Positions 1-64,000 of a stretch of 64,000 nt of DNA are shown in pieces; the stretch's first letter is position 1; each line of letters opens with the position of its first letter. The notes below the pieces were generated by a model that ran no database searches, was not told the origin of the DNA, and saw nothing but the letters and a program-made list of their open reading frames with translations. The stretch is from Cephalotus follicularis (Eukaryota > Streptophyta > Magnoliopsida > Oxalidales > Cephalotaceae): positions 682,001 to 746,000 of the forward strand of contig BDDD01000122.1 of NCBI GenBank assembly GCA_001972305.1, given 5' to 3'. The position numbers and the translations under genes were made by a program.

Positions 1-456
1 GTAGGACATTTACTTTTGTGTTCAGAAACAGTAGCATAATCATTGAAGTCTCCAGTCACAAGCCATGGAAGTTGAAATTGATGTTTCCAAGAGGCCAAAC
101 TATCCCATAAGATATCTCTCAAAACTGGGTTAGGGCTAGCATACACAAAGGATCTCAGAAATTCTATATTGCCTGGTGCTCGAATAATACAATGTATAGC
201 CTGAGAATTAGATGAGATGACTCTCAAATCCACGGAGTTCCCTTTCCACATTAACCACAATCCTCTTGAGAACCCCTGAGAGTCCACTTTGTGATCCTGC
301 TTAAACCCCAACGTGCTAGGCATAAGTATTCAGAGAAGTAGCTCTAGTTTCTAATAAACATATAACATTTGGTTGATGAAGTTTGCATAAATCTTTCGCA
401 TGACAGCGAAACTTGGCATTTCCCACTCCTCTGCAATTCTAGACCAGAATCCTCAT
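1..456 (-). pseudogene. LINE ORF2 endonuclease domain, N-terminal part, broken
   Basis: From an ATG at 456-454 the minus strand encodes a plant L1 endonuclease start: MRILV, a stop where Trp is expected, then NCRGVGNAKFR and ICLLETRA, which match the WNCRG and ETR signatures of AP-type endonucleases. A second stop and a frameshift follow near 310-320. Past them the reading resumes with GFSRGLWLMWKG, FVYASPNP, and LPWLVTGDFND, the metal-binding GDFN motif. The domain nicks target DNA to prime reverse transcription. The rest of ORF2 lies outside the window. Confidence 0.75.
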
Positions 457-2227
457 CAAGAATTGTTAGAGGGTTTCCAAGCCTTGATTGGCTCCTTTTT
501 AACACTAGTGCACTGGCACTTTTCGTTTATGGAAGAACTGTGGTTTTTTTTTATTTATAATTCTTGTCATTTTTATCATGCAGCCCCATATTTATAACTG
601 TTGAGGTATTTATCTGTATAGAGAGGTAAGTATGTATGGTTTAAACCATTACACCATTCGTATCAAGTTTGTAATACTATGCAGTGTTCTTCAGTTAGCG
701 CACTTATATTTATACTAGGGTCTTACCTTATTATGGGCTCTAGTCCAGATAGACCAAAGTCTTAAGCCTTTACTTATTAAACTTATATTAAAACATATTA
801 GTTCGATACCCAAGTATCCAACAATAACTGTTGAGGGTGACACGTTAGACAAGATAAGCTTTCTCTTGGTGTTTGAAGAGGCTCTATGAAATCGATTAGG
901 AGGAGTTATACAAGTCTACTCATATTAGGAGGAGAGCTTGCATGAGAGTGGGTAGGATTGCTTGGAAGAACATTAGAATCATAAGAAGGCGTGCTGGCCA
1001 TATTTCGATCCAGCCCAGGATTAGATAAGCCATCCAAATTTTCTGGTTTATATATCTGCATTTTATCAACAATAATATAAGGAATAGCTGTAGGAAGAGG
1101 ATCCAGTCCAGATTGGTTGATTATGCTTGTCGAAGGATCTATCTTGTAACGCCCCGAATTTCATAAATAATTATTATGAAATTGGTGCGTGTACGATCGT
1201 AATAAAATCGATAGCCCGGAGTAATAAAAAGGCATTACGCATTTAAGTCGTAATCGTGTTAGCTAAGACGCTAATAAAAATCTATTTTTAATGCGCGACA
1301 ATAAAGCTCGAATGTTCGCATTTTTATTGCGATTATTTTGGTGGTCGTTTAGATAATTTATGTCACGATTTGCGGAAAAATCGGGTCCCGTACCTTAGTA
1401 TTTTACCAGATTATACTAAAGAGAAAGCAAATATAACAAATGAATAAAGGGATGGGAGACACACACGGGCGCATCACGCGCCCGTGCATGAAAGAAATTG
1501 CAGGCGTTCTGTGCGCCTGCAACATGAGAGATGGCGAGAGAGAGTTGGAGAGAGATCGGCAGAGAGAACGGGAGAGGACGCCGGAGGCAGCTACCGGACC
1601 GGGAGAGCACGCCGGTCAACCCAGGGCCTCCAACCGACGGTAACCTCCTCCCCCTTCTTCTCTTTTTCTTCTTTTTTCTCCTCCTGGCCGCCACTGTTCA
1701 CGCAAGATCCCGGCGTTTCCCGACGCCGTTTGCGTTGCGGGTGGCCTGGGTTTTGATGTAGAGGACTAGCTCTACCCATTTCGACCACTGGTGCGTCGTG
1801 ATTCGGTCGGAATCGGCCGGAATCAGTTGAATGAGTCGACTCAGCGAAAATGTGTTGTATGTGCAGTGTGTAAGCGGCAATTGGATTTGGCATCGAGGAA
1901 TTGATCAATTGGCGAGAACCGGCTTCGGTTCAACGATCATCGAAAAGGTTCGGCAATTGAACGTGCAGCTCGACTGTACGGTTGTTACCGTTGTAACAGG
2001 TAGGGGAAGTCATACATGCAAGTTTGAGTTCAATAATATTGTAATGCCATTGATGAAATGCATGGTTCCCGGATTGTGAATTGTGTGACTGTGTTAGGGT
2101 TGCTATGAATGGTTAACCTGTCCTGTATATTGTGTTTTGTGATGATTGCGAATTGAATGACATATGTTGTGTGCTTGAACTCTATTGGTTTTGAGACGTG
2201 TTGAAGGAACCGTGCTTTGGTTCGCTT

Positions 2228-2530
2228 AACCGTCGACGCTTAGGAAAGAAGCGTCGACGATGGATTGTTATACGGACAATGAGTCCTGATTCGCGATAAA
2301 CGTCGACGCTTACAGAAAACGTCGACGCCACGATTCGTTGTGTGTGAGAATGGACACGTGTACCGTTGACGCCTGAGGTTCCTACCTCAGAGCATCGACG
2401 CCAAAGGGATGGGATGTTGACGATGTTGACGCGTAAAGTTTCTGGTTGAAAGCATTGACGCTAAGAGTTAAGAGGCGACGCTTAAGTGACTGGGTTGAAC
2501 GTTAACGCCTATATGGTGCATGATGACGCG
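2228..2530 (+). repeat. Array of GTCGAC-core words (AAGCGTCGACGCTT type) in LTR-1
   Basis: About eleven copies of a short word around GTCGACGC occur at irregular spacing of about 15-40 bp: CGTCGACGCTTA, GCGTCGACGA, CGTCGACGCC, then decayed forms CGTTGACGCC, CATCGACGCC, GTTGACGCG, CATTGACGCTAA, CGTTAACGCC. Many differ by C-to-T at the CpG, as expected from deamination of methylated DNA. The spacer between words is unique, so this is not a simple tandem satellite. Function unknown. Confidence 0.75.
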
Positions 2531-3079
2531 AATAGAGCCCATTTGCATTATTGAGCATATGTTTGCGTTGCATACAATTGTTGATTGAGCTATCACTTGT
2601 TTTCTAAAATGTTCTTCATTTTAAAAGTGTATAAATGGTTTATTAAATCATTGTTATATGGAAAAGTATGTTTTCCAAAAGGATTGTTATATATATTGAC
2701 AAATATATATGTTGCAAGTATTTATATCTATAAATTACTTGAAGTGTTTGAAGGGAAGTGTATTGTTGCAAGTATTTTATGGAGCATAATTTACTTGAAA
2801 AATGAAGATTTATATATATTTTGACAAATATATATATGTTGTAAGTATTATACTTTTAAACGTTTTGGAAACGAACTGCAATGTTTTGAACGAGAAGTTT
2901 TGATCAAGTATTTATTTTATAAATTACTTGAGTGGTATTGTGCGTGCTGTGATTGCATTGTTATCGTGCTTGTGAATAGTATTGGTACTTAGCCACCGTG
3001 CTAGTATCGTTTACCGTGTATTGATTGTTGTTACTTAGCCGCCGTGCTAGTAACGTGGATGTTATTGATTGATTGTGAG

Positions 3080-3440
3080 CTTTCCTAGCACCACGGGACG
3101 GTTGGCTACGCGCTTTCCTAGCTCGGGGCCGGTTAGCATCTTTTGATTGTGAGCTTTCCTAGCACCACGAGACGGTTAGCTGTACGCTTTCCCAGCTCGG
3201 GGCCGGTTAGCATCATTGATTGATGGTCGAGCTATTCCTAGCCTATGTGCCGGTTAGCCTGTGAGCTTTCCTAGCCCTGGACGGTTAGTATCGACATGGG
3301 GCGAGCTTTCCCAGCTTGGGGCCAGATAGCCGCGAGCTTTTCTGGTCCGGGACGGTTAGCGTTGCTTCGTAGGGGTTGGTCCTTTGGACATGTTTGACTG
3401 ATTGTTTGATCGAGCTTTCCCCGCCTACGTGCCGGTTAGC
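3080..3440 (+). repeat. Imperfect tandem repeat of GCTTTCCTAGC units in LTR-1
   Basis: Roughly eight to ten units of 25-40 bp alternate GAGCTTTCCTAGCACCACG with GCTTTCCTAGCTCGGGGCCGG, each followed by GGTTAGC. It lies in the 3' half of the LTR. LTR-B carries a related but different series (CTTAGCCGCCGTGCTAGTA) at the matching place. GC content is clearly above the surrounding AT-rich sequence. Confidence 0.7.
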
Positions 3441-4438
3441 ATCGATATGGGATACTACCAACCTTCAGGTGGTAGATATCGGACTCGGACTGGATTGTTG
3501 GCCCGTTGAGGCATAACTGATTGTTTGTTCGGTCCTTCGAGGACACGTTTGTGACTGGTCCGCTGAGGACATGACCGAGATTGTGTTGATGTAGCCCTAA
3601 CGGGTTGCACATGTACTGTGAATATGCATATATAGATACATATATGTATATACTGTTATATATACCGTACTGCATCATTGTGCATTCATACATGACATGC
3701 ATTATCATTGAAACCGAACTGTATTTATACTTAGCCGAGTGAGGACAAAGACTAACCCCCCTACAGTTTCAGATTGATTTCAGGTTGATGCAGCGGTTTG
3801 TTACCGTTCAGCTCCGTGGAGCGAATGGAGTTTTATGCTGTTTTTACTTTTGAGGAATGTTAATGGATCATTGTAATAAATGAATCGATGTATTGATGTA
3901 TTTTGTTCACGCTCCGTTTGAGGGCAGTTAACTTTGATGATGTTTATTGTTGTAGCATGTAGTATGGGATGCATGTTACGTTGTTATTCGGCTTATATTT
4001 AAATGCTTCCGCAAGTTGTTAATGGATATGGAAAGTTTTAAATTTATGGTAAATTGCATAAGCCGGATTTATATGTTGATTGCCACCACTATATATGTTG
4101 TTTGTGGAACGGGGTGTGACATATCTGTACAGGCCCAGTGCACAGGGTATCTGATTTCCCCTGGTTAGGCCCACTAAGATCGTGTTTAGAAGTTCCCATA
4201 TTATTAGGCGCTGTTGTATCACTTAGCTCCACATTAAGAGGCATAGATTCAGGCCCATTATGAACAAGAGTACTAACTTCCATAATACTAGGCGCTGATT
4301 TTGAAGAAAGTGCCTCGTCAGGGGGTATATCATTAATATTGCTATTCATGTCATCGTTTCCCGTGATAGCAAGATCATCAAGAATCACGTAACGGTTACT
4401 TGGAGCCTGTTTCATTGATTCGCGCCGGAGATTATTAT

Positions 4439-4550
4439 CCAGAGATTTAGTGTTTTTAATATTACGATTACGTCTTGGAGGGAACATCCATTGTCCAGAG
4501 ATTTAGTGTTTTTAATATTACGATTACGTCTTGGCGGGAACATCCACCTA
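4439..4550 (-). repeat. 56-bp tandem duplication inside LINE ORF1
   Basis: The segment beginning CCAGAGATTTAGTGTTTTT occurs twice in direct tandem with a period of 56 bp and one mismatch near the end. Since 56 is not a multiple of three it shifts the frame of LINE ORF1. Confidence 0.75.
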
Positions 4551-5739
4551 CCATAATGGGAGGAAGAACCAGTGCCGCCTTTATCCGCCAATGGAGCAGA
4601 TGGGCGTGACGGAGTAGGCTGTTTTTTCCCCTCCAGAAGACAAGAAGTTGTACAATCTCCCGATTTGTGCCCTACTCTCCCACATTGAAAGCAGGTACGA
4701 TGAATGCCTACATGTTCAATAAACTGAGTAATATGACCAATTTCTACCTTAGCAATTAAAGTTTTGCTAAGGTCCACCTCGACACACAAGCGAGCATATC
4801 TAGTTTTCGTAGCCAGAGCAGTATTCTTATCTAGCCGTAGTGGTTTACCTATTAGCCCCTCAATAGCAAAGGGCAAGCTTTCATCATAGAACTCCAGTGG
4901 TAACTCAGGAAGGCGAACCCAAAGAGCAAGCGAAGATAGCGTGGCAGTTGATGGCTTAAAGTAGGGTCTCCATGGCTAAACCAGGAGACAATGGCCAAAG
5001 GTTAACCATGGACCTCCAATTAAAACATCAGAACAGTCGTGCGGGGTATCAAATTTCACTAGGAAATAGCCATGCCCAAAGTCTAACAGATCAAGTTCTC
5101 CTGACAGTTTCCACAACCTCTTAACATTATCTGATAGTAAACAGAGTCCAATGGACTTACCCAACCGTTTGATAATCATAGCATTCCTCCATGGGGCACG
5201 CAACCTTTTTTTTTTTGTCTCAACACTTAGGCGAAGACTGGGGCATGCCAGATCACCCTTAAAATTATCTTCTCTGTTTGAGACAGATTCTTCCATATCA
5301 CCATTGCACTCCGTTCTTTGTAAGAGGAAACCCCCAGTAGAGTATTCCTCTAGTAGGAGACTCTTTCTCTAGCCGTAGGGGAAGCTTCACCATTCTCTTG
5401 TGGTTTATCATAAGAGATCTCAGGCACAGGAGGAGAGCCATCACTGACATCCGCCTCTTTTTTCTTTTTAACACTTCTCTCTAGATTTTCTCTCTCCATC
5501 TTAGTATAAGTCTTTTACTTAATTTTTTAGGTCACAAATAGAGTTAAACCAAGTTAACATTTTATAAAATTCAAGTTTGTAAATCTCATCGTTGATATGT
5601 ATCGGTGAATGCGAAGTGAAAGCTCTAAGCTAGCTCCTTGACCCCATTAATGGATGTAATATTGTAGTTGCTAACAAGCTATCAGGAGAACTCAATCTGT
5701 CAACCAAAAGCTATGAACACAGATGGATCAAATCTAACA

Positions 5740-8700
5740 AGGGTAGAAAATTCTGGGTCGGACTGGTCGGGCTGTGCGCCATATGAATGCGGGTCGAACC
5801 TGACAGCAACTGAAAGCGGGTTAGTCTGGTTTTTCATTTGTTGGCGTTTTGCGGTCTGGGCCAGTTTCAGAACGGTTCAGCCGTTCAAAATAGGCAGCGT
5901 AGATCCATTCGGAAGGCATAAAATTTTCAGTTTCATGAAAATCGCGCCAGGATTTGCTTGTTATCCGTTTTGAGTAAAATAACTGTTGTTTGAAAGCCAT
6001 AGATGTTTAGTTTTCAAATAAAAGTGAAATGAACAAATTTAAATCATATGTTGCAGTAAATTAATTAGAGATGGTCACTCACGTAATTGTTTTACCTTAA
6101 TTGTAATGAAAATAGTTATAATCAAGAATAAATATTTTGAAGGAAAAATACTACATCATTATTTTTATTAATCAATTTAATTTGTTGTCTTATATGCTAC
6201 AAACCACGTAAAGAATAGTATATGTTACAATTAAAAGGTATATAAAAAAATTAGTTGTTTGGTCAATCACAATTTATACTCGTGTGGAACCTGAGTTTAC
6301 ATTATTTATTCGTTCACAATTAAAACTATTGAGAGCAAACAGTTTTTCACATTGTCTGCATTCATCGCATACAATATCTTGATCTTAAAGGTCTCCGATT
6401 CGCGCATTTGGTGATATTCAGTCCGTCAACTAAACCCACAACTTAAGGGATGTCAGAGTCAATATGCTTTTCCTATCGTTAAGAACTCGTCCTTATGCAT
6501 AAAAAGCAGACTTCGAAGCTACTATAGAAATACGATTGTTAGCAAATCAAGGGACATGACAGAAAGAACGAGATATTATAAACTATTATTCTTCCACCAA
6601 CTCAACAGATTCAGATTATCTGTGGCTTCATTAGGCATATAGGTGGAAGACATCGGTTTCGATAGATACCGTTGAAATTCAACATTATTTAGCCTACTAG
6701 ATCTCTTTCATGTGTTTGAAGAACCACCTAGTACGGACTTCATAAATGAAGTAAGAGTCTTAACTTTACCGGTAGATAGAGCGGATACTTGATGTTTATC
6801 AATAGAATTGTCATATTTTTTAATATATACATATAACATCTCAATGGAATACCTGTATATATTATTTTTATCAAATTCAATAAATTCAGAATTTGCAGGT
6901 GAGCATGATTTTATCCCCTTGAAGATTGCAAGAAAACCTTCTAGTTTAATTCTAGATTCTACTATTATAGCTAGCATAAATAATAATGAAATTTCCCAAA
7001 AGTATTTAAAAAAAATTTCTGGCATGAACAAGCATATCACGCTGAATTGATTGTCATTCCTATACTGTTAAAAAATGGAAACATATTTCATACAACTTAA
7101 AACAAAATAAGTTTATAGTAACATATTATTGACCAGAAAAAATTTGGTAAGTTCATCATATTTAGGAAAGAAAATTGATACTAATAAACAATTATCCCAA
7201 TCATGCTTAGTACAAGCAAGATGTAAAGTATATTTCAACTGAAATACAGTTAAATTTGTTTTGTATATCAATTTGCACATTTCACGTAAAATTCTACTTA
7301 TGTTACACATTAACTAACAAACTCTTATATTTTAAATTGTGCTCATTACATAGTCTCCTAAATTATTGTTTTTAGAAGAAGAATATATGATATAATATAC
7401 AGGATTTCTGTTATTATCGACTATATGCCCAATATATTTCAAACCATCTTACACAATTAGATTGATGATGTGACACGCACACATCTAACATGAAACAACT
7501 GACTATCTAATATTGGATTAAAACTAATTTTTAATATCCTAATAGCATAATCATTACTCCTAGCATTGTTAAAACTAATACACAAGATTTTATTATAAAT
7601 CCCCAACTCACATGTAGTGTTCTCTATTACTCTAGCAGTATTCGCACCACCATGAGGATGTTCTAAAGTAAATACTTTTTTTCGTAACAATTAGTTATTA
7701 TCGACATAATGTGCGGTTATACAATTATAACTACCACAAAAATTCATGCTCCATATATCAGATGCAAGTGCAATACTATTCATATCTTTGAATGAATTAA
7801 TCAAAATTATTTTTTCTGCTTTCATTTTTTTTTTAGAACAATCTCTTCTAAAAGTTGGTTTTCATATCATTTTAGCAAGTGGATTAAGTTCAAAGTGAAC
7901 ATAATCCCAAAATTTTGGATGATCAACTACATTAAATAGTAATTTCATGCATATAATAAATTTAGCTAAACATACCCTGTGTGCATCATCAAAAAATTTA
8001 AAATTACTCGGACCGGCACCAATAGTCGGGTCTTGTGCTTCTCCGAAGAACATGTTTTGAGAAACATGTTTTTAAATGTCTAGTATATGCATCGGTGCCA
8101 GCACCATTTTTATATGCGTAATGTTTTTCGTTGCATACCTTGCATCATACCCGTTATTCGTCATTCATGGGTTGAATATCCATGTATTTTCACACAACAT
8201 AAGACTTCAATTTACGCCCAATTCGGCTTCAGGCTCTTGGGCCGATCCCCGGGCGACGACATTGGAGGGCATTTCCACATCATCACTGAGATTGAGAAGG
8301 TCGTGCTGTCGTGAACATGATCGACGTTAAATAATAGATCGAATTGGTCTTCTGTGTCCGATGGCATAGTTTCGTCATCGGAATAATTTATCTTGGGGTA
8401 CGAAGATTCAAATTGAGATGACACATAAATGTCTTCAACTAGCATCGTTTGTGGACGCTTCTTTGAACCAGATGTGCCGATTTGAGTGTAGGAGCTTGAC
8501 ATTTTTGATGTGATTAAGTAATTAAGTATATAAATAAACTCAAACAATTTCTCAAACTAAACAATTTCTCAAATAAATAACACTTCAATATTGAAACTTG
8601 AGAGAGTAGAGACTAGAAAGTAGAGAGTTAGTTGGAGCAGAGAGATTAGAGAAATTATGAATTATGTGAAATGAGATACATGTACTTATAGAAGCTCAAA

Positions 8701-9030
8701 TTGTAATTTTTTTTGTAATGTTGCTTGAAAAAATAAAAAGCCATAACAAAAAAAATAGTAGCCACAAGGACTACTCTGACAATAGTTACTTTGTTAAACT
8801 AGCCAACAACTAGTTTTTTTAAACTAGACGTTGGGCCAATTTATAATTCTAGAACCGTCCGTGACTGGACCGACAGCAGGTCGGAACGGTTTCGATCCGT
8901 ACTAGTTAATGAACTGGTAGGACTGCTCAATTAGACCGGCCCTAAAGACCAGACCGTCGCCACAATGACGGTCTGATCCATCTTTTTTACAGATCAAACT
9001 GGCTCATACCCATCTCTACTGATACCAACC
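5740..9030 (-). mobile_element. Decayed hAT-superfamily transposon (copy 1)
   Basis: A minus-strand hAT transposase pseudogene (about 8503-6425) is bordered on both sides by sequence rich in CGGTCCGG-type subterminal words (5750-5900 and 8840-8990). The right border reads, on the minus strand, TAGAGATGGGTATGAGCC, a terminal motif typical of plant hAT elements. A clear matching left terminal repeat and 8-bp duplication could not be found, so both ends are approximate. The unannotated 5500-5740 stretch shows nothing. Confidence 0.6.
6425..8503 (-). pseudogene. hAT transposase pseudogene (BED finger, RICESLEEPER-like), copy 1
   Basis: The protein would start near 8503 (MSSSYTQIGTSGSKKRPQ). A BED-type zinc finger lies at about 8144-8046 in a different frame: CKVCNEKHYAYKN followed by TRHLKTC, the CX2C...HX4C pattern. 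Then come LAKFIICMKLLFNVVDHPKF (8050-7862), FNNARSNDYAIRILK and LFHVRCV (about 7600-7480), the DUF4413-like KYFWEISLLFMLAII (about 7010-6960), and a C-terminal dimerisation remnant LLSWWKNNSL with a stop (about 6590). Order and spacing match hAT transposases of the plant DAYSLEEPER/RICESLEEPER group. Several frameshifts and stops make it non-functional. The protein is clearly related to the plus-strand copy at 25071-35732. Confidence 0.75.
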
Positions 9031-9179
9031 CAAGCCCATAGACAGGTCGACTCGACACTAATGGTTGCTGAACTGGCCCAACTTGAAGGCCAATATGACA
9101 CAACTAATAGGTATTGTGGATCGACTAGCACGTGTGTCCATTAGTGCTCGCAGGGCAATTTAGTACAGCCCGACATGTC

Positions 9180-9545
9180 AACATTTACAAGAAAATTATG
9201 TCTATTAATAAAAGAATATTAACATTTCTTATTAAAAAACTTAATACATTTGTTTTTTTAACTTAGTTCAATTACTTACTCTAACTTTAGTTTATTAATT
9301 TAGTTAATTCTTATAATCTAACTTAATTATAACTCTAGTTTTTAATTAATTTACTCAGTCTCTTAATTTTAATTGATTAACTTAGTTTACTCTAACTTAA
9401 AGAACTAAGTTTACTCTAAATCTCTAACTAAATTTTAAGTGATTAACTTAGTTTCTCTAACTTATTTCTAACTTAGATTACTGACTGTAAGTTTAATTAC
9501 TTACGCTAAACTATTTTTAACTTAATGCTAACTTATGTTCCAGAA
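9180..9545. repeat. AT-rich degenerate repeat of (T)AACTTAGTTTA words
   Basis: About 360 bp composed almost entirely of irregular copies of AACTTAGTTTA, TAATTTACTCT and similar words. It is low-complexity spacer with no gene. The following 9545-10860 is also gene-free apart from a GA microsatellite and the downstream flank of the cyclase gene. Confidence 0.55.
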
Positions 9546-9846
9546 AAAAGAAAGTTAAAAAAAAATATAGTACGCGATACGGAACAATTCTCGGTAGACA
9601 CGGTCTATTATGAATTCTTGACAAGTCTTGGCCTGTTTGCCATAAACTATGTTGGCTCAGGCTTGTCGCCAACTATTGTCAAGAAACACAATCATACTTG
9701 AACTTAAAAGATTTGATCTTTCAATACCCCAATAATATTGCATTCAAATCTGTTGATGTAGCTACTAACTTGTCATGTCAACAGTACAAATATTATTAAA
9801 ATATAAGTTTGGGTGGAAAAGGTGGGAAAGAAAGACCAATGGTCAT

Positions 9847-9872
9847 GAGAGAGAGAGAGAGAGAGAGAGAGA
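9847..9872. repeat. (GA)n microsatellite
   Basis: Thirteen uninterrupted GA dinucleotides. Confidence 0.9.
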
Positions 9873-10863
9873 AGGGATAAAGGCCTAATACAAAATTAGG
9901 GTTCTTCGAGTTGGCTACTTTGATGATAACTAGGTTATAATAATAATAAAAAAAACGTGTGTTGGGAAGAAATCATTAATTGCGAATGAGAATATCTTAA
10001 AGTAGCATAAACGTTCGTGATGTCACATTAAATGTTTGTTTTCAAGGTTATCTGAAATACTTTTTAAATTTTTTTATCTTATGTTTTAAATAATGTAATA
10101 TTATAATAAAAATTTAGATATACCAATATGCAATGCAATTTGTGTCTGCCTTCAATCTAATTGGATTTGTATACTGTCTGTCTTTACATAATTCACAACA
10201 GCGTGTTTAGAACTGCAATTGATTCTATCTTATCTCACTGGAATTCATATGCATCATTAACTCCTAAAGGATGGTTACTCAAATTGTGTACCATGACTAA
10301 ATTAATCTCCGTAACATCACTTGCAGTCTCAGGCTCTATTGGTGGCCACAACAATGGTATGGCATCTTATATACACTGCCATTGTTTGAGCAAAAGTAAA
10401 GGGATGCACTAAGAGCTGCATGGGAGAGCATATTTCGCAACTTCTTTAACAAATAGTAGGAAAACGAATTCAATTGAAAGCATACACTTGCATAGTTGAC
10501 ATAATCTTTGTTTACTCAAAGAATTACTTAAGAAGCAAGAATAAAAGAGCAAGTAATTGGTGGTTTGCATAAATTAGGGTGCAAGATGGAATAAACCACC
10601 TGATATAGCCAAGACGGGGGTAAAACAAAAACACCTAGAATGATCCAAATTTACATAGTTAACTCCACTGGAAGAAGTTACCACTATGCTATGGCTCATG
10701 AGGTAACAATTCCAAAATCTTTTTTTTCCCCTTCATTTTCAGTCAACTTCAACAAACTAATTGCTAACTAAAGTGATAACCGGATGCGAATTTGTCCAAA
10801 AGACTGTTCAATAGGAACTAGAAAAACATGAAGAAAATGGCAATCACTATAGATTAATGTTTC

Positions 10864-13800
10864 CTAAAAAACGTTCAATACCCGACATCGATACTCTCCC
10901 AATGCCCAAATAGGAAAGATGTTTCTGTATGCAGCATAAGTTATCATACAATTCCTATTGAAGACTCCCATGATTTCCTGGATTGAGAGAATATAAAAAT
11001 AATCCGTCATGCCAATGGTAATGGATGATAATAGAATGCATGTTAATGAAACCATTTCATAGAAACATCCTGTAGCTCCCTTAGCAAAACTGTAACTATA
11101 ATCCAATTATCGAGCAACTCATATAAAGATATGGTAGTCAGCACCAATGAAAAAAAAAAGGGTAAAATACTAATAAACTCTATGGTTTATTTCAAAGGAC
11201 ACTTAGCATCTGACGTTTCAAAACCATGCAATTAACACTTGAGGTTTCGAAGTCACCCTAATGTTAATCCGCCGTTCATTTTTCTGTTAGTGTAATTTTT
11301 TATTACTTAAACTACCCTCACACACTTCACCAACCCACACAACCCCACCGTCAGTTACACCATACTACACTGCACACACTCCACACTACACCATCATCTC
11401 ACTCACCCAACACCAGACCCACACAAACCACAGAACACCTCACAACACTCACACCAACATTCAAGACAACCTCTCACGCTCCATCGCATAACTGGCCCCA
11501 CATCCTCACACCATTAGAACGAAAAACACCAACACACCACGAACACACACCACACCCTCACACCTCATTCACGGTGCAAACCAAACTGAACCCACACCGA
11601 ACAACCCGGTCACCACACAAACTTCACCACAGTGACGCCACCAGCTCATACCAGATTCCCCTTATTGCAACACCATCACCTCTCTCTGACTCTCACCTCT
11701 CTCGGCTCTTCCCTCTGTCCGATCAACGTCCTCTTTGTCCAGTCAACGTTGGCATCGTCTCCTCCCCATCTCCTTTTAGTCCCTCCTTCAAAAGCTCACC
11801 AAAACAAACATCGAAAGCTCAACCAGCGACTTTGATGTGATGAAGGAATCTCAACAGCTTCGGGGCAGTGGGATTTGTGGTGGTTTAAGGAGATGGTTAT
11901 GGGTTTGGGACTAACCGGAGCAGAGGTTTTGGTTTTGCGGCTTGTTGCTTTGGGTGGTAGTGGCGGTTTGGACTATGAACTGGGGGTTGCTGTCGACTTT
12001 GGTTAGTGAATTGTTGTGGTTTGCGTTTGTCTTTGTTTGTAGGTTTGATGGTGTTGCCGTGAGATGCTAGTAAATTTTGGGTGATGGATACGGCAATGGA
12101 GGGGTTTTTGGTTTGGTGTTTTGGAGGAGTTGGGACTTTGTTGTGGCGCTGAGGAATTCGTGGGTTTGGGTGTTCGATTTTGTGATTGTGCAGGGTATGT
12201 CGAGGTGAGGATTTGATGTCTGTAGTGGGTGATTTTGTGTGTTGAGACAGTAGTAGCGTTTGTTAGTGGGTTACTCCTTGAAGGCTTCGGTTTGGGTTGT
12301 TTGAAGGAGGTTTAAGGCAGCTGTAGGTGGATGGAACTGGAGGTTACGGGTATGTGGGTGTTAAAAGATTGTTGGTATGGTGGTTGAGTGCGTCGATGGT
12401 GTTTGCAGTGTGTATGATATGGGGTTGGTGAGGGTTCCTTTCAGAAGAGGTTGAGGCATGTGGCTTGGAGTTGCTCTGGTTGCTGCTGGAGTTTGGGTGC
12501 TGGGACCCAGGGGTATGAGGGTTTGGTTTTCATGTTGTTTTGGCAGGAGTTGAAGGGATAGAGTAGGAGAGAGTGACAGGTTGTGTATTTTTTTTTTTGT
12601 TTGATTTTTTTTTAATTTGGGAGAGTTAGTAGGGTAATAAAGTATTTTTAACTATTCTGTTAACTTTTGTTAACTAACAATGTGTTTTTGTTCATTTTCA
12701 ATATTTAGGTGTTAAAGTGTCCTCTAGAGTAAATGACATGGGTTTGTTAATATTTTATCCAAAAAAGAAAGAAAGTAATGACACCCCCATTACAGGAATT
12801 CAAAAACTTTTGAATTTTATTCTCTTTAGAACTGTCCAACCTTATGTGGCATAGCAGAAACTTCCCATAACACTTGGAAAACAAGGCATTAAAGAACTGT
12901 CAATAAACTTCTAAACTTTAATATTTGCAAATTTTATTCACATATCAAATAAATCAATTAAAGAGAAACTCGAATTTTCATTTACTACAAGCTCACTTCC
13001 CTTCTCACAACATTCGGCTAAACTAAGAAGTACAATGCAGAAATTAGATTATTAAAATTTGTGGGCGATTTGCATAATAAATACACAGATATTGTCTTAT
13101 TAAATTTTTCCTAGAAAGTGTCAACTTATGATCAGTGGTTTGAACCATTTAACTATCTTGATTTTTCTAATACGTCCATATGTTATTGTTGCTATATTTT
13201 ATGGGGTCGGGGAACTTGATTTTGGTTTTAATTATTCAAATGTTACCAAATCAAACAAATTTTCTAGAAAGATTTACAAAATTACCTCTTGTGGAAAATC
13301 TCCATCCTCCATTTGAGAATTTATCAAACATCTAGCAGCATGGTGCAATGGCATCGGATCTCTCTCTGCCTACTCAATATTCAAGAAAAATATTAACAAG
13401 AATAAAAACAATTACAAGTACATTTATCATGCACATAAATCCATTTTCAATATTCAAATACTTTAACTTTGCTTGCTGACTAATATATCCTGAACTCAAC
13501 ATCACCAATCAACCTCTTTTCACCAACAACCTGATCATCTTCAATCCCTAATCAAAATACACAAACCTGTCACCTATAATTTCAATTTTTTTTAAGTGTG
13601 TGTTTTAGAACCAGAAGAACTTCTCTGGTTTTTTTTCTCTCTCTTTTCTAAGCCTAGCCACTGTAAAACATTGAAGGCAGATTACCTACAATCTGTCTGC
13701 CATCAGATCAAGCATTCAAAACCTCCAGAAGAACTTCTCTGGTTTTTTTCTAGCTGTAAAAGAACCAGCTGGTTTGCCTAACCCGTGGGTAGGGAAAGTA

Positions 13801-16800
13801 ATATGGACCGGGATCTAGAATGCCAATAGTTCTAACTGTTGTACCAGTAAGTCAGGTCCAGGTTCAGAACATTGTCAAATCAAGGGCTTCCATAGGGATG
13901 AACAATTGAATCCACATAAGCTTGACCATTTAAAAGTCGATCAGTACCTGCCCAGCATCAATAAGAGCCAACATAGCCCATCCCGTATTCACCACGTGAG
14001 ACCTGTTGCCTTCAATATTTGTATAAACCTGTACAGAAAAGCATTAAAAACTTTGACGAGACAACGCTAAAATAGAATGTGAATATTTAAACATAGCATA
14101 ATTGTGTTCAGTACCTTCACCAGTTAACATAATTAGTTTTAAGACAAGATACTACCCCACAAAAGTTTCAAGGAACCCCCTTAGCTAGGTGTCACATGCA
14201 TTTACAAGCTGAATGACTTTTTTATGTATGTTTAAATGACAAGGGACAAAAATTAAACATGATTATGTAAAATTATATTCCTAGTCTACAGTCAGATCTT
14301 TTCTTTTACAGATATAAGAATTTGATATACTGATTTAACTCGTACAGTAAATTATTTATGAATAAATCAGTTGATTAAATTCATTTTTCAAAAAAATAAA
14401 AATAAAATTGTATGAGGAGAAACTAATTACAGAAAGTGATTTACAATGATAATTCTATTTATACCTACATGGAAATTTTATTTTGACTAATATTATGCTT
14501 ATAAAACATGATACTTGCACATGTATGTCACAGGTGGCAAGCGACTAACTTGCCACATTAGTGAGCTGGAAAAAGTTCCTCCACGCTATATAAGGACTTG
14601 TATTTTTATGTTAAGCATGCTAGATCTCTCAGCTAATCTGTTTATTCCTCGAAAGGTAATAAGAAATTACAAGTAGATCTATCTCCAAGCTTTTAACTTA
14701 TCCGTTTCATTCCTTGAAAGTAATAAGAAATTTGAGGTAGAACTATCCCCCAACTTCAATTTGCAACCGAGTGCTTTCTTCTCAATAGATCTTTTAGCAT
14801 GTAAAAAAATTTGCAAAATATAGCCACACCTTTCCTAAAGTATTTTGGGATATGGGAAATATTTAAAGATTTAGAAATGACATTGGGTTTCAAAAGATAC
14901 ATGTTACCCTCTTCAAACTTGAGGAGTACATATGTGCAGTCTCTCTCTCTTTCAATCAGGCATCGGAAGTTCATTTACTTATGTAGGCTTCACATGATCA
15001 CAATGCATTCTAGTATTCCACCACAATGTTGTAAATCAGAATCAAATTTGGGACCACTTAGCAAAAGGACGCATAACAGCTTTTGCCACATTCTTTGTGC
15101 TCTACAACCAAGTCCATACCAGGAAACTTAAAGGAGGTGATTGAGGAGACACCAGCTACATATAAACAAGGATTTCCCTAGCCATAGCAAAGATTAATAA
15201 AAGAAACTAAAGAACATCCATAAAGGATATTAGGTAAGAGTATCACGGATATATGATGCACTATGAGATATTAGCAACATATTGATCACAAAAGAAATTA
15301 GGAATTATTTGTGCTATTGAATGGGCACCAATTGATGAATAGGTAAGTAAAGGACTCTGTTAGGATGTGAATCCCACATTGAAAAGATTAAGTGGACTTG
15401 TTCAATATATATACTTGAGAGATACCTCCTCCTTACAAACATGCTTTTAGGAATTGAGATCTTAACAGACTTATTTAGTCTTAAGCCAGGGGCTTCTTGA
15501 TCTCATTGGTCATGTTTTACCTTTCCACGTCATTTCCTAAGGGCAAGACTGACATTTGAATTAAGTTGATGCAGATCCAATGGGGTCAAATGGAATATCA
15601 CTGCTTGCACAGTGCAAGGTGATGACAATAATCTGTGTAGGAACCAAGGCATGCTATGGGAGGGCCCCCCTACCATATGAAGATAGGCAGCACAACATAA
15701 CACACATAGGAACAACATTAACACTATCACCTGAAAAACAAAAATTAAAATTTAAAGTTGAAATTGTAGAAGACTAAAAGCATTGATCATGCATGTGTCA
15801 TAAAAGCATCAAACCTAACCTTATTTTGACATGAAAGATAGCTCTCTGCCCAGCCGCCTGATGCTAGCTGTTTGGAGAGTAGAAAGTCACAAGCTTTTCG
15901 AATGCTAGAGGAATTATTATAGTTCTTTCCAGCAGCCACCAATCCTTTCACCCCAAACCATGTAGCATAGGTGAAACAAACACCCCATGAGCCATACCTG
16001 TTAAACAATATTTTGAGAAAGCTAAAAGAAATATAAACTTTGGACAATTGAAAAGCTCATCAGCACTAAATTAGCAAACATAAAATACAAGTGCATTAGA
16101 AAACAAGAAAACAGCCAGACATGACTTATGAACTAATATTTGGTGGTTGTCCATACACCGGTTCGAGAGGGGGAAGAGACAAACCATGAACCATCTGATT
16201 CTTGTATCTTTTCAATGAACATAACTGCCATTTTGATACAGTGTTCTATCTCGTTCCGCCGATGCCCAGGATATAAATTCTTAAATGATGTCAAAGCTTG
16301 GATTGCAGCTGAGGTACATTCCACATAACTGCGGATCCAATGCCATTGGTATTAACTTATGAAACGAACAAAGGCATGCATAAGCAAATAATACATGCAG
16401 GTAAACTCAAGGAGCAGATATATCTTACGGATAATCAATTACTATGTCCCCAAATGTTTCAGCAGGATTGATCAACTGCAGTGGAAAGTAAAATAAAAGT
16501 TAGATTCCCACAACCTACACTGGAGTTAAATAAAGTGAAGAAAGGAATTTGTAATCAAACAAGTACTAAGATGTATATTAAAACTGCCCAAAAGATGGTG
16601 TCTGGCCTCAGATGTCATAAGTTCTAACAAGAAGCCATAAAAAGAATCAGGAGAGAGCTCCATCAGAACCATGTCTCTCAGAGGCTCCAAAGAAAGATTG
16701 CAAGTAATAGTTTTGTAAGTCACGAATCAGAGGTTACTACACTAATTCCTAGGACGAAACACTTATCACTAATAAGCGGCCTCCTCCGTAGGGCAGATCA

Positions 16801-19800
16801 AAAGTGAAACACATGGAACAAAATAAGAGTTTAAATCACAGTAATGAGTTCAACCCATCTACCAGAGTAGAGCAATATATCAAAGGCAGCAAATTGACAA
16901 TGAAACACACAGAAACAACAGCAACAATTTTAAGTAATGAGACCAAATTGAATTCCTAAGGGGAAAAAATTTAGGGACATAATAAATCGTTGGATGTTGT
17001 CTGATTTGTTAGCTTCGTAATCAGGACATTTCAAAAGCTACAGAGTATTTGCCTCTGTCAAACGCTTATATCTATAAAGCATCTATAATATCAGAAGATC
17101 ACAGTGACCGGGAAGGACAATTAGGCAGTCTATCAGTGCCGACAAAGTTCAAACATAAATTTACAGGTAGCATATTTTCTCCAAGTGTCATTACCATCAA
17201 AATAATCACAACATTTAAACACCTAAGGATAGTTGATAAAAGTATTCCTAATCAAGCATGAGAAATTTGTATCCACATGAATTGTTCAGGTAAAATACAC
17301 ACATTAACAATATAAACTATATGAAATAAAAAATGGCCATATACAGTAAGCTACCTCCAACCAATGGTATGATCTGGTGAGCTCATATGTTGCAAAGCCA
17401 CCATCCTTATTCTGAAAAGATAAGTAAAAATTTTATCAGAGCAAGTGAACAAATTTCCTCTCGAATAACACTAAAAAGGAAAAGAGAAAAACGATGATAA
17501 GCCGTGGTAGACATCTTGCTAACGGAATTCATGGATTAATGACCTAACTTGAAAATACCGATAGGTACAACCACACAGCAGGTGTCAGCATGCTCTAGTT
17601 GGGATGCCATAATTTGCTCTACATCAACGTGGTAATCAAATCTATCCACATCCCCCACCCCTCTCCTTGCTTTACTAGAATGGTATGCTTGGTACTTACT
17701 TTTAAAGAAAAGCATGGCAGGTGAGCGTGCACATACACTCAATTTAAAACATAAGGGAGTCGGGGATAAAGGAAATAGATTTTAATTTCTTCTCTCCAAG
17801 AAATATAGTTCATGAACACAATTTTACTATTACCTCAGTGCAACTTAAAGAAAACTGTCCACCTAGATGGCCATAGACATCAGTTATCGATAGAAATAAA
17901 ATTTCACAGATATGTTTGTACGGTTTGCAGGATTATACACACCATTACCTCACAGACAATTTCAATACTGGCATGTGGCTCAAGTCCATATTTCATACAC
18001 CAAATTATGCAAGTCAACTTTTATTACAGATGAAATGTAGGCGCACTCCAATCTACAGTTTGATGATGACTTAGATTACAATATGAAACAAGGAAAAGAA
18101 TAACCATACAGGTAATAGTCAATGTTGTTACTTGTCTAAGATATCCATTATTATATCAGACTTTTTGTCTTGTGCAAATTTTATTTAGAATACTGTTAAT
18201 CTGAAAGCACACAACCAAAACAGTACATAATAAGCCTGCGGGCAAAGACACGGAGTGTCACATCTCGAAAATTATTCCTCAACACTATTTTCACTATTTC
18301 TTTGACTTGGTATAATCATAACATCCAAACTATAGTTGGTGATGTATTTGCAAGGAAAAACCCAATAGTTACTAGTACAATCATCTTGGGCATAATACCA
18401 GAATTCAGCTTACCTGTAATGATATAATGACATTTACAGCATCATATATCTGCTTTGCATCTAATGGTTCCCCAACAATCTCTGGTGGTAATTTTGACAG
18501 TGTGAGAACAGCCTACCAAGTAAAATGAACAGAAGAAGGTATAAAACTAATGAGGAATATAATAAGCTACACTAGCACTTAGATTTAATCAATTATTACT
18601 TTCAAACCCTCTGCTGTGCAATCTGAGATAGGCCATCCATGATCTGCAGTCGAGAAAGGCCAAGCACCCTTTGAAATGTGGCGATACCAAAAATCAAGAT
18701 TGCCCGGGCAATTTTCTAAAACCTTCAAACAGAGGAAGGCAAGTCAACGGATAAGATGTTTGACGACATCAGGTATCAAGTTGTATTGAAAGTAATCTCC
18801 AAAATCTAAATTGCATTAGTTAGCAAAACAAAAAATACCTGTGAATTTTTAATATACATATGTGCTTTTCTAATAGTTGGACCATAATCTTCAACAAGTT
18901 TGGTTGAGATAATGGCTTGAACAGCGAAAGCAGTGTCCCAAAGTTGACTTCCATTATAACCCTGACAGTTTAATCATGTCCATTGTAGATCGTCAATTAA
19001 TTTTCAATATGCGTTAGGAAAGTAAATTTCTCTACACAAACAAATTTATGCCAAATGAAACCTCAAAGAAGCCGTCAACTTCTCAGGAGTCATGCAATTG
19101 AGTTGTTCATCTAAACAAAAGGAACTCACTGGATGATATCATGGATGGATGGTTTCCAATTTTGAGTTGTAGAATATGGTTAACCATTTAATAAAGTACG
19201 GGCAAACATCGTCACCTTTGGCCAACAGAGAGCAATGTTTCCTTTTATAGACAGGGAAGGGAAGAAGGAACTAAATTTACAATAGTAAGAGACACTATAA
19301 GCAGACCTGCATTTTCATGCCATCTTCAGCAACCCACAAATAATCATAAATTCTTGGAAGATGCAACTTGAAAGCCTCTGAGTTTGGATCTTCCACCCAG
19401 CAGCAAAGCATATTTAATACCTGTGTAAGATACCCTCAATGGCATGGCACAAATCTTTAGCTAACCTTAAACTATAATTTATATATTAAAAAAAAAACAG
19501 CAGACAGAATGGGGAAAATGGAATAGGAAGCCTACTAGGACTAAGTCCTCGTGTCACATGATATGAAAAAAGAAAAAAAAGAGATGAAAGAAATGAACAG
19601 TTCTTGCAAGGCCATTCAGAACAGGTCTCAGAGATTAGATGACAGGCATCAATAAAATTAAACTGATGAGAATTTCCTATCAACAAAATCTGTATTTATC
19701 ATACTGAACACTACTCAAAATGCCAGCACATGACAACATCATCTCTAAGATTATATCTTACAAGTGAAAAGAGAGCCATTAAGACCCTTTGAATGGATAC

Positions 19801-22389
19801 CTTGTTTACTGGCCCTATGCAAATATAACGAGTATTCTCATCTTCATAATGTATGTGCTCTATTGCAGTGCGAAGAGCCTTTTCTCTCAATTTTTTCCCA
19901 GGCCAATGCATTAAAATAGGCTCAACAACCTTGTGAAGTGAAGTCCATAGTATATCCTGCACTAGTGGATGTGGGTAGTATAGATCTTCCTGGAAAAGTA
20001 AAAAAGAAGAATATTGTCAACACAGAAGGCAGAAATGCATTCAGGAAGAAAAATTATGGGGTCTTATAAAGGACAGAATATCCTCTTTACTGTGATTCCT
20101 TGCGATGGTTAATATAAAGCTAGCAATTGGTAGGTGAACAAAAGCGGAAATGAATGTTAAAGATTGCTAGAGCTGAATATACTCATTAAAAGCTTCATTT
20201 TACCAACCTTGGCACATAGGTTGCGTGCCTGGTTCCAATCTATGTTATGATATGGTTGTGTAAAAAGCTCCTTTCTTAAAGACAATACAGTTGGTGTGAT
20301 TGGACCAACAAACCTCTTTCCATACAAATACGACATTGGCAAATAGACCATCCGGCAGTGACACCACATCCTTCCTGCAGAGTTAAAATACAATAAATTT
20401 TCAGTTTTTTAAGGAAGAAGGAATAAACCGTGTAAAGTTTGAAAAACTATCAAGACAAGTTCTCTGAAAATTTCAAACAAATAAACGACAAAATAGAGAA
20501 GTATGAATAGACTATTGAGTGACCGTAAAACACTTGCTAAGTTGAAGGGCTAATCTTATATCACTTTAAAGGTCATAAATGCTTCTCAATACAAAACCTG
20601 GAGCGGTTAAGAAACAACATGCATACAAAAATAATGGGACCAAAATGAAAAAAAATTAGGATGAGTGTACAAGAATACAAGAAAAGATAAAATAAATATG
20701 ATGCTTGAGAAGGCAGAAACGACACCTATTTAGGATAAAAGGAAGAAAGGTAGATTAAATGGTTTTGGCATGCACAATCAACACCTATAATTTGCACAAA
20801 AGGATAAAGCTTTTGATAAAGCACAAAAGGATTCATGTAGACAATACAACAAATTTGGAAGTGAGGCTCAGTTGAGTTGAGTATGTTCTCTTATTGCGCT
20901 TTCTTAAAAACAACCATATTTGAGTGAGTGTATCCCATGTTTCACATCTTATTAATGGTAAATCTATACACACAGAGAGACTTTTATGTTGGTTTGCAAA
21001 TGTATTTCTGTGTTTAAATGTATATGAATTTAAAAACATATAAATACGTCAGCATTAGGTATTAATACATGCAATCATGTCTCTATGTATTTTGATACAT
21101 ATGATATATTAATGAAAAGGGAATGCCTAATTTGGTATGAACCTGGATGTATAGGAAGCACATAAGGAAGAAGCCATATCTCTGGGGGCAGGGGATTATT
21201 GCCAGACCATTCAAATGCTCCAAGTACCTGTTACGAATAAGGCAATGCATTATTCCGAGGGCAGATGCAAAGCTTAATCCTGATTCGAGCAACAGGATAT
21301 AGGTTATATACTGAACTGAAAGCCACATTTTCCCCCAGGATGTAATTGCAGTAGCACCACCATGGTCCAGAATCCAATTACGTCCTCGCTCCATTGCCCC
21401 TTGTCCATCATTAGATCCTTCACCAAGCAACCTCAAGGTAACATAGGTCAATACTGAACCAAACATGGTGCTTGGGCCCTCGATGTGTAAACCCCATCCA
21501 CCATCTCTATTCTGCAATCACATATCTCAACATTTATAAAGTTGTTGGCCCATGTGCAAGAACCACAAAAATTGAAAAGCGCTTTAACAGACAAATGTAA
21601 TTTATCACTAGTAATGAATAGATAAACAAGCAGAAACTGGCATGAGAAACTCTAATGAAAAAATTGTTGAAACACATCCTTGCCTGATGATTATAGAGGT
21701 AACGAAGAATCTCTCTTTTATGTTCCTCTGACAATACAGCATTCAGTGCTCCAGTGATAGACAGAACAATAACCTAATCATTACATTATCAAAATAAGTA
21801 GTAAGATTTTTCTCAAGAATATAAAGGCAATATATTCCATGAAATGTAAGAGATGATCGTAGCAACTTCCACAGGATAAAACATTAAAAGGGACCATGGC
21901 AAGGTCAGCACTTACCAAGCCTGGCATTAGAAACATAGGACCTCCATAATCCCCTGGCCAATGCCCATCGTGGGCTTGAAGAGATGAATGGAAGTTTATA
22001 GCCCTTCTTAATGTGTTAGTGACTGTCTCCTCCGTAACATCTTCTGTATCTTTCAGTTTGGTTTGTGGTAATGCTTTACCAACTGGATTCTCCTTAGTAA
22101 GCTAGTCAATCATTCAAAAATCCAAAATCAAAACAATCCTAAATAAAATCGCGCGCACACGTACGCACGCACGCACGCATGTAGATAGTACCTGAAGGCG
22201 CATGAGTATATCTGAGCTGTGCTTCTTGTCGAAGCGATTGATAGAGAAGAGATCGCGAGCCTTGTCGATCTCGTCAATCTCTTGAGGAGATCCGATATTA
22301 GGATCAAACTCCCAATTTTGCCTTCCGATGTGATTGTTCGTAGATCTCAGCCATGGATTCCCTCCCTCCGCTATCTTCAGCTTCCACAT
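10864..22389 (-). CDS. CAS1: Cycloartenol synthase (oxidosqualene cyclase), 18 exons, 757 aa
   Basis: Cyclises 2,3-oxidosqualene to cycloartenol, the entry to plant sterols, on the endoplasmic reticulum membrane. Minus-strand exons, in order: 22389-22192, 22101-21916, 21773-21684, 21511-21317, 21227-21143, 20374-20208, 19989-19801, 19420-19307, 18961-18839, 18722-18600, 18512-18414, 17411-17355, 16475-16429, 16328-16185, 15997-15820, 14028-13948, 13369-13286, 10977-10864. They total 2,274 nt with frame kept throughout. The protein starts [16 protein letters not shown] and ends [10 protein letters not shown]. Key residues fall at the Arabidopsis CAS1 numbers: MWCHCR with H257, GYNGSQLWD with Y410, [12 protein letters not shown] with H477, I481 and catalytic D483. 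Lanosterol synthases have Asn and Val at 477 and 481, and beta-amyrin and lupeol synthases lack H257, so cycloartenol is favoured. Several QW repeats are visible. Intron 3 uses a GC donor; all others are GT-AG. No broken frame was found. Confidence 0.93.
11160..12760. mobile_element. Non-autonomous Mutator-like element (MULE) in the last CAS intron
   Basis: The ends form long imperfect inverted repeats: left GGGTAAAATACTAATAAAC, right (reverse complement) GGATAAAATATTAACAAAC, with continued similarity (GGACACTT) for some 50 bp or more. Flanks are AAAAAAAAA and AAAAAAGAA, compatible with a 9-bp duplication but in a poly-A context. The interior is skewed: the left half is CA-rich (11320-11640), the right half GT-rich (11850-12560), with no transposase. 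It makes up 1.6 kb of the 2.3-kb intron 17. Confidence 0.6.
13609..13752. repeat. Direct repeat of a near-palindromic 18-mer in CAS intron 16
   Basis: CCAGAAGAACTTCTCTGG followed by a T-run occurs at about 13611 and again at about 13727. Each copy is almost its own reverse complement. Minor intronic repeat with no evident role. Confidence 0.6.
14638..14760. repeat. Diverged ~60-bp tandem duplication in CAS intron 15
   Basis: The segment TTTATTCCTCGAAAGGTAAT at 14640 is echoed by TTTCATTCCTTGAAAGTAAT at about 14705, with the following 40 bp also similar. Old local duplication. Confidence 0.5.
15358..15467 (+). mobile_element. 110-bp solo LTR (TRIM-like) in CAS intron 15
   Basis: Starts TGTTAGGATGTGAATCCC and ends GAGATCTTAACA, so TG...CA with TGTTA/TAACA inverted ends. 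Flanks are GACTC and GACTT, a 5-bp duplication with one mismatch. The size and content resemble terminal repeats of TRIM elements. No internal region remains. Confidence 0.6.
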
Positions 22390-22393
22390 TTTC

Positions 22394-22498
22394 CTACTTC
22401 ACAGTCCACAAATCACAACTTTATAAACTCAATATGCAAAAGCAGATGTTGATGATTTTCAATAAATTTGAAGGAATTAAATAATGGGAGGTGCATAC
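22394..22498 (-). other. Putative 5' UTR intron of the cycloartenol synthase gene
   Basis: Just upstream of the ATG the minus strand shows a donor-like ACTAG|GTATGC (exon end 22499) and, 105 bp later, an acceptor-like GAAGTAG|GAAAATG whose exon runs straight into the start codon. This would make a short leader intron. Inferred from splice-site appearance only. Confidence 0.4.
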
Positions 22499-22589
22499 CT
22501 AGTTTTAAAAGAGCTCTAGGGAAGACCTGTGATGGTGAGTGAGGGACAGTAGTAGAGACAAATTAAACAATTTGAATTAAAATGCATGT

Positions 22590-25070
22590 GCCCATTTCGT
22601 CAATCTTTCAAATTTAAAGAGAGGACCCATGCAAAACAATTATTGGGTGACTTTTGACGTGCCGGTATGAAACCGTAGCACTTCACAATTTTAGTTTATA
22701 GACTGTACTTGTTACGCTACAAATAAAAATAAAAATAAAAATTTTAAGATAATGTTATTAGACATAAATGAGAAAAATACATGATAAATGTATTAAAATA
22801 TTATTAATTATTATTTTATTAAAAATTAAAAAACTATTACTCCACTCACAGGTTTGAGTTTTAACAAAGACAAATGTTTTTGTCGACAATAAAAACATTT
22901 GTTATTATCAAAATTTATACGGTTGGTAAATGATTAGATATATAAATACACTTATATTTGGTAACGTCATTCAAAACGAGGATAATGCGATAGCAAGGAT
23001 ATGTTATATAACCTAAAAAAATTGATAAAATTTTAAAATATGCAAAAAAATATCTTACATTTACATCACATCCTTCATTAATTTTTTTTTTAAAATGTGA
23101 TTAATTTTATCATTTTATAAATAATACAATATTTTAGTTCTTTAATATTACAATATATATATTATATTACTATTACGTTATCACATAATAAACAAGTGTA
23201 TCTAATTTAATCAAGCCAAAAAATTTGATATAAAGATTATGTGAGAAAATGAGGTATGTTATAAAACATCTACCAAACCACCAGGGCAGAGATGGTGGGG
23301 TCAGGAAGGGCCATGACCCCCCAAATTTTTTAAAAATTTCACTAGAAAGCCATTAGCTAATATTTCACTAAACTAACTACCCATATCCTATATGTCATAA
23401 CAATCACACAAATCCACTAATAAACTTAATTATCTAATCCAAATAACAAAAAAGAAAAATTACATTGATCTAAATTCTAAAATTCTTAAATGCTAAAAAG
23501 TAAAAACTAAAAAAAAATCTCAAGACTATACTTTAGAGCAAAATGAACGGTGAGTTACTTAAAGGCTATTTAGTTGTCTATATTGAAATAAAAATTGTTG
23601 AAAAATTTACTGTTAACCAAATAATAGATGCTTTTTATGGTATTAGAAAACGACAAGTCTAACTTAACTGATGAAATGTTTTTGGCATTTAACTTTTATT
23701 TTGTTAAAATTATTATTTAACATACTTTATGTATTCTTGTTTTTAATATTAAATTTATAAGGTATTAAATTTTTTATTATAGTGTTTTTTTTAGTGTTTT
23801 TTTAATTTTTAATGATAATTTTAACCCTCCCCAAAATAAAATTGTCCCTACCAGCCACCCCATAAAGTTATTGTCAAAAGTCTCATAATTGTGTATGAAA
23901 GTTATCGTCGTTACCAAAAGTTGGTTGCGTATGTCTTAACGCATATGACTAGGATATTTGTTATCTAACAACTCTTACATGTGACAATCATATTTTTCGT
24001 TGCCGAAGAAGGTTTATGCTAACAATACAAAACGTTAATACATATGATAACGATATTTGTTAAAGAGTGGTCTAGGAACATATGTTATACACATTTCTTA
24101 TTTATTGATTATTAAATTGATCCAATCAATAAAAATTGATATTAATAAAAGATGTTATTGAGATAGTAAGATTAATCAACTAATTAAAAAAGAGAAAACT
24201 TGGCTCCAACTAAAGTTAGAGCCAAAATTTTCAACATTTTTTAATTTATATTATTTGAAATTAAATTTTTTTGAATCTAATTTTTAAATTTTTTTTATCA
24301 ATTAGATATCTATATATATTTTATTTATGTGTTTTTATACAGAATAATTATAAATAATTCACAGTGAAACCCATATAATCATTGAATTATTATATATAAA
24401 TATATAAAAATTCAAATATTTTGTGATATCCGGTTGATTTAAAAATGTATGTGAATAATCTACATAGATAAAACAATTAAATCTAACTGTTAAATTTAAG
24501 AAATAAAATTTATAAATTAATAAATTAATAAGTAGTTGAGAGATTGACTCCAATATAAGTTAGAATCAAGTCTTGTTCAAATAAAAATATATTTAACATG
24601 CGTCCTTAGAGACTCTCTAACAAAACATTTATTTTATATATTTGGATTTCAAATGTTAGTAATTTTAAAAAGTAAGACTTTTCATATTGTTTTTATATCC
24701 TTAATTTTGTTTGCTATGTTTTTTAAATGTTTACCCAAATATGATTTAGTAAACCAAATTAAAACTTAATTATAAATATTCGTGTCTTCTAACAAGATAA
24801 AAAGTTACATTATTGTATTATTTGAAACTATTAAGATTTTAATTATAAGCGAATGAGCCAAATGATGACAAACTACATGATAATTAAATTTTATTGATAA
24901 TTAATAAATTTATACTACCAATATTTGCATTAATCGAAGAAAAAGTGAATTAAGATATGGTATATATGGACTTTCGGGGTGTTTGATTAATATATATATT
25001 TTTTGAACAAGTGTTTTTTTTTACTAATATTAAGATGATATGATTTATTTAATTATTTAATTCTGAAGCT
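22590..25070. other. AT-rich intergenic region upstream of CAS
   Basis: About 2.5 kb with no supportable gene. It contains poly-A/T runs, an (AAATA)n patch near 22720, and one candidate MITE (24194-24585). The CAS promoter must lie at its left edge, but no convincing TATA or regulatory motif could be assigned. Confidence 0.6.
24194..24585. mobile_element. Possible MITE with self-complementary termini
   Basis: The left end contains ACTTGGCTCCAACTAAAGTT followed by AGAGCCAA, which is itself nearly palindromic. The right end, reverse complemented, reads ACTTGATTCTAACTTATATT followed by GGAGTCAA, about three-quarters identical. The ~390-bp interior is very AT-rich and non-coding. No target duplication was identified, so this is tentative. 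Confidence 0.3.
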
Positions 25071-26121
25071 ATGGATGACTCGAAGATCCAACCTCTGGAC
25101 GATAGTCAATTTGATATTTTCAGGTACGATAGTCATGATGAATATGACTATAACGACGAATCATGAGCATAGACACATTTCAATGTGGCGGAGCCGGTTT
25201 TCCAAGCATCCCTGCTGAGGTCAATTTCAACAGATAAAATTGGTAAGCTTACGTGAGAATACATGGAGTTTCACGAGATCGATAGCATAAAAAAAGATTG
25301 CTGCAAGGTATGTAACGTAAAATATTACGTTTATCAAAAGAGTTATGACACCAATAATTACAAAAGCACTTGTTGCCTTGTTTGCAAAAACTGTAAGGCC
25401 CCAAAGTTTATAAATTGATGTATATTGTAATGCCTCAATAATTAATAATATGCTTTAATTTATGAATATAGCTCCCAACTGTTATATGATGGATGGATCA
25501 TGGGCATGGGATATGGGTTTGGTGAGCATCAATTTTGCTGGAATCCCAACTCTCTATATTTGGACTTATTATAACCATGAATTTCCAATTAGCAATTGAA
25601 TAACGATGTCATATATCTAAATATACATCAAAGAACCCGAATTTTGCCACCTATCAATTATATTGCAGCTTTTAACACCTGGCCATTGCAATTGTTGAAC
25701 GAGCTCCATTACTTCCTAATTACATGACATCAATTACATATAAACTTATCTATTGACACATATCTAATTCACAAAGACAATTCAATGATTTTAACACCTG
25801 TACCCTAACTCAACAAATATTCATTCTCTAATTGCCACTTTTATATAACAATTTGACACATAGCTCATAAAAGGCCAAGTGCCACCGATTGATATCACTT
25901 CTTTATTCTTCACCCTTTTTGTTACCTCAACCCTACCGAAAAACACCATAATCTCATCACCTCTTCAAAGAATAATACACTTGCACTAATGTAACGCCCG
26001 AGATTTTCGTTAAGGTGTAATATTGTATTTTTAATGTAATTTTATACGTGGAATTAATGAGGATTGTGTTTTTCCCCTTTGGTGTGGTAAAAGTTGCAAG
26101 AAAAAGTGTGTTAGTGCGCTT

Positions 26122-27292
26122 TTGGTGCAGGGGGCAGCCGACTGCCACCTGGAGGCAGCCGACTGGACTCCCCTGGTGAAGGTGGCAGCCAGCTGCTGTG
26201 AGGAAGCAGCCGGCTGTTTTGAGTGTCGGCAGAAACAGTCGACTGCCAAGGCATGGCAGCCGACTGCCATGCACTAGACAGCCACGTGCTGTCAGCCTTT
26301 AAGTGGTGAAAAGTGGGTATTTTGGCATTTGTGGCATTTGGCAGAGAGAGGGGGCCGGGTCTCCTTCATAAAAACACAACTTCCTCTCCTCAATCTCCAT
26401 CTCCTTTGTGATTCAAGTGTGTTTGAAGGTGAGTTTGAGAGTGAAAGTGTGTGTGTGTGTGTTGTGGACATACGGAGTTGGTGTTGAACCGTGGCTTGGA
26501 GGCTCGGACCAGTGGAGGAACCGGACTTGTGGAGGCTGCTGGACGCGCCTAGGAGTGCAAGGACCTCGGATCCGGGACTTAAAGAGGTGGATTGCAACTC
26601 CTAACTTGGAGTTCTAAGGTAGGGGAAAGCTATATTTGTGATTCAAAGTCATTTATAATGATGTTATGAGTGAAGTACATGTATGATATTGTGATACAAG
26701 CATGGATATATGTTGTGGTGATAGTGTTTGTGGTTTTGAATGGTTTAAATATGGATTGAAGTGTGTGTTTTGCTGCTGTTTTTGGGCACTGCCCGTGGGG
26801 GCAGTCGACTATCCAGGGAGGACAGCCGACTGTCCAAGGCTAGCAGTCGACTGTTTTGGGTAACAACCGACTGTCTAAGGAGAACAACCGACTGAGCACT
26901 GGAGCCAGTCGACTGTCGTGCCTGGAATTGCAGGTTTCCTCCTGTTGATTTTGTAGCCGACTGCCAAGGAAGGCAGCCGACTGTGTGGTGGTCCAGCCGA
27001 CTGTTTTGGGTAACAGCCGACTGTCCACGTGTCACTCTCCCGGGCGTGCTGGGACAGGTGGCAGCAAGGAATGTGTATTGTTTTGGGCCAGCCGACTGCC
27101 TGGAGAGGGCAGCCGACTGCTAAGTGAGTGACAGCCGACAGCCAAGGAGGGCAGCCGACTGTTGGCATGAGACAGCCGACTACCAAGGATGGCAGCCGAC
27201 TGGTGATTGAGGGCAGCCGACTGCCAAGTGTGGGACAGCCGACTGTTGGAGGGAAACAGCCGACTGTCAGTGAGAAACGACAGACTGTTGGA
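26122..27292 (+). repeat. Array of CAGCCGACTG / CAGTCGACTG words in LTR-B
   Basis: About 27 copies in two clusters, 26122-26290 and 26800-27292, split by the putative splice donor near 26615. The full word is close to the palindrome GGCAGTCGACTGCC, with GCCGAC more common than GTCGAC; variants include CAACCGACTG, CAGCCAGCTG and CAGCCGGCTG. Spacing is irregular (about 17-45 bp) and the spacers often begin CCAAGG or TTTTGGG. This produces long spurious ORFs on the minus strand that should not be read as genes. Confidence 0.8.
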
Positions 27293-27483
27293 ACCGTTTT
27301 GCATTGTGAGCATATGTGTGCATATTGTACTGTGTTAGACTGTATTTCGAGTTGGTTATCGATGATTGTGAAACGTTTTACCCCTTTTTGGAAGTGCAAT
27401 GTGATTTACATAAATTATTACTTTATGTGAAATGTACGTTTTGAGATATATACGTATTCTCAAAAGATTGTGAAAGTATCTTC

Positions 27484-27705
27484 CAAAACCTTGTGAAAAT
27501 GTGTTTGGTTAATGGTTTATTAAAATCATTAGTTGATTGAAAAATGGTTTCCAAAAGGATTGTGAAAATGTGTTTGGTTAATGGTTTATTAAAATCATTA
27601 GTGTTTGGAAAATGGTTTCCAAAAGGATTGTGAAAATGTGTTTGGTTAATGGTTTATTAAAATCATTAGTCGCTTGGAAAATGGTTTCCAAAAGGATTGC
27701 GAAAA
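27484..27705 (+). repeat. Three tandem copies of a ~63-bp unit in LTR-B
   Basis: The unit contains TTGTGAAAATGTGTTTGGTT, then AATGGTTTATTAAAATCATT and GGAAAATGGTTTCCAAAAGG. Three nearly identical consecutive copies are present plus a partial fourth. LTR-1 has only one related copy (2600-2680), so the expansion is local to LTR-B. Confidence 0.75.
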
Positions 27706-29517
27706 TGGCTTTTGAGAGATTGCAAAATTGATATACAAAGATGTATTTTGTGGTATTTGAAGGTAGTTCAAATAACCGGGTTTTACTAAAGTGTATTGTT
27801 GCAAGTATTTTGATACTTAGGTTTTGGGAAAATGATTGTTATATATATTTTGACAAATATATATGTTGCAAGTATTTATACCTATAAATTACTTGAAATG
27901 TTCAAGAGAAATGTATTGTTGCAAGTATTTTATAAATCATAATTTACTTGAGAAACGAAGTGTTATATATATGTTTTGACAAATATATATATGTCGGAAG
28001 TATTTATACTTTAAACGTTTTGGAAACGAATTGCAACGTTTTGATAAAGTATTTATTTTATAAACTACTTGAGTGGATTTGTGGGTGTTGTGTTTGCACT
28101 GTTATTGTGACTATGTTGAGTGTTGGTACTTAGCCGCCGTGCTAGTATCGTTTACTGTGGATTGACTGATTGTTGTTACTTAGCCGTCGTGCTAGTAATG
28201 TGGATGTTATTGTATTGATTGTGTTTGAGTGTTGCCGCTAGCGGGGTAATGTTGGTACTTAGCCGCCGTGCTAGTATCGTGAGTGTTGCCGTTAGCGGGG
28301 AAGTGTTAGTACTCGCCGCCGTGCTTGTATCGAGTGAGTTCCGAGTGTTGTCCACGCCGTCGTGCCTGTGACGGGAACAATTGTTTGCTATTGAGTGTAT
28401 TGAATGTCTGCCTTGACATGCCTGATTGTTGTCCTTTGGGACGTGGCTGATCGTTATTGTGTAGTGATGGGTCCTTAGAGACCTGAGATATTGTTGGCCG
28501 TTGTGCCGTTGTGATATTGTGGTCCGTACGGAGTACTGATGTACTGTGACTTTGTGGCCTGTGACCGTGTGGTCGTGGCATACATATATATGTATATATA
28601 TGCATCGAGATATAGTATGTACTGCATCATTGTGCATTCATATCATGACATGTTTTATCCTTGACCCTGGATCGCTTATATGGTTTTGCCGAGTGAGGAC
28701 AAAGGCTAACCCCCTAAAACTGCAGTGTGTTTCAGGTTGATGCAGCCGTTGGTTGCTGCTGGGCTCCGAGGAGCGATATGGAGTTTTATCTTGTTTACTT
28801 TTGAGGAATGTTCAAGGATTTTGTAATAAATGAATGGTTGTAATAAATGAATCGATGTGATAATGATTATTGTTCACGCTCCGTTTGAGGGCAGTTAACT
28901 GTTATGATGATATTTACTGTTGTAGCATGTAGTATGGGATGCATGCTATGTTATGTTTCGGCTTATTTTATATGCTTCCGCAAGTTGTTGATGGATATGA
29001 AAAGTTTTAATTTCATGGTATTTTGTATAAGCCGGATTTATATGTTGATTGCCACCACTTTTATTGTTGTTATGGGAACGGGGTGTGACAACTAATTTCT
29101 TTGTCCATGAGGAATGAGGATTAAGGATTTGATCTTGGCTTTGGTTGAAGAATGAAGAAATGAGTGAAAAGTTACTGGTTTGGTAGAATCCTTGAAGAAT
29201 TCCTGGAAAATTTAGCTTCCCATTCAACCTGGGATTGAGGAATGCTCTGCGTGTTGAGTTGGATGCATTAAGAATTGGATTAGAACTCAAAGCTTGAAGA
29301 TTGGAGGCTGAAGCTGCCCTATTTTGAGTTCATCATCAGGTTCATATCTCCAATTCTACTTCAAGCCATATTAAGGTAGGGGATTTTGGATGATTCTAAA
29401 ATTTACATGCATGTTAACATCATTGTTGTATTTTTATTTGAATTGACTTGAAGTTTAAAATCTGGAATTGTAAAGTGAAATTATGTAGAAATCTTTGTTT
29501 GCTACATTAAGCCCTGT

Positions 29518-29770
29518 CGCTTAAATTGTGAGCGTCACCGCTTAGTGTATGTCTTTTCGAGTTTTAAGAGCTTTAACCATCAACGGTTAGTTGTTAGCTC
29601 TTAGTGCTTTGCTAAGCGTCGCCGGTCAGCTTTTGAACATCGCTGCGTAAGCAAATGTCAGTGGCCTAAATGTCACTGTCAGTGTTAAGCGCTGACAGTT
29701 GAACTAACTGTTGACGCCTGATTAAGAGCTAACGCTTAGAATGTAAGCATCGTCGTTTAGACTTGTAGTT
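29518..29770 (+). repeat. Degraded GTCGAC-type word array in LTR-A
   Basis: Words such as GAGCGTCACCGCTTAG, AAGCGTCGCCGGTC, AAGCGCTGACAG, GTTGACGCCTGA and AACGCTTAG recur within 250 bp. They resemble the AAGCGTCGACGCTT word with substitutions at the centre. More decayed than in LTR-1 or LTR-E. Confidence 0.5.
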
Positions 29771-30953
29771 CATTAAAATTGTTTAAATCCCTTAGTGGAT
29801 TTTATCGATCGTTATCAAGGATTTATATTCTTAATATGAATTGAATCATATATTTTAATGATGATTGTAAATTGAATAAGTGATATTATAAATCGATTGT
29901 AAGTGAATGATGCGATTATTATGCATCTAAGTAAATGAAAAAGTGTTTAACAAAGTGCATATAAATGTTTTATCGAAAATCTATTTTCATGTGTATATTG
30001 AAATGTTGTCGAAAGTGTTTCTAAGTAGGTATGATTTATAACAAAGTGAAAATATTTTAAGTGGTTGCCATGTGCAACAAGTGAAAAGTGTTTTGTCTCT
30101 AATAATGAGATCGATGTTTTAAAATTACAAAATATGTAATTTTCTGATTGATTGTGATTGAGTGTCTGTCATTCAGTGATCGGAGGTTGCCATTAACAAT
30201 AGAGGTGGGCCTACATACCAGGAGATGGCTAGTGCTTCCACCCTAGTGTCGTCATGTGGGCGAGATTGCGTACCCTCTTTGTGCCGGTAAGGATTGTTTA
30301 TTGTACATGGATCTTGTCACACCGGAGAGAGTGAGATGATAGGTAAAGGTGCATCATTTCGGCCAGGAGTTGGCGATGAATGACCCCATGAATTGTCATT
30401 GATCCCTTGAGTGGATTGTTTGGTAAGTGATTCAGTGGTCATTTTGGCATTGAATGCTTCGAAATAAGAGAAAAGTATTTTCTATATAGACCTATATTTA
30501 GTATTATTCATTCAGCATATTGTACATTCTATTAACATTTATTATAATATGTAAGTGCATTCGCTACAATATGCTTATTTATATTGTAGCATTAGTGTAA
30601 AACGGGGTGTGACAAAAACATGGTATTAATCACGGCTAACAATCTGGGTCCGTTTGTGACATCCGTGTCCCAGTAATCTATGTCAGTGAGCCTACGTGGC
30701 TTTTTGTCTGTCTGTCTGTCTAGCTGTTAGTCTGTTTTTCTGGCTTCCATGACATGCATCACGGCATTAATAAAATTTTTATGATTTATTCTGATGGTTT
30801 TTCTGCATAACAAATAAATGTTTTTTGCTGTAAATTAAATGATATTTTACTGAAATTGCTGTTGAATTCAGAAAATAAGCCAAGTGGTATGTCCTAAACA
30901 TCCAATTTCTGTTCGTATCGGTTAAATTCTGGACAAAACCCAATATGTTATGG

Positions 30954-30956
<3 letters not shown>

Positions 30957-31011
<55 letters not shown>

Positions 31012-31057
31012 TTGCGTGTGTGTGTGTGTGAAATGCCAAAATTCTCTTATTTTTGGG

Positions 31058-31091
<34 letters not shown>

Positions 31092-31112
31092 TCTCTCCCG
31101 TTCTCTCTCTCT
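30957..31112. repeat. Compound microsatellite (TA)n (GT)n ... (CT)n in LTR-C
   Basis: TA repeats at 30957-30986 run directly into GT repeats to about 31030 with one TTTGC interruption. A CT tract follows at 31060-31112 with short interruptions. Confidence 0.9.
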
Positions 31113-32160
31113 GTGCACCCTCTGCCGCAGGCGTCACTGCCGAACCGACGCCGACGAAGGCACCGACAAGACCGTCGTCACCTCCCGAGCAACCACTGCG
31201 CCGATAACGACCCCCCCTGAGCGCAATCGGCCATTTTTCTCTCCCCACCTGTTTTGCGTCGAATCTCCGTCTCCAGTGACCGGCATTGCAAGGTGATCCC
31301 AGATCTGGCATCCTGGCATTGCGGTGGTTCTAACACGACCAGCCTCGACCCGTGACGATGTCGGCAGCGAAGATCGGTCGCGAAGGCAGTCACGGTCAAC
31401 GCGCCCATTCCGGCCAGATGCGGCGGCGCCGTGACCAACACACCCCAGATCCGTGACCTTCGTCCTCCGGCTCACAAGATCCGATCTTCTCTGCTGCTGA
31501 CCGGGGACCGCGCGTGGCTGGCACGGGTCGGCCAGAGGCGGGACGTGAGCCCACGCACTGGCAGCCTCCGACAGCGCGTTCAGACGCGTCCAGCTTTCTG
31601 ACTCTGTCTTCCGCGTAGGCGTGATCCGTTTCGGTTCGGCTCCGAGATTCCTGCTCTGTACTCCGTTCCGTCCGATTTTGGTCAACTTTGAATTCTGTTC
31701 TGTTAATCTGTTTTCCGTTGAATTCTGTATTTTTGTATCTGTATCTGTATCTGTTTCTATTATATATATGAAGTTGAATTGTTTATCTGATCCGAAATTG
31801 GATAACCCGGACAATCACTTGGACTTACTTTAATGATTTCGAAAGAGTGTTTTAATTAAAGGTTTAAACAATGTTTTTAATAATCGGACTTCTGTTACTG
31901 TCGACAGTATAGGTCGTTATGGTTTTCTGACATCTGCACGCATTTTATTGCATAAAACATTTCACATCTTGGTACATGTTTGAGTCTGATAATCTGTCTG
32001 TCTGTTGGCAGAGGATCTTGTTGTTGAGGTCGGCCATGGAGGCGGCCAGTCGTGGGGCTTGCTCTTCTGTTCTGTGAGTGGAACGCCTTTTTTTAACCCT
32101 TTTTACTCTGAAATGCTTTTAAATGATTTGAATGTTTAAGCGTGTTCTCTTATTTGTTTT

Positions 32161-32513
32161 TGTAGCGACCCCGACCCGAGTCCACCTTAAGCTCAAAGCG
32201 AACTACGAAGATCGGTTGCGCTACGTTGGGTGTGAAACGTTACAGCCTTTTCCTGCGTTTTTCACCTCTATCCCGACTAAAGCGCTGACGCTTTATCACA
32301 AAGCGTCGACGCTTTGAGTCAGCTGACACATATAACTTCAACACGTCGACGTTCAAAATTAGGAGATCGACTCTCACCTAAAGCGTCGACGCTTTAAGTG
32401 TAACTGTCGGCCCTTTAGACAGTTTTCTTCTCATTACTTAGCTAAAAAATCTGACTGAATATACACAATAGAAATCATATTTAATATCTTACATGGAAAT
32501 TTGGGTCCTTACA
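32161..32513 (-). mobile_element. Short solo LTR LTR-D (353 bp), internally deleted relative of LTR-E, inside LTR-C
   Basis: On the plus strand it begins TGTAGCGACCCCGACCCGAG and ends TTTGGGTCCTTACA, with a perfect GTTTT duplication (32156-32160, 32514-32518). Its first ~90 bp and the GCGTCGACGCTTT portion match LTR-E (39174-39260 and 40990-41121), while about 1.7 kb of LTR-E interior is missing. Orientation is assigned because the reverse complement starts TGTAAGGACCC like the other LTRs here. It carries four GTCGAC-core words at 32280-32400. Confidence 0.8.
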
Positions 32514-32976
32514 GTTTTTGTATCTGAATGAATTTTGATCTACTCTGTTTCTGAAAGATGTTTAAGTTTTAATGTCTGAAACTTTCTTTTAATGTTTTCA
32601 AATGCTCGCATGATGATAGTCATAGTATGATGCTATTTTCAGTTATATCTGTATTTGATAAGAAAATGAATTATGTATCTGTTTAAATCTGTTTTAAATA
32701 TGTTTTGATGGCTCTAATGATTTCTGTATCTGCTTAAATCTGTGTAAAGTCTGTTTTGAAGAATTTGAGATTCTGTATTCTGAAATCTGTTAAATATGTT
32801 TAGATGTATGGTGATCTCGGTATTGTATTGGTTACTTATCTGATGCCAATGAGAGGCACTGTATGTACGTGTATGACTTTCTGTTCTGATGTTTTGATAC
32901 GACGGTATCATTGCCACTATTTCTGCTGGATGTTCGGCCCGATAGGGCCCAGACGTCAACCTTACCTAGTAGACTC

Positions 32977-33306
32977 ACTGCATCTTTATATATTTATTCT
33001 GTTGTAAAACTCTATTAAATACTACATATAACTGAATTTCCGATGTTTTAAATCTGTTTGAAAGAAATTATCCGGTTTTCTGATCTGGTTTTTCTGTTGA
33101 TTTCTGGACATATCTGTTTTGCAAATTGGTTTTTAATTTATACTGCATCTTTATATATTTATTCTGTTGTAAAACTCTATTAAATACTACATAGAACTGA
33201 ATTTCTGATGTTTTAAATCTGTTTGAAAGAAATGATCCAGTTTTCTGATCTGGTTTTTCTGTTGATTTCTAGACATATCTGTTTTGCAAATTGGTTTTTA
33301 ATTTAT
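32977..33306. repeat. 165-bp tandem duplication in LTR-C
   Basis: Copies 32977-33141 and 33142-33306 begin ACTGCATCTTTATATATTTA and differ at only a few positions. The high similarity suggests a recent duplication compared with the age of the surrounding hAT decay. Confidence 0.85.
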
Positions 33307-35732
33307 ATTCTGTTTAAGTTGTTTCAATCTGTTTTATAAAACAGATTCTGGAATTTTATTATGTTTCTGAAATTCTGTTTCAGTTGTTTTACATTTTTGT
33401 TATATCTTTTCTGCAAATATATGTTTTATTGCGAGCAAAACTCTGCGAGTCTTTTTGTTCCATCTCACTAGTCCTTTGGACTAACCCCTCCTCTGTTTTT
33501 TGTTTTTAGTTCTGACAGGTTAGTCTGCTGAGCTCTGTCAGTTGGAGTCAGTCAGTCTGCTGAGGTAAGACCACAAGGGCATGCCTACCAGAGTCAACTT
33601 GCATATCATTCACAACATTAGCATTTAAATTTTTGCATTACTTACGTTTTTAGATAAATGTTTTATGGTTTTATTTAAAAGGGCTGAGCCCTGTTCAGAT
33701 TTTAAGTTTTGATAATATGGTTGAGGCAGAGCCCAACCCATACTTGTTTTCTATTTAAATTGTGGTCTGCTGAGGGCTGAGCCCATTTTATAAACTATGT
33801 TTTTCTTTACAGGGGGCATAATCCGATAAACGAATACTACATGCCCGATTTTCGTAAAAATTTAAGAGTTATTTTCAAGTTTTCAAAGAAAATTTTCTGT
33901 TTATTTAATGGTTTGAAGAAATTCTTCTCTTTAAAAATGTATTTATGAAACTCTGTTCTGCTGAACCTACGATGCGAGTCTCTATTGGGAGGCTTGACCT
34001 CGTAGTGGCCGCGACGGATCCCAGCGGGTTGGGTCCGGGCGTGTCACCGTTGGTACCGGTGTCGTTGCTAGTAGCAGTAACTTTAAATTTTTCAATGAAA
34101 TTCATAAAACAAAATTAATTAACTTTATTATATGTATGGAGGTATCGTTTAGTGTTGTGGACCACCCAATGTTTAGATATTCGGTTACAATCGATGCTAT
34201 TCCTCTAGCACAAAAGATATCTAAGAGGACTTTTGTTCGGGATTGTAGGAAAAATTTTAAAATAGAAAAATAGAAATTAATCGAATCCTACAAAGACATC
34301 ACTAGTTTTGCACTCACCTTGGATGTTTGGACCAGTAGTATAGGATGGGCTTTTGTGTGTAACTACACGCTATATAGATAAAAAAACTAGTTTGTCCAAA
34401 AACAAATCCTTTATTTCCGTGTCTTTAAACACTCACACACTGGTAATGATATTACTAGGGTAATAGAATCAGTTGCACACGAGTATAGCATGTATGATAA
34501 AACTGTCTGCATAAGTTTTGATAATACTACTTATAACAGCAATGCTATTGATATATTGAAGTAAAAACTGAATCCAATTTTAGATGATGCACTTTTTCAA
34601 GTTAGATGCTTATGTCATATTATTAATTTTATTGTATAAGATGGTTTGGCTACTACTAGAACTGTTATTGACAACGTCAGAAATGTCGTTATATATTTTA
34701 AATGGTCGTGTAGCAGAAAAGAGGAGTTTAGACAAATTTAAAATACAAGAGATTGATAGTTAATGTCTAGCACATACGTAATGTGCAAACGTGCGTACGA
34801 TTATATGTAACCACTATCTGATTACTATCTTGCATTGCTCTCGATTATCATAGTATTGAATATGGTTGAGATAATTGTTTAGTGGTAGTTAATTTTTTAA
34901 ACAAAATTGATGAATTGATTACTCTTTTCTCCGGTCAGCATTATAGTACTACCAATCTGATCGTATTTAAACTATATGAGATTTGTGCAATATTTGAAGA
35001 GTATATGGAAAACAACACTTTTGGAATAATGTGCAGGTTCATGGAGATCAAATTCCTCGAGTATTTCAAGAACATTCCTTTGTTATTTATGTTAACTGTT
35101 GTAGTAGATCATAGGATTAACTTGCAGGGTTTAGTGTATACTTTGGAACTGATCAAGGCATCCTTACCGACTACGCAGGTTATGTTGAGTACGATAGAGA
35201 TAGTATCTATGCTTTTTTGACTAACATGTTTGATATTTATATTCATAAGTTTTCAAATTCTGCAATTGTCCAACAAGTGCATGCTCCATCCTCGGATGAA
35301 GGTAAGGGCAAGCGCATATCAACCTTCATGAGCTTAGCATTTCTCAGCCCTTCTTCCTCAAGCCTATCCAATGGGTCGCGGGGTTTCCGCAAGGCGAGGA
35401 ACAATGAACTACAAATGTATCTTGCAAAGCAGCCACCATCGTTGTATATGCTGATTGAATAAGCGGATGAGATTGATGTCCTGGAGTGGTGGAAGACAAG
35501 GACTCGACAATATCTCGTTCTCTCGACCATGGCATAGGACTTGCTTACGTTCCCTGTATGAACCATTGCTTCGGATACTGCGTTATTAGTCAATGGGAGA
35601 GTTCTCAACGACGGACGTAGCACTTTGAGTCCATAATCGCTTTAGCTATGTATTTGTCTCAAAGACTGGATATATTGGGAGGCAAGGATGGCCGACATGA
35701 TAGATGAGGACACCCCAAGCGACGATGAATGA

Positions 35733-36587
35733 TTAGGTAGAAATGTACACTCCTGGCCCACATGAATATAAACTGTAAAGGGCTATAATAAAAAGAATGT
35801 GCACTACTGGTGCTCAATAGTATAATACTGGGAACGACTATATTAAATTACAACGTACACTCTTGGCTCGCATGAATATAAACTATGAACGGCAAAATAA
35901 TCAATCAAAATAATTCATTCTCGTACATTTGTCGACTTGTTTTATTTACGCTTTTTTTAATTTTGTATGAACATAACAGATGAATTTTGTGCTTAATATT
36001 AATTAGATTTCATGTTATTTGCTTTGAGTTTTTTGGATTTTTTGACCAGTCACGAACCAATACGAACCTTGAACCGCATCGGATCAGCCTGCAAAAAACC
36101 TGACCCTATCTCGGCATTAAAAAAAAAATCGGATCACTGTATAGGTCAGACCGAATCGGCTTGGCCTTGCCTGTGCCTAGCTTTACTTTCATTATTACGC
36201 TTAGCAGGCCACTCTCTATCTTTTTTATTTTAATTTTGTTATAATTATTTTTAGGGTTTTGACACAACTAGAAAAAACGTAAATTGAGATGGAAATTTGA
36301 GACTAGACTTAATTCTATCTTTATATGACTTGTTTTTATGCCATTCATCTCTCTTTTAAGTGTTTGTTGATGATAACCTTATTATTTCTTCAAGTCATCA
36401 TCGATTACTATGTATATTGTTTCATTCATGTTGTTGTTTTCCTTTGTTATTCTTGTTTTCTGTTAAGAAATTACTTTTGTCATATATATTTTTAAAACTA
36501 AATGTGTGATGTTTTGCTCTTGACTCAATGGAAATTATGAGAGTTGATATTTTGGATCCAAAATTTCCTGCACGGAGAAGTTGATTT
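35733..36587. other. hAT 3' flank and AT-rich spacer
   Basis: Contains a short diverged duplication around 35740-35880 (GTACACTCCTGGCCCACATG and GTACACTCTTGGCTCGCATG) and CGGATC-rich subterminal-like sequence (36040-36190) that probably ends hAT copy 2. No gene seen. Confidence 0.5.
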
Positions 36588-36946
36588 TGTTGGAAATTAT
36601 CTTGATTATTTGCTAACATTAATTGTGAGTATTTTGGATTACTAAATACGGGTAGGATATTGATCCATATTGAGACAAACTTATGAGCCAATATTGTTAA
36701 GTGATCTACTGTGTATGGGCTAGCATATTTCTTATGCATATTTGAGCTGGTGGTAAGTGTGGATTGTAGAAAACCATTGATTTGTTATGGGAAGGCCTTT
36801 AGGGTTTCCATATAAAAATGTATTTGGCTAGGTCCATTCTCTTGCCTAAGGATTACGTTATCAACCCATTTGAGAGCCACCTTCTGGAGTTAGGAAAAGG
36901 AGGAGAAGAACTAGCCCTATTTTGCTGCTAATCTCTGCAATGGCTC
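36588..36946 (+). repeat. Direct repeat, copy 1 (~360 bp)
   Basis: Begins TGTTGGAAATTATCTTGATT and runs to about ATGGCTC. It shares clear similarity over its whole length with 37893-38251. Contains GAGAGCCACCTTCTGGAGTT and AGGAGGAGAAGAACTA. It looks like a retroelement terminal or leader segment, but no target duplication was found. Confidence 0.65.
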
Positions 36947-37336
36947 CACTTTTATTGATGAAAGTCACTTTGTGAATAGTCATCTCTTTTTTGTGTTATT
37001 GATAACTTAAATATTTTATTTATGCACGTAAGATTTGTTTTTACTGGTTAGCTTACATCATTTAAAATCTTAAGATCTTAAACATGACAATGTTGAAGCA
37101 TTGAAAATCCTCGAGGTACTAGTGTTTAATTTTTTAAGCATGGCTATTTTATCAAAAATGTTGATGATTTTAAGGTATTTACTTTACATATCAAGTGTGA
37201 CAATATGGCGAAAATTATAATTATTGATCATGATTTATGATTTTGGTAATATCATTTTGTGATAGATATCATGTTTTATATATGTGCACATTTTGTATGA
37301 CATGTCATTTCACATAAAGTATTGAGACTGGTGTCT

Positions 37337-37440
37337 GTCTCAAGTATGACTGTTAGTTAGTCACCTATTGAGTATATTTCGTAACACTAGTCTCAAGCAT
37401 GACTATTAATTAGTCACATGTTGAGTATGTTTCATAATGA
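37337..37440. repeat. Diverged ~52-bp tandem duplication
   Basis: GTCTCAAGTATGACTGTTAG followed by TTAGTCACCTATTGAG is repeated as GTCTCAAGCATGACTATTAA followed by TTAGTCACATGTTGAG. The rest of 36947-37892 is AT-rich with no gene. Confidence 0.6.
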
Positions 37441-37892
37441 AACCTGTTGTAAGCCTGTGATATATATTTGAGGATCAAGACATAGTGGTTTTCTTGGGAA
37501 GTCTTGAAATTTCTAATTTTGCTTAGAGAAATCAAAATTTTCATGTTTTAGAGAAATCACGGACTAATAATGAATAACATATTTTGATATCACATTTTGC
37601 ATGCTATTTCATTGCCACACTACCATATCTAGATCTATGTTTGTAAAGTTATTGACATGTTTGACATAGATTGTCTTATGTATATTAATACTATATAGAC
37701 AGTTATTATTCTATGTTTGTAACTTTATGAAATTAGATCTTATTTGAAGTGATGTCTCATGATCAAGTTTTTTTTTTTAAAAAAAAACTTGTGATCACAA
37801 TTAAAATTAGTTATTCTACCCAAAAACCGTTTTTTAAAAGTAATATATTTAAAATTCTTAGAACTATAATTAATGTTGTCCAAATGAGTGAA

Positions 37893-38251
37893 TGCTGGAA
37901 ATTATCTCGATTATGGGATAATATTAATTGTGAGTATTTTGATTTACTAAATACGGGTAGCATATTGATCCATATTGAGACAAGCTTGTGGTCCAATATT
38001 GCTAAGTGATCTATTGTGTATGGGCTAGCACACTTCTTAGTGCAGATATAGGCTGGTGGTAAGTGTTAGTTGTAGGAAACTATTGGTTTGTTATCGGAAG
38101 GCCTTTTGGGTTTCCATATAAATTGCATTTGGTTAGGTCTTTGCTCCTGCCTTACGATTATTTAATCAACCCATTTGAGAGCCACCTTTAGGAGTTAGGA
38201 AAAGGAGGAGAAGAACTAACCCTATTCCATTGCTAATCTCTGCTATGACTC
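37893..38251 (+). repeat. Direct repeat, copy 2 (~360 bp)
   Basis: Begins TGCTGGAAATTATCTCGATT and ends near ATGACTC. Same order of motifs as copy 1 with roughly one difference in seven by eye. The 38252-39069 stretch that follows holds a short duplicated segment (TTTGAAGAAAATA...CACGTCCAATAAAAAA at about 38490-38620) and no gene. Confidence 0.65.
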
Positions 38252-39173
38252 AGTCAACGTTGAATCATAAAGATTTATCGCGGTAAACATCGAGACGAGT
38301 CTACTTGATTTCGTTATTCCACTGCATAATTCAAATATGGCTCAACTAAGTACGATCTTCATTCATCGATTCTAGGTGTTCTAATATTGTATATGATCCA
38401 TTTAATTTCAACAGATTTTACCCGGTGGTTGGTCTACATAGCATTACCAAATACTACAAATTAATTTAATATCGCATATAGGTTTATGGTTTGAAGAAAA
38501 TAACACGTGTCATACACGTCCAATAAAAAAAGTCCCTACCTTGTTTGGTTTGAAGAAAATAGCACTGTGTCATATATGGAAAAAGACTGTTTATATACAT
38601 AGACACGTCCAATAAAAAACCTATATAAATTCCAAGCATATATTTTCTCTACCTTGTTTACAACAAGTCCAATAAAAAAAACACAAATAACTTTCCATAC
38701 ATTGCATTGGAATTCCAGATTGAGTCCAATTGTTCCAATGCCGGATAGTTTTATAGAATCACTACTATTGATTTCCACTTCCAAGTTTGCTGGTCATGTC
38801 ATCACTCTGTTCTAACAATAATTCCCTGATTTTACCGTAACAGTATTGTGACTTCGATACTTTTGAAAGAGATAATTTGTTTGTTTGATCCTATCATAAA
38901 ATCTTGATTGTTACACCAAAAATTTTCAATGGAGTCTCTTGTGGTGATTGGTCAGTCATATGCTTATACTGATGTGCTCAAATGTGGTCTTGTAAAGCAA
39001 GTGTGAAGAATATTTTATTAACTTGTTATGTGTTGTTTTTGAAAGATTGGTTTTCTTCTTGTAATGTAGATGGATGATAAGATTTGTGCAGTAGTTTTGG
39101 GTTCAACAACAATTGTTCTAGTTGTGGGTCATTTAATTATCGAATATTATAGATCAAAGAGTAGAAGTCAATC

Positions 39174-41121
39174 TGTAGCACCCCGACCCGAGTCCACTTT
39201 AAGCTCAAAGCGAACTACGAAGATCGGTTGCGCTACGTTGGGTGTGAAACGTTACCACCTTAGGTACTCTTTTCTAAAAGTACATAACATCATAAATTCA
39301 CGTCTTACAAAATCGTGCATAACCTTCAAATCATCTTTACTCATAATCATCTTTAAAAAATGTCATAACCATATCATAGGTTTACATTACACAGGATCAC
39401 TATTCTACATAAACACATATTACAGCGGAAAAACATTATTCTTATTACATAACAAAACATAATGCGAATATCATCGCATAGCCTTCGTTTTCTCAAAAAA
39501 ATTCCTTCTTAAGAGCTTCCTCTAAGCTCGCATCTCCACTCATTCATTTCCTGAAAACATTTTATTTGAAAACAACATTGAAAGGAATGAGCTCAAAATA
39601 GCTCAGTAAGGTGTTTTTATAGTAAACACATTTCATCATAACATTTTTCTAGTCAAAATATATATAACTAGAACATTTCATAAAACATATCACTTTTCTA
39701 GTTAATATCATAACTAGATCATTTCGTAAACATGGAAATCATAAAAACCTTAATGAACCCTTTTCATCACTTCACCGGGGCATTGTGCACTCCCCGACTA
39801 CTATCCTTACATCACATGCATGTCCGTGAGCACGCTCGGCTCCATTAACTTTGAGCAATCTCGCTCCTTCTCCCCTTGGATTACAAACCAAGGGCGGTTC
39901 ATTCATCATTTACTTTGAGTGATCAGCTCAAAGTAACCATAAAAATCATTTCATAACATCTCTTTCACAATCCATAAACTTTTCTTTCATTGGAGTAATT
40001 GACTCAAATAGTTCATAAAAATCAGTTTTGCATCACTTTGCGAAATCTAGTAATTCATATAGAATTAAGCCTTTTCAGTAAAAACTTAAAACATGAACAT
40101 TAAAGTAGACATATTTACAAATTCAGAAAGCTCAAGATCACAACAATTGGTTGAGAATTGAATCCTCTACGAATTTTTGAAAGTGGCTGATTTCTTAAGG
40201 AAACAGGGCATGAGCAGTAAAATGAATCCTTGATTTTAATCAAGAATTCGACATAATTTCGAGATTAATAAAACATAACAGTTAAAGAGGACATCTTAAG
40301 GTTTTCAAAACATCCAGCCATTTAATTTTTCATAAAGAAACGAGTGAGATATGATTTAAATAAGCTACTGCATAATCCAGGAATAGAACAGTGCCTGAAC
40401 AGAAATTTAAAACTTGGATTTCCATCAAGAAAACGATAGAATCTTGAAACATGCAAAGCATAACATTTAAAGAAGACATCTTAAAGTTTCCAGAACAGCA
40501 AACCATTCGAAAATCCATTGAGAATTGAACAAGTTATCGATTGAACAATCTGCTGCATACTTAAGAGCAAAACAGGGGAAGTTTTAATAATAGTGGGTAT
40601 AAAATTTCCTTACCTTAGCTTTAGAATTCCTTTCTCTATTGCTTTCCACAAATTCTACACTTCACACTCTGCAGGATTACTCTCTTTCTCAGCTCAAATT
40701 GACTGAGTTCAAGGTTCTTTGCCATTAAATAGAAGGATGGCTTCTTGGGTAAGTTTCTTCCCCACTCTCACAAATTTAATTCTCTCTCCATGTGACAAGA
40801 ATTTAACCAATCCAAGTGTTGCACTTGTTAGATCCCCAGATATCACCTTTTAGCATCTTCCCCTGGCCTGCCACGTGTCCCCAATTAAAGAATTTTACTT
40901 ACAAAATGCCAAAAAATCAGATTTTACCTTTGTCTGCAGCTTAAAGCGTCGACCGTTTCTTCTAAGCGTCGGCGCTTAAGGGTTTTACCTGACTTTTTCA
41001 CCTCTATCCCGACTAAGGCGCTGACGCTTTGTCACAAAGCGTCGACGCTTTATGTCAGCTGACACATATAACTTCAGCGCGTCGACGTTTAATATTTTAC
41101 ATGGAAATTTGGGTCCTTACA
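39174..41121 (-). mobile_element. Solo LTR LTR-E (1,948 bp) inside the Harbinger transposase
   Basis: On the plus strand it reads TGTAGCACCCCGACCCGAGT ... TTTGGGTCCTTACA, with a perfect CAATC duplication (39169-39173, 41122-41126). The reverse complement starts TGTAAGGACCCAAATTTCC, matching the start style of LTR-1, A and B, so minus orientation is preferred. In that orientation a GTCGAC word array (41095-40938) comes first, then a donor-like CTAAGGTAAGGAAA near 40610. Its plus-strand left end is almost identical to LTR-D for about 85 bp. Confidence 0.85.
40938..41095 (-). repeat. GTCGAC-core word array in LTR-E
   Basis: Six words in 160 bp: AAAGCGTCGACCGTTT, TAAGCGTCGGCGCTTA, AAGGCGCTGACGCTTT, AAAGCGTCGACGCTTT (a perfect 16-bp palindrome), CGCGTCGACGTTTA, plus GTCAGCTGAC. 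The CGCTGACGCTTT...AAAGCGTCGACGCTTT pair is shared with LTR-D. Confidence 0.75.
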
Positions 41122-42149
41122 CAATCTATCTATAGGATTAGAGATCATATACCAAGACAACCATTTATTGATCGGGCTTATTTGAAGGAGGTGGATATGG
41201 ACAATTTATTGTGTAGAGGTGACATCCATTGCGTAGACCAAATACGAATGAGACCCCTAAGCTTTTATGCACTATGTAATGTCCTTACTAGGTATAACTT
41301 AGTACGGTCGACAAAAAACATGTCTATTAAGGAACAAGAGCTACGCTTTGTTCACTGCATAAGACATAATGTGAGATTTCGAGTGTTGGCGAGAAGGTTT
41401 CATCGGTTATTTGAAACTTGTCATCAATATTTTAAGGTAGTGCTAAAATCAGTGTTGAAGCTATATAAATATATTATTAGGGCACCAAATGATTCCACCC
41501 CTCCAAAGATAATAAATAGTCGAAGGTTTTTCCCATATTTTGAGGTAATCACATAATGAAACTACATTTATTTTTTATAAGTACTAATTTTTTGTTAGGA
41601 CCCAATTACCTTTTATTAATCATTATGTAATAATTAATCATAGGATTATGTAGGAGCCATGAATGGAACTCATGTTCGTGCATTTATTCCCTTAGAAATT
41701 GAAGGAAGGTTTCCTAGTCGAAAAGGGGGAACAACACAAAATGTCTTAGCTGCCATTACTTTTGACTTAAAATTCAGTTATTTATTAGCTGGTTAGGAAG
41801 GAAGTGCACGCCATTATGGAATTTTGAACAATACACAATCAAGATCCCAAGGATTTAAAATTCTAGAAGGTAATATTGAACTAAAGTTTACTTTAATATA
41901 AACAAATTAAAAATATATATATGTGTGATGACTTCTTTCTTGTAAATTTGTAGGCAAATTTTACCTAGGTGATACTGGTTATGGCATCCGAGCTGGAATT
42001 TTTTTATCGTATCATGATGTTCGATATCATTTAAATGAGTTTGGTGATGAATGCCTCCCTGAAAATGAGAAGGAACTATTCAATCATCGTTCTTTTTTAC
42101 GAACTACTATTGAATGAGGGTTTGGGGTTTTGAAGAAACGCTTTCGTGT

Positions 42150-43272
42150 TGTTGGGTTTTGTCTAACAATCCTGGTTTTGATGATAACAAAGTACCTAAC
42201 TTGTTTTTTGATGTGAAGAAATGATTAAACAAAACAAAACAAGAAAGTGCATAAACAGACAAAAGCGTCGCTGGTCTAAAGATAAGCGTCAGTGCTTAAG
42301 GGCAAGCCAACGAAAGAGAAATTGCTTAAAGCGCCGACGGTCACAAGAAAGCGTCAGCGGTTTAGACCAAGGCGCCAACGCTTAAGGAACACATATCAGA
42401 GCTTTATTCCAGAGACTTGTAAAATTCTGTGATTGACTCAAAGCGACGACGCTCTGAAGAAAGCGTCAGCGCTTGAAGTAAAATAGTCGATACTCAGAAC
42501 AAAGTTTCAGCGGTTTGAGCGAGAAATTCAAATCCAAGCACATAATGGTAACATAAGCGTCGACGTTTTGTGTAACTCCGTCGACGCTTTGCGCGCTGGA
42601 AACATTAATTAAAGCATCTTTTCAAAGCCGTGTTACAACGACAAGTTCCAATGCAACTCCAACGGCTCTATTAGCTCTCCAACGGCTACAAACTGAAAAA
42701 TACAATAAATAGAAGCTAAGAACAAAGATCAAAGAAGAGAATAACAAGATACAAACGAAAAGGAACATCAATAGCAAAAACTACAACTTTCAAATCTATC
42801 AAAGCTTGTGTCAAGTGCTTTATCGCCTATGTTGTAATCATATTTGAGAGCTACCATCTGTGAGATTACTTAGCTAAATCCAACCTTTGAGAGGTTATCT
42901 TCAAACACAAAATAATCTTTGATTGTAATAGGGGAGTGAACCTTAGTGAGATAATCAAGAGGAGTGAACTCTTAGTAGGATTGTCAAAGGGGAGTGAACC
43001 CATTAGTGATTGAGGTCAATCACTAAAACTTGTAAGGTGTTTTTGATTTGCACCCGGAACCCAAAATCAAAATGTACTAGAAGGAGTCTAGTGGGGAAAG
43101 TGGATGTAGACAAGAGTTAGCCGAACCACTATAAACCGTGTTTGCAATCTCTCTAACTCTATCTCTCTTTACTTATTTTGTTTAATTGTTCTTGAGTGCT
43201 TGTTTAATTTTCATAGTTTAATTTATCTTTTCCGCAAATCCCATCTCTTTAGGTTGCCATATAGGATTTTCA
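42150..43272. mobile_element. Solo LTR LTR-F (1,123 bp), copia-like ends, inside the Harbinger transposase
   Basis: Starts TGTTGGGTTTTGTCTAACAA and ends ATATAGGATTTTCA, with a perfect CGTGT duplication (42145-42149, 43273-43277). Excision restores the transposase frame. The termini are unlike those of LTR-1, A, B, D and E and resemble Ty1/copia LTRs. Yet it contains a GTCGAC-type word array at 42265-42595. Also contains several AGTGAACC/GGGGAGTGAACC units at 42930-43010. Confidence 0.85.
42265..42595. repeat. GTCGAC-core word array in LTR-F
   Basis: About eleven words: AAAGCGTCGCTGGTCT, TAAGCGTCAGTGCTTA, AAAGCGCCGACGGTC, AAAGCGTCAGCGGTTT, AAGGCGCCAACGCTTA, AAAGCGACGACGCTCT, AAAGCGTCAGCGCTTG, AAAGTTTCAGCGGTTT, TAAGCGTCGACGTTTT, CCGTCGACGCTTTG. 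The AAGCG arms are better conserved than the centre. Spacers are unique. Confidence 0.7.
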
Positions 43273-43839
43273 CGTGTGTTAAATGTTGAACCATTTTGGT
43301 CATTTACCACACAAGTTGATATAGTTTTGGCATGTCGTGTCATTCATAATCATATACTGGGAGTTGATCCTGATGACCCGGTGATTCAAAAGGAAGACGA
43401 TGAAATACGGTCACAAAGTGAAAGGCATACACAAATAGAAGAGAGAGAGAGAGAGAAAAATAGAGAACGGTTGGCTAAAAGGGATAACATGGTTAGGCCG
43501 TGTCGACTGACTACAGAGTTAGAAGATGCGTATAAAATTTTTTCTTGTTTTGAATTAAAACTTTTGTTACAGTTTTTATTGTTTTTGATTGTATGTTTTG
43601 ACTTTTGTACGGATATTTGATTATTTCTTTTCGGTTTTCTATGAATATTTGGAGACTTTTGTTTGAATGAAGGGTGTTAATTTCTTATTTCACTATAATT
43701 TAATACATTGTATGCCGGTTTATTCTTTTGGCAAGCTTTATTCTTTTCTTTATATGATATATAAAATACTTATGAGGGTTTGATGTAGGAATGGGCAAAA
43801 GAATGGGTAAAGGATAAGAATTAATATGGACAAAACCAA

Positions 43840-44740
43840 TGGAGATTGTGTTATTTGAAATTCTTATTGAGGAAGCTACCAAAGGAAATAAGCCTTCAAA
43901 CACTTTTAAAGCTTGCTCCTTTGCTTGAGTAGCTGAAGTAATATCCTTAAAATTTGAAGCTGAATGCACACTTGAGAATGGTGATAATCACCTTAGAACT
44001 GTTAGAACTACTTGGAATACCATAACACTGTTTCGGGACAAAAGTGGACTTGGATGGGATGATAATTTGAAGATGATTACAGCTGGGAAGCAAGCATTAG
44101 CAAAGGAATTGGCAGTAGAATTTTGACCTTCATATAACATTACTCAATGTATATACTTATCTCTTGACTTAATTTTCTTTATGCATGTTTTTTTCAACAG
44201 GATTTTCCTAACCATGAAAGGTTGTTGAATAAAAAAATTGAGATGTATAATAAGATGACAATTGTTGTTGGTGAGGAGATGACAACTGGGAGCTTTGCAA
44301 AGTCTTTTATAGACATTGATATGCAATAAAATATTGAAGTTGATTATGTGGCTGAAGAAAGTGAAGTTGACAAAAAAACAGGAGAGAAACAAACATCATC
44401 TACTGGAGCTTCCTCACAAGTAAGGTCTCATAGAAAAAGAACTCGTGATGAGAGTCCTAGCTTGACCATGTAGCTGGACAACTTGGTGAGATTGCATTAG
44501 TTATTAGGAGCGTTAATCAAGATCATTATCAATCTGTTATTGATGACCTTTATGGAGAAGTGATGAGAATAGAAGGTTTTGACGAATCAATTCTTGCGGA
44601 TGCTTTTGATTTTCTTCAGGAACATAAGAGACAGACAAAAGCATTTATGGCTAAAAGCGTCAATGTTCAAAGGGCTTGGATGGAGAAGTTCCTCGTTAAG
44701 AAGTTTGTGAATAAGAAGGGAAGGCATAGAGATTTCTGAT
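43840..44740 (+). pseudogene. Harbinger-associated Myb/SANT-like protein pseudogene
   Basis: Begins near 43837 with WTKPMEIVLFEILIEEATKG, the trihelix/Myb_DNA-bind_3 pattern found in the second protein of PIF/Harbinger elements, which binds the termini and helps import the transposase. It continues with NHLRTVRTTWNTITLFRDKS, GLGWDDNLKMI, a short GT-AG-like intron near 44128-44201, FPNHERLLNKKIEMYNKMTI, and a basic tail ending KKFVNKKGRHRDF. Stops occur near 43926, 44327 and 44472. Assignment rests on pattern and on its place just downstream of the transposase. Confidence 0.6.
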
Positions 44741-45518
44741 TTGGTGACTGTTTATGCTTTTGTTATATAATGTTATTAACCTTGAATTTGGATATTATGT
44801 TTTGGTGGTACTATAAATGCTAGAACTTTGAGTTTAGATATTATGTTGTGGTGGTTATGTTAACAACTTTGAACTTGGATATAATTTTATGCTTGGCTAT
44901 TATATTTTTGTTATAGTAGATCCACCAATGGGCAACCCAAGAGTGCATTTGTAACTAGCTAGCTTCATTTTAGTTTTAAGGGTCTGACCCTTAAATGTTC
45001 AATTAGCCCTTTATTGAACAACGGGCTTGTCATTTCAATGTACTAGTCTGTCCTTTAAACTCTATGTTAGAATCTTGTGTAATTTTGTTTTTTTTTTCCC
45101 ATGATTTATCCATACTTGGTTCTTCAACGGTACAAATATAGCACACTTTTATTAGCAAAAACATGTTAATGGAGCAATATGAAATTTATAAATTAGAAAA
45201 AATATTTACTTTTTTTATTAAGAAAATGTTTTTCGTAATGTATACTAAATATAGAAAAATGTCTTTCAAAGTTAACACCACCCAGAAAAATTCATTGTTT
45301 TTTTAAGAAAAATTGTTTCATTGAAATTATTTTTCTAATATAAAAATCTTAAGTGATTAGCTATTTAAGATTTTAAGTGTCAAAACTCTAAAAGATGAAG
45401 CTTTTCTTTTAAATGTTATGTCATATTATTGTTCCGTTCACTCCACTCAAACGAACCATAGTCTCATATAAAGATTTCACGTTCAAGTAATCATAACTTA
45501 TGTACTCTTTCTCCAATA
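44741..45518. other. Spacer between the Harbinger remnant and UTP21
   Basis: AT-rich sequence without a gene; includes (at 45250-45420) runs of AAAA/TTTT and a few short direct repeats. It must hold most of the distal UTP21 promoter. Confidence 0.5.
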
Positions 45519-45636
45519 TATATATTTATATATAAAACTATGTATTTAAATAAATGAGTGAGAGCCAAAAACGCACAGTTTGTCTGTTCCCACAAAACCC
45601 TAAACCCCCTCTTTCGCTTCCGTTGTCTGTACCTCC

Positions 45637-45667
<31 letters not shown>

Positions 45668-45703
45668 GTTTGTGTGTGTGTGTGTGTCTCTCTACTTTAG
45701 AAA
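45519..45703 (+). promoter_or_regulatory. UTP21 core promoter and 5' leader with telo box
   Basis: A TATATATATTTATATATAAA stretch at about 45519-45538 can serve as TATA region. A perfect telo box, AAACCCTAA (45595-45603), lies 100 bp before the start codon; this element is characteristic of plant ribosomal-protein and ribosome-biogenesis genes. The leader also contains a (CT)n tract (45642-45667) and a (GT)n tract (45670-45687), a common arrangement in plant 5' UTRs. The transcription start is not known. Confidence 0.55.
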
Positions 45704-48700
45704 ATGGGTATATTTGAACCGTACAGAGTCATCGGATACATAACGAGCACCGTCCCCTTCTCCGTTCAGCGTCTCGGCACCGAAACTTTCGTCACCGTCA
45801 CTGTCGGCAAAGCATTTCAAGTTTACAATGTAATAAATGCAAATTTCACTTATTGACTGCAGTTATCATCTTCTTTTTCTTTTTTCTTTTTAAAATAAAT
45901 TCTTTATTTTTCTCTTTTTCCTTTTTGGCAGTGTGCAAAGCTCAATTTGGTGCTTATAGGTGACTTTATTTGTTAATCATGACAATTTTTTGACTTGTTG
46001 AATAAATCTTTTATTTTCTAAATAAAATTGGAATGCTTCTTTTCTATTATGTAAAAGGTCCTCAATTGCCAAAGAAGATTAGGGCTCTTGCTTCCTACCG
46101 CGAGTTCACATTCGCTGCATATGGAAACGACATTGCGGTTTTCAAGCGTGCTCACCAGGTTTGTCCTTGTACTTAGTTCATGATTTGAAGCTAGTTTTTA
46201 AAATTTTCTGGTAGAATTGAATTATTATAATGCGAAAAGGTGTGTTTGCTAATATTTTGCTTTACAAAATTGCCTTTTCCGTATTGAATTTATGCTTTGG
46301 CAGGTAGCAACTTGGAGCAGACATAATGCCAAGGTCAACTTATTGCTATTGTTTGGAGATCACATACTAAGCGTTGATGCTGATGGTAATATGTTTATAT
46401 GGGCATTCAAAGGAATCGAAGAGAATCTTGCTCCAGTAGGACACATTGTTTTATATGACAGATTTACTCCTAGCTGTATAATGCATCCTGATACTTATCT
46501 AAACAAGGTAATTTGCATTTCTGTATTCGGATGCATGAATCAACAATATGAGACTAATTCTGTTTAAATTTGAACTTAAAGTCATTGAAAATATCTCACA
46601 AAGATGTGTATAAACAGATTATTCTTGGAAGCCAGGAGGGCTCTCTGCAGCTTTGGAACATCAGCACAAAGAAAATGCTATATGAATTTAAGGGATGGAA
46701 TTCGTCCATCTGTTGTTGTGTCTCATCACCTGCATTAGATGTTGTTGCAGTTGGTTGCGCTGATGGCAAGATTCATGTTCACAACATCCGATATGATCAG
46801 GAGGTGGTTACATTTTCCCATTCTATGCGAGGTGCTGTGACTGCCTTATCCTTTAGCACGGGTAAGAGCTCACATTCAATGGTTTATGCTGATAAATTAA
46901 AGGTAGTCTGTTGCTGCTAAGATGCTGTCAAAAACTGTGGTTAAATTTTGGAGCTGACTTTTTATTTAGTTGGCTGCTGTAAAACATTGTGCTTGTTTAG
47001 TATTAAAGAAAATATAACATTATAATCTGTTACTTGATATGGACACTGGAATCCGGTGCACAAGTTTCTGCATGTATGGTCTTTTTTGTTTGTAGGGTCA
47101 CATGCTAAAGCATTTCTATGCTTTTGCAGCTGCAAGACACTGGTGTTTGAAGCCATTGCAGTCTACAATCTATACACTTGATACTTGTAGATTCACAAAT
47201 TTAAAGCATTTCTATCCTTTTGCTAGATCATTCAGCTGCAATACACTGGTGCTTGAAGCTATTGCATTCTAAAATGTATATGCTTGACTCATAGCATTGT
47301 GTTATGATATTGCTATTTGTAATAAGGAATCACACCTTTGTTGCAGTTGGTGAATCCAAGCTGTATTGTTTGATGTCTATAGCATGGAAATGGTTATTGA
47401 TACTGTGGGTGATATTTGTGTTTTGTCTATCCTTGTAATCGAATATTTTCAATATACTGCTTGAACATCAATTATTGTCAGAGTTTCTCTGCCTTTTTTT
47501 TTACTGGACATCATACTTGAAGTTGTTGTGAGAATTTTCGGTAGTCTTCATTCCCCTCAATATCGTTTGTAATTGTGTTGTTTTGCTGATGTAATCTATT
47601 AAGCCTTCTGCAGATGGGCAGCCTCTTCTCGCATCTGGAGGTTCATCTGGTGTCATAAGCGTATGGAATCTTGAGAAAAGAAGACTCCAGTCAGTCATAA
47701 GAGAGGCTCATGATAGCTCAATAATTTCACTGCACTTTTTGGCTAATGAGCCTGTACTGATGAGTGCGTCCGCAGACAACTCGATAAAAGTAGGATAACA
47801 TTGATTTCGTCTTTTTTCAGTTAAATTATGAGTTCCTTTGTTTATTTTATGAATTATATATTTCATTTACTCAGTCATTTCTTGTAATGCATTCTGATTT
47901 GCTGGTTAAAACTATAAATTTAAGGGCACTGACTGATTGCTCTACAAAGAAAATAATCTACTGTAGATAGTTTCTACCTTCAGATATATATCTTGTTTTC
48001 ACATGCTTTCATTCAAAGAATTGTTGCTGCTTCAATAATATTTGGGTTTTTATTCATAATTAGTAGAACAATTTTCTTGAAACGACAAGTTAATAACTAA
48101 GATACCCTTCTAACATGAAAGACTAAAATATTTTGTATAATAGCTTAATCTGTTTCTCTGGTCAACAAATCATGCAATTAAGTTCCATTTGTTTTATTAC
48201 TTTGTGGATTAAATTTGGTATGGGTGACAATTATATCATTAAACTACGTACTTTTTTATTTATTTGTAGACCGGAGATGTTTTCATTAGCAAAATTAGTC
48301 TCTGGCAATGTCTTCTATGTGCATCTCTCTTTTACTGTTTAATAATACTTATTTGACACTATTTTTGACAGATGTGGATTTTCGACACAAGTGATGGAGA
48401 TCCTCGACTTTTACGCTTTCGAAGTGGGCATAGTGCTCCTCCACTTTGCATCAGGTTGTTATTCTTTCTTATCTTTTATAATCTTCTACTCATGGACTTG
48501 ATCGGTTAGGATAGTTATAGGATCTAATACGATCACTTTTTCCCATATTTTAGTTTAAATTAATGCGACTCTCATGTCATGTGTCTTTATAATCTAGCTC
48601 TGTCCATCCCTTGATTCAAAGATTTTGTCTGTGTCATCTTTCCCTTTTTCTAAACAAAGTAGTAAATGATACAAGGCAACCTCAAAACGATAGGATCCTT

Positions 48701-51700
48701 GTATTGCTCGAGGCCATAGGTGCTCAAAAAGCACTTGCCCAAGTGATACTAGGCATCAATTTTTTTTTAAAAAAAAAAATCTAGGAACTTTGTAGAATAA
48801 CAAAAACAACAATTAATTTTATAGTTATTTATAATAAACTTTTAAGAAGTTGACTCTATTGCCTAATAAACTATAAAAAGTCATGGTTAGAGTTTAGCTT
48901 TATGTTCTCTTCACTTCCATCTCCACAGGATTGATCTAGATTCTCTTCTTCGGTCTACTCTGAAATGATTATCCTCTTTCTCTTGAAAGGAATATGGTGG
49001 ACAGATAGGTCCATTTTAGTGAGAAATAACAGAGAAGAAAAAAAAATCAGAGAAGTTAATAAAAAAAATAAGGTGATGTGTTTTATAGAACAAAAATAGA
49101 GCGAACATTTATTTCAGTAGCAGATAGTTGTTTTAAAACTAGAAACTTCAAAAGTTTTTTTGTTTCCAGTTTTAAACAGAGCTTTTTTTTCCAACGATAA
49201 ATACAGAGGAGCAAAGCTTTTCTCTTACAGAAACAGGAAAGATTTTTTTTTCTCTAAAGAATGGAAAGAGAAAGAGACTAGAGGAAGAAGGAAAAGGAAA
49301 AAAAAATCTCTCGACTGTTGAAATCAAAGAGAGAGTGAGAGAGAGAGGGAAGACATAGAGACAGAGAGGAGAAAGGTGAAAAAAGTAAAATAATACATAC
49401 CTTTTTGTAGGATGACACCTAAGCTGGCTACTGCAACTAGTTGTGGTCTCTATGCTTCATTTTTTCCCTTTTCTTTTTTGGTTCTTCTATTCAGATAGGT
49501 TTTTTGATTTCTTGGCTGCCTAAACTTAATTACTTAAATGTCTAAATAAATATGCAGAGAGAGGGATTTTGACAGTTCACAACTCCATTGTCAATGATTA
49601 TAAGTTTACAACTTCACCCCTTCTTAGCTGTTTCAAAAATAGAATTTTAAAACATTTGTAATGCACCTAAAACTCTGTTTACTAATAGACACTTTCAAAG
49701 GCGCTGGCTTTTGTCGCATTTCCGGATTGCAAAAAGCGCTGCCTAGGTGTTCGAGGCGAACACCTTATTAAAGGTGCCTCACCTTTGTATTCCAAAGGCG
49801 CAGAGTATCTAAAACCCCTAGGCTTTGAGACGAGCGCCTTTGACAACATTGGTTTTTAAACTCTACTTCTCACAGGTTCTATGCCAATGGGAGACACATT
49901 CTCTCTGCTGGTCAGGATCGTGCCTTCCGCCTTTTCTCTGTCATCCAGGTTAGTATTGATCATTATAATAGTGGAGATGTTTTCTTTCAAGAATTTGTAT
50001 TTATTATGCTTATGAGAGTTACATTGACTATTGAGAAGCTGATGCTCTCTCGGCTGTCTCTATGACCTTCATGAACATGTGGTAGATGATGAAGATTTAG
50101 TTATTTCAATTTATTTTATAAAAAAATAAAATGTCTTGCATACAAAAAATCATAAATATATATACTTTTTAACCTACATGATAACAGGAAAAATAAAATT
50201 GTGGAGCCTCATTCATTTGGGAACAGCAACATTTGATTTCTAGAACCAGGAAAACGAATTTTCAAAATAGTTGGGTGCATGATCAATAGAGTCCAATAGA
50301 GGGGCAATGGCATTGCATTTGTCAAGGGTTTCTTAGTTATATTTGGATTCATGGAGTGTTTGAGGTTTCTTAATGTTATCGCTTTTGCTGTAAAAGTTTG
50401 TCTCCTAGTATACTGAAATTGTTTATTCTAGATTTTATTTGTGGAAATTCTGGAGTGCACTTGAGCACGGAGGCTTTCTATAACTTCTGTGGCCAAGCAT
50501 TAAATCAAAGTAAAGCACATTTTTTTGAAATGTTGAAAGTTCAGTTTTGTTGAAAACATCAAGAGCACTTGAGTCCGAATTCCTTTGAACTTAAGAGCTA
50601 AGGCGCAAAGCAAAGTGCACTCTTAATCGAAGTAAAGTGCATGTTGTTGAAATATTGTAACAAATCATATTTGCATGAGAAAGAGACTTAAAATAAATGC
50701 AACTTAATTCAAATAATTAGGAAATGGTGCAATTGCTCAAAGGTTGCAGGTTGCATTGGCTATTTAAATATCTTAGTATATTTTGGCATAATAAAAAAAT
50801 AAATTTGTCAACTAGGATAACTGTGTTAATCAGTTCAAATGAGATTTAAATATTGCAGTATATGCGCTAACTGTGCTACACAAGATCCAACTTCATGTAT
50901 AATTCCATGTATTAGCAAAAGTACAAAAAACCTAAGATTAAAAATAACACAGATCAGAAATTACAAACTGTTATTTACTAATGGCCAATAAGTATTCAGA
51001 CTACTGTAATTGTATAGTTTTGCCCTCTATCAGAAGAGTGCTTTTTAGGCTACTTGAATGCACTTCATTAAATTGGCTTCAAATTAAGGAACAAAATCTC
51101 TTTAATCCTTGTGCTTCGATCTTGACGCTTTAAGTGTGCTTTTAACAACATTTTGGGAAGTTTTTGAAGTTGCAGAGGAAGGAATAGGAAGCAGCTATAT
51201 AATTTGGAAATGGTTACTTCCTTTTTTTTTAATCTCATATGCAGAGAGAACTTATAGAAATTTTTGAAAAAGTAATGATACTTTACTTTCGGTGCTCTGT
51301 TTCTACTCACAGTAGTTCTCTTACCTCTTATTCATAGTTTCTTGGTAGCTTAAACCTTGAGCTTTTGTATTTAGATTTATTTGTTTTTTGGATGTGAGTA
51401 TTCCTTTTACGTGGACACTTCAACAGCTATTATTTGTCACACATTTTTCACACAGATCATCTTACTATCTGCAAAATTATATTCTTCAAATGGAATCATT
51501 ATTTGATCAAATAGTGTTATTTTTGCTATCTCCTTCAACCTTTGTGCACTTGTTTTAGTAGGTGCATATACATTTGTTTGTTTAGTAATATCCTATTTTT
51601 TAATTTGAATCATCAGTACTTTATTTTCCTAAAATTTTGTCAACCGTACACTTAATGCGATATTTATTGACTTTTTTTTTTGTTCTTTTGTTCTCATGTT

Positions 51701-54700
51701 GCATCAGGATCAGCAAAGTAGGGAACTTTCTCAACGACATGTAACCAAACGAGCCAAGAAGCTCAAAATGAAGGTATGCTCAGAAATAATGGCTGATGTA
51801 ATTTCACCAATTCCGAACAATTAAGTGTATCTCCGATGAAATTATAGTAAATTTTGTCAGTGCATTATGTGACATAGTGCACACTTTTTACCATTTATGC
51901 TAAACGATAGAATGTATAGCTTCGTGATGAAGCAAGCCTTAAAGATTTATTTAGAAATCAGTGGAAAGGGTAAACACACAACCAAAGGGGCTGATCTTCT
52001 GGTTCTGAAGCTAGGAAAGAGAGAAGTATTTGTTGATAAATCATTAAAAAAAAAATAAAGTTCTAATTGATTACGAACCTAAAACCCTCTTTTATAGAAA
52101 AGCAATTCTATCACTTATAAGAAAAGAAATCCTAGTCCTAATCCTTCAATAACTTTATCTCAACTGTTTCAAAATAACTCAAAAAACATAAAAACCATTT
52201 AATAACTTGGTACAATTACTTTTTTTTTTTGGCTAATTGAGGTACCATCTTTTAATACTTGTATTCATGAATTTGTAAATCGTATTATTTTTTAACACAC
52301 CCACACTTGATAGCATCACCAAGCAACACTGCTCTTTGATTTTTGTATTGATGTGCTTGCTACTCGAGAGTTTATTCTTATTGCTTTTTTACAATCTGCT
52401 GATATTTTTGTTGTAAAATGTTTTTAACCAGGCAGTTGGCTACTTATTTGCTTAATTTTCAGGAAGAAGAGCTAAAATTGAAGCCTGTTATTGCATTTGA
52501 TTGTGGTGCGTACTCCATCTTGTTAAAATTGCAGAAAAATGAAAACATTTCTGCACTAAGTTTGTTTTATTATCATTTTTTTTTGAAGAAACAGATGCTT
52601 CTTATCCTACGTTTTTTTTTTACATGATGGGCTTACTTCAATTGGTTTGCAATTTTTGTTTTCATGTTTTATCGATTTCCTAATCATGAAAATCTATTCT
52701 TAACTCAAGTCCAACAACTGCATTAGACATTAAGAGTTGGACAAAATCTGATCATGCAATTAATTAATTGCGGTAGTGAGTACCATTGTATTGGCTATGA
52801 TACATTATCCAGTATTTGTCTGGGATTGATCTGATTCCTTTTTTTTTGGTCAAAATCAATTGTAGCTGAAATTAGGGAGCGGGATTGGTGCAATGTGGTA
52901 ACATGTCATATGGACACTTTACAGGCCTATGTGTGGAGACTTCAAAACTTTGTTCTTGGTGAGCATATCTTAAGACCGTGCCCAGAAAATCCAGCCCCTG
53001 TCAAGGTCAGAGTTGCAAGTTCACATTGAATATGCCATTCACAAATTATTAGATAGGTTATATTTCTATAGGATACAAATGATTTAGGGACTGACTTCTA
53101 CTTGAATTTGATTTTCCAAACTGCAATCTTAGTAAATCATTAGACTCTTCTATTGGTTTCCGTTGTTAGATACGACCAATGGGGATAATGATGCCATTAT
53201 TTAAATTATAATCTTGAAAAAGCTAATTCTACAAGCAATATATTATAAGATATTTAGTTTGTGAAAGAGAAAGAGGAGTGAAAGAGAGAGGAGATAATGA
53301 TCTTATATTTTTATTAAGACGGTGTTTACATATATATAGTGTTACATCAAACCCACTAATCATCTACATAACCGATGTGGGATACCACTAATTATAATAC
53401 CCTTACTAACATAATACCACAATAATAATAATAATACTTAACAGTTAACACTCCCCCTCAAGTTGGAGCGTACATATCAAATAGCCCCAACTTGTCACAT
53501 GAAAAGACAACCCGACTACCTCGTAAAGACTTGGTAAATAAATCTGCAACTTTATCTTCAGTTCGGGTGTGTTGAAGCATAATTTCCTTGCTTTGCACCT
53601 TTTCACGTATAAAATGACAGTCTACCTCAATATGCTTAGTCCTTTAATAAAAAACCGGGTTAGAGGCAATATGGATAGCCGATTGATTGTCACAATGCAA
53701 CACATAAGTACTTGGAGTGGGCAAACCACGCTCTGGCAGTAACATTCTCAGCCACATTATCTCATTTGCTACATGAGCCATAGCCTTGTACTCAGCTTCA
53801 GCGCTAGATTTAGAAACCACATGTTGTTTTTTATTTTTCCAAGCCACAAGATTACCGCCAAGAAAACACAATATTCAGTAGTTGATCTTTTATCAACTTG
53901 ACAACCTGCCCAATCAGCATCAGAATATCCGTGTACATCCACATGGCCCTAGTTTGTGAACAGAAGACCTCGTCCTAGAGCTCCCTTCAAGTACTTAACA
54001 ATTCGTAGGGCTGCATCCCAGTGTGCGGTGCGTGGGGCCCATAAATTGACTCACTGTACTCACAACAAAAGAAATATCTGGTCGGGTAACTGTCAGATAG
54101 TTTAGCTTGCCAACAAGCCTTCGATACTTAACTAGATTATGAAGTAACTCGCCATGTTCAGAATTAAGCTTAACATTGGGATCCATAGGAGAATCAACAG
54201 GTTTTGCACCTAAGAATCCTACCTCATCAAGAATATCGAGAACATACTTCCGCTGAGACAAAGAGATAGACTCACTAGAGTAAGCAACTTCTATACCCAA
54301 GAAATAGCGTAATCGGCCAAGGTCCTTACTGCAAAACTCAGTCTTAAGAAAATCCTTTAATTTCTGAATACCCTCCTTATCACTACATTTAACGATAATA
54401 TCATCAACATACACAACCAAAAGGATTCAACCTGCAGATGAGGAGGAACTAAACACAAAATGATCAACACGGCATCTCCGTAAGCCAAAACGAATAACAG
54501 CATAACTAAATCTGCAAACCAGGCCTGAGGAGATTGTTTCAGTCCATATAGAGCCTTTCGAAGACGGCATACCAGATTCTCCCCTTGAGCAACAAAACCA
54601 GGTGGTTACTCCATATAAACCTCCTCGGCTAGATCACCATGAAGAAAGGCATTCTTCACATCAAGTTGGTGAAGATGCCATCCATAACGAGCTGCTAGAG

Positions 54701-57700
54701 AAATAAACACCCGCACTGAGGGGATTTTGGCAACTGGAGAAAAAGTGTCGTCATAATCAATACCATACGTCTGAATATATCCTTTAGCCACCAGTCGGGC
54801 ATTCAGGCGCTCGATAGAGCCATCAGGATGAACTTTGACAGTAAAAACCCAACGACATCATACAACTTGTTTATCAACAGGCAACATAGTCAGATCCCAT
54901 GTAAAATTGTCCATAAGAGCCCGCATCTCATCCTCCATAGCCTGGCGCTAGCCAGGATGAGCAACAGCTTCCACAACACTGCGAGACACAACCACAGAAG
55001 AAACAGAGGAGACAAAGGACGAAAAACAGGGTGATAAACAATCAGAAGAAACAAAAGTTAGACATGGGATAACGGGTACGCAAGTTACCAGTACAAGAAA
55101 CAAACCGATTAAGAGGACGACCAACACAGGAACTATTACCTTTACGCTGAGCAATGGGAAGCTCAGAATCAATGGCTGGATCAGAGGAGCTGGCTTCGAC
55201 CAATGGAGGTGCTGGCGGGTCAGGAGGCGCCGTGACAGGAACAGGATGTCTACGATGATACGTTTGCCCAGTAAACCGATCCATAGGAGGAGGGTCAGAA
55301 GAGACAGTGTGGTCGCTCCCGCCGGTAGAAACCGAGACATCTGGTAAGGGAACAAGAGGTACAGGGAGAGATGGAAAAACAGGAAGGTCATTCCCATCGG
55401 TGGGAGACGACTCAGAGGAGTAATAGGACTGATCTTCATGAAAGTTGACATCAAGAGAGACAAATGCGTCCACTCGAGGGATCATAACATCGATACCCTT
55501 TCTGTGTCCGGGAATAACCGATGAAAACGCATTTAATAGCACGATGATCCAATTTACCCTTCCCCGGGCCTTGGTGCTGCACAAAACAATTACATCCAAG
55601 CACACGGAGAGGCATAGAAAAAAGAGAGCTATCATGATGAAGGACATAATATGGAATATTCTCACGAAGAACAGAAGAGGGAAGGCGGTTTATTAAATAA
55701 CAAGCAGTTAGAACCGCAAACCGCCAGAGAAACCTAGGAAGATGCATATGTAAGAGTAAACAACGAGCAACATCAAGTAAATGACGATTCTTACGTTCTG
55801 TCACTCCATTGAGGAGTATAGGAACAGGATGTGTGATGCAAAATGTCATGGGATGTAAGAAAAGGCTGAAAGACAGAAGATACACTCAAATATTCCTTTG
55901 CATTATCAGAACGAAGACATCTGATAGAAACTTTATATTGATTCAGAATCTCAAAATAAAACTGTCGAAAGCATGAAAAAACTTCAGTTCGATCTTTTAT
56001 TAAATATAACAAGGTCATTCGGGAATAATCATCCACGAATGTTACAAAATACTTGAAACCAGAAAGAGCAGACACAGGACAAGGACCCCATTCATCAGAG
56101 TGGACTAACTGAAAGGGCCTAGACACACGTTGTATTTGACGGGAAGTTAAAGACACTTGGTGGTGTTTACCCAACTCATAAGTCTCATAGGGAAGCGACA
56201 AAGACCAAAGCTTATTTGAAGAAGTATGACCCATACAACAATGTAGACGATAAATATCTGAAGAGGAATGATGGGCAACAACAGCAATAGAAGAAACCAA
56301 GTCCTTGTCAAGGTAGTACAGACCATTAGATTCAGTTCCCTCACCAATCGTTCGTCCAGTCCTCAGATCTTGAGAAACACAACGGGAAGAAGAAAATGTC
56401 ACAGAACAGTTGAGAGACTTAGTTAAAGAACTGATAGATAACAGATTATAAGGAGAGTTAGGTAAATGGAGAACAGACGGAAGGGAGAGGGAAGTACACT
56501 AATGAGCAGTACCAATTCCCGTGATAGAGGATAGGGAACCATCAACAAAGGTAACAGGATGAGATAATATAGGGGGGATAAAAATGATGGTTACTAGTCA
56601 TATGATGTGTGGCACCAGAGTCTATGACGCAAAAGTTAGACGTGGAAGAGAACAAACAGGAGGAACTACCTGATGGTTGTTGTGCCAAAGTAGCAGTGGG
56701 AGCAGAAGTTGTTACCACATGAGTAGACCAAACGAAAGATTCAAAGTCGGCTCGAGACAATATAACATGAACACTAATAGCAGTATAGGGATCATCAACC
56801 TCGGCATAGGCTGCCTGCGGATGTCTATGTTCTGGATGCAGAACATAACAGAAAGACTCCGTATGACTAGTGCGCTGACAATGGTTAAAAAATCGCTGAG
56901 TGCGGCCTCCACAAGAAACAAACTCACCACGACAAGCAGGAGCAGGAGGACGTCCCCCACAGCCAACAAATGGGGAACCACCACGACTACGACCACGGAA
57001 GCCACGGCCACGACCTCCACGAGGACCAGCAGAATGAGACACCATGGCATGGTAGGGCTGCAAATGAGCCGAGTCGAGCCGAGCTTTAGGGTGTTCGGGC
57101 TCGGCTCGTTAAGAAATTAACGAGTTCGAATTCGAGCCGAGCTTTTATCGAGCTCAAAATTGTTGTTCGAGCTCGACTCGAGTTGGGCTCGTTATGATTT
57201 ACGAGTCGAGCTCGAGCTCGTTAAGAAGTTTGAGCTCGTTAAAAGCTTGAACTCGAGCTCGTTAACAAGCAAACACATAAACCCTAGCCCCAATCTGATT
57301 TTTGCCACAAAGAGAGGGATGAAGAAATACTTACTCAAAGTCTTTTCTCTGTCCTTTATGTGCTCCCTCAACTCTCTAGCTCCATGAATCCATCTTCAAA
57401 CCCGCGGGTCCTTAAGTTCCATGCATGACCCAAATTTTGACCCACTTCAAAACTCACATTCAAGCTAACTTTCTTCACCAAAGTTACTCACAAAACCACG
57501 GCCAAGAAGTTTAATGAAGGTGGGAAGCCTGATTGTCTAAACTTAAAATCTAACAATCACAAAGACTAAAGATAAAATACATTTTGTAAGTTATCTTCAC
57601 CCTTAGTGATTATGTGAGTAAGATGGAGCAAGTAGTGTAGTCTAACTTCTCTAAAAGCTTTAAGCCTTTTGATCCACCATTAATGGAGGAAGAAAACAAT

Positions 57701-60700
57701 GAGAAGGAAGATAGGAGAAGGGAGAAGACGGGTTGGTGGAGACAAAAACGTGTGAGAGAGGTTGAAAGTGTGTTATGCACAAACGTTAAAAGCAAGTCAA
57801 CTTACTTAAGTCTCATTTTTCCCTTTTGCATTAATTGTGGTCGTCATTCTCATTTAAAAAATATGCCAACACTTAATGTCTCTCCCTTTTGTTCCTTGTG
57901 TAGCCTGTATGATTTTGATATCTGTCAAGCAATCAATCACACAGAAAAATAGCGATAAAGTAAAAGACACAGAGTTACCCAGGTTCACCTCAATTTAGGG
58001 CTACGTCCTGCACAAGGAGATCTTTTACTATAGATTCAATAGTCTCCTCACACCACACTTTGTTACAATGAGAAACCCTCATAAGAGATTGTTTATATAG
58101 GCAACACTAGAAAACCCTAGTATTCAAGTAGTTATTCATGGGCCAGGCCCAAACTACTAATAGAAAATATATAAAACCAGGCTTGCATCCGATTAAGAAA
58201 CCCCTGAACCCCGAGCATTAGGGTTATAGTCGTACTGTTGATATGTCGAAGTAGATACCAACTCCAACATAGTCGTGCCACTCTTACAAATTGTAAGAGT
58301 TGGTCCCACCATTAGTCATCTTATTAAATTTTTTTGATATCATGTAGATAATACTTTCACCAATAAAATAGAACAATCTAATAAGTTATATTAAAAATTA
58401 AAATATATATTATATATTGTATAATGAAAATTTAAAATATTTAATAAAATAAAATAATATATATAATATATATAAATTCGAGCTTTTAACCGAGTTATTT
58501 TCGAGTTTATAATCGAGCTTTTAATGAACATACAATCGAGTTTTTAACGATCTCTTAACGAGTTGTTCATGAACGTTAACGAGTCGAGCCTACCCCTGTT
58601 CAAGCTCGGCTCGTTAAGCTAACGAGCCTTAAAATCGTGTTCGTGTTCGTTCGTTAAGCTTATCGAACGAACGCGAACGAGCCGTTATCAAGTCGAGTCG
58701 CGAGCTGTTCACGAACGACTTGGTTTGTTTACAGCCCTAGGCATTGGTCTTGGCAGCAGGAACCGAAGGTGAGTCCGCATTGGAGGCATCCCGTAGCATC
58801 CAAGAAAAAACCTCATCAATAGATGGCAAAGAACTCTGAGTAGTAATCTCCCTTCGAAGAGGGGCATGACCAAATCCTAAGCCTTGGAGAAAAAGCATAA
58901 CGCGCATATCATCCCGTCGTTTCTGTAGGATCCTGTGTAGGAGGAAGAAACACATCCAGCTTTTGTAATAAGGTAGTAAACTTAGTATAATACTCTGATC
59001 GGGTTTGATGATTTCCAAGCCGAAGATCAAAGATTGCTCTCCAGGTATCACAGACTCTTGTCATATTATTTTCACCAGAATAGACCAGAATACACTTCTC
59101 CCAAACCGCTTTAGCAGATGGACATTGAAGGAATTGAGGAGACACCTTAGGATCCATACTATTCCATAATAAAGTACGAATAGTAGCATCACTAGATACC
59201 CAATCAGCAAGCTTTGTAGCATCAGACAAAGCGTCCATAGTAAGATAGGCAATTTGTTTGGTGGCCAACAAATATACCTCCATATCCGTGGTCCACGCGG
59301 AATAATTAGTACCATCCAGTTTGACCAAAGTCATCTGTAAATGAGGAAGTCCAGAACCAACATTAGCTGGAGGTAGAGCAGATTCAGCCATATGTGAAGA
59401 GAAAACAACGATTCAGTGGGGGATTCAATTGAGACCAGCAAAGAACGACTCAACCAGCCAGAAGAATACCAGAAACCAGCAAATCCAGATTACAAAACAG
59501 GCCACCAGCAAATGAAAAACGTGCCAAATAAATACCAGCAGAATTTTAACGTCTCAATCGAATCCCTAATCAGATAAAAAACTCACCAAAACATTTATTG
59601 AATCATAAATGAGATTGGAAACTCACCACCAGATCTGATCGAACCAGAAAATGCACCTTCAGCAAGCCTAGCAAGGCTGATCGCAGCCTCCAAGTGAAGA
59701 AGGGGGCTGTCGCAGCCTCTGAACCTTGCTCAGACAGGGCCGATTAGGGTTAGATTTTTTTTTTTTTAAAACTTTGGTCTAATGCCATGTGAAAGAGAAA
59801 GAGGAGTAAAGAGAAAGAGGAGATAATGATCTTATATTTTTATTAAGAGGAGGCTTACATATATATAGTGTTACATCAAGCCCACTAATGATCTACTTAA
59901 CTGATGTGGGATACTACTAACTATAATACTCTTACTAACATAATAACCACAATAATAATAATACTTAACACTTAACATAGTTGATGGCATTTTATGTGGT
60001 TACAGGCCTGTGCTATCAGTGCATGTGGCAACTTTGCTGTTCTAGGGACGGCACATGGTTGGATAGAGCGGTTCAATCTGCAGTCAGGCATTAGCCGAGG
60101 CAGTTACTTGGACATGTCGGAAAGACGAAGCTGCGCCCATGATGGAGAAGTGGTTGGAGTTGCATGTGATTCAACAAATACCCTTATGATAAGTGCAGGA
60201 TATAGTGGAGACATCAAGGTCTGTTTTCTTACTTCTTGATATTGTAAGCTTGTGCATGTTTCTGTAAAACTTCACATCATATTGTAAGCTTGTGTATGTT
60301 TCTGTAAAACTTCACATCTTCTATGGGAAAATTAGCTTTTGCATTTTGTATAGAATTTAATCATTGATGACAACTTAGGTGGAAATAGATTTATGATTGT
60401 TTTTGCCCATCATAGGGTGATAGTTCGTACTTTGGATCTTTGAACTTTATAAAGAAAGGTAAAACAAAGAAAATACTTGGTAGTCTTTCGTATTGTTTAG
60501 GATGGAGTGTAACTGATTTTGAGCACTCAGGTGAATATGGTTCACATTAAGTCCTCTTGTGAAGATAATGTATATTTCCTGAAACCTGTATCTGTAGTAA
60601 ATCATAATTAAGCACCACTTTATAATTTTCACAATTTTGAAAAGATTAATTGGAAGAATTATTTGCATCTAAAGGTAGTCTTCGTAAATGAATCCGAATG

Positions 60701-63448
60701 CATATGAATCTTACTTAGTGAAATCTACTTACAATTTCTTTTTATTTTTTCATTGTTCACCTCCTTTGGAAGAATATGACAAGAGGGATGACTGATGAAT
60801 ACTGCAAGTTTACATAATAAGCATATTAAGGACAATAGAGGGGACAGCGAGAGAGAACAAGAAGGCACAAGTAGGGGTTGTGATTGTATGAGTTTTCTGT
60901 GTTTCTGCCCTACCCCATCCAGTGGTGTAGTGTTGTAATGCTTTTTCAAAATCTGTTTTGCACCGGGTTTGTGGCCTAGACAGGGATTTTCTCCCTTGGA
61001 TGCTTAGATTCCGTATATACTGACATTTACAAATTTGGCTGTTAGTGATATCCCAAATTGCTATAAATTTTTTCCAGCTTGTGATGGCCTCATTGAAATT
61101 ATGTGAACAACAATCGAAGGGAACTAGTTAATACTTATAATGCTTGAAAAAGCTTGCCAAAGAAAAAACTTTATTTACCAGAGAGTTTATTCCGTTTTGG
61201 GCTTGCAATGCAGGTGTGGGATTTCAAAGGACGTGAGCTAAAATCCAGATGGGAAATCGGTTGTGCTGTGGTTAAGATTGTTTACCATCGCGTAAATGGT
61301 AATTTGTGGGCGTTAGTATGTTAATCTTTTGTTATTTTTTTAAATTGTCTTACATAACTCTTCTATTCTCTCAAATTGTTTATGTTTTGTTATCCTTAGA
61401 TTATCTTGTGAGTAATTTCAGTTTGACCTTATTTTTCAGGTCTTTTGGCTACTGTTGCAGATGATTTAGTTATCCGCTTGTTTGACGTTGTGGCATTGAG
61501 ATTGGTTCGCAAATTTGAAGGTCACATAGACCGAGTTACTGATTTGTGTTTCAGTGAGGATGGCAAATGGCTTTTGTCATCCAGTATGGATGGAACTCTT
61601 AGAATTTGGGATGTTATTTTAGCAAGACAAATAGATGCAATTCGTGTCGATGTATCTGTTACAGCATTGTCTCTTTCACCTAATATGGATGTTTTAGCAA
61701 CTACTCATGTTGATCAGAACGGGGTGTATCTGTGGTAAGTTCTATAATTGTTCATTATTGGAGTCCTATTCTGCATGACCTTTTCAATTGTGGCTGAATT
61801 ATTGGAAGGCTCTGAGAGTAAAATTTTAAAGGGAGAGTGAACATAATGGTTGTAGTTGTAATGTCAATGAAATTCTTGACATTTTGAGCTAACATTTTGC
61901 ATTCAAGGGCTTTCAAATGATTAAAGGTAGTTCTAGCATCTGACTTAGGTTTCTCTTGTGATAAGTTTTTTGGTTTTACTAATATCTTATAATAATTTGA
62001 ATGCCTGGAAAATTTATCAGGGTTAATCAGTCAATGTTCTCTGGAGCTGCAAATGTTGATTCTTATGCAAGTGGGAAGGAAGTTGTGAGTGTTAAGCTGC
62101 CATCTGTCTCTTCTATGGGAAATTCTCAATCTTGGGATTCTGATAAACCTATTCTCAGTGGCTCAGAGTTTAGGGACACTTCCAAGTCTCCAATTTTCAG
62201 TCAACAGATTCCGGATCTAGTTACTCTCTCACTATTGCCTAAAAGCCAATGGCAAAGCTTGATTAATTTAGACATTATAAAGGTTTATCTCTACCCTGCT
62301 GTTCAAAGTGCTGTTATTTTTTGTTGCCAACCTTTGACAGAATCATGTGTGTCCCATTTGGTTTATGACCCATCCATTGTTTACTCTGTTTTTTTTTTTT
62401 TTGTATATAAATATGTAATTTCCAGATCCGCAATAAACCAATCGAACCTCCAAAGAAACCTGAAAAGTCTCCTTTTTTCTTGCCGTCGGTTCCATCTCTC
62501 TCTGGAGAAATATTATTTAAGCCAGGGAAGTCACCTAATGAGAAGGGTCCAGAAGGTGATGAAGAGGAAAACCACAAGAGGAAATTTGACATCCCAGCAT
62601 CCCAATTTTTGCAACTTCTGCAGTCCTCTGCTGACATGAACACCTGTAAGTTTGTTGAGCGTCTATGCATGACATAATTTAAAGTCAGCAGAGTTGTCTT
62701 CTTAATTGTTGTGTAATTAGTGTTGCATATTTGTTGGTCGCTTACATTAGTTCGGTTAACATGTGGCAGTCACAGAATTTACTGATTATGTTAAAGGCTT
62801 ATCCCCCGCAACCTTGGATGTGGAATTTCGAATGCTTCAAATTATAGATGATGATGATGAACAACTTGAATTAAAACCTGAGTTCATATCTATCGATTTG
62901 CTTCTGGACTATTTTATTCACGAGATTTCCTGCCAAAATAATTTTGAGTTCATACAGGCTATTATCAGGTTGTTTCTGAAGGTAATTATTTTTTATTTTA
63001 CATTTTTGATATCTATTGATATAACTTTTATATCCATTGCTTTATTGATAAATAGTAACATCAATATATATATATATATATGCTATTGAAGTTCGAATAA
63101 TTGCAATATATGAACCAAGGGTTGAGTTACTTGTGTAAGCTAAATCATAAAGGCGTTTGGAAGCCAGTTCTCATGACAGAACTGCCAATCTAAATTCAAA
63201 TTCGACCAAATATCCCAAAAAATTTAAAAGTTTTGGTTGACCAAATAAGGTAAAGAACTATTTGGTAAATTAATATTTCGCTTATACTTTCTGCTCAGAT
63301 ACATGGTGAAACAATACGGTGCCACACAAAATTACAGGACAAGGCTAGGAAGCTTCTAGAAATTCAATGTGAAGTATGGCAGAGAATAGATAAGCTATTC
63401 CAAAGTGCAAGATGCATGGTTACTTTCCTCAGCAATTCGCAGTTTTGA
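45704..63448 (+). CDS. UTP21: UTP21/WDR36-like WD40 protein of the SSU processome, 18 exons, 906 aa
   Basis: Member of the UTP-B subcomplex that binds U3 snoRNP and the 5' part of pre-rRNA for 18S rRNA processing in the nucleolus. Exons: 45704-45829, 45932-45959, 46058-46158, 46304-46507, 46618-46861, 47614-47789, 48372-48454, 49876-49948, 51708-51773, 52463-52505, 52866-53005, 60006-60218, 61214-61298, 61440-61734, 62021-62282, 62426-62645, 62770-62981, 63299-63448 (2,721 nt, frame kept, all GT-AG). It starts [22 protein letters not shown]-repeat endings IWAF, LWNI, VWNL, MWIF, VWDF and IWDV mark two beta-propellers over residues ~40-650. The Utp21 C-terminal domain ([31 protein letters not shown], ending FLSNSQF) occupies about the last 230 residues. 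The length is typical of the family. Intron 11 (7.0 kb) contains an antisense copia element. Confidence 0.93.
47107..47290. repeat. ~100-bp tandem duplication in UTP21 intron 5
   Basis: AAAGCATTTCTATGCTTTTG...CAGCTGCAAGACACTGGTG at 47107 is repeated from about 47206 as AAAGCATTTCTATCCTTTTG...CAGCTGCAATACACTGGTG, with the following TTGAAGC(C/T)ATTGCA also shared. Confidence 0.7.
48690..49860. mobile_element. Possible non-autonomous DNA transposon in UTP21 intron 7
   Basis: This 1.2-kb stretch opens with CTCGAGGCCATAGGTGCTCA and CACTTGCCCAAGTGATACTA and closes with AGGCGCTGGCTTTTGTCGCA, GCCTAGGTGTTCGAGGCGAA and GAGCGCCTTTGACAACATTG. GCCTAGGCGC-type words at both ends are typical of a plant family of non-autonomous elements. 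Exact ends and target duplication were not found. The interior is A-rich and non-coding. Confidence 0.4.
49949..51707. other. UTP21 intron 8, gene-free
   Basis: 1.76-kb intron. A part around 50440-50660 has two similar blocks with AAAGTAAAGCACATTTTTTTGAA and GAAGTAAAGTGCATGTTG and looks repeat-derived. No coding signal. Intron 9 (51774-52462) likewise holds only AT-rich sequence. Confidence 0.5.
53260..53450 (-). repeat. Copia 3' LTR (191 bp)
   Basis: On the minus strand TGTTAACTGTTAAG ... CTCTTTCTCTTTCACA. Aligns end to end with 59788-59977, with roughly a dozen substitutions and a few small indels by eye, so the insertion is not recent. Confidence 0.9.
53644..57052 (-). pseudogene. Copia gag C-terminus and pol (protease, integrase, RT, RNase H), degenerate
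   Basis: After the insertion, a Gly/Arg-rich gag tail ([14 protein letters not shown]) is followed by a zinc knuckle whose first Cys appears lost ([15 protein letters not shown]). Protease: [11 protein letters not shown] near 56610. Integrase: zinc-binding-like remnant near 56220, then [11 protein letters not shown] and [10 protein letters not shown] with two catalytic Asp, and [14 protein letters not shown] with the Glu (56350-55750). Reverse transcriptase: [18 protein letters not shown] and YVDDIIVK (54791-53995). RNase [12 protein letters not shown] and [11 protein letters not shown] (53871-53644). Several frameshifts and stops separate these blocks, so no functional polyprotein is encoded. 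Confidence 0.85.
57053..58739. mobile_element. hAT-like non-autonomous element nested in copia gag (1,687 bp)
   Basis: The ends are inverted: left TAGGGCTGCAAATGAGCCGA, right (reverse complement) TAGGGCTGTAAACAAACCAA. On the copia strand the flanks are CCAATGCC before and CCATGCC after, an 8-bp target duplication with one base lost in one copy; 8 bp is the hAT size. The subterminal regions are dense in GAGCTCG, TCGTTAA and CGAGCCG words. No transposase is encoded. A 350-bp segment inside (57923-58269) may be another, still younger insertion. Confidence 0.75.
57923..58269 (-). mobile_element. Candidate solo LTR inside the hAT-like element
   Basis: On the minus strand this reads TGTTGGAGTTGGTATCTACT ... 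TGATTGATTGCTTGACA, with TG...CA ends and LTR-like content. The flanks (ATATC and TAGTC) do not form a convincing duplication, so the call is tentative. Confidence 0.3.
58740..59391 (-). pseudogene. Copia gag, N-terminal part
   Basis: Starts [19 protein letters not shown] at 59391. A gag polyprotein domain (UBN2-like) is visible: [20 protein letters not shown], then [14 protein letters not shown] and [17 protein letters not shown] frameshift near 58910 moves reading to the frame with [13 protein letters not shown] and ends PAAKTNA at the hAT-like insertion. The downstream gag part resumes at 57052. Gag forms the virus-like particle of the element. Confidence 0.8.
59788..59977 (-). repeat. Copia 5' LTR (190 bp)
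   Basis: On the minus strand TGTTAAGTGTTAAG ... TCTTTCTCTTTCACA. Followed directly by the PBS-like sequence at 59787-59776. The 59392-59775 stretch is the copia leader before gag. Confidence 0.9.
60239..60318. repeat. 40-bp perfect-period tandem duplication in UTP21 intron 12
   Basis: ATATTGTAAGCTTGTGCATG... is repeated directly with one C/T difference, period 40 bp (60239-60278 and 60279-60318). Remaining intron 12 sequence to 61213 shows no other feature. Confidence 0.85.
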
Positions 63449-64000
63449 TTGTTGCTGTGGTAGCTCTTGTTTTGTAAGTTATGATGCCATGCCCAGTTTT
63501 GTAAAATTTGTTAAATAATTTTTAATAACAAGAGTCCAGCTTTTGCTGAGATTCATTCGTCTCCAAGCAACTTATACTTAGCTAGGACTGGACGCAACGA
63601 CAGTCCACAGGTAACAATGGAAACACAGATCAGGATGTTGGCCAAGGCTGCATGCCGTCATGTTTGTATCGTTGGTTGCAAAATTTAAAAATTTTCCTCA
63701 GTTTTCAACATTAAAAAAAAGAATATTCAGTAGAGTTCATATTTCAAAGTTTGCAGTAAGGTGTATTTTTGTCTCTGTTGATCTTGTGCACTTGTCTGCT
63801 GAAAAGAATTGTGACTTCACTTTTTTGATTGATGGGTCTTTTCCCTTTTAATAAAAATTATTAATCGGGCACATAGTCAGACTTTAAAAAGCTGAAGTCC
63901 GAGTATTTTGAGTAATTAGAATTTTGATTTTTTTTTCTTCAAAGTTAAAAAATAATAGGAACTAAGTTTTTTTTAGTACACATCTATTTTAAGGTTAATT
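63449..64000 (+). other. UTP21 3' UTR and downstream flank
   Basis: After the stop (63446-63448) the sequence is AT-rich. Candidate poly-A signals include AATAAAAATTATTAATC around 63850. No new gene begins before the window end. Confidence 0.4.

Follow-up and report, generated by a model that had tools for sequence, protein, structure and literature searches.

Among plant LTRs, that of Tnt1 is known for activator sites that are symmetric or repeated, its dyad box I and tandem U3 enhancers being present in few copies and in one Ty1/copia family; we know of no two-turn arrays of the present kind in Tnt1. The closest known parallel is offered by the palindromic repeated motifs (RM boxes) that Sireviruses carry in their LTRs (Bousios 2010). 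According to the available text of PMC2829016, in which Tnt1 box I is also named, RM boxes are palindromic and CpG-rich, number at least eight per element, have diverged flanks and differ in word in most elements. Most are grouped within the LTR's first half, before a mid-LTR TATA box, with the array starting 200–400 bp into the LTR; they have a CGG-CCG core, except in Tnd-1, and are a Sirevirus feature missing from classic Ty1/copia elements. The palindrome clusters of maize Sireviruses (CACCGGACNNNGTCCGGTG) likewise form arrays in the LTR control region, have strong predicted RNA structure and are linked to small RNAs, maize Ty3 elements being generally without an obvious structure peak (available part of PMC10760457). 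The VANC targets of Arabidopsis VANDAL elements are likewise dense short words in non-coding transposon DNA that change together between relatives, but they belong to a DNA transposon, lie in same-orientation arrays and have an element-encoded reader protein (available part of PMC5735166).

The window analyzed here, a stretch of 64,000 nucleotides from Cephalotus follicularis, contains six LTRs, each solo between 5-bp target duplications (Table 1). Arrays of the 14-bp word AAGCGTCGACGCTT (hereafter the AAGC word) were compared with the RM boxes using LTR-F, whose ends (TGTTGGG...TTTTCA) are unlike those of LTR-1, LTR-A, LTR-D and LTR-E, as had been predicted, and unlike those of the other window LTRs at large. 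LTR-F carries nine words with up to four mismatches, eight of them with up to three, and thus has the copy number of an RM array. Its words all lie before the LTR midpoint (offsets 114–440 of 1123), upstream of an imperfect TATA-like site (AATAAATA, offset 555), the array starting at 114 rather than at the 200–400 bp given in the available text of PMC2829016. The observed/expected CpG ratio is 1.52 in the array versus 0.48 in the rest of LTR-F, with an array G+C of just 0.46. Unlike RM boxes, the words of LTR-F have a TCGA core with GCG...CGC flanks, not CGG-CCG, which Tnd-1 likewise lacks; the Vitis word CGGTCGACCG has a GTCGAC core like that of the word found here (PMC2829016, available text). 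A preferred pitch of 20–21 bp is a further difference, no pitch being given in the available text of PMC2829016. A Ty3/gypsy-type carrier likewise sets the present arrays apart from RM boxes. In our view, the arrays probably serve dimeric DNA-binding proteins of the host as docking sites that are in helical phase and lie in the control region of the LTR.

Table 1. Word-bearing LTRs of the window and their arrays
Feature	Position	Strand	Words	Remarks
LTR-1	1145..4121	+		solo; ends TGTAACGCCC...GGGTGTGACA; target duplication TATCT; assigned to the family of LTR-B
LTR-1 array	2228..2483		2228, 2249, 2298, 2317, 2361, 2390, 2450, 2470	AAGCGTCGACGCTT; 1–4 mismatches
LTR-A 5' piece	25392..25989	+		start TGTAAGGCCC; split by LTR-B; target duplication AAAAC
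LTR-A 3' piece	29096..30614	+		end GGGTGTGACA, then AAAAC
LTR-A decayed array	29509..29758		29509, 29530, 29575, 29614, 29687, 29706, 29724, 29745 (8 words)	3–4 mismatches
LTR-B	25990..29090	+		solo, nested in LTR-A; target duplication ACTAA; CAGYCGRCTG, without AAGCGTCGACGCTT
LTR-B array 1	26135..26266		6 words	CAGYCGRCTG; upstream of TATA-like CATAAAAA (LTR offset 378)
LTR-B array 2	26802..27266		19 words	CAGYCGRCTG; downstream of the LTR-B TATA-like site
LTR-D	32161..32513	-		353-bp solo; target duplication GTTTT; assigned to the family of LTR-E
LTR-D array	32280..32415		32280, 32301, 32341, 32381, 32402	32301 and 32381 perfect
LTR-E	39174..41121	-		solo; start is the T of terminal TG; target duplication CAATC; inside apparent PIF/Harbinger-like transposase gene
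LTR-E array	40944..41090		40944, 40964, 41016, 41037, 41077	41037 perfect
LTR-F	42150..43272	+		solo; start TGTTGGGTTTTG (Sirevirus-like); target duplication CGTGT; interrupts the apparent gene that also holds LTR-E
LTR-F array	42263..42589		42263, 42284, 42329, 42349, 42370, 42441, 42461, 42555, 42576 (9 words)	1–4 mismatches

Abundance, symmetry and dialects of the words

With up to three mismatches allowed, the AAGC word was found at 26 sites of the window against 0.75 expected, a number reached in none of 100 shuffles. Inside LTRs lay 25 of these sites (six in LTR-1, three in LTR-A, three in LTR-D, five in LTR-E and eight in LTR-F), the remaining one, at 46369, falling within an apparent, putative host gene. 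The arrays had been predicted in LTR-1, LTR-D, LTR-E and LTR-F, where 22 of the 26 sites were indeed located, and a decayed version in LTR-A, whose best copies have three mismatches; LTR-B had been missed, and LTR-D and LTR-E are here corrected to the minus strand. At up to four mismatches, 42 sites were counted, 35 in LTR-1, LTR-A, LTR-D, LTR-E and LTR-F, none in LTR-B and seven in the remaining 52.4 kb. The whole genome (1.58 Gb) contained 18,108 perfect copies versus 15 of the reversed word used as control (TTCGCAGCTGCGAA), an excess of about 1,200-fold. The window shuffles and the genome-wide counts of the reversed word rule out a chance origin. Equal density in random DNA, which the original prediction had named as counting against it, was not observed: a 188-kb random genome sample, which includes retrotransposons, held 92 words versus four reversed controls, and the distribution between LTRs and the rest of the window was lopsided. 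Perfect 10-bp palindromes occurring at least four times in this sample were ranked against the expectation from base composition, AT repeats being set aside. The top ones were CAGTCGACTG (34 copies, 348 times expectation) and GCGTCGACGC (10 copies, 230 times), and ACGTCGACGT (8 copies, 82 times) and GCATCGATGC (4 copies, 41 times) were also over-represented; all four are TCGA-centred, and next in rank was TGAAGCTTCA (4 copies, 18 times). The words are thus the most over-represented non-AT palindromes of the random sample, and they are found in several LTR families without alignment to one another.

Strict dyad symmetry is not maintained in each window copy: many copies are quasi-palindromes centred on TCAG/CTGA, symmetric pairs numbered 134 versus 142 from independent columns, and a test for compensatory symmetry inside the window copies found none. 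The lack of compensatory symmetry speaks against an action of the palindromes in RNA, where hairpins of single words or pairing between neighbours would supply small-RNA silencing or escape it, in line with a proposal for maize Sireviruses; we regard this reading as possible but unlikely. It draws on the small-RNA excess over the maize palindrome clusters (available part of PMC10760457), and on predicted folding: measured against 60 dinucleotide shuffles, six of seven arrays were more stable (z -3.2 to -5.0, array 2 of LTR-B reaching only -1.3), whereas four control stretches gave z -1.8 to +0.6. In addition, pairing was slightly better between neighbouring words than between others (P 0.03 and P 0.018). 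However, any palindrome folds, so that stability is expected under every reading, and the words of LTR-F, being 5' of its TATA-like site, would lie outside the main transcript.

A second word, the 10-bp CAGYCGRCTG, fills the arrays of LTR-B at the same pitch as the AAGC word; viral contigs searched for both words in tandem gave no match. A third word, the 16-bp AAGACGTCGACGTCTT, is common too (6,402 copies genome-wide versus 26 reversed controls). The three words have a TCGA-type (YCGR) core in common and flanks that differ between LTRs. None of 81 neighbour pairs mixed CAG-flanked with CG-flanked words, and a single mixed site was found genome-wide. CG-flanked variants intermix as neighbours (10 mixed versus 14 like pairs), which limits a strict rule of a single word per array to CAG versus CG flanks. 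This separation, together with the density of the words and the differing words of the relatives LTR-1 and LTR-B, would also be expected of an anti-silencing code in which each element encodes the protein that reads its word, as VANDAL transposons do with VANC, whose targets behave similarly, although a search of the available text of PMC5735166 for palindromes gave nothing. We hold such a code to be improbable, since a word common to unrelated LTR families could hardly be served by one encoded protein; the window LTRs, all solo, leave no encoded factor to seek.

Kinship of the LTRs and of the elements that carry the words

LTR-D and LTR-E are homologous over blocks of 113, 88 and 34 bp (90, 95 and 97% identity), which rules them out as separate recurrences and makes them one family, whose array is common by descent. 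The 3' half of LTR-B matched LTR-1 over blocks of 521 and 411 bp (80 and 84% identity). Beyond these two pairs, no window LTRs aligned at 1e-3 or better, except for short array stretches of LTR-D with LTR-F and of LTR-1 with LTR-F. Recurrence across LTR families, as predicted, is thus solid, but in four families by sequence (LTR-1, LTR-A, LTR-D/LTR-E and LTR-F) instead of five, and descent from one LTR including its array holds for LTR-D and LTR-E alone. The selected function that had been drawn from this recurrence, with a dimeric-protein site, an RNA hairpin and a small-RNA target as the options, gains partial support here and is one that we likewise infer.

The short array stretches would also fit a transfer in which template switching or recombination carried the array as a unit from one LTR family to another; recurrence would then reflect shared array ancestry, not convergence. 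LTR-D and LTR-F have in common a doublet of 42 bp, TGACTCA flank included, that outscored every one of 150 versions with shuffled spacers (P 0.007), and the likeness of the LTR-1 and LTR-F arrays gave P 0.013. By contrast, among the ten LTR pairs tested, which include the known relatives LTR-E and LTR-D, the other seven unrelated pairs gave P 0.05 to 1.0, and correction for ten pairs brought the two values to about 0.07 and 0.13, respectively; we judge the transfer quite unlikely.

The elements behind the solo LTRs were approached through relatives. The LTR of locus L032 matched the 3' part of LTR-1 (73 and 76% over 234 and 174 bp), a second LTR was identified, and the frames between them matched RT_RNaseH_2 (1.1e-18), RT_RNaseH (7e-8) and zf-CCHC above cut-offs, RVT_1 scoring 21.3 bits, under its cut-off of 29.6; we take these models as marks of Ty3/gypsy. 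Ten words were counted in the 5' LTR (reversed control, one), none in the internal part and six in the covered part of the 3' LTR, all degenerate (3–4 mismatches). Via this relative only, the LTR-1/LTR-B family would flank a Ty3/gypsy-type coding part. In the LTR-1 family the arrays are thus not the Sirevirus-only feature that RM boxes are, this relative having Ty3/gypsy-type RNase H frames, and a Ty3/gypsy-type element has an array here, which differs from the maize case. LTR-A, LTR-D and LTR-E are gypsy-like by their end sequences only. L024, considered as an LTR-B relative with a gypsy pol, was rejected, its LTR being on one strand and its pol on the other.

At L006, L007, L009, L019 and L026, words come after an LTR start of the Sirevirus-like type, the first TATA lying 3' of the array in the first three and not so placed in L019 and L026. 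The L009 LTR was 71% similar to LTR-F over 177 and 150 bp, and its TG is preceded by GGGGGAGAT, which we set against what we take to be the Sirevirus junction octamer. No Ty1/copia pol joined to a word-bearing LTR was found; we term these LTRs Sirevirus-like from the way they start and from the letters of the junction.

Pitch of the words and diversity of the spacers

The arrays had been described as irregular. Instead, neighbouring words in the window favour a pitch of 20–21 bp: 13 of 26 adjacent spacings in the AAGC arrays were 19–22 bp versus 3.2 expected, a count not reached in 20,000 random placements, as were 19 of 24 in the two LTR-B arrays. Genome-wide, CAG-word pairs numbered 45,459 at pitch 20–21, as opposed to 12,626 for pitches 22–31 taken together and 1,215 for pitches 10–19 (ten pitches in each case), and the AAGC word was followed by a half-word 1,738 times at 20–21 versus 487 over 22–31, giving for both words an 18-fold excess per gap of 20–21 over 22–31. 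Among the third-word pairs listed (allowed range 13–37), 97 of 100 were at 19–21 bp, with a mean of 19.87; the mean of 20.8 for the AAGC and CAG words derives from pairs preselected at 20–21. A scan of the random sample for palindrome pairs of any core placed 38 of 85 TCGA, 14 of 30 TCGG, 8 of 17 CCGA and 2 of 2 CCGG pairs at 20–21, cores other than YCGR showing no such peak (2 of 36). In a blind lag scan of the window, three arrays were among the top four 200-bp windows, those of LTR-1, LTR-A and LTR-E being absent from the 16 listed. In the window AAGC arrays, nearest neighbours alone were phased, with no clear period past 24 bp.

With a constant start-to-start pitch, the would-be loop of an RNA pairing varies (6–7 bases for the 14-bp word, 10–11 for the 10-bp and 3–5 for the 16-bp word). 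A two-turn pitch kept across words of these three lengths favours protein sites over hairpins.

Spacers were diverse, with 79 distinct strings among 100 places listed (five doublets being listed on both strands) and 50 among the 63 plus-strand CAG pairs listed. In agreement with the predicted unique sequence between words, spacers of the window AAGC arrays were unrelated (mutual identity 0.379 versus 0.356 by chance, P 0.115), and a satellite copied whole along with the LTR is rejected for these arrays because of this diversity. It holds partly for LTR-B, whose spacers were more alike than chance (0.419 versus 0.327, P 0.0005), which indicates that tandem duplication helped to build its array. 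The LTR-B spacers, and the very high LTR copy number, which would make any array common, could point to a functionless by-product of short-unit tandem duplication spread by transposition. Yet outside LTR-B words persist between diverse spacers, the same word and pitch occur in LTRs without mutual alignment, and perfect words are rarely neighbours (268 pairs within 30 bp among 18,108), so that the arrays are not freshly homogenised; a neutral origin is accordingly the most doubtful of the readings weighed here. In family-member alignments, word columns were 91.8% identical versus 84.6% for non-word columns of the same spans and were ahead in eight of eight alignments (one pair counted in both directions), a contrast inflated by the definition of words on the query and drawn from alignments among which none of LTR-A or LTR-F qualified.

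A predicted role as sites for dimeric proteins

As binding sites for dimeric proteins in the LTR control region, words about two helical turns apart (19–21 bp) would place dimers on the same face of the DNA and make cooperative binding possible. Their reader would be a host protein, since the same word turns up in unrelated LTR families, and would drive or de-repress LTR transcription; binding, host origin and this effect are what we infer from the arrays. If the words are protein sites, they offer a direct test of the host factors that control plant LTR elements, and the arrays would put ready enhancer-like clusters near host genes. The common core, differing flanks and separation of CAG from CG flanks would provide a natural experiment on a regulatory code that changes as a unit.

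DREB/CBF proteins, the core of whose site is RYCGAC, were discarded as readers, as they leave TCAG-centred words unexplained. Among possible readers, bZIP proteins such as FD give no more than a lead: FD is reported to bind a GTCGAC motif (available part of PMC13360168), and the FD site named in PMC12711580 is the G-box, no mention of TCGA being found in the available text of the latter. A broader proposal is that both LTR superfamilies of this plant converged on one cis-regulatory grammar of two-dialect YCGR palindromes every two turns, recognized by host dimers that are paralogs of each other (group A bZIPs, e.g. FD, being candidates). The elements would thereby be turned on in meristem or floral lineages, and relatives such as LTR-1 and LTR-B would have switched readers by replacing all the words of an array. 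Since an array can contain different CG-flanked variants, we consider this grammar less probable, and rather unlikely on the whole.

The end of LTR-F lies about 2.4 kb from the apparent start of a putative gene near 45.7 kb.

LTR families and their palindromic words

LTR boundaries were set from terminal sequences and target duplications; perfect 5-bp duplications flank each of six LTRs, all of them solo. The original prediction had named LTR-1, LTR-A, LTR-D, LTR-E and LTR-F as carriers of a common palindrome; LTR-B, nested in LTR-A, had been overlooked. The palindrome of the LTR-B arrays differs from that of LTR-A. LTR-D and LTR-E constitute a single family, and LTR-1 and LTR-B have two homologous blocks in their 3' halves (80 and 84% identity). 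Two short array stretches align across families (D/F, 42 bp; 1/F, 39 bp; pairwise, 1e-3 or better), and the remaining LTR pairs gave no alignment at 1e-3 or better.

The word AAGCGTCGACGCTT (AAGC word, with a GTCGAC core) was found at 26 sites with up to three mismatches in the whole window, versus 0.75 expected, and at 42 sites with up to four. Because only the pairs named align, it recurs in four families as judged by sequence (LTR-1, A, D/E and F); the claim of different families thus stood, except that D and E are not separate.

Features of the window, with counts of AAGC-word sites (up to four mismatches)
Feature	Positions	Sites	Observation
LTR-1		8	
LTR-A	25392-30614, LTR-B inserted	8	
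LTR-B	within LTR-A	0	
LTR-D		5	minus strand
LTR-E		5	minus strand
LTR-F		9	
Other 52.4 kb		7	
Second tandem block, LTR-1	3064-3434		units of ~74 bp, GAGCTTTCCTAGC...GGTTAGC, downstream of palindrome array
Word doublet, LTR-D and LTR-F	32280-32322; 42434-42475		common to both, 42 bp, TGACTCA flank, slightly above words-alone expectation
Direct tandem duplication	32977-33306		165 bp, 97% identical, ~460 bp downstream of LTR-D
Presumed PIF/Harbinger-like transposase gene	41122-42149; 43273-43560		struck twice, by LTR-E (CAATC duplication) and LTR-F (CGTGT duplication)
Presumed decayed Ty1/copia element (frames examined)	53995-59412		minus strand; coding stretch without AAGC words at up to four mismatches

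Between family members, identity over the same spans was 0.918 in word columns and 0.846 in other columns, with word columns ahead in 8/8 family alignments (D/E entered in both directions; none qualified for LTR-A or LTR-F), a contrast inflated by the definition of words on the query. CpG observed/expected was 1.17-1.78 in AAGC arrays versus 0.66 in the window. Compensatory symmetry within word copies was tested and was absent. The spacers of LTR-B resemble each other beyond chance, so duplication contributed to its array.

Spacing of neighbouring words

The arrays had been described as irregular, a view at odds with the concentration of neighbour spacings at 19-22 bp: 13/26 adjacent spacings in LTR-1, A, E and F pooled, versus 3.2 expected from 20,000 random placements within the same spans, none of which attained 13. 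LTR-D, being a relative of LTR-E, was omitted from this count and alone gave 2/4. P values for single arrays were 0.043 (LTR-1), 0.046 (A), 0.068 (E), 0.0002 (F) and 0.093 (D). For the CAGYCGRCTG (CAG) word of LTR-B, 19/24 adjacent spacings fell at 19-22 bp. No clear helical phase was seen past the first neighbour in the AAGC arrays of the window. In a blind lag scan of the window, the arrays of LTR-B, F and D made up three of the top four windows; those of LTR-1, A and E were missing from the 16 listed.

Words were then counted across the 1,577-Mb assembly, which includes the window; these repeat counts are lower bounds, and same-family copies are non-independent. Perfect AAGC words numbered at least 18,108 (15 for the same word reversed, the control). 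CAGTCGACTG followed by CAGYCGACTG occurred at least 45,459 times at a start-to-start pitch of 20-21 (control 158), 12,626 at 22-31 (30) and 1,215 at 10-19 (7). The AAGC word followed by AAGCG occurred at least 1,738 times at 20-21 (control 2) and 487 at 22-31 (1). Per gap, the 18-fold excess of 20-21 over 22-31 was the same for both words. Among the 20-21 pairs listed, pitch was exactly 21 in 80/100 AAGC pairs (five doublets appearing on both strands) and 49/63 CAG pairs, with 79 and 50 distinct spacer strings, respectively. A third word, AAGACGTCGACGTCTT, occurred at least 6,402 times (control 26); 97/100 neighbours listed lay at 19-21 bp in a search range of 13-37, with a mean pitch of 19.87. 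Some CAG arrays among the pairs listed (for example contig C1:67026-67063) had a secondary pitch of 27-28 bp, the longer spacers often holding CACGCATCA/TGATGCGTG-like letters.

Nineteen random stretches from contigs 1-120 (188 kb in total, one shortened) contained 92 AAGC words with up to three mismatches versus 4 reversed controls. The top over-represented perfect 10-bp palindromes of this sample (AT repeats excluded, at least four occurrences) were CAGTCGACTG, GCGTCGACGC, ACGTCGACGT and GCATCGATGC, all with TCGA central. When similar near-palindromes, each with all four bases, were paired, 62/134 pairs with YCGR cores (four cores summed) lay at 20-21 bp; other cores showed no such peak (2/36). 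The genome-wide feature is real and striking, and its anatomy is well supported; its mechanism we infer.

Protein on DNA or fold in RNA

A palindrome in an LTR could act in DNA, as a site for a dimer, or in RNA, through folding; both were among the functions originally proposed, along with a small-RNA target. An action in RNA is possible: predicted structure of the arrays is strong, as palindromes must give, and neighbouring words pair slightly more than expected (P 0.018 to 0.03). The pitch is close to two turns of the helix in words of 10, 14 and 16 bp alike, so the distance between words is kept and loop length is not, which favours proteins on one DNA face, where a two-turn pitch would place them. 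In LTR-F a TATA-like site follows the array. Since non-aligning LTR families have a common word, the reader is more probably a host protein than one encoded by the elements. A candidate reader is the bZIP factor FD, which is reported to recognise ACGT- or TCGA-containing motifs, GTCGAC included (PMC13360168).

Dialects and carrier elements

In the assembly, a perfect AAGC word had an AAGC neighbour within 30 bp at least 268 times, a CAG word once and a perfect third word never, a zero that exaggerates the separation. Near-palindromes with YCGR cores formed 81 neighbour pairs at 19-22 bp across 30 non-overlapping loci; 50 were CAG/CAG, 5 joined CAG to another type (those listed being TAG variants) and none placed CAG beside a CG-flanked type, whereas CG-flanked types intermixed (14 like versus 10 unlike pairs among GCG, ACG and ACA flanks). 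CAG and CG are therefore two dialects that keep apart, words varying within CG: locus L028 pairs the third word with the AAGC word at 1343, and several CG-flanked variants are present in the LTR of locus L032. A dialect switch is visible at family level in LTR-1 and LTR-B, whose 3' halves are homologous and whose words differ.

Locus L032 was examined from before its first LTR to the first 1.2 kb of the second. The first LTR has 10 words, each with 3-4 mismatches (reversed control 1), and is followed by a primer site, a zinc-knuckle frame and an RNase H frame that also matches reverse transcriptase weakly, under Pfam's cut-off; the internal part contained no words. The second LTR is 92.7% identical to the first over that 1.2 kb and has 6 words. 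LTR-1 matches the L032 LTR in its 3' part (73 and 76% identity).

Palindromic repeated motifs in Sirevirus LTRs were termed Sirevirus-specific by Bousios et al. 2010, from comparison with other Ty1/copia elements, in the part of that paper available (PMC2829016). LTR-F largely matches this description but lacks the CGG-CCG core. New relative to it are the Ty3/gypsy-type carrier L032, the spacing of two helical turns, the separation into two dialects and a word common to LTRs whose ends are unrelated; no mention of these was met in the published text available, though a 2016 paper may note the pitch. Words also lie downstream of Sirevirus-like LTR starts in L006, L007, L009, L019 and L026, the TG start being preceded in L006, L009, L019 and L026 by a purine-rich stretch ending in AT, a junction of the kind described by Bousios et al. 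(PMC2829016, available part). No Ty1/copia pol joined to a word-bearing Sirevirus-like LTR was found among the loci examined. Paired LTR-F relatives, 3.4-4.5 kb from one another, were seen on contigs C507, C5403, C1270 and C3303 (40 of 7,689 candidates scored), so this family may be short and non-autonomous.
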